A stretch of DNA of 64,000 bases from Nibribacter ruber (GTDB lineage: Bacteria; Bacteroidota; Bacteroidia; Cytophagales; Hymenobacteraceae). The notes under the pieces were generated by a model. The model searched no databases, was not told the origin of the DNA, and worked only from the letters and a program-made list of their open reading frames with translations. Of this stretch, positions 1 through 64,000 are shown piece by piece. Where the stretch lies: NCBI RefSeq assembly GCF_009913235.1, contig NZ_CP047897.1:4091001-4155000 (forward strand), written 5' to 3'. A program made the translations under genes and the position numbers. The stretch's first letter is position 1. Each line of letters begins with the position of its first letter.

Positions 1-188
1 CATTTCTACAGCATTCTTTCAGGAAAAATTACGCATTTAATTAGGCGCGGGGCTTTACTTATTCAGGAAATACTATATTTTTAAGGAGTCTTGTTGACTG
101 CCAGGCCCGTAGACGGCGGCAAAAGGGCAGAGGGAGAGAAGGCAGTACGCTTATTCAGAAATAGAACTAACGAAGCAGATAGAATACT
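1..188. other. Upstream region of inositol operon
   Basis: No gene is visible. The stretch is AT-rich at its start and precedes the first gene of a four-gene operon, so it probably holds the promoter. I could not pick a convincing -33/-7 pair or a ribosome binding site. Confidence 0.4.
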
Positions 189-1514
189 ATGGAATATGAA
201 GTAAGAAAAGCCGAAGGCAAGTTAGGCATCCTCATCCCGGGCCTGGGCGCGGTGGCCACCACCTTGATTGCCGGCGTAGAAGCCGTGAAGAAGGGCATCT
301 CGCAACCCATTGGCTCCCTCACGCAAATGGGCAGAATACGCCTGGGCAAGCGCACCGAAGGCCGTCATCCGCTCATCAAGGATTTCGTACCGCTGGCCAA
401 CCTGGAAGACATCGTCTTCGGGGGCTGGGACGTGTACGCCGACAACGTGTTTGAAGCCGCCATGCACGCCAAGGTGCTGGAACCGATGCTTTTGCACGCC
501 GTGAAGCCGGAATTGGAAGCGCTTCAACCCATGAAGGCCGTTTTTGATAAATCCTACGCCAAGAACCTGGACGGTACCCACGTGAAAGAGGGTGCTCATA
601 AGATGGAGCTGGCAGAGGCTCTTATGGAAGACATTAGAAACTTCAAAGAAGAACATGGCTGTGACCGTCTGGTGATGGTGTGGTGCGGTTCTACTGAGAA
701 ATACATTGAGCCTTCTGCCGTTCACCAAACCATTGAGGCCTTTGAAGAAGGCTTGCTCAACAATGATCCCGCCATTGCGCCCAGCATGATTTATGCTTAT
801 GCCGCCGTGAAGATGGGCGTGCCCTTCGCCAACGGAGCCCCTAACTTAACGGTAGACATCCCAGCCATTATAGAACTGGCCAAGGAGCATGAAATTGCCA
901 TTTCGGGTAAGGACTTTAAAACCGGTCAGACGCTCATGAAAACCATCTTGGCCCCTGGTCTGCACGCCAGAGCCTTGGGCGTACGGGGTTGGTTCTCGTC
1001 TAACATCCTGGGTAACCGCGATGGCTACGTACTGGACGACCCGGACAATTTCAAGACCAAGGAAGTCTCCAAACTGAGCGTGCTGGATGAGATCTTCAAG
1101 CCAGAGTCCAACCCAGAACTCTACGGAGACATGTACCACAAGGTGCGCATCAACTACTATCCGCCGCACGGCGACAACAAAGAAAGCTGGGACAACATTG
1201 ACATCTTCGGGTGGTTGGGCTACCAGATGCAGATCAAAATCAACTTCCTTTGCCGTGACTCTATCTTGGCCGCGCCGTTGGTATTGGACCTAGCTTTGTT
1301 CTCAGACCTCGCCCAACGAGCCAACATGAGCGGCATCCAGGAATGGCTGTCCTTCTACTATAAATCGCCGCAGACCGCCGAAGGCCTCGCCCCCGAGCAT
1401 GACATCTTCAAGCAGCTCATGAAACTGCAGAACACCCTGCGCCACATGATGGGCGAAGATCTAATCACCCACCTGGGCCTTGACTACTACCAAGAACTGA
1501 TGGAAAGCCTGTAG
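189..1514 (+). CDS. ino1: Inositol-3-phosphate synthase (MIPS)
   Basis: Converts glucose-6-phosphate to 1L-myo-inositol 3-phosphate with bound NAD, the first step of inositol lipid synthesis. The 441-residue protein begins with the Rossmann glycine motif GLGAVATTL (residues 18-26). NGAPNLTVDIP (about 215-225) and the lysine-rich KDFKTGQTLMKTILAPGL (about 241-258) are the conserved active-site blocks of the family. The ATG at 189 gives a start just before the nucleotide-binding loop, as in other members. It is the first gene of an operon: the next gene starts at the base after its stop. The order of the four genes matches the inositol-lipid cluster known in Bacteroides, so the product probably feeds phosphatidylinositol rather than free inositol. 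The family call is secure. Confidence 0.96.
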   Translation: MEYEVRKAEGKLGILIPGLGAVATTLIAGVEAVKKGISQPIGSLTQMGRIRLGKRTEGRHPLIKDFVPLANLEDIVFGGWDVYADNVFEAAMHAKVLEPMLLHAVKPELEALQPMKAVFDKSYAKNLDGTHVKEGAHKMELAEALMEDIRNFKEEHGCDRLVMVWCGSTEKYIEPSAVHQTIEAFEEGLLNNDPAIAPSMIYAYAAVKMGVPFANGAPNLTVDIPAIIELAKEHEIAISGKDFKTGQTLMKTILAPGLHARALGVRGWFSSNILGNRDGYVLDDPDNFKTKEVSKLSVLDEIFKPESNPELYGDMYHKVRINYYPPHGDNKESWDNIDIFGWLGYQMQIKINFLCRDSILAAPLVLDLALFSDLAQRANMSGIQEWLSFYYKSPQTAEGLAPEHDIFKQLMKLQNTLRHMMGEDLITHLGLDYYQELMESL

Positions 1515-1967
1515 ATGATTAAAGCGCACTACCTCATTTCCTCCACGCTGGGCATTGGTTACCTAGGCAAAGGCGGCGGCACGGTAGCTGCCGTTGCCAC
1601 CTGTCTGGTCTGGTACGCCCTGCAAGCCAATGGGAATGAGGTAGTACTTTATCAAATTCTAGCCAGTTTGCTCATTACGTTGCTGGGCATTTGGTCGGCT
1701 AGTCAAGTGGAGCCATTCTGGGGCAAGGATGACAAGAAAGTGGTCATTGATGAGGTGGCCGGCATGTGCATTAGTCTTATTGCGGTGCCGTTGACCTGGC
1801 CGTACATGTTGGCGTCTTTGGTGCTGTTCCGGTTCTTTGACATTGCCAAGCCGCTCTTCATTAGAAAGGCAGAGCAGGTGAAAGGCGGGCTGGGCGTGAT
1901 GCTGGATGATGTGCTGGCCGGCATCTGTGCCAACCTGCTGCTACAGGTGGTTATTTATCTTACGTAA
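1515..1967 (+). CDS. PgpA-like phosphatase, probable PI-phosphate phosphatase
   Basis: A 150-residue membrane protein of the phosphatidylglycerophosphatase A family. It shows the N-terminal glycine-rich GIGYLGKGGGTVAA segment (about 13-26), the acidic VVIDEVAGM motif (about 76-84) and three to four hydrophobic segments. PgpA proper dephosphorylates phosphatidylglycerophosphate. Placed between an inositol-phosphate synthase and a CDP-alcohol phosphatidyltransferase, it more likely removes the phosphate from phosphatidylinositol phosphate, as proposed for the equivalent gene in the Bacteroides cluster. The ATG follows the stop of the upstream gene with no gap, which implies translational coupling. 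The family is clear; the substrate is inferred from context. Confidence 0.88.
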   Translation: MIKAHYLISSTLGIGYLGKGGGTVAAVATCLVWYALQANGNEVVLYQILASLLITLLGIWSASQVEPFWGKDDKKVVIDEVAGMCISLIAVPLTWPYMLASLVLFRFFDIAKPLFIRKAEQVKGGLGVMLDDVLAGICANLLLQVVIYLT

Positions 1968-1972
1968 AACGC

Positions 1973-2344
1973 ATGCTTACTTTTCTCAAAGCACAGACAA
2001 CGGCCATGCTGGCCACGGGGGTAGATTTTCTGGTCACCATTGTGGTGGTGGAAACCCTGGGCGTTTGGTATGTGCTGGGTACCATGTTGGGCACTATTTC
2101 CGGGGGTGTTTTTAATTTTTCCGTGAACCGCAAATGGGTCTTTCAACCTGAGAATAAAAGCACCCGGGCGCAAGGCGTAAAATATATGCTGGTCTGGCTG
2201 GGAAGCATGCTGCTGAACGCTGCCGGCGTCTATGTCCTCACGCATTACACTGGGTTGGTGTACATAGCCTCCAAAGTGGTGACGGCCGTATTTGTGGGCG
2301 TTGGGTACAACTACCAGTTGCAGAAAAAATTCGTTTTTAGATAG
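1973..2344 (+). CDS. GtrA-like membrane protein
   Basis: A 123-residue protein with four predicted membrane helices and the GtrA-family pattern: an N-terminal ATGVDFLVTIVVVE helix, the FNFSVNRKWVF motif after helix 2 (about residues 43-53), and a C-terminal NYQLQKKFVF echo of the same motif. GtrA-type proteins are thought to move or position lipid-linked sugars across membranes. It starts 5 bp after the phosphatase stop and lies inside the inositol-lipid operon, so a role in flipping or positioning an inositol lipid is possible, though unproven. The GtrA call is firm and the role is an inference. Confidence 0.85.
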   Translation: MLTFLKAQTTAMLATGVDFLVTIVVVETLGVWYVLGTMLGTISGGVFNFSVNRKWVFQPENKSTRAQGVKYMLVWLGSMLLNAAGVYVLTHYTGLVYIASKVVTAVFVGVGYNYQLQKKFVFR

Positions 2345-2401
2345 ACGGCCTTTGCCCCGTGGGCACTTTTCATTATCCATCTTCCAAAGAACCCCAATCC
2401 T

Positions 2402-3181
2402 ATGAGCACCGAGGAAAAAGCCTGGAAACGATTTTTGCAGCAAGGCATCTACTACATTGTAAACCCGTTTGTGCGCCTGCTTATTAAACTGGGGTTCACG
2501 CCCAACGCCGTGACCATGACCGGTTTCATCATGAACATTGGCGTGGCCGTCATTTTCATCATCGGGGCCGAAGACGAGAACCGGGCCAACTATGCTTACG
2601 TGGGCTGGGCCGGTTTTCTGATCATGATGGCCGGGCTTTTTGACATGCTGGACGGGCAGGTGGCGCGCATGGGCAACATGGGCTCCACGTTTGGGGCGCT
2701 GTTTGACTCGGTGCTGGACCGCTACTCAGAGCTGGTCATGTTTCTGGGCATCTGTTACTACCTCATTGCGCATGATTATTTCCTGAGTTCCCTGTTTGCG
2801 TTTGTAGCCTTGATTGGGTCCATGATGGTGAGCTACACCCGCGCCCGCGCCGAAGGCCTGGGCATTGAATGCAAGGGCGGCTTCTTCCAACGGCCCGAGC
2901 GCGTGGTCTTGATTGCCCTGGCCGGCATGTTCTGCGGCCTCACGGCGTACCTCTTCGGAGATTTCAAACTGCATATTCCGGGCGTGCCATTCTCTGTGTT
3001 TGAGACCATGTCTGTGTTCACCTTTCCCTTGGCTATTCTGGCGGTGTTTACCAACGTAACGGCTTTCTCCAGATTGATGGGAGCCAAGAAGTCTTTAGAA
3101 GAAAAAGAAGCCAGGGAACTGCACCAACAGACAGCCCGCTCTTTTGAGGCGGTTAAGGATAACACCGTTACTCCGGTTTAG
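2402..3181 (+). CDS. CDP-alcohol phosphatidyltransferase, probable PI-phosphate synthase
   Basis: A 259-residue integral membrane enzyme that joins a CDP-activated lipid to an alcohol. The full family signature D-G-x2-A-R-x8-G-x3-D-x3-D is present: D84, G85, A88, R89, G98, D102, D106. Because the first gene of the operon makes inositol 3-phosphate, the likely acceptor is inositol phosphate, giving phosphatidylinositol phosphate for the PgpA-like enzyme to dephosphorylate. Several transmembrane segments follow the signature, and a charged cytoplasmic tail of about 35 residues ends the protein. Its last 14 bp overlap the end of the convergent phosphatase-like gene. A phosphatidylglycerol or cardiolipin-type activity cannot be excluded from sequence alone. 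Confidence 0.9.
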   Translation: MSTEEKAWKRFLQQGIYYIVNPFVRLLIKLGFTPNAVTMTGFIMNIGVAVIFIIGAEDENRANYAYVGWAGFLIMMAGLFDMLDGQVARMGNMGSTFGALFDSVLDRYSELVMFLGICYYLIAHDYFLSSLFAFVALIGSMMVSYTRARAEGLGIECKGGFFQRPERVVLIALAGMFCGLTAYLFGDFKLHIPGVPFSVFETMSVFTFPLAILAVFTNVTAFSRLMGAKKSLEEKEARELHQQTARSFEAVKDNTVTPV

Positions 3182-4157
3182 CCTTCTTGTTCAGTAATTC
3201 TAGCATGGGTTCTCCGTCCCGTTTGGGAATGGGGAAGTGGAGAAGTTCTGCCACGGTGGCAGCTAGGTCAACCTGTGAGCGAGCTTTGGTGGGCCTGAAA
3301 CCCGCTTTTACATCGGGCCCCAGCATGAGCAGACTGATGTGGCGGCAGCCTTCGCAATCATCTCCGTGCTCATTGAACCGCTTTCCCGTATGCCGGCCGT
3401 GGTCATTGGTGATGAGCAGAGAGGTAGTGCCTTTGTACACAGAATCCTGCTGCAGCCACTGCCATAAGTCATAGGCATATTGGTCACTCTGCTGGATGGC
3501 CTTCAAATATCCTTCCCAGTTGCCGGCATGGCCCTGGCTGTCTGGCTCCTTTAAATTGATGAGCACCAGCTTGGGGTGATGCTGTCCCATTATCTCCTTC
3601 GCCTTGCGCACGGTCACGGCATCTTCTCTGTAACTGGTACCCAGTCCGTTGTTCCCAGAATTGGTAGAGGGAGGGAACTGCGCTGCGGAATCAGTAGACT
3701 CAGTTTTAGCCAGAATCTCTAGTTTGTCTTTGCTGGTAATGATCCAGGTTTGGGTGGCGGGCGCCCTGGTGTGCAGCCGGTAATAATGAAACAGAGAAGG
3801 GTATGCTGGAATCTCCGTGCCGTTGTTCTTGAGGTTTTGGTAATGACCGGTGGTCACGGCCACGTGCCCGGGGTTGGTTAGCGTTTTGCCTTGGTTGTAG
3901 AATTCTGGATGAAACACGCCCTGCGGCGCCATCTGCCTAGCCATGTTGGGGATAAGCGCGTGCGTAGAGTCACCCCAGGTGTCAGAGAAGCGCACTCCAT
4001 CAATCATCAGAATTACCACATGCTTGGTCTGGTAGGTGTGACTAGACGTTGGCAAGACGGCAGTTGCTTTTTTCTGGCAGCCGCCCAAAAGTAATAATGC
4101 TAGCCCAATCAGGAGGTTCCATTGGAACGCAGAGGCCCAGGAGGAATGCCGTTTCAT
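3168..4157 (-). CDS. Alkaline-phosphatase-superfamily lipoprotein
   Basis: A 329-residue lipoprotein of the alkaline phosphatase / nucleotide pyrophosphatase superfamily. The N-terminus is a signal peptide ending in the lipobox LLGGC (Cys about 27). VVILMIDGVRFSDTW holds the first metal-binding Asp, LTNPGHVAVTTGH probably contains the nucleophilic Thr and a metal ligand, and LITNDHGRHTG and CRHISLLMLGPD hold the remaining Asp/His ligands. It should hydrolyse phosphate or sulfate esters at the cell envelope; the substrate is unknown. The gene converges on the inositol operon and overlaps its last 14 bp. NamZ lies 16 bp upstream on the same strand, so the two may be co-transcribed. The superfamily is clear, the substrate is not. 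Confidence 0.85.
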   Translation of the reverse strand: MKRHSSWASAFQWNLLIGLALLLLGGCQKKATAVLPTSSHTYQTKHVVILMIDGVRFSDTWGDSTHALIPNMARQMAPQGVFHPEFYNQGKTLTNPGHVAVTTGHYQNLKNNGTEIPAYPSLFHYYRLHTRAPATQTWIITSKDKLEILAKTESTDSAAQFPPSTNSGNNGLGTSYREDAVTVRKAKEIMGQHHPKLVLINLKEPDSQGHAGNWEGYLKAIQQSDQYAYDLWQWLQQDSVYKGTTSLLITNDHGRHTGKRFNEHGDDCEGCRHISLLMLGPDVKAGFRPTKARSQVDLAATVAELLHFPIPKRDGEPMLELLNKKAKPE

Positions 4158-4173
4158 ACGCAGCGGTTTTACA

Positions 4174-5460
4174 TTATGGGTAGAGCAGGTACTGGGCCCG
4201 CACCTTTCTGAAATACGCCAGCTCTTTTTCCCAATCAGCTATGATGGCTTTGGGGTGCTCCCCGGCTTTCAGTCGTTTCCGGACGGTGTCTGTTTTCCAG
4301 AGGCCGTCCAGGCGGCTGTTCTTCCATTCCAGTTGGTTGGGGTAGAGCGTGTACAGCGCATGAATGATATAAGCCGTGGCATTGGCGGCGGCAAAGGCAT
4401 TTCTGTCCGTCACCACCATTTCGGCGCCTTGGCATACCTGGCCTACAAACTTAGGCGGATAAATCCTGATGCCATCTACCACACTGTCTGGGGTGAACTG
4501 AACGGGTTTAAACGTAACGCCCGGTAATTGGTAGCTGTTGAGTTGTTTGGCTAGGTGCTCGCCGTTGATCCAGGGCGCCCCGATGCGTTCAAACGGCTGC
4601 ATGGTTCCCCGGCCTTCAGACACGTTGGTTCCTTCCAGAATGCAAGTGGCAGGATAAACAGTGGCCGTGGTGAGGTTGATCATGTTAGGCGATGGTTTGA
4701 TCCAGGGTAGGGCCGTCTGGTCAAACCACTGGGTACGGGTATAGTGCTGCAGCGGAATCACCTTTAAATTAGCGGTGGGCAGTCCTTTCACCGCGCGCTG
4801 GCCGTTGAACATGTTGGCCAGTTCGCCCACCGTCATGCCGTGCACAATGGGCAGGTAGTTGGGGCTTATCACGGGCTGCATCGCGTTGGTGCCCACGTTT
4901 CCGCCGGTTTGTAACCCGGTAATAGGGTTAGGCCGATCCAGCACCAAGAGGAGTTTGTTGTTCTCGGCGGCGGCTTCCAGCAGGGCGGTCATGGTGGCGA
5001 TGTAGGTATAGTATCGTGCGCCTACGTCCTGGATGTCAAAGAGTAACACGTCCACGTCTTGTAACATAGCGGGAGTAGGCTTTCTGAGTTTGCCGTACAA
5101 AGAGATGATGGGCAGACAGGTCTTAGGATCTTTGGCGTCTGCCACATGGTTGTCTTCCTCGCCACGTATGCCGTGTTCGGGGCTGAAGAGTTTGACCAGT
5201 TTCACGTCCTTTCGGGCGAATAGCGCATCAACCAAATGGCTTTTATCTGGCAACACCCCGGTGTGGTTGGTGAGCACGGCTACCCGCTTGCCTTGCAGCA
5301 GCGGCAGAAACTCAGGCGTGAAAAGCCGTTCCACCCCCAGGATCACCCGTTTTGAGGAAGTTAGGGAAACCTGTTGACCAAAGGAAAGCTCTGCGCCAGA
5401 GAGAAGGACCGTTACACCTAGAAACAGGCGTAAGGCCATAGAGAAACCAATTTTCTTCAT
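4174..5460 (-). CDS. namZ: Exo-beta-N-acetylmuramidase, DUF1343 / GH171
   Basis: DUF1343 proteins include the NamZ exo-N-acetylmuramidases, which release terminal MurNAc from peptidoglycan fragments. The protein carries the family blocks GKRVAVLTNHTGV, LFSPEHGIRGEED, LFDIQDVGARYYTYI and the C-terminal GEHPKAIIADWEKEL. I choose the ATG at 5460 rather than an in-frame ATG at 5484: it places a Lys-rich N-terminus directly before the hydrophobic signal sequence, which ends near FGQQ. It lies 80 bp downstream of a NagZ-type glucosaminidase on the same strand, separated by one palindromic repeat. The pair would strip GlcNAc and MurNAc in turn from glycan chains. Export to the periplasm is likely. 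Confidence 0.87.
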   Translation of the reverse strand: MKKIGFSMALRLFLGVTVLLSGAELSFGQQVSLTSSKRVILGVERLFTPEFLPLLQGKRVAVLTNHTGVLPDKSHLVDALFARKDVKLVKLFSPEHGIRGEEDNHVADAKDPKTCLPIISLYGKLRKPTPAMLQDVDVLLFDIQDVGARYYTYIATMTALLEAAAENNKLLLVLDRPNPITGLQTGGNVGTNAMQPVISPNYLPIVHGMTVGELANMFNGQRAVKGLPTANLKVIPLQHYTRTQWFDQTALPWIKPSPNMINLTTATVYPATCILEGTNVSEGRGTMQPFERIGAPWINGEHLAKQLNSYQLPGVTFKPVQFTPDSVVDGIRIYPPKFVGQVCQGAEMVVTDRNAFAAANATAYIIHALYTLYPNQLEWKNSRLDGLWKTDTVRKRLKAGEHPKAIIADWEKELAYFRKVRAQYLLYP

Positions 5461-5504
5461 GACTCTAACATACGCAAAAGCCAAAGGCCAGCCTACCAGA
5501 ATTC

Positions 5505-5542
5505 CGTTTTTGGCCTGTTTCCTGGAAAACAGGCCAAAAACT
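5505..5542. repeat. 38-bp palindromic repeat, copy 1
   Basis: Left half matches CGTTTTTGGCCTGTTTYC and the right half mirrors it; the outer CG/CG pair is CG/CT here. It sits between the NagZ-type gene and namZ and reaches into the NagZ stop codon at 5541-5543. Confidence 0.85.
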
Positions 5543-7340
5543 AAAGGCCATCACCGTACCTGAAGTGCTTATTCACAGTCACGGGCAGTTTGCCGGCCGG
5601 CTCCAGATTGCCCACTACCAAAGAGGCCGCTGCTGCCTGTATGGCCGGCAACTGCTGGTAGCCCACCAGAATGGACGTGGCCTGGTGAATGTCTGGGAAA
5701 TGGTCCAGAATGTAGGCGTTGTCAAACAAAACCACCACGCTGCGCTTTTTTCTGGACAGTTCATTGATGAGCGCCCTTTCCTCTGGCCCCAAGCCCAGGC
5801 TGTTGCTGGGCCGTATGCTGGGCCCGTATATGCTGAGCAAAATCAAATCATACTTGAGCAATTCTTTCCTGAGTTTCTTGATGTACTTGACGTTGCTCTT
5901 GCGCGGCAGGAAGAATTCCTTGACCGTGAGGTGGTTTTTAATGCGTTTCTGGAACACGGTGGTGGAAGAGGCGCCTACCGCCAGACTGGCAATGGAACGG
6001 CGTTTTCTGTTTTCAACCGGTATCTGGTGTTTCTTGTTCTTGAGCAGCGTCAAAGAGCCTTCGGCCAGGCGGCGTAGGGTTTCATGGGCCCGTGACTTGT
6101 GCAGGTCTTGGTACAGGCTGTCTAAGGGTACCGGCTGGTAATGATTCAAGCCCACCCAGTGTTTGGCGGCCAGCACTTTCTTGCAGCGGCGGTCTATTTC
6201 TTTCTGGCTTAGTCTTCCTTCCCTAATGGCTTTTTTGATGGCTGCCAGGGCCTTGGGCACGCTCACCAGACGTTCCAGTACATCGTTACCGGCTTCCAGG
6301 GCCATGACTTCGGCCTCGCCGGGCTTAAAGTATTTGGTCACGCCCTTCATGACCATGGCATCTGTGAAAATGAGGCCGGCAAAATCTAACTCCTTGCGCA
6401 ACAAACCGGTCACAATGGGCTTGGACAAAGAAGCCGGCAGGTTGGCGGTGCTGTCCAGTTTGGGCATGTGAATGTGACCCACCATCATGCCGCCCACCCC
6501 GCTCTGGATCAAATGCCTGAAGGGATACAGCTCCAGGGAGTCCAGACGGTCACGGCCGTAGGGGATGACGGGCAAGTCATAATGCGAGTCTACATCAGTG
6601 TCGCCGTGGCCGGGGAAGTGCTTGGCGGTGGCAATGATGCCGTTGTCCTGCATGCCCAGCATCTGCGCCAGACTCTTGGAACTCACGTCTTCTTTGTTCT
6701 CCCCGAAGGACCTGTACGAGATAATAGGATTCTGGGGGTTGTTGTTGACGTCCACTACCGGCGCGAAGTTCAGGTGCATGCCCAGCCGCTTGAACTCATA
6801 GGCCATCTCGGCGCCCATGCGGTAGATCAAGCTGTCATTGTTGATGGCGCCTAACAACATGGGCAGCGGGTACTGCATGGCGCTGTCCATGCGCATGCCA
6901 ATGCCGTTTTCGGCGTCCATGCCAATGAGCAGGGGTACTTTGGAGGCTGCCTGTAATTTGTTGGTGAGTTTAGCCTGGCGCACTGGTCCTCCCTGAAACA
7001 GCACAATGCCGCCCACTTTGTAGCGCCTGATCAGGTTTAGAACATCTTGCTCATGCTTGGGGCCCTGGTTGGAAAAGACCTCAATCATCATGAGTTGCGT
7101 GATGCGTTCATCTGGCGTGAGGCGCTTAAACACCGAGTCTACCCACTTGTTCTTTCTATTGAGGGCCGTGATGAGGGCGTTGGGGTATTGAATGGTGTCC
7201 TCGGGCTCAATGGGCGTGGGTTTGAACACTACGGTATGGTGCACCGGTTTTTCCTCTTTACAAGAAAAGGTGCCTATTCCCAAAAGAAGCAGCAATACAA
7301 AAAAACAGTAAGAAAGGGTTCTGGCAGATGAAGAAAACAT
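5541..7340 (-). CDS. Beta-N-acetylhexosaminidase lipoprotein (GH3, NagZ-like)
   Basis: A glycoside hydrolase family 3 enzyme that removes non-reducing GlcNAc from peptidoglycan fragments. The N-terminal barrel has KHFPGHGDTDVDSHYDLP, whose His/Asp pair is the NagZ-type general acid, and LIFTDAMVMKGV with the Asp nucleophile. A second alpha/beta domain of about 200 residues follows, so it is the long, two-domain form rather than the short enterobacterial NagZ. I prefer the ATG at 7340 over the one at 7376: the hydrophobic signal segment and the lipobox-like GTFSC then come early, suggesting a membrane-anchored envelope lipoprotein. Its neighbour is namZ, pointing to stepwise peptidoglycan breakdown or recycling. 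The longer start remains possible. Confidence 0.92.
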   Translation of the reverse strand: MFSSSARTLSYCFFVLLLLLGIGTFSCKEEKPVHHTVVFKPTPIEPEDTIQYPNALITALNRKNKWVDSVFKRLTPDERITQLMMIEVFSNQGPKHEQDVLNLIRRYKVGGIVLFQGGPVRQAKLTNKLQAASKVPLLIGMDAENGIGMRMDSAMQYPLPMLLGAINNDSLIYRMGAEMAYEFKRLGMHLNFAPVVDVNNNPQNPIISYRSFGENKEDVSSKSLAQMLGMQDNGIIATAKHFPGHGDTDVDSHYDLPVIPYGRDRLDSLELYPFRHLIQSGVGGMMVGHIHMPKLDSTANLPASLSKPIVTGLLRKELDFAGLIFTDAMVMKGVTKYFKPGEAEVMALEAGNDVLERLVSVPKALAAIKKAIREGRLSQKEIDRRCKKVLAAKHWVGLNHYQPVPLDSLYQDLHKSRAHETLRRLAEGSLTLLKNKKHQIPVENRKRRSIASLAVGASSTTVFQKRIKNHLTVKEFFLPRKSNVKYIKKLRKELLKYDLILLSIYGPSIRPSNSLGLGPEERALINELSRKKRSVVVLFDNAYILDHFPDIHQATSILVGYQQLPAIQAAAASLVVGNLEPAGKLPVTVNKHFRYGDGL

Positions 7341-7480
7341 GGAGCGTGCGTGGATTAGCCGACGGTGGTTCAGCATGGGACTTGTACTGCCAATCTACCG
7401 TTAGAGTTGCGCCTTTCGTTTACCGCCAAGTCATGAAAGCGGAGGCTTCTGATTGATCCTCAGCTTATTAGGGTGCCGGT

Positions 7481-7518
7481 CGTTTTTGGCGTATTTTCCA
7501 GAAAAGAGGCCAAAAACG
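7481..7518. repeat. 38-bp palindromic repeat, copy 2
   Basis: Reads CGTTTTTGGCGTATTTTC in the left half with a matching, imperfect right half (GAGGCCAAAAACG). It lies between the GH3 gene start and the dienelactone hydrolase end. Confidence 0.85.
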
Positions 7519-7548
7519 AAACAACGGCAGTATGCTTGGTTTTTAAAC

Positions 7549-7583
7549 GAAAAGAGGGAGCCGCTCTGTGCAGCTCCCTCTTT
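7549..7583 (-). terminator. Hairpin downstream of dienelactone hydrolase gene
   Basis: An 11-bp stem AAAGAGGGAGC / GCTCCCTCTTT with a short loop lies 26 bp past the stop of the minus-strand gene. The U-tract is short, so this is a moderate call. Confidence 0.55.
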
Positions 7584-7608
7584 CTATAAGTGCTTTGATT
7601 GAATCGGT

Positions 7609-8391
7609 TTACTTGAAAATCTCGGCGAAGAACTGTTTCATGGCCTCCCAGGACCTTCTGTCTGCGGTGGCGTTGTAGGCGGCGCCTTTGCTGTTGTCAT
7701 TGCCAGAGGCAGGGTTAGTGAAGGAGTGCACGGCGTTGCTGTAGGCTATGAACTGGTAGTCTACCTTGGCCTCGTTCATTTCTTTGAAGAAGCCTTCCAC
7801 CTCGGTTTGGGGCACGTACGGGTCAATGGCGCCGTGGGCCACCAGTAGCTTGGCCATGATGTTCTTGGCATCAGAGGGGTTGGGCGTGCCCAAGCCGCCA
7901 TGGAAACTCACAACGCCTGCCACATCGGCGCCGCTTCTGGCCAGTTCCAGCACCGTGGTTCCTCCGAAGCAGTAGCCAATGGCAGCAATCTTTTTAGTGT
8001 CTACGTTGGCCATTTTCTGCACATGGTCCAGGGCGGCGTTGATTCTGGAACGCAGCAGGGGCAGGTTGCTTTTGTACTTGCCAGACTCTGCCCCGGCGGC
8101 TTCGGGGGAGGCGGGCCGTACGCCTTTGCCGTAAATATCCGCGGCAAAGGCCACGTAGCCCATCTTGGCCAGTTCATCGCAGCGCTTTTTGGTGTAGTCA
8201 TTGATGCCCGTCCACTCATGTACCACCAGCACGGCCGGGCGTTTGCCTTTCAGGGCCGGATCATAGGCCAGATAGCCTTCCAAGGTGGTTTGTCCGTCTT
8301 TGTATTCAACAAGCTGCGTTTTAATCTTCTGGGCCTGCAGGGTGGTGCTCATTAGCAATGTGAGGAGGAAAAAAGTGAATAATGTTTTCAT
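7609..8391 (-). CDS. Dienelactone hydrolase family protein
   Basis: A secreted alpha/beta hydrolase of 260 residues. A signal peptide (about residues 1-20, ending LQAQ) is followed by a complete dienelactone-hydrolase fold with the Cys-Asp-His triad: C141 in GYCFGG, D190 in GAIDPYVP and H222 in AVHSFTNP. The family opens lactone or ester bonds, but secreted Bacteroidota members are rarely characterised, so the substrate is open. The ATG at 8391 is the natural start because the signal peptide begins there. It appears monocistronic, with a palindromic repeat and a hairpin downstream and another repeat upstream. Confidence 0.9.
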   Translation of the reverse strand: MKTLFTFFLLTLLMSTTLQAQKIKTQLVEYKDGQTTLEGYLAYDPALKGKRPAVLVVHEWTGINDYTKKRCDELAKMGYVAFAADIYGKGVRPASPEAAGAESGKYKSNLPLLRSRINAALDHVQKMANVDTKKIAAIGYCFGGTTVLELARSGADVAGVVSFHGGLGTPNPSDAKNIMAKLLVAHGAIDPYVPQTEVEGFFKEMNEAKVDYQFIAYSNAVHSFTNPASGNDNSKGAAYNATADRRSWEAMKQFFAEIFK

Positions 8392-8540
8392 AGAAGTGGT
8401 GCCTGAACTGAATAATTGTTAGACAAAAGTCATAAAAAATTAAAACAAACCATGCGCTGCCTGTTCTTTTAGTGGAATTTCTTAGCAAGCACATCAGAAA
8501 AAGATGACGCGGAAGAGAATGGTCTGCAAGGTGTACAGGT

Positions 8541-8578
8541 CGTTTTTGGGCTGTTTTCTGGAAAAGAGGCTAAAAACG
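8541..8578. repeat. 38-bp palindromic repeat, copy 3
   Basis: Left half CGTTTTTGGGCTGTTTTC with an imperfect right half ending GGCTAAAAACG. It lies just downstream of the DUF2059 gene. Confidence 0.85.
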
Positions 8579-8642
8579 AGAGTACAGCCGCCTTTAAAAG
8601 TGAACAGGCATTTCCTGGAGTAAACCGGTTAAAAAGAAAAGG

Positions 8643-9101
8643 TTAATTGTCCTTTAGTTTGCTTCTGAGAATCTGCTCTAATTCCATCAGGTGCGGCTGA
8701 ATCTTGGACTGTCCCAGTTGAGCGCTGCGCATGGTGAGGGTGCTCTGCTTGGCGGCCAGTTTTTTGCCGGTGGGCGTCTTGAAGAAAGCAGTCATGTCTT
8801 TGAGTTCCTTCTCAGTGAATTCCTCCATGTACAGTTTCACCATGTCTTCCTTGATGGCGTCCCAGCTCATGTATTTGGCAAAAAAGGAACGGACCTCAAT
8901 TTCGGCTTCCTTCATGGCGGGCATCTGTTCCATTTGCATGGTGAGCATCTGCTGCAGGTTGGTGTCTATGGTTTTGGGCGTGTCCATGGTGAGGAGCAGG
9001 GTTTCGGCGGCTTTGTAGTGGCTGCTTTGGGTTTGCGCCATGGCGCTGCCGCTTGCTGTCACCAACAGCAGAAGAAGCCCCCAAAAGAAAGATGTTCTCA
9101 T
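8643..9101 (-). CDS. DUF2059 family exported protein
   Basis: A small exported protein of 153 residues. The ATG at 9101 gives a clean signal peptide (RTSFFWGLLLLLVTASGSAMAQ) and is preferred over an in-frame ATG at 9197 that would add 32 polar residues. The mature part is helical and matches the DUF2059 pattern: a region around YMSWDAIKEDMVKLYMEEF followed by TEKELKDMTAFFKTPTGKKL, with the aromatic/Gly-Lys motif typical of the family. The function of DUF2059 is unknown. It stands alone between two divergent or convergent neighbours with no clear operon partner. Confidence 0.85.
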   Translation of the reverse strand: MRTSFFWGLLLLLVTASGSAMAQTQSSHYKAAETLLLTMDTPKTIDTNLQQMLTMQMEQMPAMKEAEIEVRSFFAKYMSWDAIKEDMVKLYMEEFTEKELKDMTAFFKTPTGKKLAAKQSTLTMRSAQLGQSKIQPHLMELEQILRSKLKDN

Positions 9102-9253
9102 AAATAGTCTAGATTTGGTAAGATGTACGGCATTCTGGGGTGGGACAGCCTTACTCTTGGGTAATTCTTTCTGAGTCACAATCAAATAACCCGCCACCAG
9201 CGCCTGCGTACCACCCTACAACCGGAAAGCACCCGTTTTGTTAATCCTATTCT

Positions 9254-9790
9254 ATGAAAATCACCAAGAAAGAAACCGCTTATAAAGGCCATTACCAGCT
9301 GCAAATCTACACGGTCAAAGACGGCCAGGAAGAGTTCAAGCGCGAGGTCTTCCAAACAGGCACCGCCGCTGCCGCGCTCGTTTTCAATACCCGGCAACAA
9401 AAATTCATTCTGGCCAAGCAGTTCAGGCCCGCCGTGGAGCAAGAATTGGTAGAAGTGGTTGCCGGTATGCTGGATAGCCCAGATGAAAAGCCCGAAGACG
9501 CCATCACCCGCGAGATTGAGGAAGAAATTGGCTTTGCCGTGGACAAGCTGGAGTTCATTGCTTCCTTTTACCCATCGCCGGGGGCGTGCTCAGAGCGGAT
9601 CGTGCTCTTCTACGCCGAGGTAAGCCATCAAGTGAGCGAAGGTGGCGGCAAAGACGATGAGCATGAAAGCATTCAATCTGTTTCCTATTCGCCCCAAGAG
9701 CTGGCTGACGCCGAGTTTATGGATGGCAAAACCTTCATGGCCGTGCAGTGGGCCGAGATGAACGTGCTGCCCAACCTTACCAAGAAGTAG
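9254..9790 (+). CDS. NUDIX hydrolase, ADP-sugar pyrophosphatase type
   Basis: A 178-residue NUDIX hydrolase. The box GMLDSPDEKPEDAITREI followed by EEEIGF matches G-x5-E-x7-R-E-U-x-E-E-x-G-U and sits at about residues 75-98. The upstream FRPAVEQELVEVVAGM and the downstream PSPGACSERIVLFYAEV are typical of the ADP-ribose / GDP-mannose pyrophosphatase branch (NudF/NudK), so it likely cleaves a nucleotide sugar to nucleoside monophosphate and sugar phosphate. The exact substrate is not readable. The ATG at 9254 starts directly before the conserved N-terminal strand. No operon partner is evident. Confidence 0.92.
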   Translation: MKITKKETAYKGHYQLQIYTVKDGQEEFKREVFQTGTAAAALVFNTRQQKFILAKQFRPAVEQELVEVVAGMLDSPDEKPEDAITREIEEEIGFAVDKLEFIASFYPSPGACSERIVLFYAEVSHQVSEGGGKDDEHESIQSVSYSPQELADAEFMDGKTFMAVQWAEMNVLPNLTKK

Positions 9791-9942
9791 GTGCTGGCAA
9801 GGCCTTTGTTTTTCTGGTTGCGTGGATGGTTTACGCGTGCTTTTTGACGCTTGAGACATGGGGCAGGATTAACTCTGCCGTCCAGGTCTCGTAAACAGGG
9901 TACACCTTGTGTAATTTTTTTAACCCTCAACCAAGAAATACC

Positions 9943-10488
9943 ATGGCTAACGACAATAAGAATTCAGAAAATAAGAGAAACCAAGAAAACAACGCTAACA
10001 ACCAGAGCGACAACCGCAAAGACGGAACCTTCGCCAGCCAAAACTATGGCACCAAGGCGCAGGATGGCAACACCGGCAACTATGATTCTACCGGTCGTAA
10101 AGACGTGAATGACGCCGGCGGCAACCTGGACCGCGGCCAGGCCCACGATGATAAAAACGGCGGTGGCGACATCTTAGGACGCCAGGGCGGCGGACGCGGC
10201 GAGGCGCAGGGCCTGGGTAAGGTTTCTTCCAACCCGGTGAGCAACAGCCCGCGCGGTGCGGAAAGTGACAAAGATACTGGTCGTGGTACGCATGCCGGCG
10301 GCCTAGGCGACAGCCACAGCGGTTTTAAAGGCAACCACAACGGCAATGACGGCACCGGCGGGGGCAAAAGCAGCGGCAGCGCCGGCCAGGGCGGCAACCC
10401 AGAGAACAGGAACCAGTCTGCTTCTGGCACCTCGGGCAAAGACGATGTCAACAACCCCAACATTGCCGGTAGAGGCGGCAAGCACTAA
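9943..10488 (+). CDS. Disordered Gly/Asn/Asp-rich hydrophilic protein
   Basis: I do not recognise a named family. The 181-residue product, starting MANDNKNSENKRNQEN at the ATG at 9943, is almost free of hydrophobic residues and built from Gly, Asn, Asp, Ser, Lys and Gln. It has no signal peptide, Cys or Trp, and imperfect Gly-rich repeats run through its second half. This composition is that of an intrinsically disordered hydrophilin, a class often linked to desiccation or osmotic stress. A longer frame from 9907 adds 12 unlikely residues. An intrinsic terminator follows 24 bp after the stop. It resembles in style, but not in sequence, the small protein at 26446. That it is a real gene is supported by the clean start, codon pattern and terminator. 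Confidence 0.72.
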   Translation: MANDNKNSENKRNQENNANNQSDNRKDGTFASQNYGTKAQDGNTGNYDSTGRKDVNDAGGNLDRGQAHDDKNGGGDILGRQGGGRGEAQGLGKVSSNPVSNSPRGAESDKDTGRGTHAGGLGDSHSGFKGNHNGNDGTGGGKSSGSAGQGGNPENRNQSASGTSGKDDVNNPNIAGRGGKH

Positions 10489-10511
10489 GATAGGTTCTTA
10501 CCTGTCTTGAA

Positions 10512-10553
10512 CGAAGAGGCCTGTTCTGTAAATGGACAGGCCTCTTCGTTTTT
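10512..10553 (+). terminator. Intrinsic terminator fused to a palindromic repeat
   Basis: A 13-bp perfect stem CGAAGAGGCCTGT / ACAGGCCTCTTCG with an 11-nt loop is followed by TTTTT. That T-tract and the preceding CG are the first bases of palindromic repeat copy 4. Confidence 0.85.
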
Positions 10554-10584
10554 GGGCTATTTTGGTGAAAACAGCCCAAAAGCG
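10547..10584. repeat. 38-bp palindromic repeat, copy 4
   Basis: Left half CGTTTTTGGGCTATTTTG and right half AAACAGCCCAAAAGCG. GGGC pairs with GCCC, an arm change on both sides compared with the GGCC form. It shares bases with the terminator before it. Confidence 0.78.
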
Positions 10585-10756
10585 GAGGCAAGTGGCTAAG
10601 TGTGAACCAAGACCAAAGCGCAAAATGCTGAGAAACTTTTGGCCGCAATAGGAAAATAGGAGCATTTGTGTCATCTTAACACATAAACCCCTTGTCTTTG
10701 TAGTAATGCGCCTTACCCGTCCTACACTGGAACGTCGGGCCTCTAAACGCATGTAG

Positions 10757-11671
10757 ATGAGCAAAACCGTGAGCCCGAAGATCAGTGTGGTGATTCCGCT
10801 TTACAACAAAGGGGCGTACATTGCGGCTACGCTTCAGTCTGTGCTGCGCCAGACCTTCCCCAGCTTTGAGGTCATCATTGTAGACGATGGGTCCACAGAC
10901 CAAGGACCGGCGGTGGTAGAAACCTTCCAGGATTCCCGCTTACGCATTGTGCATCAGTCCAACCTTGGCGTGTCTGCTGCCCGCAACCAGGGCATACGGC
11001 TGGCGCAGGCTCCCTACATTGCCTTCCTGGACGCCGATGACTTCTGGCAGCCTACTTATTTAGAAGAAATGCTCCGGTTCATAGAACGATATCCGGCCTG
11101 TGGATTGTACGTTTCGGCTCATCAGGTGGCAGAGAAGCACCAGGTGCTGGACCCTCCTAAAGATTTGCCGGAAGGTGTTTTGCCAGATTATTTTCATGCC
11201 GAGCTCACCTACAAGATTACCCGGCTTTCATCTACCGTGGTGCCCCGCCAAATTTGTGAAGAGGTAGGGGGCTTTCCTGTGGGTATGGTGAGCGGGGAGG
11301 ACAGTTATTTCTGCGGAAGGATAGCCATAGCCCACCCAGTGGCCTTTTTGACGAAGCCATTGGTCATCTATAACCAGCAGTACAGCGGCCTCCAGGACCG
11401 GTCCTTTAAAGGAGACACGTGCGCAGAAGATTGGTGTGACCTGTACCAGCCCGGGGCGTTTTACCAGAACGAGTTAGTAGCTGTCAAGGCCCTTAAGGCT
11501 GGTATTAGACTGGCCATGACGTTAAACAGAAGTCAAAGCAGAGCCATTGAGAAGAGAACCAGGTACACTGCCCTTTTCCAGAAGAAGTGGCGCTATCTCT
11601 ATTTCTTAAACCGGGTGCCCGCTCCGTTCATTCTGTTGTACAAAAAAATAAAGCCGCTGCTGGCAAATTAA
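10757..11671 (+). CDS. Family 2 glycosyltransferase
   Basis: A 304-residue inverting glycosyltransferase of family GT2, first gene of the polysaccharide locus. The N-terminal GT-A fold shows ISVVIPLYNKGAYI (about 9-22), FEVIIVDDGSTD (about 37-48), GVSAARNQGI (about 75-84) and the DXD-like FLDADDFW (about 93-100). The C-terminal third is Lys/Arg-rich and hydrophobic, compatible with peripheral membrane contact. It transfers a sugar from a nucleotide donor to a growing glycan; donor and acceptor cannot be read. A gap of 192 bp separates it from the exporter genes, so it may have its own promoter. Confidence 0.93.
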   Translation: MSKTVSPKISVVIPLYNKGAYIAATLQSVLRQTFPSFEVIIVDDGSTDQGPAVVETFQDSRLRIVHQSNLGVSAARNQGIRLAQAPYIAFLDADDFWQPTYLEEMLRFIERYPACGLYVSAHQVAEKHQVLDPPKDLPEGVLPDYFHAELTYKITRLSSTVVPRQICEEVGGFPVGMVSGEDSYFCGRIAIAHPVAFLTKPLVIYNQQYSGLQDRSFKGDTCAEDWCDLYQPGAFYQNELVAVKALKAGIRLAMTLNRSQSRAIEKRTRYTALFQKKWRYLYFLNRVPAPFILLYKKIKPLLAN

Positions 11672-11863
11672 CAGACAAATAGTTAGCCGTATAATTCGGT
11701 TTATCCGTATAATACTATATAATTCTTGAGTCAATCCAATATCAGATTGGCTACTTCACCTTCTCTTCGGCACACAATATCATAGCCAGGCGCTTGCCGG
11801 GCTGTATTGTTGGTATACCTGCGCTCACTTGTACAGCATCCACCTTGCTTCCCTCGGCGTTTT
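11672..11863. other. AT-rich gap before the ABC exporter genes
   Basis: No gene is visible. A direct repeat of CCGTATAAT occurs twice near 11688-11712 within an AT-rich stretch that also reads ACTATATAATTCTTG. It is a plausible promoter zone for the exporter and glycosyltransferase run that follows. Confidence 0.4.
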
Positions 11864-12721
11864 ATGTCAGGCACCGCTACAACCAATTGGGATTGGGAGA
11901 TCACCCCTAAGACTTCTTTCTGGGCGCACAGCACCCAGGAGTTGTGGGCGTACCGGCATTTGCTGGCAGGGTTGGTACGGCGGTACTTTCTTCTCAACTA
12001 TAACCAGACAGTGCTGGGGCCTCTTTGGATTCTGTTTCAGCCTGTTCTTACGCTGGCCACCTACGTGCTGGTGTTCAACAAACTGGTGGGCATCTCTACG
12101 GGCGCCTTGCCGCCGGTAGTCTTCTACGCCGCGGGCATTGTGCTCTGGAACTTCTTCAGCGACAGCTTTATGGGCACGTCTAACACCTACAGAGAGAATA
12201 TTCAACTGTTCAGCAAGGTCTATTTTCCTAGAATCATCATGCCGGTTTCAGTGGTGAGCACCCAGTTTCTGCGTTTCCTGATTCAGATGGGCATGCTGCT
12301 GGCTGTCATATTGTATTATAGTCTGGTTACTGACTACGCTTTTCAATGGACCTGGAACCTGCTGCTTTTGCCTGCGGCCGTTGCCTTGGTGGGTTTGTTA
12401 GGGTTGGGGCTGGGGCTTTTGTTTTCTGTGCTCACGGCCAAGTACCGTGATATTACCAACCTTGTAAGTCTGGGCGTGCGGCTGCTCATGTTCGTGACCC
12501 CGGTTATTTATCCTTTGACCGTCATTCCAGAAAAATTACGCTGGGTGGTGCAGCTCAATCCGCTTACGCCGCTGTTTGAGTTGTTCCGGCTTGCCTTATT
12601 AGGCCAGGGATTGGTCACGCCCATGCAGTTGGCGTACAGCTTGGTGCTAGCGGTAATATTGTTGCTGGGGGCTGTTCTGTTCTTTCAAAAGCAAGGCGAT
12701 AGATTGATTGATGTAGTGTAA
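11864..12721 (+). CDS. Polysaccharide ABC transporter permease (Wzm type)
   Basis: The membrane subunit of an ABC-2 type polysaccharide exporter, 285 residues from the ATG at 11864. The N-terminus has WAYRHLLAGLVRRYFLLNYNQTVLGPLW (split by function into the amphipathic coupling helix and first membrane segment), typical of Wzm/TagG proteins. Six membrane segments follow, with the conserved FSVLTAKYRDI loop and a PVIYPLTVIPEKLR periplasmic turn. Together with the adjacent ATPase it should move an undecaprenyl-linked glycan to the periplasm. I reject the longer frame from 11807 because its 19 extra residues do not fit the family. It lies 17 bp before the ATPase gene. Confidence 0.92.
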   Translation: MSGTATTNWDWEITPKTSFWAHSTQELWAYRHLLAGLVRRYFLLNYNQTVLGPLWILFQPVLTLATYVLVFNKLVGISTGALPPVVFYAAGIVLWNFFSDSFMGTSNTYRENIQLFSKVYFPRIIMPVSVVSTQFLRFLIQMGMLLAVILYYSLVTDYAFQWTWNLLLLPAAVALVGLLGLGLGLLFSVLTAKYRDITNLVSLGVRLLMFVTPVIYPLTVIPEKLRWVVQLNPLTPLFELFRLALLGQGLVTPMQLAYSLVLAVILLLGAVLFFQKQGDRLIDVV

Positions 12722-12738
12722 ACAGGAGAATTGGGGCA

Positions 12739-14040
12739 ATGTCTGAGACCGTCATCAAGGTAGAGCATCTTTATAAATTGTACCGTTTGGGTACCATTGG
12801 CACCGGTACGTTTCGGCGGGATGTGCAGCGGTGGTTCTCCCGTTCCGTTCTTAAAAAGCAAGACCCCTTCGTGCCAATAGAATCTGGTAAAAAAACGAGT
12901 CACATAGAAAATCAGTCCATCCTGGCCCTGCAGGACATCAACTTTGAGGTTAAGCACGGCGAGGCCATTGGCATCATTGGCAGTAACGGCTCCGGCAAGT
13001 CCACGCTGCTCAAAATCATCTCCAGAATTGTGAAGCCCACAGAAGGCACCGTGCGCGGAAGGGGCAAGGTAAGCAGTCTCTTGGAAGTGGGCACGGGCTT
13101 TCACCAAGACTTAACCGGCCGGGAGAACATTTACATCAGCGGGTACCTGCTGGGCATGAGCAAAGCCGAAATAAAGGCCAAGTTTGATGAGATGGTGGCC
13201 TTTTCTGGGGTGGAGGAGTTTATTGATACGCCCGTGAAGCGCTATTCTTCTGGCATGTACGTGCGGCTGGCCTTTTCCGTGGCCGCGCACCTGGAACCCG
13301 ATATTTTGATTGTGGACGAGGTGCTGGCCGTAGGCGATGCAGATTTCCAGAAGAAGTGCTTGGGCAAGATGCGCGAAGTGTCACAGGCGCAGGGACGCAC
13401 CATTTTGTTTGTGAGCCACAGCATGCAAGCCATCAAGAACCTCTGCGACAAAGCCCTCTGGCTGAACAAGGGAGAGTTACAGGCTTTTGGCGGAGTAAAT
13501 ACGGTGGTCAACCAATATCTCAATCATGCCCAGCACCACAAATTCAAGCAAACCTGGGCTTCGCCTACAGTGGCTCCCGGCAATGACTGGCTCAGGATAA
13601 AATCAGTGGAACTGGTGCCGCAGCTAGAAAACCCAGATGACCCTTTGGACATACGCGTGCCGCTCACGGTCCAGTGCCAGTTCTGGTGCTTAAAACAGGA
13701 TATACAGCTGAGCGTGGGGCTTTTGCTTTTCACCACTGGCGGCGAATGCATTTTTGACGTGCCCTCAGATCCCGTTTCCAGCCAGGTGGGCGTGATGGAA
13801 GCAGAGTGCACCATTCCGGGTAATTTCCTCAATGACGGCTCTTATTACATCTCACTCAATTTCGTGAAGGACACGTCGGTGGGCTTGTTTGACTTTGACG
13901 AGTGCCTGGCCTTTGACCTGGAAGACTATAGAGGGGACATACTATGGTATGGCAAATGGTGGGGAGCGGTACGTCCAAAGCTTCCTTTTGAGGTGAAATG
14001 TGCAGAGCCGGTTCTGGAAGAATCAACCCTAAGATTATGA
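12739..14040 (+). CDS. Polysaccharide ABC transporter ATPase with C-terminal glycan-binding domain (Wzt type)
   Basis: The ATPase partner of the exporter, 433 residues. Walker A GSNGSGKST is at 81-89, the signature is in the form YSSGMYVRLAF, and Walker B ends in VDE (192-194) followed by VLAVGD. After residue about 270 comes an extra beta-rich domain of about 150 residues, as in Wzt proteins that recognise the capped non-reducing end of the O-polysaccharide. This implies that chain length is set by a terminal modification; the methyltransferase domain encoded 1.3 kb downstream is a candidate. The stop overlaps the next start as ATGA. A teichoic-acid TagH role is unlikely in a Bacteroidota cell. 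Confidence 0.94.
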   Translation: MSETVIKVEHLYKLYRLGTIGTGTFRRDVQRWFSRSVLKKQDPFVPIESGKKTSHIENQSILALQDINFEVKHGEAIGIIGSNGSGKSTLLKIISRIVKPTEGTVRGRGKVSSLLEVGTGFHQDLTGRENIYISGYLLGMSKAEIKAKFDEMVAFSGVEEFIDTPVKRYSSGMYVRLAFSVAAHLEPDILIVDEVLAVGDADFQKKCLGKMREVSQAQGRTILFVSHSMQAIKNLCDKALWLNKGELQAFGGVNTVVNQYLNHAQHHKFKQTWASPTVAPGNDWLRIKSVELVPQLENPDDPLDIRVPLTVQCQFWCLKQDIQLSVGLLLFTTGGECIFDVPSDPVSSQVGVMEAECTIPGNFLNDGSYYISLNFVKDTSVGLFDFDECLAFDLEDYRGDILWYGKWWGAVRPKLPFEVKCAEPVLEESTLRL

Positions 14041-15302
14041 AAGCCTCCACCTCGTACCATATCCACCACCTGAACCTGAGCCACGGCCTACCGCTGCCAG
14101 ACCTCTTAGACATGGAGCAGGGCCAATACCTGGTGTTCTGGTGGAAATCATTGGCCCTTGGCCACGTTTTCCTGGAGTCGCGGTCAGGACTTACTCTGGC
14201 GCAGCTGCTATTAAAAGTTAGTGCCGCGCTTAAGCCGGCCGTAGAGATGTACGTAGCGCAAAGTGGTCTGCCTAAAACGTCCTGGCGGCTATGGATGGAG
14301 CAGGGGAAACAGGAAAAGTGGCTGCCTTACTTTCAGGACGTCTTTCAGGAAGCCATTCCGCAGGAGGTTCCTGCCACGGTCCCTATTTCTGTGGTAATCT
14401 GCACTTGTAACCGGGCACCGCAGCTACAGCAATGCCTGGACCGCCTGCTGCAACTTACCTGCCTTCCAGAGGAAATTATTGTAGTAGACAACGCGCCCAA
14501 AGACAACGCCAGCCAAGAGGTGGTGGAACAGTACCCTTCGGTGCGCTATGTACGGGAGAGCAGAATGGGGCTGGACGTGGCCAGAAACACCGGTGCCCGG
14601 CAAGCCAGTCTGCCAGTGGTCGCTTATGTAGACGATGACGTGACCGTGCACCCGGTGTGGGCGTATTATGTATGGGAGTCCTTCCAAAACCCAGACGTGG
14701 CTGCCCTAACGGGCCTGGTGCTGGCCTCGCACCTTAAGTCTGAGGCTCAGTGCATTTTTGAGAAGCACTGGAGTTTTAATCGGGGATTTGTGGAGAAAGT
14801 CTATGACACCTACTATTTCAAATCTACCCTGCCCAAGGGGCCGCCAGTCTGGGAGATAGGCGCGGGCGCCAACATGGCCTTTAGAAGAGAAGTGTTTCAG
14901 GAGGTGGGCTATTTTGACGAGCTGTTGGATGCGGGAGCGGCTGGCTGTAACGGCGACTCTGAGATGTGGTACCGCCTGCTGGCCAAAGGTTTTACCATTC
15001 TGTACAACCCCAAAGCCATCGTCTTTCATGAGCACCGCGAGAACGTGCAAGAATTGAAAAGGCAGATTTTCTTTTACATGCGCGGCCATGCGGTGGCAGC
15101 CCTCAAGCAGCACCGATACCACAAGGCAGGCTATCCCCAGTACTTAACCAAACTCTTGCTGGTGTCTTACAGCCGGCTGGCGATACGCGGCTTCCCTCAT
15201 TATTCCTTCCAGTACCAGACCTTGTGGGCGCAAGTAACGGGCTTGCTCTCCGGATTGGCTTTTTACCTAAAACACACCAGACACTGGAACCAAAAACCTT
15301 GA
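14037..15302 (+). CDS. Family 2 glycosyltransferase with extra N-terminal domain
   Basis: A 421-residue protein. Residues 1 to about 115 form a domain I do not recognise. The GT2 domain begins at ISVVICTCNRAPQL (about 117-130) and continues with EEIIVVDNAPKDN, RMGLDVARNTGAR and the DXD-like YVDDDVTVHP. A conserved EIGAGANMAFRREVF and a FHEHRENV motif sit in the acceptor half, as in many cell-surface glycan transferases. The start is the ATG at 14037 overlapping the ATPase stop (ATGA), so translation is coupled. The N-terminal domain has no glycosyltransferase motif and may bind a partner or the lipid carrier. Confidence 0.9.
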   Translation: MKASTSYHIHHLNLSHGLPLPDLLDMEQGQYLVFWWKSLALGHVFLESRSGLTLAQLLLKVSAALKPAVEMYVAQSGLPKTSWRLWMEQGKQEKWLPYFQDVFQEAIPQEVPATVPISVVICTCNRAPQLQQCLDRLLQLTCLPEEIIVVDNAPKDNASQEVVEQYPSVRYVRESRMGLDVARNTGARQASLPVVAYVDDDVTVHPVWAYYVWESFQNPDVAALTGLVLASHLKSEAQCIFEKHWSFNRGFVEKVYDTYYFKSTLPKGPPVWEIGAGANMAFRREVFQEVGYFDELLDAGAAGCNGDSEMWYRLLAKGFTILYNPKAIVFHEHRENVQELKRQIFFYMRGHAVAALKQHRYHKAGYPQYLTKLLLVSYSRLAIRGFPHYSFQYQTLWAQVTGLLSGLAFYLKHTRHWNQKP

Positions 15303-15308
15303 CGAGAC

Positions 15309-16943
15309 ATGGAAGAGATGCTTTCTATAGCGCAAGACACGCCCTTGGTATCGGTGATTATTCCGTGTTATAACCAGGGACATTTTCTGGCAAAGGCCAT
15401 AGAAAGCGTGCTTCATCAGAGTTATAAAAACACAGAAGTAGTAGTAGTGGATGACGGCTCTACAGATCAAACCGCGGTTCAGGCCCAGGCCTACCCACAA
15501 GTAATCTACATCTACCAGCAGAACCAAGGGTTGCCAGGGGCCAGGAACACGGGTATACGCCACAGCAAAGGCCATATGCTCCTGTTCCTGGACGCCGATG
15601 ATTGGCTCTACCCCAAAGGCATTGAAGCGAACGTGAAGCAACTGGAACAGCAGAAGGAGGCAGCCTTTGTATCAGGGACGTTTGATGCCTTCTACACGCA
15701 GGAAAACACCATACGAGAAGGGGCAGTGGCGGTACCGGATCATCATTATCTCCATCTGCTGCAGGGGAATTACATTGGCATGGTGGCCACGGTCTTGTTC
15801 AGGAGGTGGGTGCTGGAGGAGTTTCAGTTTGATACCGCCCTTAAAAACTGCGAAGACTATGACCTGTACCTGCGCATCGCCAGAAAGTACCCGGTGTGCC
15901 ACCATGCAGAAAAGATAGCGGCCTATCGGTTTCATTCGGCCAACATGTCTTCTAATATTCCCAAGATGCTGCAAGGAGCATTGGCCACCTTAAGAAGGCA
16001 AAGAGAACAGCTGGCCACCCAAGAGGAAAGGCGAGCCTACCAGAAAGGAAGAACCACCTGGAAGAAATACTACTGCAAAGAACTCTATGAGCACCAAGTG
16101 AAGCAAAAAGCGCCCATTACTGCCAACGCGCTGTTGACGTTTCTGCAGCACAGGCCGCATTACCTGCTCTCATACTCCCTTAAAGCGAACAAAACCATGG
16201 TAAAGAAACAAGTCAAGAAACTCATTCCCACCTCCTGGTTGAGGTACCTGCATCAGAATAGCTGGTATAGCCGTTTTGTGCCGCCGGTGGGGGAGGTGCG
16301 CTTCGGGGATTTTGGCATGACCAAACCATTCAGCAAGGAGTTTGGCTATGACCGCGGCGGCCCCATTGACCGCTACTACATGGAAAGTTTTTTAAAAGAC
16401 AATGCTGCCAGCATACAAGGCCGGGTGCTGGAGATAGGAGACAATGAGTACACTCTTGCCTATGGTCAGGAGAAAGTAACCAAAAGCGATATTCTGCATG
16501 TAGATGAAAGCAATGCCAAGGCCACGTTCATTGCAGACATCAGCCATGCCCCGCACTTACCGGCCAATGCCTTTGACTGCCTGCTGCTTACCCAGACGCT
16601 GCATTTAATTTATGACGTGAAAAGCGCCTTAGAAACCTGCCACCGCGTTTTGAAACCGGGCGGTCACCTCCTGTTAACCGTACCCGGCATCACGCCCATA
16701 GACCACGGCGAGTGGAAAGAAACCTGGTATTGGGCCTTCACGGACAAAGCCGTGCGCAAATTGCTGGAAGAAACTTTTCCGGGAGGCCACCTAGAGATAA
16801 GCACCTATGGTAATGTGTTTGCAGCCAGCGCATTTCTGTACGGACTAGGTCTGCCAGAAGTAGCTAAGGAAAAGTTAGACGTCCAGGATCCTCACTTCCA
16901 GGTAATCATTGCGGTGCGCGCCACAAAATCTGCAGTATGCTAG
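15309..16943 (+). CDS. GT2 glycosyltransferase fused to SAM-dependent methyltransferase
   Basis: A 544-residue two-domain protein. Residues 1 to about 230 are GT2: LVSVIIPCYNQGHFL, TEVVVVDDGSTDQ, GLPGARNTGI and the DXD-like FLDADDW near residue 96. A helical linker with basic residues follows. From about 345 a class I methyltransferase appears: GRVLEIGDNEYT (about 371-382, motif I), a DISHAPHLPANAFD block and a LKPGGHLLLTVPG motif. The first domain should add a sugar and the second probably methylates the glycan. Placed after a Wzt with a glycan-binding tail, a chain-capping methylation is an attractive but unproven role. The last 7 bp overlap the deacetylase start. Confidence 0.92.
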   Translation: MEEMLSIAQDTPLVSVIIPCYNQGHFLAKAIESVLHQSYKNTEVVVVDDGSTDQTAVQAQAYPQVIYIYQQNQGLPGARNTGIRHSKGHMLLFLDADDWLYPKGIEANVKQLEQQKEAAFVSGTFDAFYTQENTIREGAVAVPDHHYLHLLQGNYIGMVATVLFRRWVLEEFQFDTALKNCEDYDLYLRIARKYPVCHHAEKIAAYRFHSANMSSNIPKMLQGALATLRRQREQLATQEERRAYQKGRTTWKKYYCKELYEHQVKQKAPITANALLTFLQHRPHYLLSYSLKANKTMVKKQVKKLIPTSWLRYLHQNSWYSRFVPPVGEVRFGDFGMTKPFSKEFGYDRGGPIDRYYMESFLKDNAASIQGRVLEIGDNEYTLAYGQEKVTKSDILHVDESNAKATFIADISHAPHLPANAFDCLLLTQTLHLIYDVKSALETCHRVLKPGGHLLLTVPGITPIDHGEWKETWYWAFTDKAVRKLLEETFPGGHLEISTYGNVFAASAFLYGLGLPEVAKEKLDVQDPHFQVIIAVRATKSAVC

Positions 16944-17950
16944 GGACTAAGCTCAAACATATGGTAAAAGCGTATTTTCAGCCCAGGGCGTTGGTGTTGA
17001 TGTACCATCGGGTGACTGATTCTAGCCAGGATGTCTGGGATATCTCAGTGCGCCCCGACCTGTTTGAGCAACAACTGCAACTATTACAAGAAGACTACCA
17101 GGTCCTACCCTTGCCAGAATTAGTGGCACGTGCCGACAAAAACAGCCTGAAACGAAAAAGCATTGCCCTCACCTTTGATGACGGTTACCTAGATAATTTT
17201 CTGGTGGCCAAGCCCTTGCTGGAGAAATATGGGTTGCCGGCCACCTTCTTTATTGCCGGTGGCCAAGCGGAGGCTGAGAAGGGATTTTGGTGGGATGAGC
17301 TGGAAGACCTGGTGTTAGGGAGCCAAAACCTTCCGGCACGTTTCTCCATGGCAGTGGCGGGTGCCAAGGTAGAAATAGAACTAGATAAAGAGAGTTTCCT
17401 GACAGGCAGCCTCCAACAAAAGCTCAGTCAATGGAAAGCCGTAGGGCAGGAACCAGAAACCCAGAGAGGTAAGCTTTTTCTACAACTGTGGCAGCTGCTT
17501 CGGCCGCTACCTTATGTAGAACAACAAGACTACTTAGCCCGGTTAAGGGAATGGGCAGGTGCGCACAACATAAGCAAGCCAGCACATGGCAGAATGTCTC
17601 AGACCCAGTTGCAGGATTTGGCACGGCATCCGCTTTTCAAACTGGGAGGGCACACGGTGTCTCATCCTTTGCTGTCATCACTAAGCAAGGCGCGGCAGTA
17701 CCAAGAGCTGGCAGAAAACCAGGAGGTTTTGCAAGACCTCACAGGGAGCCCGGTTCAGGCCTGTTCTTTTCCTTACGGAGCCTACAACTCAGACAGCCTG
17801 GCGGTGGCTCAATCACTTGGCTACACCGCCGCCTTCACCACGCAGGAGAAAAGCATTTCGCGGCAAACAAACCCTTTCCAACTGGGAAGGGTGCAGGTTC
17901 CAAACCTGAGCAAGCAAGCCTTCGGGCAGTTTCTTAGCTATCCCAGATAA
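16937..17950 (+). CDS. Polysaccharide deacetylase (NodB homology)
   Basis: A 337-residue carbohydrate esterase 4 type protein. The NodB fold is seen in ALTFDDGYLDN (T79-G83 core, with D81/D82 as catalytic base and metal ligand), GGHTVSHP with metal-binding H239 and H243, and ACSFPYGAYN. An insertion of about 120 residues, Gln/Leu-rich, separates motif 1 and motif 2, longer than in minimal NodB proteins. No signal peptide is evident; the N-terminus is basic and mildly hydrophobic, so it may act in the cytoplasm or at the inner face of the membrane. It probably removes N-acetyl groups from sugars of this locus. Its start overlaps the previous stop. Confidence 0.9.
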   Translation: MLGTKLKHMVKAYFQPRALVLMYHRVTDSSQDVWDISVRPDLFEQQLQLLQEDYQVLPLPELVARADKNSLKRKSIALTFDDGYLDNFLVAKPLLEKYGLPATFFIAGGQAEAEKGFWWDELEDLVLGSQNLPARFSMAVAGAKVEIELDKESFLTGSLQQKLSQWKAVGQEPETQRGKLFLQLWQLLRPLPYVEQQDYLARLREWAGAHNISKPAHGRMSQTQLQDLARHPLFKLGGHTVSHPLLSSLSKARQYQELAENQEVLQDLTGSPVQACSFPYGAYNSDSLAVAQSLGYTAAFTTQEKSISRQTNPFQLGRVQVPNLSKQAFGQFLSYPR

Positions 17951-17966
17951 AGTAACGCTTACGCTT

Positions 17967-18896
17967 ATGAGTATTTCAAATTTGCCCCTGGTCTCTGTAA
18001 TCATTCCGTTTTACAATGAAGAAGATTTCCTTTCTGAGGCAATTGACAGTGTTCGGCAGCAGACCTACCCGCATTGGGAAATCATTTTAGTGGATGACGG
18101 TTCTACCAACCACAGCCGCGAGATAGCCAAAGGTTATGCCGCTGCGTATCCTCACAAAATCACCTGTGTAGAGCATGAAGGCCACGCCAACAAAGGCGCC
18201 GCCGCCAGCCGGAACCTGGGCGTCCGGAGAGCCAAAGGAGAGTTGCTGGCCTTCCTGGACTCAGATGACGTGTGGCTGCCCTTTAAACTAGAAACCCAGG
18301 TAGACCTTCTCCAAAAACACCCGGAGGTGGGCATGGTGGCTGAAGCCTCTGAGTATTGGTCTAGTTGGCAGGACCCAGGTAAGCAAGATGTGTTGGTGCC
18401 GATTGGCGTAAGTGCAGACCAGGTGTACCCGCCGCTGGAACTTGCCAGAGAACTTTATCCGCTGCAAGCCAAGTCGTGTCCATGCCCCTCGGCTCTTGTC
18501 ATGACCAGAGAGGCATTTGACAGGTCAGGAGGGTTTGAGGAATCATATATCAATGATTATCAGATGTATGAAGACCAGGCTTTTTTAAGCAAAGTCTACC
18601 TGAAGGAAAACGTGTATGTCTCCTCTGCCTGCAACAACCGCTACCGGCAGCGCATTGGTTCGGTAGAGCAATCGGCCAAAGCCAAGGGCTTGTACCCGGC
18701 GGCCCGGCAGTACTTCTTGGGATGGTATGAACACTACCTCACCCAGCACAACATCCAGGACCCTGGCCTATGGGCCTTGTTGGAGAAAGCCTTTCTGCCG
18801 TACCGACATCCGCAGGAGTACTTCCTGAAACATACTTTGCCCTTGCGTCTGAGAAAACTTCTGAAGAGAGGAATGCACAAACTAGCCGTATCCTAA
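17967..18896 (+). CDS. Family 2 glycosyltransferase
   Basis: A 309-residue GT2 enzyme. Motifs are LVSVIIPFYNEEDFL (about 7-21), WEIILVDDGSTN (about 35-46), KGAAASRNLGVRRAKG and the DXD-like FLDSDDVW. A Cys-Pro rich SCPCPSALVMTREAF sits before the EDQAFLSKVYL acceptor loop, where the Glu-Asp pair is the likely catalytic base region. It transfers one sugar of the locus glycan; which one cannot be read. It starts 16 bp after the deacetylase stop and its TAA overlaps the next ATG by one base (TAATG), consistent with coupled translation. Confidence 0.93.
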   Translation: MSISNLPLVSVIIPFYNEEDFLSEAIDSVRQQTYPHWEIILVDDGSTNHSREIAKGYAAAYPHKITCVEHEGHANKGAAASRNLGVRRAKGELLAFLDSDDVWLPFKLETQVDLLQKHPEVGMVAEASEYWSSWQDPGKQDVLVPIGVSADQVYPPLELARELYPLQAKSCPCPSALVMTREAFDRSGGFEESYINDYQMYEDQAFLSKVYLKENVYVSSACNNRYRQRIGSVEQSAKAKGLYPAARQYFLGWYEHYLTQHNIQDPGLWALLEKAFLPYRHPQEYFLKHTLPLRLRKLLKRGMHKLAVS

Positions 18897-19963
18897 TGCC
18901 TGCTGTCACTGTCTTAATGCCCGTATACAATGCTCATAAGTTTCTGAGGGCTGCCCTGGAGAGTATTCTTCAGCAGACGTTCCATGACTTTGAGTGTTTG
19001 ATTATAGATGACGGGTCTACAGATGACAGCGTGGCTATTGTGCAATCTTACCAAGATCCCCGCATCAGGCTGTACCAGAATGAGCAGAACGTGGGCATTA
19101 GCGCCACTTTGAACAAGGGCATTGGATTAGCCACAGCCCCTTACATAGCCCGCATGGACGCCGATGATGTGAGCCACCTGGAACGGTTGCAGAAACAGGT
19201 AGATTATCTAAGAATGAACCCAGACTGCGCCCTGGTTTCTGCGGCAGTGAAGGTGATGGATGAAAGCGGCGCCTTCATGAGGGTAGATGATTTTAAAAGC
19301 GAGTACTTCTACTACAACCTTACTTTCATCTGCTGGATTTACCACCCCACGGTCATGTACCGCAAAGATGCCGTACAGGCCGTAAATAGGTACACCGCCC
19401 TGTACGCCGAAGACTTTGAGTTGTTCTGGCAGCTTTCCAGACGATACCGCATTCATCACCTGCCAGAAGTGTTGCTAGAGTATAGGGTAACCAGTCAAAG
19501 CTTGCACCAGGTTCTCAAGAAAGGAGAATACGCCAGGGCCCAGCAGGAACAGATTCTGCGCAACCTGCAATACTACGCCGGACCTGAGTACACGGTACCG
19601 CTTACTTTCATAGAATGCTTCCAACACAACTTCACGCCTTTGCTGCAAGAGCAAAGTACCCGTCGCTTAATTGACTGCCTGAAAGAATTGGACTTTCTTA
19701 CGCATAAGATCCTAGCCAAAGAAAACCCCAACCGCCATAGCCCAAGCATTCAGAAGGCAGCCATGTATAAGAAGCGGTACCTGATTGACTCCTTTCTGCC
19801 GTATTTGTCATGGCCCCAGAAAGTATATCTCTTGCTGTCTGCTTTCTCTTTGAAAGACCTGGTGAAATATTTTCTGGTCAAGGCCATGGAAGCACAAAGA
19901 AAGGAAACTCCCGAACCAGAACCAGTGCCAGTACCATTCATCCCAGAACTGCTGTTTAACTAA
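18896..19963 (+). CDS. Family 2 glycosyltransferase
   Basis: A 355-residue GT2 enzyme from the ATG at 18896, which overlaps the previous stop as TAATG. A longer frame from 18770 would run through the upstream gene in another frame and is rejected. Motifs: VTVLMPVYNAHKFL, FECLIIDDGSTDD, NVGISATLNKGI and the DXD-like RMDADDVS. YAEDFELFWQLS is the acceptor-side acidic block. The C-terminal 110 residues are helical and basic with a Pro/Glu-rich tail (PEPEPVPVPF). The pattern is close to beta-1,3-type surface glycan transferases, but the linkage cannot be assigned. Confidence 0.92.
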   Translation: MPAVTVLMPVYNAHKFLRAALESILQQTFHDFECLIIDDGSTDDSVAIVQSYQDPRIRLYQNEQNVGISATLNKGIGLATAPYIARMDADDVSHLERLQKQVDYLRMNPDCALVSAAVKVMDESGAFMRVDDFKSEYFYYNLTFICWIYHPTVMYRKDAVQAVNRYTALYAEDFELFWQLSRRYRIHHLPEVLLEYRVTSQSLHQVLKKGEYARAQQEQILRNLQYYAGPEYTVPLTFIECFQHNFTPLLQEQSTRRLIDCLKELDFLTHKILAKENPNRHSPSIQKAAMYKKRYLIDSFLPYLSWPQKVYLLLSAFSLKDLVKYFLVKAMEAQRKETPEPEPVPVPFIPELLFN

Positions 19964-19993
19964 CCTTTTCTAACCTATACTGCTAGCCCAGCC

Positions 19994-20980
19994 ATGACCA
20001 GAATCCCCAACACACCACCTATCATTCACCCGCTGCCTTCGGCAACGGCTAGGCCGCTATGGTCAGTGATGGTACCGGTGTACAACTGCGGGGCGTTTTT
20101 GCGGGAGACCTTGGAAAGCGTGTTGGTCCAAGCCCTGCCAGAGCAGCAGATGCAGATTGAGGTGGTAGATGACGCCAGCAGAGACGTGGATGTAGCGCAA
20201 TTGGTAGCCGAGGTGGGGAAGGGCCGGATAGGCTATTACAGACAACCAGAAAACGTAGGCAGCCTCCGGAATTTTGAGACCTGCCTGAACCGGGCAAAGG
20301 GACACTTGGTGCATTTACTCCACGGCGATGATTTTGTAGCCATCGGTTATTACTACCAAATAACCCAGTTGCTGCACCAGTACCCAGAGGCAGGCGCCGC
20401 CTTTTGCCGCTACCGGTGTGTGAATGAGCAAGGGGAGAAAGTCTATGACAAAACTCCTGAACTCACGCATCCTGGTCTTCTGAAAGACTGGCTCCTGAAA
20501 ATAGGCAAACGTCAGCACGTGCAGTACGTAGCCATGACCGTGCGCCGAAGCGTGTATGAACAACTGGGCGGTTTCTACGGCGTTGAATACGGCGAGGATT
20601 GGGAAATGTGGGCCCGCATTGCCAGCCGCTACCCTGTGGCTTACACTCCCCAGATTCTGGCCTTTTATCGGGAGCATACGCATTCCATCTCAGGAGGCAA
20701 GTTTGCCACGGGTCAGCACCTACGGGACCTGGCAACAGCCATGACCCTCATTCAAAGGCATCTGCCAGAGAAAGACAAAGCCCAGGTGTTAAGGCAATCA
20801 AAGCGGTACTATGCCAAATATGGGTTAAAAGTAGCCAGAAAATTGTGGCACCAGGTACATGACCAGACCGCTACGCTCGCTCAAATGCACCAATCCCTCC
20901 AACTCTCCAGGAGTCCCGTCTTTTACCTGCTCAGTTTAAGATTACACGCCATGATGTTGCTTAGAAGGTTATGGAAATAG
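19994..20980 (+). CDS. Family 2 glycosyltransferase
   Basis: A 328-residue GT2 enzyme. WSVMVPVYNCGAFLRETL is the first strand and loop, IEVVDDASRDVD the second, NVGSLRNFETCLNRAKG the third, and the DXD motif appears as LLHGDDFV. The EYGEDWEMWARIA block carries the likely catalytic base. About 25 N-terminal residues rich in Pro and Thr precede the fold. It starts 30 bp after the previous stop and its last 10 bp overlap the next gene. Its role is addition of one sugar in the same glycan; donor and acceptor are unknown. Confidence 0.92.
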   Translation: MTRIPNTPPIIHPLPSATARPLWSVMVPVYNCGAFLRETLESVLVQALPEQQMQIEVVDDASRDVDVAQLVAEVGKGRIGYYRQPENVGSLRNFETCLNRAKGHLVHLLHGDDFVAIGYYYQITQLLHQYPEAGAAFCRYRCVNEQGEKVYDKTPELTHPGLLKDWLLKIGKRQHVQYVAMTVRRSVYEQLGGFYGVEYGEDWEMWARIASRYPVAYTPQILAFYREHTHSISGGKFATGQHLRDLATAMTLIQRHLPEKDKAQVLRQSKRYYAKYGLKVARKLWHQVHDQTATLAQMHQSLQLSRSPVFYLLSLRLHAMMLLRRLWK

Positions 20981-22056
20981 GAGTGTCTGTGGTTATTTGC
21001 ACCTTCAACGGTGCCCGCCTTTTACCTAAAACCCTTAGGCATCTGGCCCAGCAGCAAGTGCGGGAAGATATAAAATGGGAGGTCTTGATAGTAGACAATG
21101 CTTCTACAGACAATTCTCAGCGGGTGATTTATGATGTTTGGGCCGACAGCCAGACTACGGTTCCCTTAATCATTTTGTACCAGCCGCAGCCGGGGCTCAC
21201 CCATGCCCGGCACATGGCCATGGAGAACGCCACTTATGACTTCGTGCTCTTCTGTGATGATGACAACTGGCTGGCCCCGGACTATGTAAGCACCGCCTAT
21301 GGCCTCATGACCCAGAATCCTTCCATTGGCGCTTTGGGTGGCCGCGGCGAGCTGGTCTTTGAAAACAAAGTGCCGCTGTGGGTGAGAGGGCACGGCTTGT
21401 TCGCCAACGGTCCGCAGGCAAAGGAGTCTGGTTCCGTGCCTAACAACGTAGTGTACGGCGCGGGCTGCGTCATCAGGAAAACCGCGTATGAAAAAATCGT
21501 CAAGGCGCAGTTTCAGCCGCTGCTTGCAGACCGCTTGGGTACCCACCTGAGCGCGGGCGGTGATTATGAACTCTGCTACAACCTGGCGCTGGCCGGGTAT
21601 TCTATTTGGTATGAAGAAAAGCTCAGGTTCAAACACTTCATGCCCAACAGCCGACTAAGCTGGGAATATACCGTCAGGTTGATAAAGCAGGGCGCCAAGA
21701 GTTTTGAAAGCATTGTTCCCTACCGCATCTTCCTGAACAAAGGAGCCAGAGGCCAATTGACTTTCTATCTGTGCCTGGTGCTCATCATGGCCTCTTATGC
21801 CCTAAAATGGACCAGGGCATTCCTATCTTACCTGGGCTGCTACTGGCACAAAGAAGAACGGGACTTCTACTTTTTAAAAACCATTTCGGCCAGAGCCAAA
21901 ATCTCGGCCTTGTTCCCGCACCGGGCATTGTACGCCAACTTCCAACGCATACATGTCTTTGACCAACATCTTCGCAAGGTGCCATCCAAGCAGGAGGAAC
22001 CTATGGCACAAGATGCTATGGCGGCAGATTTTCCGGAGATGTACATGCCAGTGTGA
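20971..22056 (+). CDS. Family 2 glycosyltransferase with membrane segment
   Basis: Last gene of the polysaccharide locus, 361 residues. GVSVVICTFNGARLL (about 3-17), WEVLIVDNASTDNS, GLTHARHMAMENA and the DXD-like LFCDDDNWL define the GT2 fold. VYGAGCVIRKTAYEKI and SAGGDYELCYNLALAGY form the acceptor half. A hydrophobic stretch of about 20 residues near 265-285 (FYLCLVLIMASYALKW) suggests membrane attachment. The start overlaps the preceding gene by 10 bp. A perfect 46-bp palindromic repeat follows 55 bp after the stop and marks the end of the unit. Confidence 0.92.
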   Translation: MEIGVSVVICTFNGARLLPKTLRHLAQQQVREDIKWEVLIVDNASTDNSQRVIYDVWADSQTTVPLIILYQPQPGLTHARHMAMENATYDFVLFCDDDNWLAPDYVSTAYGLMTQNPSIGALGGRGELVFENKVPLWVRGHGLFANGPQAKESGSVPNNVVYGAGCVIRKTAYEKIVKAQFQPLLADRLGTHLSAGGDYELCYNLALAGYSIWYEEKLRFKHFMPNSRLSWEYTVRLIKQGAKSFESIVPYRIFLNKGARGQLTFYLCLVLIMASYALKWTRAFLSYLGCYWHKEERDFYFLKTISARAKISALFPHRALYANFQRIHVFDQHLRKVPSKQEEPMAQDAMAADFPEMYMPV

Positions 22057-22110
22057 TTTTCGTCTTAGGCTGGAAGGAAAATCTTCGGTTCGTTCTTTAA
22101 TAGTCCATGA

Positions 22111-22156
22111 GCGTCGTTTTTGGCCTGTTTTCCAGGAAACAGGCCAAAAACGACGC
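22111..22156. repeat. 38-bp palindromic repeat, copy 5, extended to 46 bp
   Basis: The 38-bp core is 22115-22152; flanking GCGT and ACGC extend the palindrome. Arms GGCCTG / CAGGCC. It follows the last gene of the polysaccharide locus and could end its transcript. Confidence 0.9.
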
Positions 22157-22230
22157 ATGTTGGTTTTTAGTAGCGTTTGGTGATTTTTCTCGTACAAACT
22201 CCAGACCCTATGAACCAACGTGTGTGAACC

Positions 22231-24750
22231 ATGGCCTTAGAAGAATATAACCAGAAAAGACATTTTAAGGAGACCCCAGAACCTGCGGGCAAACCAGAAA
22301 AAGGAAAAGGAGACCTGCGCTTCGTGGTGCACCGGCACCAGGCCTCCAAGCTGCATTATGATTTCAGGCTGGAACTGGACGGCGTCCTCAAAAGCTGGGC
22401 GGTGCCCAAGGGCCCTTCCATGAACCCGGCAGACAAGCGCCTGGCCGTCATGGTAGAAGACCATCCCTTCGCTTACCGCACCTTTGAAGGAGACATTCCA
22501 GAAGGTAATTACGGTGCTGGTCATGTAGACATCTGGGACCAGGGTACCTTTCACGCCTTGCAGGCGGCCAACCGCAAAGAAGGCGAAAAGCAGATGCTGC
22601 AAGAGTTGGAAGAAGGCAGTCTGCATTTTGTGCTGGAAGGCGAAAAGCTGCAGGGAGAGTTCACGCTCATCAAGATGAAAGGCCGCCAGGAAGACGCGTG
22701 GCTGCTGCTCAAAAAGCAAGATGACTTTGCCACAGATCAAACCTACTCGGCAGAAGACTTTGTGGAAGGAACTGCTCCGGCGGCCAAACCCAAAAATCAG
22801 AAGAAAGCGGCCACGGCAGCGCCCGAGAAGCCAGCGGGCGCCATGCCCATGCCCCACCTCATAGACCCCATGACCGCCAAACTCACCGATGGCCCTTTTG
22901 ACGACCCAGCCTGGCTGTTTGAGGTGAAATGGGACGGCTACCGGGCCGTGGCAGAAGTAAAACCCAACCGTCTGGAACTCTACTCGCGCAACGGAAAATC
23001 ATTCAAAGAGAAATACCAGCCCGTGGTAGAAGCCTTAGAAAAACTGCCGCACCAGGCCGTGTTTGACGGAGAGTTGGTGGTGCTGGATGAGAACGGAAAA
23101 GCCGATTTTCAGGCCCTGCAAAATTACCAAAACACGCCTTCAGAGCATTTGTACTACTACATCTTTGACCTGTTGTACCTGGACGGCGAAGACCTCAGAA
23201 ACCAACCCTTGCTGGCACGTAAGCAGAAACTGGAACAGGTCCTATCTAAGGCCAAAGATCCCTTGCGCTACAGTGAACACCGGGTGGGGGACGGCATCAA
23301 ATTCTTCAAAGAAGCGCAGAAAGGCCAGTGGGAAGGCATTATGGCCAAAGCCGCCGAGAGCAAGTATTTAACTGGCAAGCGCTCCCAGGACTGGCTCAAG
23401 ATTAAAACCCATTTACGGCAGGAAGCCATCATTGCCGGGTTTACAGAGCCCAAAGGCAGCCGTGTGCACATTGGCGCGCTGGTGCTGGCCGTGTATGAGG
23501 GCAAAGAACTTAAATACGTGGGCCAGAGCGGCAGCGGGTTCAACAAGCAAAGCCTCTCTGAGCTCAAAGCCAAACTGGAGCCGCTGGTACAGAAAAAATC
23601 GCCGTTCAAAGAGAAAGTGTCCCTGAGCCGGGACGTGACTTGGGTAAAACCAGAATTGGTCTGCGAACTCTCCTTTGCAGAATGGACCAGTGACGGGCAG
23701 ATGCGCCAGGCCATTTTTGAAGGACTTAGGGTAGACAAAAAAGCCAAAGAGGTCATTCACGAGCCTACCGTCCCCGCCGAAGAAGCCCGCGTAGAGGAGA
23801 GCGCCGGAAAACCAATGAAATCTCAGAAATCAGGCAAAAAAACAGAAGATGCCATGGTCTTGAAACTAAACGGAACAGAAGTACCCATCACGCACCCAGA
23901 GAAGTTGTACTGGCCGGAAGAAGGCATCACCAAGGGAGATTTGGTGCAGTATTACCAAACCATGGCAGACACTATTCTCCCATACCTCAAAGACCGGCCA
24001 GAATCTCTGCTGCGCAACCCCAACGGCATCGCCAAACCCGGGTTTTTCCAGAAGGATGCTGGGGACCACACGCCGGAATGGGTGGAGACCAAAGCCATCA
24101 AAGCAGAGTCCACGGGGCAGGAGGTAGACTACATCATCTGTCAAAACAAAGCCACGCTGGCCTACCTTAACAACCTGGGCTGCATTCAGCTCAACCCTTG
24201 GAACTCGCGCCTGCAAAGCATTGACCGTCCAGACTACCTGGTGCTGGACCTGGACCCCGGCGAGAATACCTATGACCAGGTGGTAGAGACGGCTCTGGCG
24301 GCCAAAGAAGTGCTGGATGACTTGAAGATACCCGTATACGCTAAAACCTCCGGAGCCACGGGCATGCACTTGTACGTGCCGCTGGCCGCCAAATTCCCCT
24401 TTGAAGATGTGAAAGAACTGGCGCTTTTGGTGGCCCAGCGCGTGCATGAGAAATTGCCTAAACTCACCAGTCTGGAGCGTAGCCCCAAAGAGCGCCGCCA
24501 CCAAATCTACCTGGACTACATGCAAAACGCCATTGCCCAGACCATTGCCGCGCCGTACTGCGTGCGCCCAAAAGCCGGGGCCACCGTGTCTACGCCGCTG
24601 CAATGGAAAGAAGTCAAAAAAGGCCTGCATCCGTCGCAGTTTACCATCAAAAACGTACCAGAGCGGGTAGAAAAGCTGGGAGACATTTTTAAACCAGTGT
24701 TAGGCGAAGGCATAGACGCGGCCGCTTACCTCAAACAACTAAAGAAATAA
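22231..24750 (+). CDS. ligD: ATP-dependent DNA ligase D
   Basis: The multi-domain ligase of bacterial non-homologous end joining, 839 residues, in the order phosphoesterase, ligase, polymerase. The phosphoesterase (about 25-170) has FVVHRHQASKLHYDFRLE and WAVPKGPS. The ligase (about 210-510) has EVKWDGYR with the adenylated lysine K233 and the GIMAKAAESKY and KIKT motifs. The primase-like polymerase (about 545-839) has LTHPEKLYWPEEG-type entry, LDLDPGE with metal ligands D673 and D675, and KTSGATGMHLYVPL. This order is that of Pseudomonas LigD. Ku, its usual partner, is not in the window. The length is normal and all key residues are present. The SDR gene starts 3 bp after its stop. Confidence 0.97.
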   Translation: MALEEYNQKRHFKETPEPAGKPEKGKGDLRFVVHRHQASKLHYDFRLELDGVLKSWAVPKGPSMNPADKRLAVMVEDHPFAYRTFEGDIPEGNYGAGHVDIWDQGTFHALQAANRKEGEKQMLQELEEGSLHFVLEGEKLQGEFTLIKMKGRQEDAWLLLKKQDDFATDQTYSAEDFVEGTAPAAKPKNQKKAATAAPEKPAGAMPMPHLIDPMTAKLTDGPFDDPAWLFEVKWDGYRAVAEVKPNRLELYSRNGKSFKEKYQPVVEALEKLPHQAVFDGELVVLDENGKADFQALQNYQNTPSEHLYYYIFDLLYLDGEDLRNQPLLARKQKLEQVLSKAKDPLRYSEHRVGDGIKFFKEAQKGQWEGIMAKAAESKYLTGKRSQDWLKIKTHLRQEAIIAGFTEPKGSRVHIGALVLAVYEGKELKYVGQSGSGFNKQSLSELKAKLEPLVQKKSPFKEKVSLSRDVTWVKPELVCELSFAEWTSDGQMRQAIFEGLRVDKKAKEVIHEPTVPAEEARVEESAGKPMKSQKSGKKTEDAMVLKLNGTEVPITHPEKLYWPEEGITKGDLVQYYQTMADTILPYLKDRPESLLRNPNGIAKPGFFQKDAGDHTPEWVETKAIKAESTGQEVDYIICQNKATLAYLNNLGCIQLNPWNSRLQSIDRPDYLVLDLDPGENTYDQVVETALAAKEVLDDLKIPVYAKTSGATGMHLYVPLAAKFPFEDVKELALLVAQRVHEKLPKLTSLERSPKERRHQIYLDYMQNAIAQTIAAPYCVRPKAGATVSTPLQWKEVKKGLHPSQFTIKNVPERVEKLGDIFKPVLGEGIDAAAYLKQLKK

Positions 24751-24753
24751 ACT

Positions 24754-25779
24754 ATGATGAATACCAAAACGAAGAACAAGTGGCTTCTGGCCGGTGCCGG
24801 CCTGGGTGGCTTGTTTCTATTCCGTTCTTTTAAACGCAATAAGCGCGAATTTTCCTTTAAAGACCGAACGGTGCTCATTACCGGCGGCAGCCGCGGCCTG
24901 GGCCTGGTGCTGGCCAGAACGTTTGCGGAGCAAGGCGCCAAGATAGCCATCTGCTCCCGCACCCAGGACCAACTGGACACCGCCCGCGCCGAATTGGAAG
25001 CCGGCGGAGCCACGGTGCTGGCCTTCAACTGTGACGTAGCCGACCAGGAGCAGGTAAAAACCATGATCGCCGAAATAAAGGAAAGGCTGGGACCGGTAGA
25101 AGTGCTCATCAACAACGCAGGCGTCATTTCGGCGGGGCCTTTGGAGGAGATGGACGTGCCCGATTTTGAAGAGGCCATGAACATCCATTACTGGGGCGCC
25201 CTGTACACCATGTTAGAGGTTATTCCAGACATGAAGGCTCGCGGCGAAGGACGCATAGTAAACATCGCCTCCATTGGCGGCAAGATCAGCGTACCGCACC
25301 TGGTGCCCTATAGCGGAAGCAAGTTTGCGCTGGTGGGCATGTCTGAGGGCTTTAGAGCGGAACTCTGCAAGTACGGTCTTTACGTGACCACCATCAACCC
25401 GGGGCTCATGCGCACGGGCAGCGCGCGCAACGCCTTCGTGAAAGGTCAGCATGAGAAAGAATATACGGCCTTCGCGCTGTTAGATGCCAACCCGCTCATT
25501 TCTCTGGCCGCCGAGGACGCCGCCCGCAAGATTGTGGATGCCGCGCGGTATGGCAAGGCAGAAGAGACGCTGGGCTTGAACGCCAAACTCATGAGCGCCC
25601 TGCACGGGCTGTTTCCTGGCACCGTCACCGACTTGCTTTGTGTCATCAACCAGTTCCTGCCAGAGCCGGGCGGCATTGGCAAGGAGCGCGTACGGGGCTA
25701 TGAAAGCGAGACCCCGCTTACCCAGTCCATCCTGAACGCTCCCAACCGCAAGGCTGCCGCCAAGAACAATGAGTATTGA
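24754..25779 (+). CDS. Membrane-anchored short-chain dehydrogenase/reductase
   Basis: A 341-residue SDR enzyme with an N-terminal membrane segment (WLLAGAGLGGLFLF, about residues 9-22). The NAD(P) loop is TGGSRGLGLVLA (about 45-56), followed by the NNAG motif and the active-site YSGSK with Tyr and Lys four residues apart. Substrate unknown. It is 3 bp downstream of ligD, so the two are probably one transcript. The C-terminal 80 residues exceed the minimal SDR and match the long SDR group that Bacteroidota carry near stress genes. A second membrane-tailed SDR lies at 39585. The palindromic repeat begins 6 bp after the stop. Confidence 0.9.
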   Translation: MMNTKTKNKWLLAGAGLGGLFLFRSFKRNKREFSFKDRTVLITGGSRGLGLVLARTFAEQGAKIAICSRTQDQLDTARAELEAGGATVLAFNCDVADQEQVKTMIAEIKERLGPVEVLINNAGVISAGPLEEMDVPDFEEAMNIHYWGALYTMLEVIPDMKARGEGRIVNIASIGGKISVPHLVPYSGSKFALVGMSEGFRAELCKYGLYVTTINPGLMRTGSARNAFVKGQHEKEYTAFALLDANPLISLAAEDAARKIVDAARYGKAEETLGLNAKLMSALHGLFPGTVTDLLCVINQFLPEPGGIGKERVRGYESETPLTQSILNAPNRKAAAKNNEY

Positions 25780-26290
25780 TGCTGGCCTCGTTTTTGGGCT
25801 GTTTTCTGGAAAACAGCCCAAAAACGAGGCTGCTACAGCTAAGAATTCACTAGGGGAACTTAAGTACGCTGAGAATTCTTACCTTGTAAAGCTTTTTAAC
25901 CTACTCAACGTGATTCACCCCAAAACGGAAGTAACTACTATCAGCAGCCATGATTTTGAACAGGCCAGAATAAAGCACGTGCTGTTCAAGTCTAAGCTAC
26001 GGGCCTTGTTGTTTGGTGCGTCCATAGACCCAGAACCCGTTTTGTCAAACAACGCTTGTTCTCTGGGTCAATGGATTAAGCAAGTGGCTTTCCCACAGCT
26101 AGGAGACAGCCCAGACATGCACCGGCTAGACCAGTTGCATGACCAACTGCATGACACGGCCCGCCATTTGTACCAGCTGTACCAAAATGGCAAGCAGGAG
26201 CAGGCCCAGGAAGGCCTAGCCCAGGTAGACGCGCTGGCAGATGCCTTCCTACACCTCTTAACGGACATAGAAAAAAAGGCCTTGCTGTAG
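25769..26290 (+). CDS. Stand-alone CZB (zinc-binding) domain protein
   Basis: The C-terminal 120 residues match the chemoreceptor zinc-binding domain: HDFEQARIKHVLFKSKLRAL, CSLGQWI and LDQLHDQLHDTARHLYQLY supply the His and Cys ligands typical of the fold. CZB domains sense zinc or hypochlorite, usually fused to chemoreceptors or diguanylate cyclases; here it is alone. The start is unsure. The ATG at 25769 overlaps the SDR end by 11 bp, but the first 21 codons then run through palindromic repeat copy 6. A GTG at 25910 would exclude the repeat and leave 127 residues. An intrinsic terminator follows 26 bp after the stop. Confidence 0.72.
   Translation: MSIDAGLVFGLFSGKQPKNEAATAKNSLGELKYAENSYLVKLFNLLNVIHPKTEVTTISSHDFEQARIKHVLFKSKLRALLFGASIDPEPVLSNNACSLGQWIKQVAFPQLGDSPDMHRLDQLHDQLHDTARHLYQLYQNGKQEQAQEGLAQVDALADAFLHLLTDIEKKALL
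25785..25830. repeat. 38-bp palindromic repeat, copy 6, extended to 46 bp
   Basis: Core 25789-25826, perfect palindrome with arms GGGCTG / CAGCCC and matched flanks GCCT / AGGC. It lies inside the first codons of the CZB frame if translation starts at 25769. Confidence 0.9.
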
Positions 26291-26315
26291 CTGTAACAAC
26301 TACCAACTCTTAAGG

Positions 26316-26342
26316 AAGGCGCCTGCACGGGCGCCTTTTTTT
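26316..26342 (+). terminator. Intrinsic terminator after CZB gene
   Basis: An 8-bp stem AAGGCGCC / GGCGCCTT with a 6-nt loop is followed by an uninterrupted T-tract. Confidence 0.9.
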
Positions 26343-26445
26343 GTGGTTGTCACCAGGGTTTGCACATAACCCTTTTCTCTTCAGGCAAGTAAAAAGAGCA
26401 TGGGCTTTACACAAAGCCTTTTTGTTCTACTTAAAGAAAAGCACC

Positions 26446-26697
26446 ATGCCAGATCAAAATAAACCAGTAAACGACAAGGACGGCAACAAGTCTGTGTTAA
26501 GAACAGACCAGGGCAAGCAAACCGAGCGAGACCGCGAAAGCCAGAGCGACAATGACACGTACAAGCGCTCCATGACCGGGTATGATTCTGCCAAACAGGA
26601 TGAAAATTTTGACAACACCTCCAGGTTTTCTTCTGAGAACTCACTAGATGAGCGTGACACCAATGACGGGGACGCCAACACAGAGAATAACTTTTAG
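26446..26697 (+). CDS. Small hydrophilic disordered protein
   Basis: An 83-residue product from the ATG at 26446, starting MPDQNKPVNDKDGNKS. It is rich in Asp, Asn, Glu, Ser, Thr and Arg with no hydrophobic core, no Cys and no signal peptide, so it is probably unstructured. I know no named family. It is preceded by a terminator at 26316 and followed 4 bp after its stop by another, so it is a single-gene unit of its own, which supports it as a real gene. Position near LigD, an SDR and a CZB protein suggests a stress-related role, which is only an inference. Confidence 0.7.
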   Translation: MPDQNKPVNDKDGNKSVLRTDQGKQTERDRESQSDNDTYKRSMTGYDSAKQDENFDNTSRFSSENSLDERDTNDGDANTENNF

Positions 26698-26701
26698 CAG
26701 G

Positions 26702-26731
26702 AAGCCCTTGGCCCAAGCCAGGGGCTTTTTT
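26702..26731 (+). terminator. Intrinsic terminator after small hydrophilic protein gene
   Basis: An 11-bp stem AAGCCCTTGGC / GCCAGGGGCTT with one G-T pair and a 4-nt loop, then a T-tract. Confidence 0.85.
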
Positions 26732-26905
26732 GTGCCTCGCCGCCATCCCAAAAAAAGTCTGAAGACAGCTTGGTCAACCTTGTTTTGTAGCTCTTACCTC
26801 AAAAACTGGCAGAGTACTTGCTATAAACAGAGAACAATAAGGGTAATAGCAAAGGCGTTGAATTTTCTACCCACGCCTTCTGTTTTAAAATAGATGGAAA
26901 CGCAT

Positions 26906-27826
26906 ATGAAAAAGGTTCTTTTAACAGTACTCACCAGCGTGTTGCTCACTGCTGGTGCCGCAGTGAGCAATCCGTCTGTGGCCGAGGCCAAGGAAGGATC
27001 TGCTGCCCAATACACCACCCAGGCAGGGGCCAGAGACATTATCACGGAGATTATTGACGCCATCGGCCTGAAGCCTCGGTTTGAGGTGCGCGCTGCAAAT
27101 GTGCCCAATGCCGCTGCCACCATTATCAATGGCAAGCGGTACATCCTGTACAATGAACAGTTCCTGAGTGCCGTGAACAACGCGGTACGTACAGACTGGG
27201 CCGGGGTGAGCATTCTGGCGCATGAGATTGGCCACCATTTGAATGGGCATACCTTGACCCAGGGCGGCAGCAACATCAATGATGAGCTGGAAGCCGATGA
27301 GTTCTCTGGTTTTGTGCTACGCAAGATGGGAGCCAGCTTAAGTGAGACCCAGGCAGCCATTAAAGTGCTGGCAGATGATGAAGACAACCGCACGCATCCA
27401 GGAAAGAGCTCACGTTTAGCCGCTATTAACAGAGGCTGGCGCAACGCTGAGAACCAGATCCTGGCCAGTGCCAAGGCGGGTACGCCTACCAGAACGGTGG
27501 CCGCTCCGGCGCGTTCTTCTGCCATGGCGTCTGCCGCCCCGGCCGCTACCGCCAGAAGGGCCTCTGCCTCCCGCATGAACAGCCAGTATATTCTGCGCCA
27601 GGTAAAACTACAGGGAGCCCCCCAGGAGCGTATTTATGTAACCACGGCCTACAACGTAGTGCGGGAAACCGAAGACGGCCTGCAAGTGATTGGCAAGATG
27701 CAGAAGACCAACAGCCGCAACTTCCCCTACGTGCTGGAAAGCCAGTATCTGCCTAACATTTTTGTCACCACAGATGGCCTTTTGCTGAATGAAGACGGCC
27801 AACGGGTGGGGGTCTTGACTACCTAA
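26906..27826 (+). CDS. Exported HExxH metalloprotease (M48-like) with extra C-terminal domain
   Basis: A 306-residue exported protein. The ATG at 26906 starts a typical signal peptide (KKVLLTVLTSVLLTAGAAVS); an ATG at 26894 would only add four residues. The zinc motif HEIGHHLNGH and, about 25 residues on, ELEADEFSGFVL with the third zinc ligand define a gluzincin of the M48 type. YILYNEQFL before the motif is also usual. After residue about 180 comes an Ala/Ser/Pro/Arg-rich linker and a 75-residue C-terminal domain of beta pattern that I do not recognise. Function is probably envelope protein quality control. A strong terminator follows. Confidence 0.85.
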   Translation: MKKVLLTVLTSVLLTAGAAVSNPSVAEAKEGSAAQYTTQAGARDIITEIIDAIGLKPRFEVRAANVPNAAATIINGKRYILYNEQFLSAVNNAVRTDWAGVSILAHEIGHHLNGHTLTQGGSNINDELEADEFSGFVLRKMGASLSETQAAIKVLADDEDNRTHPGKSSRLAAINRGWRNAENQILASAKAGTPTRTVAAPARSSAMASAAPAATARRASASRMNSQYILRQVKLQGAPQERIYVTTAYNVVRETEDGLQVIGKMQKTNSRNFPYVLESQYLPNIFVTTDGLLLNEDGQRVGVLTT

Positions 27827-27855
27827 AATATTCCAGAGCCTTGCTCTTTCTTTTT

Positions 27856-27889
27856 ATAGCGCACCCTGCCCAGGGTGCGCTATTTTTTT
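27856..27889 (+). terminator. Intrinsic terminator after M48-like gene
   Basis: A 13-bp perfect stem ATAGCGCACCCTG / CAGGGTGCGCTAT with a 2-nt apparent loop, then seven T. Confidence 0.92.
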
Positions 27890-27908
27890 GTCTGCCAAGA
27901 GCGATCTT

Positions 27909-27946
27909 CGTTTTTGGCCTGTTTTCTGAGAAATAGCCAAAAAACG
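27909..27946. repeat. 38-bp palindromic repeat, copy 7
   Basis: Left half CGTTTTTGGCCTGTTTTC, right half GAGAAATAGCCAAAAAACG, imperfect. It sits 20 bp after a strong terminator and 57 bp before the M28 gene. Confidence 0.82.
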
Positions 27947-28002
27947 CATCAGAAAGGGGGCAGCCAGTAGCCCGTATTGGTTTTTGCAGTATCTTCCAGA
28001 CC

Positions 28003-28959
28003 ATGAAAAAAATAGCTGTCTTCTCATTAGGCCCTTGGTGCGTAGGTATGTGCCTGTTTGCCCTCAGTTTTTCTTCCTGCACCTCGCCGGTTCCGCAGCC
28101 TTCCAAAGACCAGGGAACTGGGACCACCTCAACCTCCCAGGTCCTGCGCGACGTAGAAATCCTGGCCGCCGATTCCATGGGTGGTAGACTGCCCAACACG
28201 CCGGGCCACGCCAAAGCCCAGAAATATTTGGTGCAGCGGTTCAAAGAGGTGGGGATTCAGCCGTTTGGGCAGAGCTTTGAGCAATTGTTTCAGTTCACGT
28301 CCAGGGCCACCAAAGAGCAGGTGCAAGGCGTGAACCTCATAGGCAAGATTGCCGGCAAGTCTGACAAGGCCATCGTGATCACGGCGCATTATGACCACGT
28401 AGGCACCCGCAACGGTAAGATCTACAACGGCGCCGATGATGATGCTTCTGGCGTAGGCGCCCTGCTGGCCATTGCCACGTACTACAAAACCCACCAACCT
28501 CAGCACACCCTCATTTTTGCCGCCTTTGACGCCGAGGAGCAGGGACTGGCCGGTTCCAAGGCGTTTGTAGAGAAGCTGCCCGTTGCCAAGGAGAACGTCC
28601 TCCTGAACGTGAACATGGACATGCTCAGCATATCCAGCGCCAATGAACTGTACGCTTCGGGCGGGTTCCATTATCCATGGCTCAAGGAAATGCTGGACCA
28701 GGTACAAGTGCCCGCCGGCTTGACGCTGCTTCAGGGGCATGACCGACCAGAACAAGGCCCCAATGACTGGACCCTGCAGTCTGACCACGGCAGCTTTCAC
28801 AGACAGCAGATTCCGTTTGTGTATTTCGGGGTGGAAGATCATCCGCATTACCACCAGGAGACAGATGAGTTCAAGAACATCCACCAACCTTTTTACCTGA
28901 AAGCGGTAGAGACGGTGCTGCGGGCCGTACAGCTGTTTGATCAGAAATTGCCGCTATAA
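28003..28959 (+). CDS. M28 family zinc peptidase, lipoprotein
   Basis: A 318-residue aminopeptidase-like protein of family M28. The signal peptide ends in a lipobox-like FSSC (about 23-26). Metal-binding motifs are in order: ITAHYDHVG with H129, NGADDDASGVGA with the bridging Asp, and FAAFDAEEQGLAGS with the catalytic Glu pair. NMDMLS and SDHGSFHRQQIPF supply the other ligands. It should trim N-terminal residues from peptides at the outer membrane or periplasm. A second, longer M28 lipoprotein is at 37698. It is flanked by a palindromic repeat upstream and a terminator downstream, so it is monocistronic. Confidence 0.93.
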   Translation: MKKIAVFSLGPWCVGMCLFALSFSSCTSPVPQPSKDQGTGTTSTSQVLRDVEILAADSMGGRLPNTPGHAKAQKYLVQRFKEVGIQPFGQSFEQLFQFTSRATKEQVQGVNLIGKIAGKSDKAIVITAHYDHVGTRNGKIYNGADDDASGVGALLAIATYYKTHQPQHTLIFAAFDAEEQGLAGSKAFVEKLPVAKENVLLNVNMDMLSISSANELYASGGFHYPWLKEMLDQVQVPAGLTLLQGHDRPEQGPNDWTLQSDHGSFHRQQIPFVYFGVEDHPHYHQETDEFKNIHQPFYLKAVETVLRAVQLFDQKLPL

Positions 28960-28978
28960 CAGAAACAATATAAAATTT

Positions 28979-29023
28979 AAAAGTCCCGCCAAGGAAAATT
29001 TTCCTCCTTGGCGGGACTTTTTT
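28979..29023 (+). terminator. Intrinsic terminator after M28 gene
   Basis: A 14-bp stem AAGTCCCGCCAAGG / CCTTGGCGGGACTT with an AT-rich loop, then a T-tract. Confidence 0.92.
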
Positions 29024-29139
29024 GTTATACTCTATTTTATAGTGTATTATAGCTGGTTTTCTTAGTTAAATAACCAAAGGTTCTTAATATCGTTAAAGAG
29101 CAGAGAGTTTTAAATCTATGTTCCACCAATTAAGAAAGC

Positions 29140-29628
29140 ATGGTTAAGAACCACACGTATGGATTATTACTGCTCATTTTATTTCCGTTTCTAAAGGAGA
29201 TCACAGGATCTACCACTCCGGCCCCGGCCAAACCAGTTCCTGTAAAAGTGATCACCTTACCTGCACCGCCAACACCGGTAGCAGCTCCCGCCCCAGAAAT
29301 CATTGAAGTAGACGCCTCTATTTATTACCCAGAAGCAGCTCAGACAGATGATTCCCCATTTATCACGGCAGACGGTTCCCGCATAAACGCGCGCAACCCC
29401 AAGAAGCACCGGTGGCTGGCCTTGTCCCGCAACCTGCTCACCAGATGGGGCGGCGACATTGACTACGGCGACTCTGTGAAGGTAACCGGCATTTCAGAAG
29501 AACTAGATGGCATATATGTAGTACGAGATGCCATGCACCGCAGAATCAGAAACAGAGTAGACATTCTGGTTGGGCCCAAAGACAAGATCATGGGCTATTG
29601 GCAAGACATACAGCTTACTAAGCTATAA
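29140..29628 (+). CDS. 3D domain (double-psi beta-barrel) exported protein
   Basis: A 162-residue exported protein. After a signal-like N-terminus comes a Pro/Ala/Val-rich linker (about 25-55) and a C-terminal 3D domain: TADGSRINARNP, ALSRNLL, GGDIDYGDSVKV and the run of three aspartates in DGIYVVRDAMHRR and NRVDILVG. Such domains resemble the catalytic barrel of lytic transglycosylases (MltA) and RlpA, so peptidoglycan binding or cleavage is possible. The aspartates that name the domain are present. It is a single-gene unit with a terminator. Confidence 0.83.
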   Translation: MVKNHTYGLLLLILFPFLKEITGSTTPAPAKPVPVKVITLPAPPTPVAAPAPEIIEVDASIYYPEAAQTDDSPFITADGSRINARNPKKHRWLALSRNLLTRWGGDIDYGDSVKVTGISEELDGIYVVRDAMHRRIRNRVDILVGPKDKIMGYWQDIQLTKL

Positions 29629-29650
29629 GCGCAAGCTCTCCTCACCATAC

Positions 29651-29678
29651 ACCCAACCCTAGCCGGTTGGGTTTTTTT
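29651..29678 (+). terminator. Intrinsic terminator after 3D-domain gene
   Basis: An 8-bp stem ACCCAACC / GGTTGGGT with a 6-nt loop and a following T-tract. Confidence 0.88.
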
Positions 29679-29830
29679 GTGCCCTTGCCCTGCCCGCATT
29701 AGAGCGGAATACGGAGAAGTATGATGATGTGTTGACCTCCTGAAATATAGAATTTTCAAAATTGGCACGGATTTTTCATTTGAGCATGACAGGAACGCAG
29801 GTGTTCAAAAACAGGATAAATCTAAACCAG

Positions 29831-30508
29831 ATGAAAAAGATAATACTAGCAGCGTTGGCTTTGGTGGCCGGTGTCATGACCAATGGGTTTGCCCAGGACG
29901 GTGGCTTGAAAGTGGGCTTTAGAGGCGGCTACGGTGCTTCGGGCTGGCAGGGTGAAACCATGAAGAGCGTAGACAATCTGTTGGAGTTCACCAACGGCAA
30001 CGTGAAGACCAAAATGCGCCAGGGCTTTCATGGCGGCATGTACGTGAGCATACCTATGGGCGCAGGGTTTGAACTGGAGCCCGGCGTACAATATGCGCAA
30101 AAAGGAATGGTGCTGGAAGGAACCGTGCCCGGCAACGCCGGCGAATACCTGAACGCCAAAGCCACCATCACCCAGAAATCTGAATACCTGGAAGTGCCTT
30201 TGTTAGCCAGGTTGTACGTGGCCGGAGGCTTGAACCTCTTTGCCGGACCGCAGGTGTCGCTGCTCTTGAACAACAAGATAAACGTAAGCGCCGGAGCGCT
30301 GGGCATTAACGCCTACAACAATGACTTTGACTGGGATACCGGGCAGCGCCAGGTAGATTTAGGAATGGCCGCCGGTGTTGGATACCAGTTTGCCAATGGC
30401 TTGAACGTAAGCGGCAGCTATGATATGGGCTTTACCACCATAGACGCCGATGCCGATTATAAAACCTACAACCACGGCTTTAAAGGCTCAGTGGGCTTCA
30501 GGTTCTAA
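29831..30508 (+). CDS. Outer membrane beta-barrel protein (PorT-like)
   Basis: A 225-residue outer membrane protein from the ATG at 29831, where a signal peptide (KKIILAALALVAGVMTNGFA) begins; an upstream TTG at 29762 is rejected. The mature part alternates polar and hydrophobic residues in strands, with YLEVPLLARLY and LNLFAGPQVSLLL, the marks of the small Bacteroidota beta-barrel family (porT / OMP_b-brl_2), and ends in aromatic FRF, the usual signal for barrel insertion. Function is unknown. A hairpin terminator follows within 41 bp. Confidence 0.88.
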   Translation: MKKIILAALALVAGVMTNGFAQDGGLKVGFRGGYGASGWQGETMKSVDNLLEFTNGNVKTKMRQGFHGGMYVSIPMGAGFELEPGVQYAQKGMVLEGTVPGNAGEYLNAKATITQKSEYLEVPLLARLYVAGGLNLFAGPQVSLLLNNKINVSAGALGINAYNNDFDWDTGQRQVDLGMAAGVGYQFANGLNVSGSYDMGFTTIDADADYKTYNHGFKGSVGFRF

Positions 30509-30548
30509 GGCATTGAAAGAATAGTGAATGTGTTATAGGATTAGGTGA

Positions 30549-30579
30549 AAAGCGGCGGGCATTGCCCGCCGCTTTTTTT
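30549..30579 (+). terminator. Intrinsic terminator after beta-barrel gene
   Basis: A 12-bp stem AAAGCGGCGGGC / GCCCGCCGCTTT with a 3-nt loop, then T to 30579. It overlaps the first base or two of the convergent gene's stop codon. Confidence 0.9.
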
Positions 30580-31402
30580 ATGCCTTGGTTCCTTTTTTGG
30601 CAGAGGACCCAGAAGCTTTGGTAGAATTACCGGCGGATTTACCGGCAGCATCACTTGAGTTGGTAGAGGCCGAGGCAGTAGACCCGCTAGTCCCGTTGTT
30701 GCCTCCTTTTTTGGTAAGGCCAGACAAGTCCACGTTCTTGGTTAGGCTGGTGATGCCCGCCATGAGCTTGTCTGTAGGAATACGCTTGGTCAATAAACCA
30801 TACACCAGGGCTGCACCGGCCGCGGCACCCGCCGCATACAAGGCCGTTTTCAAAGGTGTTAGGCCATGGCTGCTGCCGTTAGAAGAGTGGCGCTCATATT
30901 GGTCATTGAGGTAAGAAGAATCAGCGGAGGCAGGGTTGCCGGAGCGCATCTGGTGCAGACGCTGCAATACCTCAGAAGAAGCTTCGCGCTGGCGAAGGAT
31001 GATGCCCCGCACGTCATACGGCAACTCATGGTCCAGAGCGTCACGGTAGGCTTTCTGGGCCCACTCTTCGCCATAAATGTTAGAACCCAGAATGGAGTCT
31101 TCGTCACGGCCGGTCAGGGCGGCTTTAAAGTCCATCCACTGGCGGTACAGTTTGCCTTTCATGGTGGTGTCACGCTCTGGGCTGCCGCCGTGGCGCTGAA
31201 TGATCATGTTCAACTCATTGGCGAACGCCAGGCGCTGCTGTGAGAACTTGCGGTAAATGTCTTTGCGCAGTTCATCTTTAGATTCCTGGGCGGCGCGCTC
31301 ATAGCCTTCCATCCCGTCATGGACAAACTCGTTGAGTTCTCTTAGAACCGCAACAATCTTTTGGTTTTCGCTTGATGGCATATTCTTGGAGTTAGTTTTC
31401 AA
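30578..31402 (-). CDS. DUF2383 (PA2169-type) four-helix-bundle protein
   Basis: A 274-residue protein. Residues about 10-150 form the ferritin-like DUF2383 bundle: LRELNEFVHDGMEGYERAAQ, QQRLAFANELNMII and a second pair of helices around DHELPYDVRGIILRQ. A hydrophobic helix follows (TALYAAGAAAGAALVYGLL, about 200-218), then a low-complexity Ser/Gly/Lys/Ala tail. The role of this family is unknown; it is often stress-linked. An in-frame ATG at 31381 is an alternative start. It converges with the beta-barrel gene and shares the terminator region. Confidence 0.87.
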   Translation of the reverse strand: MKTNSKNMPSSENQKIVAVLRELNEFVHDGMEGYERAAQESKDELRKDIYRKFSQQRLAFANELNMIIQRHGGSPERDTTMKGKLYRQWMDFKAALTGRDEDSILGSNIYGEEWAQKAYRDALDHELPYDVRGIILRQREASSEVLQRLHQMRSGNPASADSSYLNDQYERHSSNGSSHGLTPLKTALYAAGAAAGAALVYGLLTKRIPTDKLMAGITSLTKNVDLSGLTKKGGNNGTSGSTASASTNSSDAAGKSAGNSTKASGSSAKKGTKA

Positions 31403-31474
31403 CTCCTATCAACGTGAACCATCCTTGCAGGGTTAAGCAAAATAGAACTATAGAGGGTAGAGCAAGGAGAAAAG

Positions 31475-32578
31475 CTAGTCACAGGTGGCAAAGAACTGCA
31501 ACATGCCGGTGCGGCCGCTCTCCAGCAGGGTTTGCTTGTCTTTCTCAGACAAACGCTTGATTTTGGGCCCGTAACCAGCGGTACTCACAGAGACGGTACG
31601 GTCCCAGTCGGCGGGGGTGAGCTCATGGCGGTTGAGGTTTTCTGCCACAATGCGGTAGAAGGCATTTATGTAATCTGAAAAAGATTCAATGGAGTTGGGT
31701 GCCAGGCCTTTTCGCTCTCGGTCATAGGCAATCTGGGCTTCATGGTCCAGCCGTATGCCAATGGTTTCTGGGTTGATGAACCGGGTTTTGGGTATTTCGG
31801 CTGGGGCGGTTGCGGAAAAGTACTTAGGATGGTCAAACACCATCAGCGGGAAGTCCATGAGCACGCCGCCGTCTACCATCACGTCTGTGACCTGGTTGGG
31901 CTGCGGCGTAGGGTACACCCGGCCGGTGCTGTCCATGAAAACCGCCTGAAAAAACATGGGCACCGACATGGAAATCCTCACCGCATCTTTCACGCGCATG
32001 GTAGGATACGTCTCATGGCTGAAAACCTCGGTGCGCTGCCTGGATAAGTTGGTGCCCGTGATGTACAAATCCCTGCAGCCGTTTTTACCCGCCAGCGCAT
32101 GTAGTTCCTGAAAGGTCAAATCTGGGTTACCCGTGCGTTTTTCAATGAGGCTAGAAATCCATTGCGTGAATTTTTCGCCGCGGTACCAGCCGTAGCGGTT
32201 GGCCATGCGCGTAAAGCCGCCAATGAACAAAAAACGCCCGTCGGCAAACTTCTGGATGGGCGTCTCAAAGGTCACCTTGGTAATTTCCTCGGGCGTATAG
32301 CCCACGGCCAGCAAACAAGCCTGTATGGCCCCCGCCGAGGTGCCGGCAATCCGTTCAATGGGCTGCAACAACCCACGCTTGTCTAGCTCGGCCAACGCCC
32401 CTCCATACGCAATGCCCCTGATGCCGCCGCCTTCCAGGGCCAGGTTCTTGTAGACGTGGGTAGGAGAGGTAGACTGGGCTTGTAGTTGAAAAGATAGTGC
32501 AAAAGCAGTAAGTAGGAAACAGAAGGAAAGGCGTTTTTCGGCAATTTTCCGGAAAACAGGGCAAAAACGGAAGGGCAT
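31475..32578 (-). CDS. Patatin-like phospholipase, N-terminus built from a palindromic repeat
   Basis: A 367-residue patatin. The oxyanion loop GGGIRG is at 50-55, the nucleophile S81 lies in GTSAG, and the catalytic Asp is in MVDGGVLMDFP. It should cleave acyl chains from lipids. A hydrophobic signal-like stretch runs from about 17 to 34 (LSFCFLLTAFALSFQLQAQ). The only ATG that reaches it is at 32578; codons 4 to 16 are then copy 8 of the 38-bp palindrome (FCPVFRK...). No ATG, GTG or TTG occurs between the repeat and the signal segment, so the repeat probably became part of the coding region or translation begins at a non-standard codon. Confidence 0.88.
   Translation of the reverse strand: MPFRFCPVFRKIAEKRLSFCFLLTAFALSFQLQAQSTSPTHVYKNLALEGGGIRGIAYGGALAELDKRGLLQPIERIAGTSAGAIQACLLAVGYTPEEITKVTFETPIQKFADGRFLFIGGFTRMANRYGWYRGEKFTQWISSLIEKRTGNPDLTFQELHALAGKNGCRDLYITGTNLSRQRTEVFSHETYPTMRVKDAVRISMSVPMFFQAVFMDSTGRVYPTPQPNQVTDVMVDGGVLMDFPLMVFDHPKYFSATAPAEIPKTRFINPETIGIRLDHEAQIAYDRERKGLAPNSIESFSDYINAFYRIVAENLNRHELTPADWDRTVSVSTAGYGPKIKRLSEKDKQTLLESGRTGMLQFFATCD
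32532..32569. repeat. 38-bp palindromic repeat, copy 8, inside a reading frame
   Basis: Left half CGTTTTTCGGCAATTTTC, right half CGGAAAACAGGGCAAAAACG. It is more degenerate than other copies and lies within the first 16 codons of the patatin gene. Confidence 0.75.
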
Positions 32579-32688
32579 AGGTGCTGGATGAAAATTAGGA
32601 AGGAAAGATACTCAATCGGTTAAGCATTACAGGTATCTCTACCGGCCCAATATTTTAAATAGCGCCGAAGGCCAAAAAGCAGAGAGGC

Positions 32689-32726
32689 CGTTTTTAGCCT
32701 GTTTCTCAGAAAACAAGCCAAAAACG
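32689..32726. repeat. 38-bp palindromic repeat, copy 9
   Basis: Left half CGTTTTTAGCCTGTTTCT, right half ending GCCAAAAACG; GC/GC flanks extend it to 32687-32728. It lies downstream of the unknown gene at 32767. Confidence 0.85.
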
Positions 32727-32766
32727 GCATTTAAAATTCTAAGACCTAACGTCTAGCGTCTTACAA

Positions 32767-33318
32767 TCAATCCACCTCAAACTCCATGGGCAAATTGAAC
32801 GGCAGTTGGCGGCGTTTGCTGCGGCCGTTCAAGTCTGCTAGAAACGTGTTGAGCGTGTCTTGGTACTCCAGGTGATAGTCCTCGTGCAGGTGCTTTCTAA
32901 TGAGCATGATGGTGCGCAAGACTAAGCGGGCGGTGGCTACATAGAAGGTCTTGTAGATGCTCTCAAACTGCCCCGTAAAATTGTCAAAGATGAGTTGCAG
33001 CAGGTAAAGGTGCAGTTCTATTTCGCCTTTGCGGTCTTTGGTGATGCGCTGGTACCGGCTAATTTCCTGGTTGGCTTTTTTGAGACCTCGGCTGAGGGCC
33101 TTGCTCAGGCTTCTTCCCGAGACCGTGAACATGATCTCATGAATGGCCTCAGAACTGCGTTCAAAAATGGTCTCCAGGGTGATGTCGTCCAGCAGTTCAA
33201 AGGCCAGCGTGTCGTAGGCTTCGGCGTCTTTGCGCACCAACCGCAGAATCAGGGCCTCCTTTTCTTTCTCACTCAGCTTTTTCACGGCCTGCTTAAACGG
33301 GGCAGAAGGTACGGGCAT
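32767..33318 (-). CDS. Unknown helical protein
   Basis: I do not recognise this 183-residue product. It is predicted to be almost all helical, with no signal peptide, membrane segment or Cys. The N-terminal part has a KKLSEKEKEALILRLVRKD helix, followed by ELLDDITLETIFERS and a long charged region around SRYQRITKDRKGEIELHLY; the C-terminus is LPFNLPMEFEVD. The ATG at 33318 fits the codon pattern. A TAnnTTTG-like box lies 79 bp upstream and a palindromic repeat follows the stop, so it forms its own unit. It is likely a conserved cytoplasmic protein of Cytophagales. Confidence 0.75.
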   Translation of the reverse strand: MPVPSAPFKQAVKKLSEKEKEALILRLVRKDAEAYDTLAFELLDDITLETIFERSSEAIHEIMFTVSGRSLSKALSRGLKKANQEISRYQRITKDRKGEIELHLYLLQLIFDNFTGQFESIYKTFYVATARLVLRTIMLIRKHLHEDYHLEYQDTLNTFLADLNGRSKRRQLPFNLPMEFEVD

Positions 33319-33642
33319 GCTTGTTAATTAGAAATTAAGAATTAGAAATTAGAAATGAAGAATACTTGGGAAATCTGGCTTCGCTCAAATCTTTAGCAAA
33401 AGTACGGGTTTGTTAGCAATTGCGTTCATAGAAGCTTGGTTATGAGGCGAATTTCTTTCAACTAGAGGTTCTGGAGCTTCTTTCTAATGCAGTGTGGGTT
33501 GGTCTTAATTTGAGCGTTGGAAGAAGTCTTACGTTTTAAATCTTATGCCTTGTATCTACCAAAAAGAGAAGTCTTGTGCCTTGCATTTTGTGTCTTGCGT
33601 CTGATAACTCGTAATTTGAGGCCTTAACAGAGTAAACCTACC
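33319..33642. other. Divergent intergenic region with AT repeats
   Basis: No gene is supported. Near 33324-33358 the motif ATTAGAA recurs about four times in a simple AT-rich array. Near 33570-33602 a quasi-repeat of GTCTTGTG and TGTCTTGCGTCT occurs; TGTGTCTTGCGTCT recurs at 48029. The region holds the promoters of two divergent genes. Confidence 0.55.
33397..33404 (-). promoter_or_regulatory. TAnnTTTG-type -7 box upstream of unknown gene
   Basis: Reads TACTTTTG on the minus strand, 79 bp before the ATG at 33318. It fits the Bacteroidota -7 consensus; no good -33 TTTG is found at the expected distance. Confidence 0.3.
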
Positions 33643-35421
33643 ATGAGCCATAAAGAAAGAGTAGCCGGCATACGGCAGCAGATGCGCGAACAGGGAGTGA
33701 GCGCGTACATCATCCCTTCGGCAGACCCGCACATAAGTGAATACGTACCAGATCATTACAAATGCATTGCCTTCGCCTCGGGCTTTACGGGTTCTGCGGG
33801 TACGCTGGTCATCACTCAGGACTTTGCCGGTCTCTGGACCGATGCCCGCTATTTTGAGCAGGCCGAGGAGCAGTTAGCCAACTCGGGCTTTGAACTGGTG
33901 AAACTGAAAGTGCAGCACGCCCCAGAGTATATCCAGTGGCTGGCCAGCCGCCTTAAAAGCGGGGAAACCGTTGCGTTTGACGGCCGGCTGATGTCTTTGC
34001 TTCTGGCGCAACTGCTGCAACAGCAACTGGGCACCAGAGGCATTCAGCTGGCAAGCACCCAGGATTTTCTGGATGAGATCTGGGCCGATAGACCCGCCCT
34101 GCCCACGGCGCCGGCTTACCTGTTGGATGAAAACATCACCGGCAAGGCCCTGGAAGAAAAACTGCAGGAAGTGCGCGCCGCCCTGCAACAAGCCAACGCC
34201 GACTATCACCTCATTTCGTCTCTGGATGATATTGCCTGGCTCTTTAACCTGCGCGGCAGCGATGTGAAAGCCAATCCCGTGGTGCTGAGTTTTGCCATCA
34301 TCAGTGCCCAGAGTGTGACCCTTTTCATTGAGGAAAGTAAACTTAGCCAAGAAAGCAAAGCCCGTTTAGAAAAGGCCGGTGTTACGCTTCAGGCGTATGA
34401 GGCCGTGTCGCAGGCCTTGAATGGGTTGCCCGCTGCCAAGACCATTTTCCTGGACCCCAAGCGCACCTGCCAGACCATGTTTGAGCAATTGCCCGCCCAG
34501 ATGCCCGTAGTGCAGGACACTAATCCGTCTACCGTGCTCAAAGCGGTAAAGAACGAGGTAGAGGCACAGCACACCAGAACCACCATGATCAAAGACGGCG
34601 TGGCCCTGACGCGTTTCTTTAAATGGCTGGAAGAAAACCTGGAGAAGGAAGAAATTACCGAAATGTCCCTAGCCGATCAGTTGCGCGCCTTCAGAGCAGA
34701 GCAGGACGGTTTTGTGGGCGAAAGCTTTGACACCATTGCCGGCTACCGTGAGCACGGCGCTTTGCCGCATTACAAAGCCACCCCAGAAAGCGACGTAGCC
34801 TTAAAAGCCGAAGGGTTGTTTTTGCTAGACTCAGGTGGGCAGTACCAGACCGGCACCACAGACATTACGCGCGTCATCTCCCTGGGCAACCTCACCGAAG
34901 AGGAAAAAACGGACTATACGCTGGTCTTGAAAGGCATGATTGACGGCTCCACGGCCCGCTTCCCGAAGGGCACACGCGGTTACCAGATTGACGCCATCAC
35001 CCGCAAGCCGCTTTGGGACCACGCCCGCAACTACGGCCACGGTACCGGCCACGGCGTTGGCTTCTTCCTGAACGTGCACGAAGGACCGCATGTCTTCAAC
35101 CCTACGCCCACGCCCATTGACATAGAACTGGGCATGATTACCTCAGTGGAGCCTGGCATTTACCGCCCCGGCCGCTATGGTATTCGCATTGAAAATTTGG
35201 TCTTGACCATTACCGATGAAGTAAACGAGTTTGCCGAATTCTACACCTTTGAGACCTTGACCCAGTTCCTGATTGACACGGCCCCCGTAGACAAAAACCT
35301 CCTAGAACCGCACCAAGTTGAATGGCTCAACCGCTACAACCAAGGCGTGGTAGAGAAACTAGGCCCGCATTTGAGCGCTGAGGAACTGGCTTGGCTGAAG
35401 GAAAAAGCGAAGGCTATATAA
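33643..35421 (+). CDS. pepP: Xaa-Pro aminopeptidase (M24B)
   Basis: A 592-residue aminopeptidase P that releases the first residue from peptides with proline second. Two creatinase-type N-terminal domains (about 1-300) precede the pita-bread catalytic domain. Metal ligands are visible in LLDSGGQYQTGTTDITR (two Asp), GHGTGHGVGFFLNVHEGP (His), TSVEPGIYRPG (Glu) and GIRIENLVL (Glu). The length and the three-domain layout match the long eukaryote-like form common in Bacteroidota. No signal peptide, so it acts in the cytoplasm. A terminator abutting a palindromic repeat follows. The gene symbol follows common annotation of the family. Confidence 0.93.
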   Translation: MSHKERVAGIRQQMREQGVSAYIIPSADPHISEYVPDHYKCIAFASGFTGSAGTLVITQDFAGLWTDARYFEQAEEQLANSGFELVKLKVQHAPEYIQWLASRLKSGETVAFDGRLMSLLLAQLLQQQLGTRGIQLASTQDFLDEIWADRPALPTAPAYLLDENITGKALEEKLQEVRAALQQANADYHLISSLDDIAWLFNLRGSDVKANPVVLSFAIISAQSVTLFIEESKLSQESKARLEKAGVTLQAYEAVSQALNGLPAAKTIFLDPKRTCQTMFEQLPAQMPVVQDTNPSTVLKAVKNEVEAQHTRTTMIKDGVALTRFFKWLEENLEKEEITEMSLADQLRAFRAEQDGFVGESFDTIAGYREHGALPHYKATPESDVALKAEGLFLLDSGGQYQTGTTDITRVISLGNLTEEEKTDYTLVLKGMIDGSTARFPKGTRGYQIDAITRKPLWDHARNYGHGTGHGVGFFLNVHEGPHVFNPTPTPIDIELGMITSVEPGIYRPGRYGIRIENLVLTITDEVNEFAEFYTFETLTQFLIDTAPVDKNLLEPHQVEWLNRYNQGVVEKLGPHLSAEELAWLKEKAKAI

Positions 35422-35436
35422 TTTCATAAATACTTT

Positions 35437-35470
35437 AAAAAAGAGCGTCAGGTATCCTGATGCTCTTTTT
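35437..35470 (+). terminator. Intrinsic terminator after aminopeptidase P gene
   Basis: A 13-bp stem AAAGAGCGTCAGG / CCTGATGCTCTTT with a single mismatch and 3-nt loop, then TTTTT; a palindromic repeat begins at the next base. Confidence 0.88.
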
Positions 35471-35507
35471 CATTTTTGGCTTATTTTCTAGAGAATAGAC
35501 TAAAACG
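35471..35507. repeat. Palindromic repeat, copy 10 (degenerate)
   Basis: Left half CATTTTTGGCTTATTTTC, right half TAGACTAAAACG. At 37 bp it is the only copy not 38 bp long and the most decayed. Confidence 0.6.
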
Positions 35508-35595
35508 AAAGTCTAAGAAAAAATATAGTTGTCAATTTTTCGGTTGTGGCGGGGTGATGGAAGCGCTTGATTTGTGGTATAAACCATGTAACGCT

Positions 35596-36363
35596 ATGAA
35601 CCACTACACCACCTTCTTACAGCTTCATCAACAAGCAGCACCGTTCCTGTTGGGCAACGCCTGGAACGCATCTAGTGCGCAGGCCTTGGAGAAAGCCGGC
35701 TACAAGGCCTTAGGTACCTCCAGCGCCGCTATCGCCCATTCCCTGGGTTATCATGATGGGGAGCAGATGCCCTTTTCTGAATTGGTTTTTATGGTGTCCA
35801 GAATAGTGCAGAGCGTGAACCTGCCGGTATCTGTAGACATTGAAACCGGCTACGCAGACACGCCAGACGAGATTGCCGACAACATACAGCAACTGTCCCA
35901 CTTGGGCGTGGTGGGCATCAACTTAGAAGATTCTACCGTGGTAGGCGCCAGAACCCTACAGCCGGCAGAGAGCTTCGCGCAGAAAGTGAAGCGGGTAAAA
36001 TACCTTCTCACAGAAAAGCGGGTACTCGTCTTTTTGAACATCAGGACAGATGCGTTTTTGCTGGGCCATGAAGATGCTCTAAGGGAGACCCTCTACCGGA
36101 TTAACCTGTACCACGCCGCCGGCGCCGATGGGATCTTTGTCCCCGGGCTGGTGCACGCAGAGGACATTCTTCAGGTCACGGCTTCTACTGCATTGCCCGT
36201 CAATGTGATGAGTCTGCCGGCCCTGGCATCTTTTGAGGAGTTGCAGGCGTGCGGCGTGAAGCGGGTGAGCATGGGCAACTTCGGGCACCAGGCGGTGTAC
36301 CGCCAGATGGAGAATCAGATGCAGATGATTAATACCTCCAAGTCTTTCTCATCTTTGTATTGA
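35596..36363 (+). CDS. Isocitrate lyase / PEP mutase family protein
   Basis: A 255-residue TIM-barrel enzyme of the PEP mutase / isocitrate lyase superfamily, from the ATG at 35596. A longer frame from 35476 would translate the palindromic repeat and is rejected. Typical blocks are GNAWNASSAQALEKAGYKA, LPVSVDIETGYAD with metal-binding Asp and Glu, and GINLEDSTV. The KKCGH catalytic loop of isocitrate lyase is absent, so it is more like carboxyphosphonoenolpyruvate mutase or oxaloacetate hydrolase-type enzymes; the reaction is not certain. Ada follows after a single base, so the two are probably one transcript. Confidence 0.88.
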   Translation: MNHYTTFLQLHQQAAPFLLGNAWNASSAQALEKAGYKALGTSSAAIAHSLGYHDGEQMPFSELVFMVSRIVQSVNLPVSVDIETGYADTPDEIADNIQQLSHLGVVGINLEDSTVVGARTLQPAESFAQKVKRVKYLLTEKRVLVFLNIRTDAFLLGHEDALRETLYRINLYHAAGADGIFVPGLVHAEDILQVTASTALPVNVMSLPALASFEELQACGVKRVSMGNFGHQAVYRQMENQMQMINTSKSFSSLY

Positions 36364-36364
36364 T

Positions 36365-37459
36365 ATGGAAACCGCGCTTCAACCTACCCCAGACGAAATC
36401 TTCTACCAGGCCCTGGTGGCCAAGGACGTTAGTTATGAAGGAACGTTCATTGCGGGTGTGAAAACCACGGGCATCTTCTGCCGGCCCACCTGCACGGCGC
36501 GCAAACCCAAACGCGAAAACGTGGAATTCTTCAAGACCACCAAAGAGGCCATCTTGCACGGGTACCGTCCTTGTAAAGTGTGCTCCCCACTGGAGAAGAT
36601 GGGGGAGACGCCCGGGTACATTCAGGAGATTCTGCAGGAAATCAGCCGGGACCCTTCCGTCAAGTTCAAAGACTGGGATTTGGAGCAACGGGGCATTGAG
36701 CCCAGCAAAATAAGGCGTTGGTTTTTAAAGAATCATGGCATCACGTTTCACGCGTACCAACGTATGTGTCGCATCAACTCGGCATTCAAGAAGATACAGA
36801 GCGGAGAGGCGGTGACGGCTGTGGCGTTTGACTCGGGGTATGATTCCTTGAGCGGTTTTACAGATTCTTTCAAGTCTATCTTTGGCGTGGCCCCTTCACT
36901 CAGTAAAGAACAGCGCATTATTCACCTCACCCGCTTGCAGACGCCTTTGGGTACCATGTATGCCAGCGCCGTAGAAGAAGGCATTTGCTTGCTGGAGTTT
37001 ACTGACCGCCGTATGCTGGAGACGGAATTCAAGGCGTTGACTAAACTGTTAAACGGCACCATCGTGCAAGGCGATAGTCCTTATTTTGCGCAACTGAATC
37101 ATGAACTGGAAGAGTACTTCGCTGGCCAACGCAAGACCTTTACCGTTCCTTTGTATTCACCGGGCACGCCGTTCCAACAGCAGGTATGGCAGGTGTTGCA
37201 AGAAATTCCCTATGGTACCACGCGCTCGTATAAACAGCAGTCCATCGCCTTGAACAATCTGGGTGCCATCAGGGCAGTGGCGCAAGCCAATGGCATGAAC
37301 CGCATTTCCATCTTAATCCCCTGTCATCGCGTCATTGGCGAAGACGGCAGCCTGACGGGCTACGGCGGCGGCTTGTGGCGCAAGAAATGGCTGTTGGACC
37401 TGGAACGCGAGCATACCCCAGTTGAAGTAAAAGCAGGTCAGCAAGTGGCGTTGTTTTAA
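36365..37459 (+). CDS. ada: Ada: methyl-sensing activator and O6-methylguanine-DNA methyltransferase
   Basis: A 364-residue bifunctional protein of the adaptive response to alkylation. The N-terminal zinc domain has C39, C43 (FCRPTCTARKP), C70 and C73 (YRPCKVCSP); in the family one of these accepts a methyl group from DNA phosphates. An AraC-type helix-turn-helix follows (about 95-185). The C-terminal methyltransferase has the PCHR motif with acceptor C320 and the GLWRKKWLLDLE tail. All key residues are present and the length is normal. It starts one base after the PEP-mutase-like gene, an unusual partner. It likely activates its own operon after alkylation damage. Confidence 0.96.
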   Translation: METALQPTPDEIFYQALVAKDVSYEGTFIAGVKTTGIFCRPTCTARKPKRENVEFFKTTKEAILHGYRPCKVCSPLEKMGETPGYIQEILQEISRDPSVKFKDWDLEQRGIEPSKIRRWFLKNHGITFHAYQRMCRINSAFKKIQSGEAVTAVAFDSGYDSLSGFTDSFKSIFGVAPSLSKEQRIIHLTRLQTPLGTMYASAVEEGICLLEFTDRRMLETEFKALTKLLNGTIVQGDSPYFAQLNHELEEYFAGQRKTFTVPLYSPGTPFQQQVWQVLQEIPYGTTRSYKQQSIALNNLGAIRAVAQANGMNRISILIPCHRVIGEDGSLTGYGGGLWRKKWLLDLEREHTPVEVKAGQQVALF

Positions 37460-37476
37460 ATCTCGATACTAATAAA

Positions 37477-37617
37477 GTTTACCACTCGCTCGCGTTCCGC
37501 GAGTGTGAGTTATGGGAGACGTCCTGTCGCTAGGCAAGTAGCAAAGTGACCAAGTCAAATTATAGCGGCCAGAGGCCAATCGTACTTTACACACGCGGGA
37601 CGCGAGCGAATGTAAAC
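37477..37617. repeat. MITE-like element with terminal inverted repeats
   Basis: Arms at 37477-37501 and 37594-37617 are inverted copies, about 22 of 24 positions matching with one extra base in the left arm. Each begins GTTTAC at the outer end and includes CGCTCGCG. The inside (about 90 bp) has no reading frame. It lies between the ada stop and the next terminator. No target-site duplication is obvious, so the label MITE-like is tentative. Confidence 0.6.
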
Positions 37618-37660
37618 GGATCGGGCTGACTCTTGCAGAGAGTCAGCCCGATCCGTTTTT
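37618..37660 (+). terminator. Strong hairpin terminator abutting a palindromic repeat
   Basis: A 16-bp perfect stem, GGATCGGGCTGACTCT on the left, with a 5-nt loop; the T-tract is the TTTTT of repeat copy 11. It would stop transcription from ada. Confidence 0.85.
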
Positions 37661-37691
37661 GGCTTATTTTCAGCAAAAGAGGCTAAAAACG
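37654..37691. repeat. 38-bp palindromic repeat, copy 11
   Basis: Left half CGTTTTTGGCTTATTTTC, right half AAAAGAGGCTAAAAACG. It lies 6 bp after the stop of the minus-strand M28 gene and shares bases with the terminator before it. Confidence 0.82.
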
Positions 37692-37697
37692 ATTTGT

Positions 37698-39380
37698 TTA
37701 CTTCTTCGGCATGTATTTGTCACGCACAGCTTTGAACTCAGAACCGGCTTTCCACTGGGGCCATTCATTGGAGAAGGCCAGGCGTCTGCCCAACTGGTAC
37801 AAGAGTTGTAAGTCTGCCACGGCGCCGTCCATCTTGAAAGCCTCATTCACTTGGTCGTTGGGTTTGTGGTAGATGTTGGCGGTGAAGTCTTCCAGTAGTT
37901 TCTTGCCCTTCTCTTTTCCTAGGGCAATATGGTCGGTGCCCATGCCGGTGAACAAGGCCGGTACGCCGGTTCTGGCGAAGTTGAAATGGTCAGAACGGTA
38001 GTACAAGCCAGCCTCGGGTTTAGGATCCCGGGCAATGTAGCGGCCTGCTTTCTTGGCTTCTTCGGCTAGCATTTCTTCCAACTCAGACTGACCCATGCCT
38101 ATGAGCACAATGTCTTTTGTAGCCCCAAACGGATTGAGCATGTCCATGTTCAAATTGGCCACGGTTTTCTCTTTGGCAAACACCGGGTTGTCTGCATAGT
38201 GCGCAGAACCCAACAACCCTTGCTCCTCGGCGGTTACTGATAAAAATACCACCGTTCTGCCTGGCTTTTGCCCGCTAGCTTTAAATGCTTTGGCCACAGC
38301 TAACAGACCGGCGGTACCGCTGGCGTTGTCGGCGGCGCCATTGTAGATGCTGTCGTTCTGGTCGTTTTTCTTGCCAATGCCCAAATGGTCCCAGTGCGCC
38401 GAGTAAACGATGGCCTCCTCTGGACGTTTCTCGCCCGTAATCTTGGCGATGAAGTTGTACGATTTGTCATACTTGGTCTTGGCTTGTAGAGAGGTGCTCA
38501 CGGTCAAACCCAAAGTCCCGCCCTTGAAACTCGGCTTGGCCGCGCGGGTCAGTTCGGCTTGGTAGTTTTTGCCGGCGGCGGCAAATAGCTTTTCAGCGAC
38601 TGGCGTGGTAATCCAGCCTTCCATGGCGTTGCGGTGCACGTCTTTGCCTTTGGGAGCGAGGTAGAATTTGGAGGTGTTCCAGTTGTTCTGCACGATCTTG
38701 AAACCGTAGCCGGCAGGTTCATCAGCGTGAACAATCAAACAGCCTTTGGCTCCCTGGCGGGCGGCTTCTTCTAATTTATAAGTCCAGCGGCCGTAGTAGG
38801 TCATGGTCTTGCCTTTGAAGAAGGTGGTGTCCTCAGAGTAGAAGCCCGGGTCACTCACGATTACCACGGCAATCTTGTCTTTCACATCCAGCCCAGCGTA
38901 GTCGTTCCACTTGTATTCTGGCGCCACAATCCCGAAGCCCGCAAACACCAACTCGGCGTCCTTGATGGTTACGTTCTCATCTGTGCGCCTAGCCCAGATC
39001 GCGTAGTCTTCCAGCCCTTTCAAGGTCATTGTCTGTTTGCCCTTCACGGTCATGGTAGGCGCGGCGGTAGACGTGATTTCCACCATGGGTACTTCCTGCA
39101 GGAAGCTGTTGCCGTTGCCCGGTTCCAGGCCCAGCGCTTTGGCTTCTTTCTCCAGATAGGCCAGGGTTTTCTTCTCTCCAGAGGTGAACGGCTTGCGGCC
39201 TTCCATCTCATCAGCGGCAATGGCGGTCACGTAGGTTTTGTAACTGTCCAGGGTGACTTCTGCGCCTGTTGCTTCAGCAGTAGCGGTAGTAGTGGTGGAA
39301 TTTTTAGAGCCTCCAGATTGGCAGCCGGCCAAAAGACCGATGCTCAAGGGAATGGCCCAGAAATGCGTGCGTTTGAACAT
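37698..39380 (-). CDS. M28 family zinc peptidase with PA domain, lipoprotein
   Basis: A 560-residue lipoprotein (lipobox LLAGC, Cys about 20) followed by a Thr/Ser/Ala-rich linker. A protease-associated insert precedes or interrupts the M28 domain (GAKGCLIVHADEPAGYGF). The zinc ligands are in YSAHWDHLGIG, NGAADNASGTAGLL and SVTAEEQGLLGS, with NMDMLNPFG and YRSDHFNFA further on. It should cleave N-terminal residues from peptides outside the cytoplasm. It is longer than the M28 enzyme at 28003 and shares only the core motifs. A palindromic repeat lies on each side. Confidence 0.94.
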   Translation of the reverse strand: MFKRTHFWAIPLSIGLLAGCQSGGSKNSTTTTATAEATGAEVTLDSYKTYVTAIAADEMEGRKPFTSGEKKTLAYLEKEAKALGLEPGNGNSFLQEVPMVEITSTAAPTMTVKGKQTMTLKGLEDYAIWARRTDENVTIKDAELVFAGFGIVAPEYKWNDYAGLDVKDKIAVVIVSDPGFYSEDTTFFKGKTMTYYGRWTYKLEEAARQGAKGCLIVHADEPAGYGFKIVQNNWNTSKFYLAPKGKDVHRNAMEGWITTPVAEKLFAAAGKNYQAELTRAAKPSFKGGTLGLTVSTSLQAKTKYDKSYNFIAKITGEKRPEEAIVYSAHWDHLGIGKKNDQNDSIYNGAADNASGTAGLLAVAKAFKASGQKPGRTVVFLSVTAEEQGLLGSAHYADNPVFAKEKTVANLNMDMLNPFGATKDIVLIGMGQSELEEMLAEEAKKAGRYIARDPKPEAGLYYRSDHFNFARTGVPALFTGMGTDHIALGKEKGKKLLEDFTANIYHKPNDQVNEAFKMDGAVADLQLLYQLGRRLAFSNEWPQWKAGSEFKAVRDKYMPKK

Positions 39381-39464
39381 AGTTTATTGGTTTGGTGAGG
39401 TTGGTTATGATGGGAAAATAAACATTAATCATCAGCCTAAAAACCTGCAATAGAAATGCGCTGC

Positions 39465-39502
39465 CGTTTTTGGTCCTTTTTCCAGGAAACAAGCCTAAAA
39501 CG
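39465..39502. repeat. 38-bp palindromic repeat, copy 12
   Basis: Left half CGTTTTTGGTCCTTTTTC, right half GGAAACAAGCCTAAAACG. Imperfect. It is between the SDR terminator and the M28 gene. Confidence 0.75.
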
Positions 39503-39530
39503 AAACCAATGCACGGAATAAATGGCAAAT

Positions 39531-39565
39531 AAAAAGGGCTTCCACCTTTAGGTGCAAGCCCTTTT
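39531..39565 (-). terminator. Intrinsic terminator after SDR gene
   Basis: Stem AAAAGGGCTT / AAGCCCTTTT continued by CACCT / AGGTG around a short loop. On the minus strand it ends in a U-tract. Confidence 0.85.
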
Positions 39566-39584
39566 GTATTAGAAAATTACCTTA

Positions 39585-40694
39585 TTAGTGAAGGGTATTC
39601 TGTACGTCTTGGTTGTTCAGGTACTCTCTATTGCCCAGGTTGCTTAGATTGTCCAAATCGCCACGGGTTTTAGCTGCGTTTACACCGTTCTTTTTGGAGT
39701 TGTTGTTCACCAGGGCAAGGACGGCGGCACCAGCAGCCAGGGCCAACACTCCGGTTTTCACGGGGTTGGTTTTGGCGCGGGTGTACAGGCTGGTTTTCAT
39801 GACATAGCCTTTGTGGTTGCCGCGTACATCGCCGTCTTTAGAAGGCTGGTGCAGAGAACCTCTTTTGTTGGTTGGTGCCTCATCTACTAACTGGGCATCA
39901 GACATCATTTTGGAGCTGATCCAATCCATCAGACCCGGGAAGCGTTTGTTCAGGGCGCTCATCATTTTGGCTCCGCCGCCTACCATGATATCCCGGAACG
40001 GATGCTCGGCGGCTTCTAAAATGGCGTTGGCTACTTCTTCTGGCGTATAAACCGGCGGCGGAAGGGTCAACGCTTTGTCTGTATAGTTCTTGGCGTGGTC
40101 TGGGTAGGGCGTGTCAATGCCGGCGGGTTTGATGAGCGTCACCGAGATAGGGGCTTTGTCTTCCATCAATTCAATGCGAAGGGCGTCTGTGAAGCCTTTC
40201 ACGGCGTGCTTGCTGGAGGCGTACATGCCCTGCAGCGGAATAGACACGTCAGACACCTCACTGCCCACGTTGATGATGGCGCCTCCTCTGCTTCTCAAAT
40301 GGCGGGCGGCGGCCAGCGAGCCATAGACTACGCCCCAAAAGTTAGTGTCAAACAGACGACGGTTGTCTTCATCGGTGACCTCGTCCAGGCGACCGTAAAT
40401 GGAAACCCCGGCATCGTTCACCCAGGTGTCAAACCCTCCGAACTCCCGCATGGCCACATCCACAATCCACTGCACCTCCTCTTGTCGGCCCACGTCTGCC
40501 ACACAGTGACGCGCCTCGCCGCCGGCATTTCTAATCTCCTGCTCAATCTGTTCCAGAGCCTCGCGGTTGCGGGCGGCCAACACTACTTTTGCTCCTTTTT
40601 TGGCCGCAGCCTTGGCCGTGGCTAACCCTATGCCGCTAGAAGCGCCTGTGATGACAATAACTTGATTCTTTAATGGCTTTAATGCAATTCCCAT
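39585..40694 (-). CDS. SDR oxidoreductase with C-terminal membrane segment
   Basis: A 369-residue SDR from the ATG at 40694, preferred over one at 40727 because MGIALKPLKNQVIVITG is the usual family start. TGASSGIGLATA is the NAD(P) loop, NDAGVS replaces the usual NNAG, and YASSKHAVKGF carries the catalytic Tyr and Lys. After about residue 265 there is a non-SDR tail with a basic region and a hydrophobic helix (TGVLALAAGAAVLALV), then a Asn/Leu/Asp-rich end. The tail probably fixes it to the membrane. Substrate unknown; related long SDRs occur with stress genes. Confidence 0.9.
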   Translation of the reverse strand: MGIALKPLKNQVIVITGASSGIGLATAKAAAKKGAKVVLAARNREALEQIEQEIRNAGGEARHCVADVGRQEEVQWIVDVAMREFGGFDTWVNDAGVSIYGRLDEVTDEDNRRLFDTNFWGVVYGSLAAARHLRSRGGAIINVGSEVSDVSIPLQGMYASSKHAVKGFTDALRIELMEDKAPISVTLIKPAGIDTPYPDHAKNYTDKALTLPPPVYTPEEVANAILEAAEHPFRDIMVGGGAKMMSALNKRFPGLMDWISSKMMSDAQLVDEAPTNKRGSLHQPSKDGDVRGNHKGYVMKTSLYTRAKTNPVKTGVLALAAGAAVLALVNNNSKKNGVNAAKTRGDLDNLSNLGNREYLNNQDVQNTLH

Positions 40695-40937
40695 ACTTCT
40701 AAAATTAAATGAGTTACTCAAATTCAAGTGTTTACCTCATTTCTTACGGGGTCGAATTTCAATTGATACACAAAAAATGCAAGCCTCACTAAGTTAATTA
40801 GATGCCATTTAGCCTATATAGCAAGTCAGTTTTTTTCGAAATAGAGGCTTGTAGGTCAGAGAAAAGTGGGGTAAAACAAATTTATGGACCACGGCGTAAG
40901 CGCCCACTTGTGTCCACACGCATTGTTCATTTCTCCT

Positions 40938-41016
40938 CCTTGGCCCGTCCCCTGACAGGCCAAACCAATGGCACTTGAACCGTTGAATCGTTATCCTGTC
41001 GGGGGACAGGCCAAGG
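40938..41016. repeat. 22-bp inverted repeat with 35-bp loop
   Basis: Arms 40938-40959 and 40995-41016 match at 20 of 22 positions as inverted copies; the core reads CCTTGGCC and TGTC. It has no T-tract and is not a simple terminator. It could be a remnant of a mobile or RNA element. Confidence 0.6.
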
Positions 41017-41120
41017 GGGGAATAGTTGCAAAATCTACATGGCGCGAGCGTCTACTAATTCTCAAGCTTATTTAATGTGTGAGGAAACAAGCAACAGACT
41101 CGCGCAAGCTAGTACCAAAC

Positions 41121-41153
41121 AAAAAGGCGCTCCCGAAGTAGAAGCGCCTTTTT
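41121..41153 (-). terminator. Intrinsic terminator after DPP IV gene
   Basis: An 11-bp stem AAAAAGGCGCT / AGCGCCTTTTT; symmetrical A- and T-tracts allow action on either strand, but the gene that needs it is the minus-strand DPP IV. Confidence 0.85.
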
Positions 41154-41164
41154 CTAAATTATTC

Positions 41165-41202
41165 CATTTTTGGCCTGTTTTCCAGAAAAGAGGCTAAAAA
41201 CG
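41165..41202. repeat. 38-bp palindromic repeat, copy 13
   Basis: Left half CATTTTTGGCCTGTTTTC, right half AAAAGAGGCTAAAAACG. It ends 3 bp before the DPP IV stop codon. Confidence 0.85.
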
Positions 41203-41205
41203 AGG

Positions 41206-43365
41206 TTACTTTAAATTCTCATCAAAGTACTGGGTCACTTTCTTGTAGAGGTGCACGCGGTCTTTGCCGCCCACGTTGTGCGGATGGCCCGGGTACACGA
41301 AGTAGTCCAGCAAGATGCCCTCGTCTACGGCTTTTTTGAGGAAGGCCTGGCTGTGTTGCCATACCACTACGTCATCTACGGTGCCGTGAATGAGGAGTAG
41401 TTTGCCTTTCAGGTTCTTGACGTGGTTAAGGAGGTTGGCGTTTTTATAGCCTTCGGGGTTTTCCTGCGGAGTGTCCATGTAACGCTCAGTATACATGATT
41501 TCATAGAGGCTCCAGTCAATCACCGGGCCACCAGCCACGCCTACTTTAAACACACCGGGTTGCTTGAGCATCAAAGAAGTAGTCATGAAACCACCGTAGC
41601 TCCAGCCATGCACGCCCATGCGGTTCTGGTCTACGTACGGCAATGACTTCAGGTATTCTACGCCTTTCATCTGGTCACTCACCTCGGCTACGCCCGCGTT
41701 CCGGAAGATGGCTTGCTCAAAGGCCCGGCCTCTGTCAGCGGAGCCGCGGTTGTCCAGGGTGAACACGATGTAGCCTTTCTGGGCCATGAGCTGCATCCAG
41801 AGGTTAGAGCCTCCCAGCCAGCTGTTGGTAATCATCTGCGCATGCGGACCGCCGTACACGTACACCACCACCGGGTATTTCTTGTTCTTGTCAAAATTGG
41901 GCGGGGTAATCATGCGGCAGAACAGATCGGTTCCGTCTTCGGCTTTGATAGGGAAGAGAGTGGTTTCACCCAGTGCGTAGCCTTCCAAAGGATTAGGTGC
42001 GGTGAGCAACGTCTTAGCTACTTTGCCTTTTTCAGTGTCCAGGATTCTGATGTTTCTGGGTGTCACCGGGCTGCTGTAGTTGTCAATAAAGTAAGTGGCC
42101 TTCGGGCTGAGGGTCACGTTGTGCACGCCACTGCCTTGAGTCATGCGGCCAATGCGTCCTCCGCCGGTTAATTCCACTGAATATAGATGGCGCTCCAACG
42201 GGCTTTCAGCAGTGGCGGTGTAATATACTTCCTTGCCATTGGGGTTGAAGCCGACAACGGTCTTCACAATGAAATCGCCTTTGGTCAATTGACTGATGAG
42301 CTTTCCGCTGGTGTTATAGAGGTACAGGTGGTCGTAGCCGTCGCGCTCAGAGAACCACACAAACTGGTCTGGCTTGCCCGGCACGAAGTACATGCCACGC
42401 TCTGGCTCAATCCATTTGTCGTTCTTCTCTTCAAACAAGGTTTTTACAAACGCGCCGGTGGTAGCATCATATTGGTTCAGCCACATCTGGTTCTGCGCAC
42501 GGTTGACAATGGCTACATAAAGGTGCTTCTCGTCGGGGCTCCAGGTGATATTGGTCAGGTACTGCTCAGCGGGCTCGCCGGTTTTCAGGAAGATGGTTTT
42601 GCCACTGGCCACGTTGTACACGCCCACGGTCACATGATGGCTCTTGCCACCCGCCATGGGGTATTTGATGTTGTTAAGCGTAGCCGGCACCGTGCTGATG
42701 TCCACCAAGGGATAATCCGTCACCATGGTCTGGTCCATGCGGTAATAGGCTAGCCCGTTGCCGCTGGGGCTCCAGAAGATGCCTTTGCTAATCCCGAACT
42801 CCGAGCGGTGCGCCGCCTGTCCGTTCACTATGCCTGCATTGGTGTCCTGGGTGATTTGCTTGTTCTCAGCACCGGGCTGGGAAAGGAACAGGTTGTTGCC
42901 TTTGGTGAAGGCGGCGCGCTGTCTGTTAGGCGCAAAGTCTACGTTCTCCGCGGCAGCATCCAGCATGTAGAATTTCTGCGCTGTCTTGGTCTGCGGATTG
43001 TAGCGGTACAGCTGGCCTTTCTGGTTCAGGAACACCTCATTGCTGTTAAGCCACTGCAAAGAACCTACCGTTGAGATTTTGCTTCCGCCGGCTTTCTCCA
43101 GGGCGGCACTCACGTCTGCCGCCGTCAAGATGACCTTGGCGTTGTCCCGGATGCCGCCGCGCAGCAATTGGTCGTTTTTGTCTGAGGCGTAGCTGTAGTC
43201 ATCGGTGCCGGGCACCCAGGTAAGCTGGCGCAGGTTGGCGGGGTTAAGGCTGGGGTTGATAAAAGCGTCTTCCATGGTCAGCTGCTTGTTCTGGGCCAGC
43301 GTAGGCAGGGCCAGAAGGGCGGCAAACCATAAAAGAGAAAGTCTTTTGAGCGTTGGTTTGTACAT
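41206..43365 (-). CDS. Dipeptidyl peptidase IV-type S9 peptidase
   Basis: A 719-residue exported serine peptidase that removes N-terminal dipeptides. A signal peptide (about 1-24, ending TLAQ) is followed by a beta-propeller (about 40-460) and an alpha/beta hydrolase domain. The catalytic triad is readable: S589 in GWSYGGF, D664 in HGTVDD and H696 in GHPHNVGG. The length is normal for Bacteroidota DPP IV. It likely works in the periplasm on peptides, alongside the two M28 peptidases and aminopeptidase P of this window. A TATTTTTG box lies 79 bp upstream of its ATG. Confidence 0.95.
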   Translation of the reverse strand: MYKPTLKRLSLLWFAALLALPTLAQNKQLTMEDAFINPSLNPANLRQLTWVPGTDDYSYASDKNDQLLRGGIRDNAKVILTAADVSAALEKAGGSKISTVGSLQWLNSNEVFLNQKGQLYRYNPQTKTAQKFYMLDAAAENVDFAPNRQRAAFTKGNNLFLSQPGAENKQITQDTNAGIVNGQAAHRSEFGISKGIFWSPSGNGLAYYRMDQTMVTDYPLVDISTVPATLNNIKYPMAGGKSHHVTVGVYNVASGKTIFLKTGEPAEQYLTNITWSPDEKHLYVAIVNRAQNQMWLNQYDATTGAFVKTLFEEKNDKWIEPERGMYFVPGKPDQFVWFSERDGYDHLYLYNTSGKLISQLTKGDFIVKTVVGFNPNGKEVYYTATAESPLERHLYSVELTGGGRIGRMTQGSGVHNVTLSPKATYFIDNYSSPVTPRNIRILDTEKGKVAKTLLTAPNPLEGYALGETTLFPIKAEDGTDLFCRMITPPNFDKNKKYPVVVYVYGGPHAQMITNSWLGGSNLWMQLMAQKGYIVFTLDNRGSADRGRAFEQAIFRNAGVAEVSDQMKGVEYLKSLPYVDQNRMGVHGWSYGGFMTTSLMLKQPGVFKVGVAGGPVIDWSLYEIMYTERYMDTPQENPEGYKNANLLNHVKNLKGKLLLIHGTVDDVVVWQHSQAFLKKAVDEGILLDYFVYPGHPHNVGGKDRVHLYKKVTQYFDENLK

Positions 43366-43444
43366 GTCTTGGATGATGGTTAGAAACTGTTTTTCCTTTG
43401 TGCCTTGTCAACGACGCCAGAGGAATTGTATGTGCGTGACTGGT

Positions 43445-43452
43445 CAAAAATA
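43445..43452 (-). promoter_or_regulatory. TAnnTTTG-type -7 box upstream of DPP IV gene
   Basis: Reads TATTTTTG on the minus strand, 79 bp before the ATG. A TTG about 23 nt further upstream could serve as a poor -33 element. Confidence 0.35.
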
Positions 43453-43554
43453 AGTCCAAAGTATTGGTTTTTCAGGAACAAGGGGCATTTTTTCTCTGTT
43501 TTACTTTTGCTGAGGCCCACAAAGGATGTACTTCTTTAACTCAAGTGTAATGCG

Positions 43555-43562
43555 TAAATTTG
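43555..43562 (+). promoter_or_regulatory. TAnnTTTG-type -7 box upstream of clpS
   Basis: Reads TAAATTTG, four bases before the ATG at 43567. If used, the transcript would be nearly leaderless. No clear -33 element. Confidence 0.3.
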
Positions 43563-43566
43563 CGGT

Positions 43567-43851
43567 ATGGACATTTTAACTGAAATTCTGGAGCAGGAAG
43601 ACGTACTGGTGTTGGAAGAAGAAACCACCGACCAGCGCGAGCTAGTGGTCTTTAATGACGAGGTGAATACGTTTGACCACGTCATCAATACTCTGGTGCA
43701 GGTGTGCCGCCACTCGCTGGAGCAGGCAGAGCAGTGTACCATGCTCATCCATTACAAAGGGAAGTGCACCGTCAAGCTGGGTTCTTTCACAGAACTGCAG
43801 GCCATGTGCACGGCCATCCATGACCGGGGTATCTCAGCAGATATTGTCTAA
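43567..43851 (+). CDS. clpS: ClpS adaptor of the Clp protease
   Basis: A 94-residue adaptor that hands N-end-rule substrates to ClpA/ClpC-ClpP. The core LVVFNDEVNTFDHVINTL (about 27-44) matches the family NDD/NDE motif, where the acidic residues bind the substrate amino group, and CTMLIHYKGKCTVKLGSF continues the fold. A 25-residue acidic N-terminal tail precedes it, as in other ClpS proteins. It is 15 bp upstream of recR, so the two are probably co-transcribed. Confidence 0.93.
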   Translation: MDILTEILEQEDVLVLEEETTDQRELVVFNDEVNTFDHVINTLVQVCRHSLEQAEQCTMLIHYKGKCTVKLGSFTELQAMCTAIHDRGISADIV

Positions 43852-43866
43852 ACCCAAAACAACTGG

Positions 43867-44475
43867 ATGAATTTTCCCTCTAAGCTGATTGAAAACGCGG
43901 TAGAGGAGCTGGCCAAGTTGCCAGGCGTGGGTAAGAAGACTGCCTTACGCCTGGTGTTGCACCTGCTCAAAGCCGAAACCGAAGATACCAAATCCCTTTC
44001 TGAGGCCTTGGTGCGCATGCGAACGGGCATCAGGTACTGCAAAACCTGCCACAACATCTCTGACCAGGACGTGTGCGGCATTTGCGCCAACCCTTTACGT
44101 GACCGCTCTCTGCTGTGCGTGGTGAGTGACATGCGCGACGTGATTGCCATTGAGAATACGGCCCAATACAAAGGCGTATACCATGTGTTGGGCGGCGTGA
44201 TTTCCCCGTTGGAAGGCATAGGCCCGGCTGACTTGAAGATACAGTCTTTGGTGGAGCGTTTGCCGTCTTCTGGGGTGAAAGAGATAATCCTGGCCTTAAG
44301 CCCGACCATGGAAGGAGACACGACGTCTTTCTACCTCACACGCAAGCTCAAGGATTTCCCGGCCCGCATTTCTAGCATCGCCCGCGGCGTTCCTGTGGGC
44401 GGTGAGTTGGAGTACACAGATGAAATCACCTTAGGCAGAAGCATCCTGGACCGTACGGCATACAGCCAGGTATAG
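43867..44475 (+). CDS. recR: Recombination mediator RecR
   Basis: A 202-residue protein of the RecFOR pathway. An N-terminal helix-hairpin-helix (LAKLPGVGKKTALRL, about 16-30) is followed by a four-cysteine zinc finger (CKTC and CGIC, about 58-77) and a TOPRIM domain (LLCVVSDMRDVIAIEN; ALSPTMEGDTTSFYL). It helps load RecA at gapped DNA. Length and motifs are standard. Its stop is 1 bp before palindromic repeat copy 14 and a terminator follows. Confidence 0.97.
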   Translation: MNFPSKLIENAVEELAKLPGVGKKTALRLVLHLLKAETEDTKSLSEALVRMRTGIRYCKTCHNISDQDVCGICANPLRDRSLLCVVSDMRDVIAIENTAQYKGVYHVLGGVISPLEGIGPADLKIQSLVERLPSSGVKEIILALSPTMEGDTTSFYLTRKLKDFPARISSIARGVPVGGELEYTDEITLGRSILDRTAYSQV

Positions 44476-44476
44476 G

Positions 44477-44514
44477 CGTTTTTCGCCTCTTTTTCAGAAA
44501 ACTAGTCAAAAACG
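44477..44514. repeat. 38-bp palindromic repeat, copy 14
   Basis: Left half CGTTTTTCGCCTCTTTTT, right half GAAAACTAGTCAAAAACG. A degenerate copy directly after the recR stop. Confidence 0.7.
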
Positions 44515-44521
44515 ATAATAG

Positions 44522-44549
44522 AGCAGGAACGTAAGTTCCTGCTTTTTTT
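44522..44549 (+). terminator. Intrinsic terminator after recR
   Basis: A 9-bp stem AGCAGGAAC / GTTCCTGCT with a 4-nt loop, then seven T. Confidence 0.9.
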
Positions 44550-44625
44550 GTGCCCATGGACAACGGTAGTATGGCGGCCTTTTGGTAAATTTCTGGATAT
44601 TTGTTTTTTGCTAACGCCTCTGGGT

Positions 44626-46530
44626 TTGAAAGACCTCTCCGTCATTATTGTTAACTACAACGTCAGCTACTTTCTGGAGCAGTGCCTGCTGTCCGTAAGA
44701 AAAGCTGTTAGAGGTCTCAACGCCGAGGTCTTCGTGGTAGACAACAACTCGGTAGATGGGTCAGTGGAGATGGTGCGCCGGCGTTTCCCCGAGGTGATTC
44801 TCTTTGCCAACCAGGACAACCTGGGTTTCTCTAAGGCCAATAACCAGGCCATCAGGCAGGCGAAGGGCAAATACGTGCTGTTGCTCAACCCAGACACGGT
44901 AGTAGAAGAAGACACGTTTACGCGTTGCTTTTCTTACATGGAGCAACACCCAGAAGCGGGGGCTTTGGGCGTGAAGATGATGGACGGAGCCGGTAAGTTT
45001 CTGCCGGAGTCCAAGCGGGGACTGCCTACGCCGTGGGTGGCCTTTAGCAAAGTGTTCGGGTTGGCGGCTATGTTTCCAAAATCAGCGCTGTTCAATCAAT
45101 ACCACCTGGGCCATCTGGCCCATGACCAAACCCATGCCATAGACATTTTGGCGGGCGCGTTCATGTTCATGCGCTCAGAGGCTTTACAGAAAGTAGGCCT
45201 GTTGGACGAGACCTTCTTCATGTACGGCGAAGACATTGACCTTTCCTATCGCGTCAAGCAAGGTGGTTATCAGGTTATTTATTTCCCGGAGACGCGCATC
45301 ATTCATTACAAAGGCGAAAGTACCCGCAAGACCAGTGTGAACTACGTGTTCATGTTCTACCGCGCCATGATGATCTTCGCTGAAAAGCACTTTAGTGGCC
45401 GGCAGGCGCGGGTGTATTCGTTTTTAATACGGCTGGCCATTTACCTTAGGGCCCTTTTGGCCATTGTAGCCAGAGGCGTGAAAGCCTTGCTGCCTTTGTT
45501 GCTGGACGGGCTTTGCCTGGGGCTGGGGTTATTTGCTGGTGCCCAGATGCTGGACCTTCCCATGCCGGCGCTTCAGTCCAAGACCTGGATCACGTATTTT
45601 GTGGTGTGGCTGGGCGCGGCGCTGTTCAGTGGGGCCTATGACCCACCCACGCGCCTGTACCGATTGGTGCGCGGCATGTTGGTGGGCAGCATTCTTATTA
45701 TGGCTTTCTCAAACGTGACTAACGCTGGTTTTACGCAGAAGAAACACTTGCTGGTAGGCGTTTTGGTGGGTTTGGCGGCTATGACCGGCTGGCGCTTGTT
45801 CTGGCATTGGACGCAGTTTGGGCACTGGCGCTTCGGTGAGCCCAAGGTAAAACGCATTGCCGTGGTGGGCAGCCAGAAGGAAGTAACGCGCGCCGGGGCT
45901 TTGTTGAAGCAAGCGGGTGCCCACGCGCCCGTGGCACAGTTTGAGCCGCAGTACACCGCCCATGACTTACAGCAGATCAAGGAAGTGATTCAGATTCACC
46001 GCATCAATGAGGTCATCTTCTGCGGCAAGGACCTGGCCGTCTCCCAGATCATTGAGTGGATGGTGCAGATTCACAACAGCTCCCTGGAGTTCAAGATTCT
46101 GCCTGAGAACAGCGCCTACATCATTGGCAGCTCGTCTAAAAACACCCGCGGCGATTACTACGCTTTGCACATAGAAGTGAACCTGCTCAACCCGTACCAT
46201 GTACGCAATAAAATGGTCTTGAACTCGCTCATGAGCGTAGGGCTGTTGCTGTTGTCGCCGGTGCTCATCTGGCAGATTCCTGAGAAGAAGCAGTTCTTTA
46301 AAAATTGCCTGGCCAGCTTGGTAGGCTTGTACCATTGGGTGGGGCTAAAGGCCACGGCCACGGCAGACACGCGCCCGGCCATACTCTCGCCGGCAGACCA
46401 GGGCCGGAAAAAGGGAGCTACGGATGCCACCGCCCGTCAGATGGAAGTGGTTTACGCCAAGGACTATACCGCCTGGACAGACCTCTCCATCGTGCTCAAA
46501 AACCTGTCAAGGCTGGGGCGTTCTGTGTAA
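44626..46530 (+). CDS. GT2 glycosyltransferase fused to a sugar-phosphate-transferase-like membrane region
   Basis: A protein of about 634 residues. The first 270 residues are a GT2 domain of the rhamnosyltransferase type: LSVIIVNYNVSYFL, AEVFVVDNNSVDGS, LGFSKANNQAI, LLLNPDTVVEED and YGEDIDLSYRVKQGGY. Then come about four membrane helices and a Rossmann-like part (KRIAVVGSQKEVTRAG) that resembles the CoA-binding domain of polyprenyl glycosylphosphotransferases. The catalytic end of those enzymes is missing or very short. I choose the TTG at 44626, right before the fold. A TTG at 44548 would place the start in the recR terminator. Repeat copy 15 lies 4 bp past the stop. Confidence 0.82.
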   Translation: MKDLSVIIVNYNVSYFLEQCLLSVRKAVRGLNAEVFVVDNNSVDGSVEMVRRRFPEVILFANQDNLGFSKANNQAIRQAKGKYVLLLNPDTVVEEDTFTRCFSYMEQHPEAGALGVKMMDGAGKFLPESKRGLPTPWVAFSKVFGLAAMFPKSALFNQYHLGHLAHDQTHAIDILAGAFMFMRSEALQKVGLLDETFFMYGEDIDLSYRVKQGGYQVIYFPETRIIHYKGESTRKTSVNYVFMFYRAMMIFAEKHFSGRQARVYSFLIRLAIYLRALLAIVARGVKALLPLLLDGLCLGLGLFAGAQMLDLPMPALQSKTWITYFVVWLGAALFSGAYDPPTRLYRLVRGMLVGSILIMAFSNVTNAGFTQKKHLLVGVLVGLAAMTGWRLFWHWTQFGHWRFGEPKVKRIAVVGSQKEVTRAGALLKQAGAHAPVAQFEPQYTAHDLQQIKEVIQIHRINEVIFCGKDLAVSQIIEWMVQIHNSSLEFKILPENSAYIIGSSSKNTRGDYYALHIEVNLLNPYHVRNKMVLNSLMSVGLLLLSPVLIWQIPEKKQFFKNCLASLVGLYHWVGLKATATADTRPAILSPADQGRKKGATDATARQMEVVYAKDYTAWTDLSIVLKNLSRLGRSV

Positions 46531-46534
46531 GCGT

Positions 46535-46572
46535 CGTTTTTGGCCTATTTTCTGGAAAAGAAGCCAAAAACG
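46535..46572. repeat. 38-bp palindromic repeat, copy 15
   Basis: Left half CGTTTTTGGCCTATTTTC, right half AAAAGAAGCCAAAAACG. Directly after the GT2-fusion stop. Confidence 0.83.
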
Positions 46573-46659
46573 GAACATATCTGCTGCTTTGTTTGCCTTT
46601 CTGTGGAGGCTAGCCAAAAAGTAATCTCATAAAAAGCAGGCGGGCGCGGCAAATCAGAT

Positions 46660-46667
46660 TATTTTTG
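46660..46667 (+). promoter_or_regulatory. TAnnTTTG-type -7 box upstream of aminotransferase gene
   Basis: Reads TATTTTTG, 94 bp before the ATG at 46762. No -33 TTTG at the right distance. Confidence 0.3.
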
Positions 46668-46761
46668 CGTAGAATTGATTTCTGCAGAATTGCGCGGGCC
46701 AGAAGCCTGTCGTCTTCAGAAAAGAATCTATTTTTGGCCATTCATTAATGCCCGCATAGGA

Positions 46762-47970
46762 ATGATAACTACTGATTATACCCATCTTTCTGACCGTATC
46801 ACCTCCCTCTCTGAATCACAGACCATTGCCATGGCCAAGAAAGCCCGCGAACTGGCTGCCAAAGGCGTAGACGTGATCAACCTCAGCTTTGGAGAACCTG
46901 ATTTTCAGACCCCGCAATACATCAAAGACGCCGCCAAAAAGGCCATTGATGACGGGTATACGTTCTACACGCCCGTGGCTGGTTACCCAGATTTACGCAA
47001 GGCCATTGTAGAGAAGCTGAAAAGAGACAACGGGCTGGAGTATGGTCCAGAAAACATTGTGGTGTCTACGGGTGCCAAGCAGTCTATTGCCAACGCCGTT
47101 TTGTGTCTGGTGAACCCTGGGGACGAAGTGGTGATTTTCTCGCCGTACTGGGTGAGTTATGAAGAAGTGGTGAAGCTGGCCGAAGGCATTCCGGTGCCGG
47201 TGATGGGGTCTTTGGAAAACAACTACAAAGTCACCGCCCAGCAGTTTGAAGATGCTATCACGTCCAACACCAAGCTGGTCATGTACTCGTCGCCGTGCAA
47301 CCCCACCGGTTCTGTATTCACGGAGGAGGAACTGGCTTCTTTTGCGGCAGTATTGGAAAGACATCCGCAGGTGTACGTGATTGCTGATGAAATTTACGAG
47401 TACATCAACTTTACGGGCAAGCACCACAGCCTGGCGCAATTTGCTTCTATCAAAGACCGCGTAGTGACCGTGAACGGTTTCTCTAAAGGCTATGCCATGA
47501 CCGGCTGGCGCGTGGGTTACCTGGCGGCCAGTAAAGAAATAGCAGACGCCTGTGACAAGATGCAAAGCCAAATCACCAGCGGTACGTGTTCCGTTGCTCA
47601 GAAAGCCGCCGTGGGTGCGCTGGAAGGCGGTAGAACGTCGGCTGAGGAAATGACCATGGCCTACCTGCGCCGCCGGGATTTGGTGTTGGGCTTGATGAAG
47701 GACATCCCGGGCTTGAAAACCTACATCCCCGAGGGTGCTTTCTACATCTTCCCAGACGTGAGTTATTACTTCGGCAAGCGCACTGGAGACCAGGAAATCA
47801 ACAATGCCAATGACCTGGCCATGTACCTGCTCAATGACGCGCACGTGTCTCTGGTAGACGGAGCCGCTTTTGGCGCGCCGCAGTGCATTCGCTTCTCGTT
47901 TGCCGCCTCAGATGCCAAGCTGATTGAAGCCATGGAGCGCATCAAGGCCAGTCTGGCCAAGTTATCATAA
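46762..47970 (+). CDS. PLP-dependent aminotransferase, aspartate aminotransferase type
   Basis: A 402-residue class I aminotransferase that moves an amino group between aspartate (or a related amino acid) and 2-oxoglutarate. INLSFGEPDFQTPQYI, SPCNPTG, VIADEIYEYI and NGFSKGYAMTGWRVGY are the usual blocks; K242 in the last one forms the Schiff base with pyridoxal phosphate. The ATG at 46762 fits the family; a TTG at 46675 would add 29 unlikely residues. It is the 1-gamma type common in Bacteroidota. A stem-loop follows before the heptose kinase gene. Confidence 0.94.
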   Translation: MITTDYTHLSDRITSLSESQTIAMAKKARELAAKGVDVINLSFGEPDFQTPQYIKDAAKKAIDDGYTFYTPVAGYPDLRKAIVEKLKRDNGLEYGPENIVVSTGAKQSIANAVLCLVNPGDEVVIFSPYWVSYEEVVKLAEGIPVPVMGSLENNYKVTAQQFEDAITSNTKLVMYSSPCNPTGSVFTEEELASFAAVLERHPQVYVIADEIYEYINFTGKHHSLAQFASIKDRVVTVNGFSKGYAMTGWRVGYLAASKEIADACDKMQSQITSGTCSVAQKAAVGALEGGRTSAEEMTMAYLRRRDLVLGLMKDIPGLKTYIPEGAFYIFPDVSYYFGKRTGDQEINNANDLAMYLLNDAHVSLVDGAAFGAPQCIRFSFAASDAKLIEAMERIKASLAKLS

Positions 47971-47992
47971 ACCTTTCCATTTTGTTTATTTC

Positions 47993-48039
47993 CGCAAGAC
48001 ACAGGCCTCTCCCAGCCGGAGAACATCCTGTGTCTTGCG
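47993..48039 (+). repeat. 13-bp inverted repeat between two genes
   Basis: Perfect arms CGCAAGACACAGG / CCTGTGTCTTGCG with a 21-nt loop that itself contains TCTCC / GGAGA. There is no T-tract after it; it may shield the 3' end of the aminotransferase transcript or be a weak terminator. Its right arm recurs in part at 33589-33602. Confidence 0.65.
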
Positions 48040-48061
48040 TCTTATATCTTGAATCTGGTTC

Positions 48062-49075
48062 ATGTCTGACAACAGTACCTTAACGTCTATTTTTGAACGC
48101 TTCCGGGCTTTGCAGGTGCTGGTGGTGGGTGACGTCATGATAGATGCCTACCTGTGGGGAAAATCCTCGCGCCTGTCGCCAGAGGCGCCCGTGCCCATTG
48201 TCAACCGCCTGAAGGTGGAGCAGCGCTTGGGCGGAGCCGCCAACGTGGCCCTCAACGTGCAAAGCCTGGGTGCCACCCCTTTGTTGTGCTCAGTGGTAGG
48301 CGATGACCAGGAGGGAGCCGCCTTGGTGCGCCTACTCTTGGAACAAAACCAAACCGATGCCGGCATCGTGCTCAGCCCAGAGCGTCCTACTACGGTCAAG
48401 CAACGCATCATCTCGGGGGGGCAGCAACTGTTGCGCATAGACTCTGAAGTAGAAACCGACCTCACGCCCTATGAGCACAAAGCCCTGGTAGAACGGTTTG
48501 CCAACCTGCTAAACAAGGCAGACGTGGTCATCTTTGAAGACTATGACAAAGGTGTGCTTAGCTTAGAAGTCATTCAGGAGCTGCTGGCTCTGGCCAAGGC
48601 CAAAGGCGTGCCCACGGTGGTAGACCCCAAGAAGAAGAACTTCCTGTCTTATAAAGGTTGCAGCCTTTTCAAACCCAACCTGAAAGAACTCAAAGAAGGA
48701 CTGAAGGTTGATTTTGCAGACAGCCACCATGAAGCCTTTGAAGACGCGGTAACCCAATTGCAAGAGGTGATGGCGGTGGAGAATGTCTTGGTGACCTTGT
48801 CTGAACGGGGCGTCTTCTGCCAGGATGCCAACGGGGAGAAAACCTACCTGGATGCCCACATCAGGACCATCTCTGACGTATCTGGCGCCGGTGACACCGT
48901 AGTAAGCATTGCCGCCTTGTGCATGGCCCTGAGCTTGCCTTTACCAGCCCTCGCTGAACTTGCAAACCTAGGCGGCGGCCTTGTCTGTGAACACGTGGGC
49001 GTTGTGCCCATTAACGCCGAGCAGTTGCTGCAAGAAGCCAGAAGATCTCCCGTTCTTAAGAAGCATCTGGCCTAG
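48062..49075 (+). CDS. rfaE1: D-glycero-beta-D-manno-heptose-7-phosphate kinase
   Basis: A 337-residue PfkB-type kinase that makes heptose 1,7-bisphosphate in the ADP-heptose pathway for lipopolysaccharide. VVGDVMIDAYLWGKSSRLSPEAP (here cited as its first and last parts VVGDVMIDAYLWG and RLSPEAP) is the RfaE1 signature; GGAANVALN, a VDPKKKN block and the catalytic DVSGAGDTV follow. There is no fused nucleotidyltransferase domain, so ADP transfer is done by a separate protein. The symbol hldE1 is also used. It links this window again to surface glycans. Confidence 0.94.
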   Translation: MSDNSTLTSIFERFRALQVLVVGDVMIDAYLWGKSSRLSPEAPVPIVNRLKVEQRLGGAANVALNVQSLGATPLLCSVVGDDQEGAALVRLLLEQNQTDAGIVLSPERPTTVKQRIISGGQQLLRIDSEVETDLTPYEHKALVERFANLLNKADVVIFEDYDKGVLSLEVIQELLALAKAKGVPTVVDPKKKNFLSYKGCSLFKPNLKELKEGLKVDFADSHHEAFEDAVTQLQEVMAVENVLVTLSERGVFCQDANGEKTYLDAHIRTISDVSGAGDTVVSIAALCMALSLPLPALAELANLGGGLVCEHVGVVPINAEQLLQEARRSPVLKKHLA

Positions 49076-49169
49076 GCTTGTTCAACGGATTCTTTCAAGT
49101 AAATGAGCAGTAAAAATCTGAGCTTAGAAATCAGCTTTAAGAATGCGGGAGCCCTACAAAATGTACTTC

Positions 49170-49207
49170 CGTTTTTAGCCTCTTTCTGGGAAAATAGCCT
49201 AAAAACG
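49170..49207. repeat. 38-bp palindromic repeat, copy 16
   Basis: Left half CGTTTTTAGCCTCTTTCT, right half GGGAAAATAGCCTAAAAACG. First of two copies that flank a terminator. Confidence 0.83.
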
Positions 49208-49243
49208 AACGGCCTGCCACTTTTTAAGTAGCAGGCCGTTTTT
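49201..49243 (-). terminator. Bidirectional terminator between two palindromic repeats
   Basis: A 10-bp stem AACGGCCTGC / GCAGGCCGTT with a loop that ends in ACTT/AAGT-like pairs. Its A-tract is the end of repeat copy 16 and its T-tract the start of copy 17. It serves hemE on the minus strand and possibly the kinase gene on the plus strand. Confidence 0.82.
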
Positions 49244-49274
49244 AGGTTGTTTTCTGGAAAAGAAGTCAAAAACG
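49237..49274. repeat. 38-bp palindromic repeat, copy 17
   Basis: Left half CGTTTTTAGGTTGTTTTC, right half AAAAGAAGTCAAAAACG. It ends 2 bp before the hemE stop codon. Confidence 0.8.
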
Positions 49275-49276
49275 AC

Positions 49277-50308
49277 TTAGCGCTGGCTGTATTCTTTTAC
49301 CGTCTGGATAAAGCATTTTACTTTCTCTGGATCTGTGTCTGGGTACACGCCATGGCCTAGGTTGGCAATGTGACGATCACCTCCAAACGCGTCCAGCATC
49401 TTTTTGGTCTCGCGCTCAACGCCGGCAAAGTCATTGTACAAAGCGCATGGGTCCAGGTTGCCTTGCAGCGTTTTATTGCCGCCAATAATCTGACGCGTTT
49501 CCTGCACGTTCATGTTCCAGTCCAGGCCAATTACCTGGCAGTCTAGCTGCGCGAAATCTGCCAAAGAGAAGAAAGCACCCTTGGCAAACACCGTTACCGG
49601 CACGTTGGGTAGGGCTTTGCAGATCTCAGAGATGTACCGATACGAGAATTCCTTGTAATGCGCCGGTGGCAAGATGCCCGCCCAGGAATCAAAAATCTGG
49701 ATCAAGTCGGCGCCGGCTTCTACCTGGGCTTGCAAATAGGCAATGGTAGTGTCTGTGATCTTGCGGAGGAGGGTATGCGACAATTCTGGTGCTTCATACA
49801 GCATTTTGCGGGCCTGAGAGAACGTCTTGGAGCCGCTGCCTTCCACCATGTAGGCGAAGATGGTCCAGGGCGCACCGGCAAACCCAATTAATGGCACGCG
49901 CCCATTCAACTCGCGCTTGGTCACTTTGATGGCTTCCAGCACATAGTTCAGGTGCTCATGCGGGTTGGCCACGCGCATAGAATCTACATCGGCGGCAGTC
50001 TTTACCGTTTTAGGAAAAATAGGCCCGCGCTTTTCTATCATTTCATAGGTGCAGCCCATGGCCTCCGGCACTACCAGAATATCAGAGAAGATGATGGCGG
50101 CGTCCACATCCAGTAAATCAACGGGCTGTATGGTCACCTCAGCGGCCAATTCTGGCGTTTCCACCAGTTCCTTAAACCCCGAAAGACGCTCCCTAACGGC
50201 TCTATACTCAGGTAAAATACGGCCTGCCTGGCGCATAAGCCACACAGGAGTGCGTTCTGTAGGCTGCCCTAGCGCGGCGCGCAGCAGCAAGTCGTTCTTC
50301 AATTGCAT
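49277..50308 (-). CDS. hemE: Uroporphyrinogen decarboxylase
   Basis: A 343-residue heme-pathway enzyme that converts uroporphyrinogen III to coproporphyrinogen III. The N-terminal [18 protein letters not shown] carries the arginines that bind the substrate carboxylates; [26 protein letters not shown] and GNLDPCALY are the other typical blocks. No cofactor is needed. Length is normal. On its strand a perfect TATCTTTG box lies 4 bp before the ATG. Downstream it ends in the repeat-terminator-repeat array. Confidence 0.97.
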
Positions 50309-50312
50309 AGTA

Positions 50313-50320
50313 CAAAGATA
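50313..50320 (-). promoter_or_regulatory. TAnnTTTG-type -7 box upstream of hemE
   Basis: Reads TATCTTTG on the minus strand, ending 4 bp before the start codon. Use of this box would give a leaderless or nearly leaderless transcript. The -33 element is not clear. Confidence 0.35.
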
Positions 50321-50478
50321 CGTAAAAGCCCCACCTAGCGAAGGCCGTTCTCAATTTTTGGGTATGTCCTTCGCAGAAACTACTTCTAAAGTGCAAGGCT
50401 CTGCCAAACACGGAATAGGTATAGGTGTATATCTACTAATTATATAATGGAAAAGTTATATTTATAAAAGTGCAATTA

Positions 50479-51096
50479 TTATTTAAAAAGTGCAATTAGA
50501 GCCGTTATGATAAAGCTTACGCCCAATGATAAGACTATGAAACCCATTATCTTAGACATGGCCGCAAGTCCCGCTTTGCCCATAAATACCATGAGCTTAG
50601 GAGAGAAAAGCAGCACCACGTAGGTCATAAGCCCAAGCAAAGAAATAGCCAATAGAGTTAAACCCATGTCCAGAATGGAAAGAGAGGTGGTGTACAAGCT
50701 AATTACCACCGCAATGGAGCCGGGGCCAGAGAGCAGCGGCATGGCCAGAGGCGTGAAAGATATGTCTTCCTTCTCAATTCCTTCGGCCACTACGTCCTTA
50801 GAAATCTTCTTGCTTTCTTCTGGCTTGGCGTTGAGTAAATCAAAACCGGCCCGCATGATCATGATGCCCCCGGCAATGCGAAGGTCATGAATACGCAATC
50901 CAAAGAAGTCCAGCACCGCCTGTCCCGCCAGAAAGAAGACTGCCAGAATGAGCACCATGTACAGGCAGGCACGCCGGGCAAGATGGGCCCTTCGGGCGGG
51001 AGTGTCTGACTGGGTGAGCGTAAGGAAGACAGGCATGGCTCCAAACGGATTGATCACAGAGAACAGGGCAGAAAAAGTAGCAAGTAGGATTTCCAT
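50479..51096 (-). CDS. MarC family integral membrane protein
   Basis: A 205-residue protein with six predicted membrane helices. FSVINPFGAMPVFLTLT at the N-terminus and MPLLSGPGSIAVVISL in the middle are the paired MarC motifs. Once linked to multiple antibiotic resistance by name, the family is now seen as a transporter-like group of unknown substrate. No signal peptide beyond the first helix. It stands between hemE and the pseudo-receiver gene on the same strand, but the spacing (over 90 bp with a terminator) makes co-transcription unlikely. Confidence 0.92.
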   Translation of the reverse strand: MEILLATFSALFSVINPFGAMPVFLTLTQSDTPARRAHLARRACLYMVLILAVFFLAGQAVLDFFGLRIHDLRIAGGIMIMRAGFDLLNAKPEESKKISKDVVAEGIEKEDISFTPLAMPLLSGPGSIAVVISLYTTSLSILDMGLTLLAISLLGLMTYVVLLFSPKLMVFMGKAGLAAMSKIMGFIVLSLGVSFIITALIALFK

Positions 51097-51115
51097 ACGG
51101 TAGCGCTTACGAAAA

Positions 51116-51147
51116 ACAAAAAAAAGCGCTGCGGTCTGCAGCGCTTT
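51116..51147 (-). terminator. Intrinsic terminator after pseudo-receiver gene
   Basis: A 10-bp stem AAAGCGCTGC / GCAGCGCTTT with a 5-nt loop; on the minus strand a long U-tract follows. Confidence 0.9.
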
Positions 51148-51192
51148 CCAAGCTATTGAGAATAGGAGGGCGCAGGCCCCTCTGGTGAATGA

Positions 51193-51699
51193 TTATAAGA
51201 AGAAGCTGTAGAACGCCGCCCGCATGGTCCCGAAGAACCCTTTGGAAGGGCCGTTCTCCTGCGCCATGGCTAAACGACCTTCGCCGCCTTTTCGGGCTTT
51301 CTGTTTGTTCTGCACGCGTTGTATGGCCAGCACCAGCCAGTGTTTAGCGGTGGCGTTGCGCTCCACCACCCCAAAGATGCCCGGATGCCACAAGTCCAGG
51401 ATTTCTCTGCCTTCCAGAGACGGCGTAAGCACAAAAAAGTGAGTTCTTTCCTGCTGCGCCAATAAAAGACGCAATAAAGCGGTGTCTGGGGCAAAGTTTA
51501 AGCACGCACGTCCGCCAAAAACTATAATTTCACGTGATGAATTTCTGACAAGGTTGATCTGGCGCTCAAATTCCTGGTAGGTGTAGGGTACTACGTCAAT
51601 GGTTTTGGGGAATTGGCTCTGCCGGTTCAAGGATTGCCTTATTGAAGATGAATACTCCTGGTCATCTTCAACAAGAACAAGACGGTAAGATGCTGACAT
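51193..51699 (-). CDS. Receiver-like protein lacking the phosphoacceptor Asp
   Basis: A 168-residue protein whose first 120 residues follow the response-regulator receiver pattern: LVLVEDDQEYSSSIRQSL with the acidic pair (about residues 10-13), FFVLTPSLEGREIL with the conserved Thr (about 87), and GVVERNA where the usual Lys is changed. In the third strand, where the phosphorylated Asp should lie, the sequence is EIIVFGGRACLN with no Asp. It is therefore a pseudo-receiver, perhaps a binding partner rather than a phosphotransfer protein. The C-terminus is basic with an amphipathic end. No histidine kinase is nearby. The fold assignment is moderate. Confidence 0.72.
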   Translation of the reverse strand: MSASYRLVLVEDDQEYSSSIRQSLNRQSQFPKTIDVVPYTYQEFERQINLVRNSSREIIVFGGRACLNFAPDTALLRLLLAQQERTHFFVLTPSLEGREILDLWHPGIFGVVERNATAKHWLVLAIQRVQNKQKARKGGEGRLAMAQENGPSKGFFGTMRAAFYSFFL

Positions 51700-51880
51700 A
51701 AGAGCTGGGTAAAGGTTTAGCTATAGGATATAGGGTATGGGCTTCTGGGGGGCGAAGTTCTTGATTTTATTCAGTGCTATTCTGTATTATCGGTGAATGA
51801 TATGGAATTCACGGTTAAATGTAATTTATTGCCGTCTAATATTCGCAATTTTTAATTTAAAAATATCTAATATATCTGAG

Positions 51881-53008
51881 ATGAAGAACCGTAAGCTGGG
51901 TATTTTGGGAGGAGGTCAGCTGGGGCGCATGCTGTTGCAGGCAGGCCTTGACTTTAATCTGTACACCCTGGTGCTGGACCCAGACGAACACGCTCCCTGC
52001 CGGTTTTTATGCGAGGAGTTTGTGCAGGGAGACTTTAAAGACTATGAGACGGTGCTGGCCTTCGGGAAGCGGTGCGACGTGCTTACCATTGAGATTGAGC
52101 ACGTGAACGTGGAGGCCCTGTTTGAGTTGGAGGCAGCCGGGGTGCAAGTGTTTCCCAAGCCTTCTTCCATCAAAACTATTCAGGACAAAGGATTGCAGAA
52201 AGAGTTCTTCGCGCAGCATTCTGTGCCTACGGCAGAATTTAGGCTGATGCAAGGCAAGGAGGAACTGGAGGCGAACCAAGACTTTCTGCCGGCCTTCCAG
52301 AAACTGAGAAGAGGCGGTTATGATGGCAACGGCGTAGTGCGGCTCAGCTCTATAGCAGACGCCGGCAAAGCCTTTGAGGGGCCAACCGTTCTAGAGAAGC
52401 TGGTCAATTTTGACAAGGAGATTTCTGTGATCTGCGCAAGAAACACCCATGGCGAGGTAAAGGCTTTTCCGGTGGTGGAGCAGGTCATGCACCCAGAGCA
52501 CAACCTGGTGGATTACCTGCTGGCCCCGGCCCAGATTCCGTATAAACTGCAGCGCATGGCCATAGAGATTGCCACGCACGTGACCACGGCCCTGGACATG
52601 GTAGGTCTTCTGGCAGTAGAGATGTTTGTGACGCCAGACAGGCAGATTCTGGTAAATGAAGTGGCTCCGCGGCCTCATAACAGCGGGCACCATACCATGA
52701 AAGCCAACGCCACCTCTCAATTTGAGCAGCACCTGCGCGCCATCCTGGGTCTTCCTTTAGGCGACACGGAGCCGCATTGCCCGGCCGTGTTGGTCAATGT
52801 GCTGGGTGAGGCCGGCTACTCCGGCGAGGCCGTCTATGAAGGACTGGACCAGACTTTGCAAGAGCCCGGCGTTTACCTGCACCTGTACGGCAAGAAGTTT
52901 ACCCGGCCTTACCGCAAGATGGGACACCTGACCATACTGGCGCCTACCGTAGAAGAGGTGAAGCAGAAAGCAGATTTGATTAAAAACCGCTTAAAAATAA
53001 TAGCATGA
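51881..53008 (+). CDS. purK: 5-(carboxyamino)imidazole ribonucleotide synthase
   Basis: A 375-residue ATP-grasp enzyme of purine synthesis that carboxylates AIR using ATP and bicarbonate. LGILGGGQLGRMLLQAG begins the N-terminal fold, and KLRRGGYDGNGVVRL and NEVAPRPHNSGHHT form the ATP-binding and active-site parts. The ATG at 51881 fits the family; the frame from 51797 adds 28 AT-rich residues and is rejected. The stop overlaps purE as ATGA, showing coupled translation. The length is normal. Confidence 0.96.
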   Translation: MKNRKLGILGGGQLGRMLLQAGLDFNLYTLVLDPDEHAPCRFLCEEFVQGDFKDYETVLAFGKRCDVLTIEIEHVNVEALFELEAAGVQVFPKPSSIKTIQDKGLQKEFFAQHSVPTAEFRLMQGKEELEANQDFLPAFQKLRRGGYDGNGVVRLSSIADAGKAFEGPTVLEKLVNFDKEISVICARNTHGEVKAFPVVEQVMHPEHNLVDYLLAPAQIPYKLQRMAIEIATHVTTALDMVGLLAVEMFVTPDRQILVNEVAPRPHNSGHHTMKANATSQFEQHLRAILGLPLGDTEPHCPAVLVNVLGEAGYSGEAVYEGLDQTLQEPGVYLHLYGKKFTRPYRKMGHLTILAPTVEEVKQKADLIKNRLKIIA

Positions 53009-53532
53009 ACCCATCACCAGAGAAAACCGTGCCGCAGATAGGCATCATCATGGGGAGCCAGTCTGACCTGAAAGTAATGGACGCCGCCGCCGATATTCTG
53101 CAACAACTGGGCATCCCGTATGAAATCACCATTGTCTCGGCGCATCGTACCCCACACCGCATGGTAGAATACGCTGAGAACGCCCGCAAAAAAGGCCTTA
53201 AGGTAATCATTGCCGGCGCCGGCGGGGCAGCTCACCTGCCGGGCATGGTAGCCGCGCTTACCACGCTGCCAGTCATTGGCGTACCTGTAAAATCCAGCAA
53301 CTCCATAGACGGCTGGGATTCCATTCTCTCCATCCTGCAGATGCCTACCGGCGTACCCGTGGCCACGGTTGCCTTGAACGGGGCCGCCAACGCTGGATTG
53401 CTGGCCGCGCAGATTCTAGGCACGGCCAACGCCGTCATCACAGACGCTTTGGAGAAATACCGCACCACCCAACGCGAGAAAGTAATGCGCTCTGTAGAGC
53501 AACTGCACCGCGGCGATATTGACGTAGACTAG
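53005..53532 (+). CDS. purE: N5-carboxyaminoimidazole ribonucleotide mutase
   Basis: A 175-residue class I PurE that isomerises N5-CAIR from PurK to CAIR. IGIIMGSQSDLKVMDAAA binds the phosphate of the substrate, SAHRTPHRM carries the catalytic His, and GAGGAAHLPGMVAALT and GVPVKSSNSIDGWDS complete the site. It overlaps purK by 4 bp. A GNAT gene with a TTG start follows 8 bp after the stop. Confidence 0.96.
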   Translation: MNPSPEKTVPQIGIIMGSQSDLKVMDAAADILQQLGIPYEITIVSAHRTPHRMVEYAENARKKGLKVIIAGAGGAAHLPGMVAALTTLPVIGVPVKSSNSIDGWDSILSILQMPTGVPVATVALNGAANAGLLAAQILGTANAVITDALEKYRTTQREKVMRSVEQLHRGDIDVD

Positions 53533-53540
53533 ATTGCGCC

Positions 53541-54086
53541 TTGTTCACTATTGAACCTGTACTCAGTGCTGCCACGCCCGTCTTTGCGCAGGCGTGGCAG
53601 CTCTATGAAGAAGCCTTCCCCCCAGAGGAAAGACGGTCTCTGCCTCAGCAAGACACCCTTCTGCAGGAGCCAGCCTATTCGTTCAATGCCATCTTTCACA
53701 AGAAGGACTTAGTAGGTATTCTGGGATTCTGGCAGTTGCCTTCGGTTGTGTTTCTGGAGCATTTCGCTATTCATGCTGCCGGGCGGGGGCAAGGGCTGGG
53801 AGAAAAGGTATTGCAGCAGTTTCTGGCAGAGTCTTCTGCGCCTGTTGTACTGGAAGTAGAGCCACCCGCCACAGAGTTGGCTCGCCGCAGAATAAGATTT
53901 TATGAGCGGCTAGGGTTTCTCCTTCATTCTTTCCCGTACCAGCAGCCGCCTTACAGTCCAGAAAAGCCATGGGTTCCCTTGCAACTCATGTCCTTCCCGA
54001 AGGCGCTTGCATTACCTGCGTTTGAAACTATGGTACAAGACCTGTACCGCCAAGTATACAAGGTTGACCCAAGAGCATCGAATTGA
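53541..54086 (+). CDS. GNAT family N-acetyltransferase
   Basis: A 181-residue acetyltransferase. The acetyl-CoA site is FAIHAAGRGQGLGEKVLQQF with the R-G-x-G-x-G pattern at about residues 79-86; strand LEVEPP and helix ELARRRIRFYERLGF follow as in GNAT motif B. The substrate is unknown. The start codon is TTG, 8 bp after purE, and no ATG lies closer in frame, so it is probably translated by coupling from the purine operon. Confidence 0.86.
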   Translation: MFTIEPVLSAATPVFAQAWQLYEEAFPPEERRSLPQQDTLLQEPAYSFNAIFHKKDLVGILGFWQLPSVVFLEHFAIHAAGRGQGLGEKVLQQFLAESSAPVVLEVEPPATELARRRIRFYERLGFLLHSFPYQQPPYSPEKPWVPLQLMSFPKALALPAFETMVQDLYRQVYKVDPRASN

Positions 54087-54160
54087 CTTCAAAGCTTGAT
54101 TGTCATTTCCAATAGGGCCAGGGGTAAGTTAAACCTATCGAAGTGGAAGTTTCAGGAAGC

Positions 54161-54198
54161 TGATTTTAGCCAGTTTTCCAGAAAACAAGCCAAAAACG
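54161..54198. repeat. 38-bp palindromic repeat, copy 18
   Basis: Left half TGATTTTAGCCAGTTTTC, right half AAAACAAGCCAAAAACG. It lies in the leader of the histidine phosphatase gene, 29 bp before its likely ATG. Confidence 0.75.
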
Positions 54199-54227
54199 GC
54201 GGCAACCTTTCTGGGGCAATTGGGAGT

Positions 54228-54815
54228 ATGGAGAACATGACCACAGAGACTATCCATATCTATTTGATTCGGCATGCCAGGCCAATGGTAGACAAGTCTG
54301 GTTTTTTTTCCAAGGAGCAGGCTACCCAGTACCTGCAGGAATATAGCCTGGCCGAAGTGGAGCAGGTCATTGAGCGCAGCGAGCATCTGCCCATTGATCG
54401 CATCAAAAAAGTGTTCTGCAGCACCCTGCCCCGTTCCAAGGCCACCGCCCTGCAATTATTCGGCCCGCAGGTAGAACTGGTAGAAGACGTCACCTTTAGA
54501 GAGTTTGAGAATAGAATCTGGGGGTTGCCCCTTGGCAAGTTTCCCTTGCTCTGGTGGCAGGTCACTTCGCGGCTGCTTTGGCTTATGGGGCTCAATCAAA
54601 AAGAAATAGAGAGTTTTAAAATGGCCAGGAAACGGGCGTCGCAAGCGGCAGACCATCTGGTTCAAGAGGCAGAAACGGCGGGCATGGCAGTATTGGTGGC
54701 CCACGGTTTCCTGAACGAGTTCATCAAGCGTGCGTTGAAAAGGCGCGGCTGGCGCGTGACCATAGACGGCGGCCGGAAGTTTGTGGGCGTCACGCAACTG
54801 GAGAAAAGCCGCTAA
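54228..54815 (+). CDS. Histidine phosphatase family protein
   Basis: A 195-residue protein of the phosphoglycerate mutase-like superfamily. The catalytic motif reads LIRHARP, with His and Arg but Ala in place of Gly of the usual RHG; a second conserved His is in VAHGFLNEFI near the C-terminus, and FCSTLPRSKATA fits the middle block. It is likely a small phosphatase with unknown substrate. The ATG at 54228 is chosen: a frame from 54096 would translate the palindromic repeat. It converges with the beta-barrel gene and shares a terminator with it. Confidence 0.85.
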   Translation: MENMTTETIHIYLIRHARPMVDKSGFFSKEQATQYLQEYSLAEVEQVIERSEHLPIDRIKKVFCSTLPRSKATALQLFGPQVELVEDVTFREFENRIWGLPLGKFPLLWWQVTSRLLWLMGLNQKEIESFKMARKRASQAADHLVQEAETAGMAVLVAHGFLNEFIKRALKRRGWRVTIDGGRKFVGVTQLEKSR

Positions 54816-54816
54816 C

Positions 54817-54854
54817 CGTTTTTAGCCTGTTTTCTGGAAAATATGCCAAAAACG
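54817..54854. repeat. 38-bp palindromic repeat, copy 19
   Basis: Left half CGTTTTTAGCCTGTTTTC, right half GGAAAATATGCCAAAAACG. Begins 1 bp after the histidine phosphatase stop and shares CG with the terminator that follows. Confidence 0.82.
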
Positions 54855-54896
54855 GAAAGGCCCGCCAAATTCAACTTGGCGGGCCTTTCCGTTTTT
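54853..54896. terminator. Bidirectional terminator between convergent genes
   Basis: A 16-bp perfect stem, CGGAAAGGCCCGCCAA on the left, 7-nt loop, T-tract on the right and the repeat's A-tract on the left. It can serve both strands. Confidence 0.9.
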
Positions 54897-54910
54897 CTAA
54901 ATGGGTAGGG

Positions 54911-56125
54911 CTATAAGTAGATTCCCAGGGTTAGTGACACCTGCTTTGTATCTGTGAGGTAGCCATAAGTTCTTGAGTTGCCACGGTTTGTTTCATACCG
55001 TAGTTCTACGCTGGCTTTTTGGCTTCCCCAGGTTGGTACGTAAACACCAGCTCCTAGTACGTAACCCGGGAAGAATTTACCCGGGTAGGGTACAATACCA
55101 CGGTCAAACGTGTTGGGCTCATTGTTGTACGTGAATTTGAACGTTCCACTGTAGCGCTCCTCCTGAGAAAGGGCATAGTTCAATACTGCGCCCGCATTAA
55201 AGAAGGGCCTCACCTTGCTGCCCGGCAACGTGTACCTGATAGAAATCGGGAATTTTAAGTGATGATAGGTAAGGTCCAGGTTGTACTCTGTATGGCCGTT
55301 GTTATGGTCAAAGGCACCTTGGTCATTGTACGTGGTATAGGCATACTGCGCCTCAAACAAAGCCGAAATCCTTTCACTGGCCCAAGGCAAGGTAATATTT
55401 AACATGAGACCCGCGTGGTACCCAATGTTAGACGAAGCCGAAACCTCTGGGGTGTCATCTGTGGTGAGCGTATAAAAACCTTTCTGGGCACCTGCCTGCA
55501 CGCCATAGGTTATTTCAGACTTTCTGGCTTTTACCGCATATAAGTCTCTTGAGTTGGGAGCCACGCAATTGTTATAGGTGGCTACCATCTTAATTAAGCT
55601 CTCTTCTTTAAAGGGCAGTTTGTTGATGGCCTGTCCAGTGTTGGGGCAGTCTTTAAACGCGTTGAACAAAGTCTTTTTGTACTTATTGTCAGTCACCAGG
55701 GAGTAGCCGGTAGCCAACTGTTCTTTGGTTTTCTTTACCACCAGTTCCTGCAGGGAGTCTTGGTGCAGCAAAAAGAAATGGTCGCCGGAGTTCTGGTCTT
55801 TGTAGAAATACAAGCTGGCGGGCCCCTTCACTAAGACTCTCAGGAACAGCAGGTAGGTAGAGTCTGGGCTGCTGATTTTCTTTGCTTCATAGGCATATCC
55901 ATTGGTGATGCCGTACGCGGTTACCTGTGAGGGAGAGAAGTTTTGGTGTTTGGCGTCCTGGGAGGTTTTGAAGGTAGCAAGCACCGCCTGGCGCTTATCG
56001 CCTTGTTGGTTAACCAAGCCCCGCAACGTATCTCCGTTCTGCACAATGTAGCCTGGTTGAAAATCTTTTTGCGCGAAGCCGGGGAGGGCTATCAATAGGA
56101 AAAGTAAAGTGTAAAGGTGTTTCAT
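54911..56125 (-). CDS. Outer membrane beta-barrel protein with N-terminal extension
   Basis: A 404-residue exported protein with a signal peptide (about 1-18, ending FAQK). Residues 20-200 form a domain of unknown role with GYIVQNGDTLRGLVNQ, seen at the start of several Bacteroidota barrel proteins, and two Cys. The C-terminal 200 residues have alternating strands (ITYGVQAGAQKGF, YHAGLMLNITLPW, LKFPISIRYTLPG, RPFFNAGAVLNYAL) and end in LTLGIYL, which marks a porT-like outer membrane barrel. Function unknown. It is monocistronic, with a strong terminator downstream and a repeat upstream. Confidence 0.85.
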   Translation of the reverse strand: MKHLYTLLFLLIALPGFAQKDFQPGYIVQNGDTLRGLVNQQGDKRQAVLATFKTSQDAKHQNFSPSQVTAYGITNGYAYEAKKISSPDSTYLLFLRVLVKGPASLYFYKDQNSGDHFFLLHQDSLQELVVKKTKEQLATGYSLVTDNKYKKTLFNAFKDCPNTGQAINKLPFKEESLIKMVATYNNCVAPNSRDLYAVKARKSEITYGVQAGAQKGFYTLTTDDTPEVSASSNIGYHAGLMLNITLPWASERISALFEAQYAYTTYNDQGAFDHNNGHTEYNLDLTYHHLKFPISIRYTLPGSKVRPFFNAGAVLNYALSQEERYSGTFKFTYNNEPNTFDRGIVPYPGKFFPGYVLGAGVYVPTWGSQKASVELRYETNRGNSRTYGYLTDTKQVSLTLGIYL

Positions 56126-56217
56126 GGGTTTAGATGGTGGAATTAGGTATTAAATGCGTGTTAAAATTAGCTACAAGATAAGTACAAGAAACAACATACA
56201 AAGTGCGTAAAAACCGC

Positions 56218-56255
56218 TGTTTTTAGCCTGTTTTCTGGAAAATAGGCTAAAAACG
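56218..56255. repeat. 38-bp palindromic repeat, copy 20
   Basis: Left half TGTTTTTAGCCTGTTTTC, right half GGAAAATAGGCTAAAAACG. Here AGCC pairs with GGCT, a two-sided change from GGCC. It follows the exonuclease gene. Confidence 0.88.
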
Positions 56256-56280
56256 GAAGTTTAAACGCTCTGCGGAAAGC

Positions 56281-56901
56281 CTAAAATGGAAAGGCCTTCT
56301 TTGGTGTAGGCGCCTTTTTAACGGAAGAGGCGGTATAGCCTCCTTCAAACAACCGGCCATAGTTGATGTTGAGTTTTTCGGCCAACTCCTCCTGATGGCT
56401 GCACTTGGCATGCTCCAAAGCTCTAAGCGTGAGTTTGGCGCAGGCGTAGGAATCAGCGGCAGCGCGGTGGTGCTTGAATTGGATGCCATGACGGTTGCAA
56501 AGCGATTTCAAGTCATATTTAGGCAATCCCTGCCACACCTGCTTGGAGAACTGCACACTGCAAGCGTATTGTAATTCAGGGAAAGGCAAGCGATAGGTAT
56601 TCAAAGTGGCTCTGAGCACGCTCATGTCAAAGCTGGCATTGTGGGCAATCACCAGTTGGTTTTGCAACAGCGGTTGAATTTCACGCCAAACGCCGTCAAA
56701 CTCGGGGCTGTTTTTGACATCCTGTGGTTTGATGCCATGAATGGCAATGTTCCAGCTGTTGAAATAGGGATACGACTTCGGTTTGATGAGCCAGGCCTGG
56801 GTGCCGGCAATCTGACCGTTCTGCACAAAGGTCAAGCCTATCTCACAAGGGCTGTCACGGTCTGCCGTGGCCGTCTCAAAGTCTAGGGTGATGAAATTCA
56901 T
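56281..56901 (-). CDS. 3'-5' exonuclease, DnaQ-like (DEDDh)
   Basis: A 206-residue exonuclease of the DnaQ / epsilon type. The acidic residues are present: D7 and E9 in LDFETA, the Asp of AHNASFDMSVL, and the His and Asp of HHRAAADSY, giving the DEDDh set. The last 40 residues are a Lys/Ala/Pro-rich tail. It could proofread or trim DNA or RNA; no polymerase domain is attached. It starts near the dnaK terminator and reads away from it. The family is clear, the exact job is not. Confidence 0.9.
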   Translation of the reverse strand: MNFITLDFETATADRDSPCEIGLTFVQNGQIAGTQAWLIKPKSYPYFNSWNIAIHGIKPQDVKNSPEFDGVWREIQPLLQNQLVIAHNASFDMSVLRATLNTYRLPFPELQYACSVQFSKQVWQGLPKYDLKSLCNRHGIQFKHHRAAADSYACAKLTLRALEHAKCSHQEELAEKLNINYGRLFEGGYTASSVKKAPTPKKAFPF

Positions 56902-56948
56902 AAAGTAAAGTTACGCAACTCTTTTCTACCCAAGCCCATTGACTGAAA

Positions 56949-56983
56949 ACAAAAAAAGCCCCACCGCAAAACGGTGGGGCTTT
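56949..56983 (-). terminator. Intrinsic terminator after dnaK
   Basis: A 12-bp stem AAAGCCCCACCG / CGGTGGGGCTTT with a short loop; on the minus strand it is followed by a U-tract. Confidence 0.9.
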
Positions 56984-57004
56984 CTCAACTAAACCTATTT
57001 TAAA

Positions 57005-58936
57005 TTACTTAACTTCTTCGTAGTCAACATCTGTTACAGTGTCACCGCTAGAAGACTGGCCGGCATTACCTGTACCGTTGCCGCCTGGTTGACCACCAAA
57101 GTCTGCTCCGTCAGCACCTGGCTGTCCGCCGGTGGCGGCGTACATCTCTTGCGAGGCCGCCTGCCAGGCTGCGTTAATGCTTTCCATGGCGCTGTCAATG
57201 GCGGCAAGGTCCTTAGACTCATGCGCTTTCTTCAGGTCAGCCAAGGCACCTTCAATGGCAGTTTTGTTACCGGCAGAAAGTTTCTCGCCGTACTCGCTCA
57301 ACTGCTTCTCCGTCTGGAAAATCATAGAGTCGGCTTGGTTAACTTTCTCCACTTGCTCTTTGGCGGTACGGTCAGACTCGGCGTTGGCTTCAGCTTCTTT
57401 ACGCATTCTCTCAATTTCTTCTTCAGATAAGCCAGAAGAAGCCTCGATGCGGATTTTCTGCTCTTTGCCGGTGCCTTTGTCTTTGGCAGATACGTGCAAG
57501 ATACCGTTGGCGTCAATGTCAAACGTCACCTCAATCTGCGGAACGCCGCGTTGTGCCGGTGGCAAGTCTGACAAGTGGAAACGACCAATGGTGCGGTTGT
57601 CCTTCGCCATAGGGCGTTCGCCTTGCAATACGTGGATCTCTACGCTTGGCTGGTTGTCAGAAGCGGTGGAGAACACCTCAGATTTCTTGGTCGGGATGGT
57701 GGTGTTAGACTCAATCAATTTGGTCATCACGCCGCCCATGGTCTCAATACCCAAAGAAAGCGGGGTTACGTCCAGCAAAAGAACGTCTTTCACTTCACCG
57801 GTCAATACACCACCCTGGATAGCTGCACCAATGGCTACTACCTCATCTGGGTTTACACCCTTAGACGGCTTCTTACCGAAGAACTTCTCAACTTCCTCCT
57901 GAATTCTTGGGATACGGGTAGAACCACCCACCAAGATCACTTCGTCAATGTCAGATGGCTGAAGACCAGCGTCCTGCAAGGCCTTTCTAACCGGCTCCAT
58001 AGAACGACGAATCAACGAATCTGCCAATTGCTCAAACTTAGCACGAGTCAGTTTACGCACCAAGTGCTTAGGACCTGTCTGCGTAGCCGTGATGTATGGC
58101 AAGTTAATCTCCGTCTCAGAAGAAGAAGACAACTCGATTTTTGCTTTCTCAGCGGCTTCTTTCAAACGCTGAAGCGCCATTGGGTCTGTGCGCAAGTCCA
58201 TGTTCTCTTCAGACTTGAACTCGTCTGCCAACCAGGCAATAATTACTTGGTCAAAGTCGTCGCCACCTAGGTGGGTGTCACCGTTGGTAGACAATACTTC
58301 AAACACACCGTCGCCTAGCTCCAATACAGAGATATCAAAAGTACCACCACCTAAGTCGTATACCGCGATCTTCTGATCGGCGTGTTTTTTGTCCAAACCG
58401 TAGGCCAAAGCGGCAGCGGTAGGCTCGTTGATGATACGCTTCACCTCCAAACCAGCAATCTGACCGGCTTCTTTAGTAGCCTGACGTTGCGCGTCATTGA
58501 AGTAGGCAGGAACCGTGATAACGGCCTCGGTTACGGTAGTACCCAAGTAGTCTTCAGCGGTTTGCTTCATTTTTTGCAACACCATGGCAGAAAGCTCCTG
58601 CGGAGTGTACTCACGGTCGCCGATCTTAACGCGTACGGTGTTGTTGCTGCCAGCCTGCACGTTATACGACACGTGGCTGGTTTCGTCTTTTACTTCTGAG
58701 TAACCGCGGCCCATGAAACGCTTGATGGACGCGATGGTATTTTGTGGGTTGGTGATGGCTTGACGCTTGGCAGGGTCTCCCACTTTGCGCTCACCGTTCC
58801 CGTTGTCCAGGAATGCCACGATGGACGGCGTTGTCCGGCGGCCTTCGCTGTTCGGAATTACCACTGGTTCGTTCCCTTCCATTACGGCCACGCACGAGTT
58901 GGTAGTTCCTAAGTCAATGCCTATTATTTTTCCCAT
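57005..58936 (-). CDS. dnaK: Chaperone DnaK (Hsp70)
   Basis: A 643-residue Hsp70. [16 protein letters not shown] starts the ATPase, [17 protein letters not shown] and [15 protein letters not shown] follow, and [11 protein letters not shown] completes it (about 1-385). The substrate domain begins after the linker [15 protein letters not shown], and the lid ends in a Gly/Gln-rich tail with the typical acidic end [10 protein letters not shown]. It folds proteins with DnaJ and GrpE, neither of which is in the window. Length and motifs are standard. Confidence 0.98.
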
Positions 58937-59104
58937 TGTCTATAGTTTTATATTGTAGTTCCTAAATTCAAACTTGTTTGCTGTCTTATTAACAAGACCT
59001 ATGCCAAGGCTTTTTTCTATGCCATTTGTGACACAATGTCATTTTTGGCACAACAGCAAAGTTGGTCTATACGCACATTCGGCAGGGAGTGACAGGGTGG
59101 GGTG

Positions 59105-59142
59105 CGTTTTTGGCTTGTTTTCTGGGAAATAGGCGAAAAACG
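59105..59142. repeat. 38-bp palindromic repeat, copy 21
   Basis: Left half CGTTTTTGGCTTGTTTTC, right half GGGAAATAGGCGAAAAACG. Imperfect. Confidence 0.82.
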
Positions 59143-59679
59143 GTTTTTGAATGTTGATTGCTATTTGTTGCAAGGGAGAGTATGCTCCGTCGTGGTTGGT
59201 GCCCTCACCAACCACCTTAACTGTTTTTCAAGCTGTAATTTTTCACGAATGTGTTGGGTGCACGCATTTGACTATCATTTATTAAAACCGCTTTTTCCGG
59301 TGCGCACTACCCACCTTGTTTCATTTCTCACGCTAAGCGCTCACGGCCGCGGGGCCTCGTCTTGGCCCTTCGCACTGCTGTTGTACTCTGGACCTTTGGT
59401 CCCGCCCTTGCGGGCGACGAAACAACAGAGGCGCTCAGGACCAAGACTGGTTCTGGTTCCAATTCTGCTAAGGCTTGCTTATTAATTGTCTGGTGGCAGG
59501 CAAACTCCGCTACTGTCGGTGCAGAGTCATGCGTGCTGGCGCACGGTCTGCTTTATCATCCTTCCCGTGGCCTTGGCGCAGGCTTGGGCCAAGGACGGCC
59601 CTTCCCGCAGATTCCCCCCTTGAGGGGGCGAAGGGGGAGACACCTGTCGGTTAAAACAATCGACAATCAGGAATACTTT

Positions 59680-59717
59680 CGTTTTTGGCCTGTTTTCCAG
59701 AAAATAGCCCAAAAACG
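59680..59717. repeat. 38-bp palindromic repeat, copy 22
   Basis: Left half CGTTTTTGGCCTGTTTTC, right half GAAAATAGCCCAAAAACG. It ends 3 bp before the pseudouridine synthase stop codon. Confidence 0.85.
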
Positions 59718-59720
59718 GGC

Positions 59721-60326
59721 TTACCGCTTTCTGAAATGGGGTTGATACGGGGCTTTGGGTTTGGCGAAGAGCTGGAGCTGTCGTACTTCTTCTGGGGTGA
59801 GAACGCGGGATTCGCCGGGTTTTAAGTTGCCTAAGGTGAGTTTACCAATGGCCACTCTGACCAGGCGCAGGGTAGGGTAACCCACGGCGGCCGTCATCTT
59901 GCGCACCTGTCGGTTCATGCCCTGGCTAATTTTAATCTCCATCCAAGAAGTGGGAATGCTGGCCCTGAACCTGACCGGCTTGGAGCGTTCCCAGAATTTG
60001 GGGTCTTCTATTAATTTGGCTTTGGCCGGGCTGGTTTTCTTGCCTTGAATGGTAACGCCTTTGCGAAGCTGCTCCAGCGCTTCTTCTGTGGGAACGCCTT
60101 CTACCTGCACCCAATAGGTTTTCTCAATCTTGAATTTAGGGTCTGAGAGGCGGTGCTGCAGTTGCTTGTCATCAGTCAGTAACACCAAGCCTTCAGAGTC
60201 GTAATCCAGCCGGCCCACGGGATAAATGTTAGGCACCGCCACGAAGTCTTTCAGGGTTTGCCGCCCGTTTTCATCGGTGAACTGGGTGAGGACTTCAAAG
60301 GGCTTGTTGAGGAGAAGGTACTGCAA
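59721..60326 (-). CDS. rRNA pseudouridine synthase, RsuA/RluE type
   Basis: A 201-residue enzyme that isomerises uridine in ribosomal RNA. GRLDYDSEGLVLLTDD carries the catalytic Asp; ISQGMNRQVRKMTAAVGYPTLRL, cited here by its ends ISQGMNRQVRKM and VGYPTLRL, is the binding motif. There is no N-terminal S4 domain, as in RluE (which modifies 23S rRNA), so RluE is the likely closest type. The start is a TTG at 60326, with a perfect TATCTTTG box 24 bp upstream. The target base is not certain. Confidence 0.91.
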   Translation of the reverse strand: MQYLLLNKPFEVLTQFTDENGRQTLKDFVAVPNIYPVGRLDYDSEGLVLLTDDKQLQHRLSDPKFKIEKTYWVQVEGVPTEEALEQLRKGVTIQGKKTSPAKAKLIEDPKFWERSKPVRFRASIPTSWMEIKISQGMNRQVRKMTAAVGYPTLRLVRVAIGKLTLGNLKPGESRVLTPEEVRQLQLFAKPKAPYQPHFRKR

Positions 60327-60349
60327 GGCAAGAGGTTCTTGGTAAGGAG

Positions 60350-60357
60350 CAAAGATA
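60350..60357 (-). promoter_or_regulatory. TAnnTTTG-type -7 box upstream of pseudouridine synthase gene
   Basis: Reads TATCTTTG on the minus strand, 23 bp before the TTG start. It matches the hemE box exactly. It lies close to the end of the small membrane protein frame. Confidence 0.35.
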
Positions 60358-60378
60358 CGGCTTTTAAAGAAGAGTCAG

Positions 60379-60690
60379 TTAGGCTTGTCTGGTGGAGGTG
60401 GGGCGTAAACCAAAAAAAAAGCTGAACACTGTCTGCCATAGGAGAGAGGCTGGCAGGCACAGAAACAGGCACACCGTAATGAAGGCAAATTCAGGCATGC
60501 CGCACTGGTAATCTGCTTGTTGTGGGGTAGAAAGCGATTGTACCTGCGCAAACAGGAATGGATAGCTGAAGAGTAGTACAAGCGGAATAATCCAGGAAAG
60601 TGCCTTCCAGGGCAGACAATTCTTTGCTTCTAAAACAGCCATACCCAAAGGCACCAGCAGATAAGGAGAACAAATGAGTAGAAGCATCAT
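60379..60690 (-). CDS. Small membrane protein, unknown
   Basis: A 103-residue frame with three likely membrane helices: LLLICSPYLLVPLGMAVLE, LSWIIPLVLLFSYPFLFA and FAFITVCLFLCLPASLLW. There is no recognisable family. The start ATG ATG lies 5 bp from palindromic repeat copy 23 and the frame ends about 20 bp before the promoter box of the next gene. The alternation of hydrophobic helices and short polar loops supports a real gene, but there is no motif, so I am only moderately sure. It could also be a chance frame in a spacer. Confidence 0.5.
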   Translation of the reverse strand: MMLLLICSPYLLVPLGMAVLEAKNCLPWKALSWIIPLVLLFSYPFLFAQVQSLSTPQQADYQCGMPEFAFITVCLFLCLPASLLWQTVFSFFFGLRPTSTRQA

Positions 60691-60695
60691 GAAAC

Positions 60696-60733
60696 CGTTT
60701 TTGGGCTTTTTTCTGGAAAACAGGCTAAAAACG
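60696..60733. repeat. 38-bp palindromic repeat, copy 23
   Basis: Left half CGTTTTTGGGCTTTTTTC, right half GGAAAACAGGCTAAAAACG. Between the small membrane protein start and the DUF2007 gene stop. Confidence 0.82.
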
Positions 60734-60741
60734 AAGCTTGT

Positions 60742-61158
60742 TTACTTCTGGAAAACGAGATGGCACTGGTGACAGGTGTATCTGTCTTTGGGCAGCAGCG
60801 GCAAGCTGAAGGTGAAGAGCGCCACCAGAAACCCCGTGAATGATTTCAACCTGTTGCTAGAATCATACGCGTACGAGATGTTCTCAGAGCCGCAGCGCGG
60901 GCAGGCGATGGCTTCGTTCTGCTCATTGGTGTACGGTTGGTCCTGCACGTAGTCCAAAACGGCAAGCGCCTGGGCACGGTCGCTTTGCAGGGTTTTGAGC
61001 TTGATGCCACCCACTGAGATATTGTAGAGCGGGTTCAGGGACACCATGTTCTCATCAAACAAGAACGCCAGAATGCCCTCGCTCTCCAGTTTGTTTTTGG
61101 CTAAATGGGCGTCAATGGCACTGGAATACGTGGAGATGGTGACTAGTTCATCTTTCAT
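60742..61158 (-). CDS. DUF2007 protein with zinc ribbon
   Basis: A 138-residue protein. The N-terminal 70 residues are the DUF2007 domain (LVTISTYSSAIDAHLAKNKL, then GILAFLFDENMVSLNP and GGIKLKTLQSDRAQAL), proposed to be a signal-transducing or PII-like fold. A zinc ribbon follows, with CPRCGS at about 94-99 and CHQCH near the end, and a hydrophobic stretch between them. The ATG at 61158 fits the family; the longer start at 61218 would overlap the upstream gene. The role is unknown. It is 26 bp downstream of the VWA-like gene. Confidence 0.85.
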   Translation of the reverse strand: MKDELVTISTYSSAIDAHLAKNKLESEGILAFLFDENMVSLNPLYNISVGGIKLKTLQSDRAQALAVLDYVQDQPYTNEQNEAIACPRCGSENISYAYDSSNRLKSFTGFLVALFTFSLPLLPKDRYTCHQCHLVFQK

Positions 61159-61184
61159 GGCTGGAATAAAATAAGGGCAAACGT

Positions 61185-63278
61185 TTACAGCTTGCCGTAG
61201 AACCTTCTCAACGCCCACTCAGACAGGGCCAGGCCCAAAAGCAGGTAATAGAACCAATACTGCTCCATCAGGTCTTTCTCTTCTTCCTTGCTGCGCAGAA
61301 TGGTTTTGAAATTGGCTTGGAGCAGGTCTTGTTCCAAGGCCTGCAACTGGCCGGGGTAGTAGAGCCGCGTTTGCGAGCGCTGGGACAGCTGGTCTAACAA
61401 CGTGTGATTGGCCAGGGACGTGATGGTCTCCAGTTGCTGCTGCTCCACAATGAATTCGCCGCTGTCCCGGTACATAGTGTTTTCAACCTTCGCCGAGGCC
61501 GCGAAACGGTACACGCCTGGGGCCAGACTTCCCAGGCGCAGGCCTTCGCCGGCCTGCACGTTCTCAAACTGATGCTGGGTCTTCTGGCCGTCTTCCCGCG
61601 TGAGGGAGAGAGACACCGTCTGCCCGAAGATTTCTTCCTGCACCGCATTGTACGCATCGGCCTGAATGACGGGCTCTTCGGCCACGCCCACCACATCTTT
61701 CACGGGATATACATGCAGGCGTTTCTGGTCTCTTTTGTTGGCAAGCAGTTGAACCACGTGGGCCATGAGGCCGTCATAAATCTGGGCGGTGCCGTGGTCG
61801 GCGGCTTCGGTGAGGCGCCATTGCCAGCTGCCGTCTGTAAGCAGTACTGCGGAGGGCGTGACCGCCGATGATCTATACACGAGCAGAGGCTTAGTAGAGC
61901 GCACGGCGCCAATCTGCTGATACAGGATGACCTCTGTGCCGGGGCTAAGCCGCCACTCTCCAAACGGCACGGGGGCAGGTGGCCAGGCCGGTATTCTGGT
62001 CTGCGCCAGCGGCTCTGTAGAAAACCGTTGGAACCGCGGGTTCAGTATCGGCTGCACCTGGTCATACTGCGTGCCTGAGCCTGCAAACTGCACTCCGGTC
62101 TGTAAGGCATTGAAGGCAGGAATATTAGTCTGCGCCCCTACAACGTAGAAAACAGGTACTTTGGCAGACCGTATTTTTTGCAGCCAGGCTTGTCCTACGC
62201 CGCTCATGCTTGGGAATTGGTGCAAAATGGCGGCGTCATAGGGCGCTGAAAATCTAGGGCTCTGAAACGGACCAACCACCACTTCTACCTGCAACAGCGG
62301 GTTGGTAGCCAAGGCCGCCCTTAATGCTTTAATGTCGGGGTGGGGAGCGGTGGCGGCCAGCAGGATGTTCAATTTGCCCTTCACCACTTCCAGATAGGCA
62401 TGACGCCTGTTGTTGACCTGCGTGAACTCCTGGGCCAATGGCTGCACCACCACCTCATAATGCTTCTTGCCTAGCTGCGCAGAGGTAAGCTGAAAGGTAG
62501 TGGAAACAAAGCCGCTTCGGGGCAAGGTGACACGTTTGGTGAGCAGGGTCTTGCCGTTCTCCTGCAACAGCACCGTAGCCCCAGGTCCGGCATAACCCTG
62601 GTGCCTGAGCGTGACTTTCAAAGGAAAAGACGTGCCCGAATAATTGATTTTGTTGTATTCCAGATCTGCCAGCACCACGTCTTTTCTTGGAATGGTATCG
62701 CCTAAGGCCAAAGGGTAGATTCTGCTCCGGTAGGACTGATAAGTAGGAGTGGGGCCGAGGTTGTGCACGCCGTCAGACACCAACACGGTCGCCACCAGGT
62801 TCTGGCCACCATAGGTTTCGTCAACCCCATGTAGCAGCGCGTGCAGGTTGGTGACAGGCGCCCTAAAAGCCGATTTAGACAAAGGCACCAGCCCCGACGA
62901 ATCACTGCCCGCCATGGTCTGCACCTCTACCCGAAGCCCTTTGTTTCTGAGTTTTTCCGCCAGCCCTTCCAAGCCTTGCAGTGTCTGGCTAAGTGCCGCT
63001 GCTGGCGTGAACAACTGCACCGACTGCGAATTGTCCAAGGCCAGCACTACGGTAGGTTTGAGTTCTTCCTGTTTGATGATGCGCGTGTACGGCTCCAGCA
63101 GCAGAAACGCGACTAACGTAATCAGCAGCGCCCGCAAAGTAGCCAGCACCCATTTCACCCCAAGGGGCCACGGTCCCTGGTCCTTCCGGTACAACAGCCA
63201 CGCCATCCCCACGCCCAGCGCCAGGCAAAGCAGCCCGTACCAGGGAGAATAGACCGTATGAAGTTGGAACGTGGGCAC
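61185..63278 (-). CDS. VWA-like membrane protein
   Basis: A 697-residue protein with two N-terminal membrane helices (about 10-28 and 42-62) and one near the C-terminus (YWFYYLLLGLALSEWAL). A von Willebrand A-type region begins at VVLALDNSQSV (about 77-87), where DNSQS fits the metal-site pattern DxSxS, and ends near VLVSDGVHNLG. Beta-rich domains follow with a glutamine amidotransferase-like stretch around 305-420. The layout resembles BatA-associated or DUF-type membrane proteins of Bacteroidota that act in the envelope. It is likely co-transcribed with the DUF2007 gene. Confidence 0.82.
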   Translation of the reverse strand: MPTFQLHTVYSPWYGLLCLALGVGMAWLLYRKDQGPWPLGVKWVLATLRALLITLVAFLLLEPYTRIIKQEELKPTVVLALDNSQSVQLFTPAAALSQTLQGLEGLAEKLRNKGLRVEVQTMAGSDSSGLVPLSKSAFRAPVTNLHALLHGVDETYGGQNLVATVLVSDGVHNLGPTPTYQSYRSRIYPLALGDTIPRKDVVLADLEYNKINYSGTSFPLKVTLRHQGYAGPGATVLLQENGKTLLTKRVTLPRSGFVSTTFQLTSAQLGKKHYEVVVQPLAQEFTQVNNRRHAYLEVVKGKLNILLAATAPHPDIKALRAALATNPLLQVEVVVGPFQSPRFSAPYDAAILHQFPSMSGVGQAWLQKIRSAKVPVFYVVGAQTNIPAFNALQTGVQFAGSGTQYDQVQPILNPRFQRFSTEPLAQTRIPAWPPAPVPFGEWRLSPGTEVILYQQIGAVRSTKPLLVYRSSAVTPSAVLLTDGSWQWRLTEAADHGTAQIYDGLMAHVVQLLANKRDQKRLHVYPVKDVVGVAEEPVIQADAYNAVQEEIFGQTVSLSLTREDGQKTQHQFENVQAGEGLRLGSLAPGVYRFAASAKVENTMYRDSGEFIVEQQQLETITSLANHTLLDQLSQRSQTRLYYPGQLQALEQDLLQANFKTILRSKEEEKDLMEQYWFYYLLLGLALSEWALRRFYGKL

Positions 63279-63385
63279 AGGCAGAAGATTAGCGCAACTC
63301 TATCATTTAGCAAGATAGAACAAGTTCTATACAACGCATAAGACTTTTGAGTTGAACTTGTTTTGCGGGTGGGTTATTGCCTACC

Positions 63386-63423
63386 CGTTTTTAGGCTGTT
63401 TTGGTGGAAATAGGGGAAAAACG
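63386..63423. repeat. 38-bp palindromic repeat, copy 24
   Basis: Left half CGTTTTTAGGCTGTTTTG, right half GTGGAAATAGGGGAAAAACG. Degenerate in the middle. Confidence 0.75.
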
Positions 63424-63474
63424 AGCATAGACACTCATCGGAGCTGCACACTCTATGAGGTCGTAAATAGTCCT

Positions 63475-63500
63475 GAGTCTTGAGTCGCGAGTCTTGAGTC
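63475..63500. repeat. 12-bp direct repeat
   Basis: GAGTCTTGAGTC occurs at 63475-63486 and again at 63489-63500, two bases apart. It resembles the simple TCTTG-rich repeats at 33570 and 48029. Confidence 0.7.
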
Positions 63501-63563
63501 ACAGTAGATTTCCGCCCGCAGGGCGATAAAGGCATTGCAACCTCTCCACCAGCAGTCCGCCTA

Positions 63564-63615
63564 CCCTCGACTGAGGGAAAAGAGACTGGTCAATTTAAGT
63601 CTCTTTTCACGAGGG
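63564..63615. repeat. Long imperfect hairpin
   Basis: Inner arms AAAAGAGACT (63578-63587) and AGTCTCTTTT (63598-63607) are perfect, with outer CCCTCG / CGAGGG around them. It may be a remnant terminator or a small structured element. Confidence 0.65.
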
Positions 63616-63719
63616 AGAAAGTAATGTCTGTTCTAATGGCAGAGGCGTAAGTTCACCATGAAACGAATCACCTTAGCCAAGTGCAGAAAACGAAGAAAAG
63701 CTGTTTGAGCGGCAGCGAG

Positions 63720-63770
63720 TTTCTTTTCTTCTTGATTCTTTTGGTTACTTTTCTCATCAAGGAGAAAAGT
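63720..63770. repeat. Bacteroidota-type dispersed sequence with CTTGAT...ATCAAG arms
   Basis: CTTGATTCTTTTGGTTAC is followed by TTTTCTCATCAAG, giving short inverted ends. Very similar boilerplate is common between genes in many Bacteroidota; this is from memory and not tested here. Confidence 0.45.
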
Positions 63771-64000
63771 GACAAACTCAGGCAGAAAGCAAGGAAAGTA
63801 GAAGTTGAGGAAGGACGGGGTTGAGAGATAACTGCTATTTGACAGACAGTCAGAGTCGTCGGTGAGAACACCAACAACGGCGGGGGAACCAAATCAACTG
63901 ATGTAAACACCCCTCTTCTGAGCTGCCGCTCGGTGCCTCAAACTCCCGTTTAGGCAATCCTCAAGGGGAGAATCCGCATTTAGCCATGTAGATAAGGGGA

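Follow-up and report, generated by a model that had tools for sequence, protein, structure and literature searches.

DNA uptake sequences (DUS) carry more information than is needed to find them, as does the 38-bp dyad described here, and to our knowledge the known uptake words are short and are not obligate dyads. HIP1, the highly iterated palindrome of cyanobacteria, is frequent in genes. According to the accessible part of PMC3630211, the uptake words of Neisseriaceae exist as dialects, with copies in terminators and in genes, and some of them form dyad pairs. In Bacteroidota, it has been reported that Riemerella columbina favours its own DNA, and for Riemerella and Flavobacterium only AT-rich k-mers are proposed, as untested candidates, in the accessible part of PMC7965970; the essential transformation genes of Riemerella anatipestifer include ComEC, DprA, ComF and RecA (PMC8459023, accessible part). 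REP, REPIN and BIME elements, which go together with RAYT, are palindromic, 20–40 bp long, intergenic and of high copy number, and the hallmarks of the REP/RAYT system are a GTAG or CGTC tag that stays unpaired at one of the ends (PMC3733652) and a RAYT gene flanked by repeats (PMC2817692), as far as these two sources could be consulted.

The 38-bp palindromic element of the present window (the whole 64-kb stretch of DNA that was analysed) is similar to the DUS of Neisseriaceae and the USS of Pasteurellaceae in its high copy number, its dialects and its copies inside genes and terminator hairpins, as these are described in the accessible part of PMC3630211. However, it is a 38-bp dyad and not a short word, most of its copies (328 of 353) lie outside called genes, and the host phylum is Bacteroidota. 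As for the type IV pilus uptake machine of DUS, no T2SSE (secretion/pilus ATPase) match over the cut-off was found in the six Rufibacter genomes searched, although two of them show partial matches under this limit. Very many copies of a palindromic word are also the mark of HIP1, whose word has 8 bp (PMC4390886, accessible part), whereas the element here has 38 bp, is mostly intergenic and occurs in dialects.

Our best reading is that the element is neither primarily an RNA hairpin nor a mobile repeat. It is probably a double-stranded DNA recognition site, putatively read by a protein and evolved in place, a judgement that covers an uptake form and an architectural form together. By analogy, selection or drive would maintain it across the genome, in a way that most resembles the dialects of DNA uptake sequences. 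About 1.6% of the chromosome (1,803 estimated copies of 38 bp) consists of one recurring, position-conserved word with a shared, drifting spelling, which offers a natural experiment on the co-evolution of a recognition protein with thousands of its sites.

Copy number and distribution

The initial annotation of the window had listed 24 copies, and all 24 are present at their places. Its count of 23 copies of exactly 38 bp also agrees with ours, since 23 lie in the 38-bp register and the exception is the degenerate copy at 35471..35508 (2 flank pairs, score 31.0), whose right side is 1 base short and whose orthologue in the relative G240 is better kept. Scored by a symmetrised weight matrix derived from these same 24 copies, the window set reaches 33.6–62.3 bits; the next-best non-overlapping place in the window has −3.4 bits and the top of 20 Markov shuffles −1.5.

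The genome of the window (G000) is one contig of 4,352,178 bp. The strict pattern matches it 410 times on the forward and 397 times on the reverse strand (overlapping sets; control 0), the core pattern with at most one mismatch 1,107 times (control 0), and the looser, skeleton-only pattern 1,513 times (control 0); both of the latter counts exceed 1,000 and lie far above chance, as is the case for DNA uptake sequences. A first matrix at threshold 0 gave 193 hits against 1 in the control. A 464-kb sample of G000 has 192 copies and its reversed control, at equal threshold, has none; an 864-kb sample has 359, i.e., 1 per 2.4 kb, again with none in the reversed control; by extrapolation from the sample, the genome has about 1,800 copies (1,803). 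For five Rufibacter genomes the estimates are 1,510–2,368 copies per genome, the value for G240 being 1,510. The density is 0.36–0.43 per kb in the four well-sampled genomes (G000, G240, G228 and G302) and 0.39–0.82 in small samples. In the whole genome and its relatives, where the initial annotation had proposed to search, many hundreds more copies were found, and the family is mostly intergenic.

The core pattern with at most one mismatch matches 6 of 291 genomes of the order, namely four Rufibacter genomes including G000 (1,107, 554, 48 and 5 matches) and two genomes outside Rufibacter with one match each, and none of the 41 genomes drawn from other genera of the same family. The looser skeleton pattern is found in all 16 Rufibacter genomes, 77 to 1,513 times each (controls 0 to 2). 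Two matrices were run at threshold 10 over the hemE loci of Pontibacter, Adhaeribacter and Cyclobacteriaceae: that of G228 gave 2, 0 and 0 hits (controls 0, 0 and 0), and a looser Rufibacter matrix gave 23, 10 and 26 (controls 14, 9 and 19), which is at most a slight excess over the controls. The GTTTT-box signal described below is absent from these loci, where a weak dialect could escape detection. The top spaced words at these hemE loci are words other than GTTTT, e.g., CCCCT at span 22 in Pontibacter.

Rfam at gathering thresholds gave no match, a tRNA search returned none, and, as regards carriage by phages, viral_contigs, from which the records closest to the window's genome may be absent, contains no exact match. 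The earlier statement that no described family has this sequence is in line with the literature, in which none was found among the matches listed, most subscription journals being outside the scope.

Dyad architecture, dialects and pairing of the arms

The skeleton of the element consists of four T-tract boxes, i.e., GTTTT at positions 2 and 13 and the mirrors of both; the boxes within one half are 11 bp apart, and GTTTT pairs occur at spans 36, 25 and 14. In G302 the inner boxes are CATTT. The element ends symmetrically (CG...CG), and its centre favours TG or CA and avoids self-complementary steps in G000 (z −7.8), G240 (z −3.1) and G302 (z −7.9), an avoidance that is not seen in G228 (z 0.4).

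According to the species matrices, the dialect of G000 and G240 is CGTTTTTGGCCTGTTTTC, that of G302 is CGTTTTCGGGCTCATTTC and that of G228 is YGTTTTGGGCCTGTTTT; the remaining species, with small samples, have a weaker YGTTTTNNGNCTGTTTT. At the level of sequence, this comparison establishes that the four well-sampled genomes hold three dialects, the consensus differing in concert between species, and, as in DNA uptake sequences, the dialects lie over shared positions. When matrices were trained on half of the sites and tested on the others, 56 of 58 test sites of G302 and 51 of 60 of G228 were given to their own dialect, and G000 and G240, which have one common dialect, were poorly separated (137 of 179 and 25 of 51).

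The paired changes seen in some copies had led the initial annotation to the view that the arms change together and that the hairpin is what is kept, perhaps as a bidirectional terminator or 3′-end stabiliser. This view stands for a minority of copies and fails for the bulk. In G000, 338 of 358 copies were kept for classing and folding, the dropped ones having a score of 25 or less or lying too close to the end of a stretch. Among them, 44 (13%) have at least 4 flank pairs that extend the dyad outward in exact register (class A), 245 (72%) have at most 1 flank pair and no pairing beyond chance (class B), and 49 are intermediate; at least 5 flank pairs are found in 41 copies, with about 1 expected. 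Class A speaks for an RNA hairpin in several ways: its inner position 10 covaries (0.89 against 0.53, z 6.2), an A- or T-rich edge is present in 22 of the 44 copies, and 40 of the 41 with called neighbours lie in co-directional or convergent gaps. The covariation in G228, whose outer positions 6–8 covary over all copies (z 3.2–7.2), points in the same direction. The class A members of the window are the copies at 22115..22152 (17 of 18 inner pairs) and 25789..25826 (18 of 18), each with 4 outward flank pairs; both had been quoted as examples of paired change. The copies at 39465..39502 and 41165..41202, located and scored with the window set, belong to class B, and so do those at 56218..56255 (1 flank pair), 59105..59142, 59680..59717 and 60696..60733, located and classed with the same set. 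Two flank pairs place 32689..32726, the second copy in its gap, and 54161..54198, whose left end is degenerate, among the intermediate copies, and the copy at 63386..63423 is a GGTG centre variant whose adjoining flank bases c/a are unpaired.

Against the hairpin as the primary function, the 24 window copies themselves have a covariation score of 0.099, the shuffle mean being 0.110, and 399 of 500 shuffles reach their score. Over 341 copies, the mirrored variable arm positions 8, 10, 11 and 13 show no left-right linkage (z −1.1 to 2.1), and position 13 is even anti-paired in class B (z −3.0). Linkage is found within a half at 10-11, 28-29, 8-11 and 11-13 (z 3.9–7.1), and across the halves near the centre at 18-21 (z 4.0) and 18-29 (z 3.6). 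Moreover, in three of the four genomes, class B copies with exchanged halves fold as well as the real ones (folding energy, real against half-swapped: −12.41 and −12.60 in 245 copies of G000, −9.93 and −10.49 in 75 of G240, −14.37 and −14.79 in 63 of G302). G228 is the exception: its folding excess is strong over all copies (z −12.2) and slight within class B (z −2.1). The division into class A and class B is likewise present in G240, G302 and G228, and the folding excess over all copies of G000 (z −2.4) and G302 (z −3.3) is carried by class A.

In most copies the T runs come before the stem and the A runs after it, the opposite of the order in an intrinsic terminator. With a weak terminator detector (110 calls against 60 in the reversed control), an overlap of more than 15 nt with a call was seen for 4 of 192 copies, and elements and intrinsic terminators co-occur about as expected. 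In addition, 38 of 87 divergent gaps of at least 100 bp are filled. The class A minority resembles intrinsic terminators in its longer hairpins, half of them with A- or T-rich edges, but most copies differ from them in pairing and in the sides of the runs; a selected hairpin followed by a T run is limited to this minority, and the intrinsic terminator was rejected as the identity of the whole family. An RNA hairpin as the primary function is thus regarded as very unlikely. A dyad read as DNA is the better interpretation because the motif is strand-symmetric, mostly free of a pairing constraint and not significantly oriented with respect to transcription (186 copies; p = 0.2 for the half scores, p = 0.096 for a TG against a CA centre).

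Shared positions and the origin of copies in hisC and hisA

A small palindrome of high copy number that is mostly intergenic could also be a mobile repeat, either a REP moved by RAYT or a MITE; the initial annotation had suggested a REP/MITE-like family. Y1_Tnp genes are indeed present in 15 of 16 Rufibacter genomes, and the 38-mer lies on both sides of one of the three Y1_Tnp genes of G000 (L005). However, G240 has about 1,510 copies without any Y1_Tnp match, and the unpaired GTAG or CGTC tag was not found in the flank columns. For lengths of 1–10 no significant excess of direct repeats was seen around 181 copies, i.e., no target-site duplication, and the species-differing gaps examined show no regular length difference of 38, as an insertion scar would give. 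The arms are not linked, and the gaps are common to relatives, as set out below.

Gap occupancy in the window was compared with six relatives and is given as gaps occupied in neither, in the relative only, in the window only and in both. For G240 the table is 32/0/0/17 (p = 1.5 × 10^−13), for G228 25/2/1/13 (p = 8 × 10^−8), for G302 13/3/1/8 (p = 0.0012), for G301 11/6/1/8 (p = 0.012) and for G300 11/6/1/7 (p = 0.02). Short gaps strengthen these full tables; gaps of at least 60 bp alone give 16/0/0/16 (p = 1.7 × 10^−9) for G240, 14/2/1/12 (p = 2 × 10^−5) for G228, and p = 0.012, 0.08 and 0.025 for G302, G301 and G300, respectively. G299 has 3 comparable gaps, 2 of them of at least 60 bp, too few to inform, and the concordance is weaker in more distant relatives. 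Among the class B copies of the window, the gaps of 7481..7518 and 8541..8578 are also filled in G240, G228, G301 and G300, that of 10547..10584 (a GGTG centre variant) in G240 and G228, and that of 27909..27946 in all five relatives in which both neighbours are adjacent. One window gap retains an apparent point-mutated remnant. In 14, 9 and 6 orthologous pairs (G240, G228 and G302) the core identity is 0.90–0.93, a value biased upward because orthologous copies were found by matrix, and the flanks, at 0.38, 0.28 and 0.26, are near random; the independent evidence lies in the gap occupancy and in the his genes.

Eight genes with internal copies were scanned and all match Pfam families, three of them being histidine genes of one cluster, in which "hisC" is named from an aminotransferase domain sitting between hisD and hisA. 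In the his comparison, no match turned up in 2 of the 25 genomes, and the paralogues L214 and L215 were excluded from the hisC set; the orthologous segment has 39 nt in 23 of 23 genomes, for hisC as well as for hisA. By the G000 matrix, all 5 Rufibacter carry the hisC site, with scores of 33.0 to 51.5, whereas none of the 18 orthologues of other genera does (−50 to −102.5); for hisA the outcome is the same, with the site in all 5 (19.6 to 47.1, lowest in G294) and in none of the 18 (−22 to −64). The encoded residues differ accordingly, being for example RFQPVFQKIAEKQ in G000, and DFQ or NFQ followed by unrelated residues in most other genera. Because 38 is not divisible by 3 and the segment length is unchanged, a simple insertion, which would break the frame, is excluded for both copies. 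The alignment of the orthologues, as far as sequence can tell, demonstrates that the hisC and hisA copies arose in place through base substitution; for these two traced copies, origin by point change, also within genes, is as in DNA uptake sequences.

Compared with REP, REPIN and BIME elements, the 38-bp element thus lacks the tag and any dependence on RAYT, is fully symmetric, has mostly independent arms and shared positions, and arose by substitution in the two traced copies. The REP/MITE-like family proposed earlier does not agree with these results: a REP/RAYT identity of the family was rejected for want of a tag, of a rule of flanked RAYT genes and of copying or mobile positions, and a MITE was rejected for want of a target-site duplication. 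A mobile repeat of either kind is extremely improbable.

Placement relative to genes and the putative recognition protein

An equal spread inside and outside coding regions had been named at the outset as an argument against an intergenic family, and the spread is clearly unequal: called coding sequence makes up 78% of the 464-kb sample, and 25 of 353 copies with full flanks (7%) lie in called genes, a count that includes some misplaced starts, as genes were called by codon usage with approximate starts. The dyad of four boxes spaced 11 bp apart in each half would suit an architectural or roadblock site, a variant of the DNA-site reading in which an abundant nucleoid-type or insulator protein would occupy roughly one dyad in each gap of some size, bending the DNA (T-tracts and a TG/CA step at the dyad) and isolating neighbouring transcription units or stopping read-through. 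Such a site is doubtful when taken on its own, and nearly as likely as the uptake form. In its favour, the occupancy of gaps of at least 100 bp falls from convergent (57 of 68) through co-directional (141 of 228) to divergent (38 of 87), a 3′-end bias is present whose fullest 10-bp bin is 0–10 nt past the stop codon, and each of 20 spread 20-kb stretches has 4 to 12 copies. Mostly one copy is found per gap: gaps of at least 45 bp with 0, 1, 2, 3 and 4 copies number 204, 230, 34, 1 and 1, against 295, 105, 39, 17 and 8 expected from a length-proportional Poisson distribution.

Other observations tell against the architectural site. The information of 42–51 bits in the four well-sampled genomes (25 in G196), values inflated because the underlying site lists were cut at a score threshold, far exceeds the approximately 11 bits that suffice to find the sites. 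It can also be argued that a concerted dialect shift of many individually weak sites would be hard without drive. Across 368 gaps, occupancy is higher the farther away the closest element of any other gap lies (coefficient 0.43, bootstrap sd 0.15), and copies are present in the his genes. Finally, HU-family genes are not expanded in Rufibacter, all 50 genomes of the family that were searched having a single strong match each, a uniform result that is uninformative on the HU family as the reader protein, a candidate that was dropped.

Even spacing along the chromosome, as looked for in nucleoid or insulator sites, varies between genomes. The variance/mean ratio of counts per 5 kb is 0.60 in G000, 0.65 in G228 and 0.68 in G302, whereas G240 has 0.88 (P = 0.28); with bins of 10 and 20 kb the spacing is even only in G000 and G228, G302 being even only at 5 kb and G240 at none.

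Between uptake-type drive and an architectural site, we lean slightly to drive, on the grounds that dialects and copies in genes and terminators are features of uptake words and that the excess information and the cross-gap spacing fit. A putative Rufibacter DNA-binding protein, probably dimeric, would read the dyad, and as its specificity drifts, 1,500–2,400 sites may follow. The receptor would prefer DNA fragments that bear the word, recombination would push the word toward saturation wherever the DNA tolerates it, which is mostly between genes, and a minority of sites would be secondarily incorporated in terminator hairpins. By this analogy, a self-recognition code of the DNA-uptake-sequence type is the most likely single mechanism, and is put forward tentatively. 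A narrower version is somewhat less likely still: a Rufibacter code of a new type, with a 38-bp dyad, a dimeric receptor and a Bacteroidota uptake machine that lacks type IV pili, whose approximately 2,000 sites would be re-spelt in concert between species under a drive strong enough to rewrite the codons of histidine enzymes. The ComEC family, found in 16 of 16 Rufibacter genomes, counts for uptake and, together with the essential genes of Riemerella and the own-DNA preference of R. columbina mentioned above, indicates that Bacteroidota are transformable. The preference for 3′ ends and convergent gaps and the scarcity of copies in genes are not required by drive, and count against uptake, as do the dyad form and the lack of a T2SSE match over the cut-off in the six genomes searched. 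Should the element be an uptake code, Bacteroidota would, as far as is known, have their first well-defined example, and the choice of DNA during transformation without type IV pili would become testable; should its role be architectural, it would represent an insulator-type site in bacteria, open to mapping one gap at a time.

In the window, several class B copies illustrate the position next to genes. The right end of 5505..5542 (score 56.5) overlaps the stop codon of the minus-strand gene 5541-7376(-) by 2 bp, and the copies at 44477..44514 and 46535..46572 follow a stop codon at 1 nt and 4 nt, respectively. Convergent gaps hold 37654..37691, the first 5 bases of which overlap a 20-bp perfect inverted repeat at 37614-37658, the paired copies 49170..49207 and 49237..49274, and 54817..54854, whose AAAAACG end is common with a hairpin at 54848-54896. 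The copy at 32532..32569 is overlapped by the called start of 31475-32578, which is probably misplaced, and so probably is the called start at 25769, which overlaps the copy at 25789..25826.

Centre and arms of the 38-bp element

In the genome that carries the window (G000) and in two other well-sampled Rufibacter genomes, G240 and G302, the dyad centre of the element (positions 19–20) is strongly preferred to be TG or CA, and self-complementary central steps are avoided there; in G228, another genome of this genus, neither the preference nor the avoidance is found at the element centre. G228 also differs from the other three genomes in the left–right covariation of the arms at positions 6–8, with z of 3.2–7.2 for all copies in the sampled stretches (L140–L143 and L161–L170). 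Within these positions, covariation in G302 is confined to position 7 (z 3.9), and in G000 z is 4.1 at position 7, which is nearly invariant.

Presence and absence in the gaps

In the gap next to hemE (50308–50479), the element is present in five relatives, with scores of 37–60, and in G000 and G240 this gap contains neither the element nor a visible remnant. Either one lineage has cleanly lost the element or the other has acquired it. The longest stretch of the window without the element is about 11.5 kb (10584 to 22115), in which 10757–22056 is occupied by tightly spaced genes on the + strand, and its conserved gaps are likewise element-free in G240 and G228.

Neighbouring hairpins and Y1_Tnp genes

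Two perfect or near-perfect inverted repeats, located at 37614–37658 and 54848–54896, overlap the ends of elements 37654 and 54817, respectively; they are terminator-like hairpins adjoining the dyad. G000 contains three Y1_Tnp (RAYT-like) genes (L003, L004 and L005), which are flanked by hairpin repeats other than the 38-mer; examples are GGGGATTTGGAAATCCCC next to L003 and CTCGCCTCTGGCGAG next to L004. Of the three, L005 alone additionally has the 38-mer on both sides.
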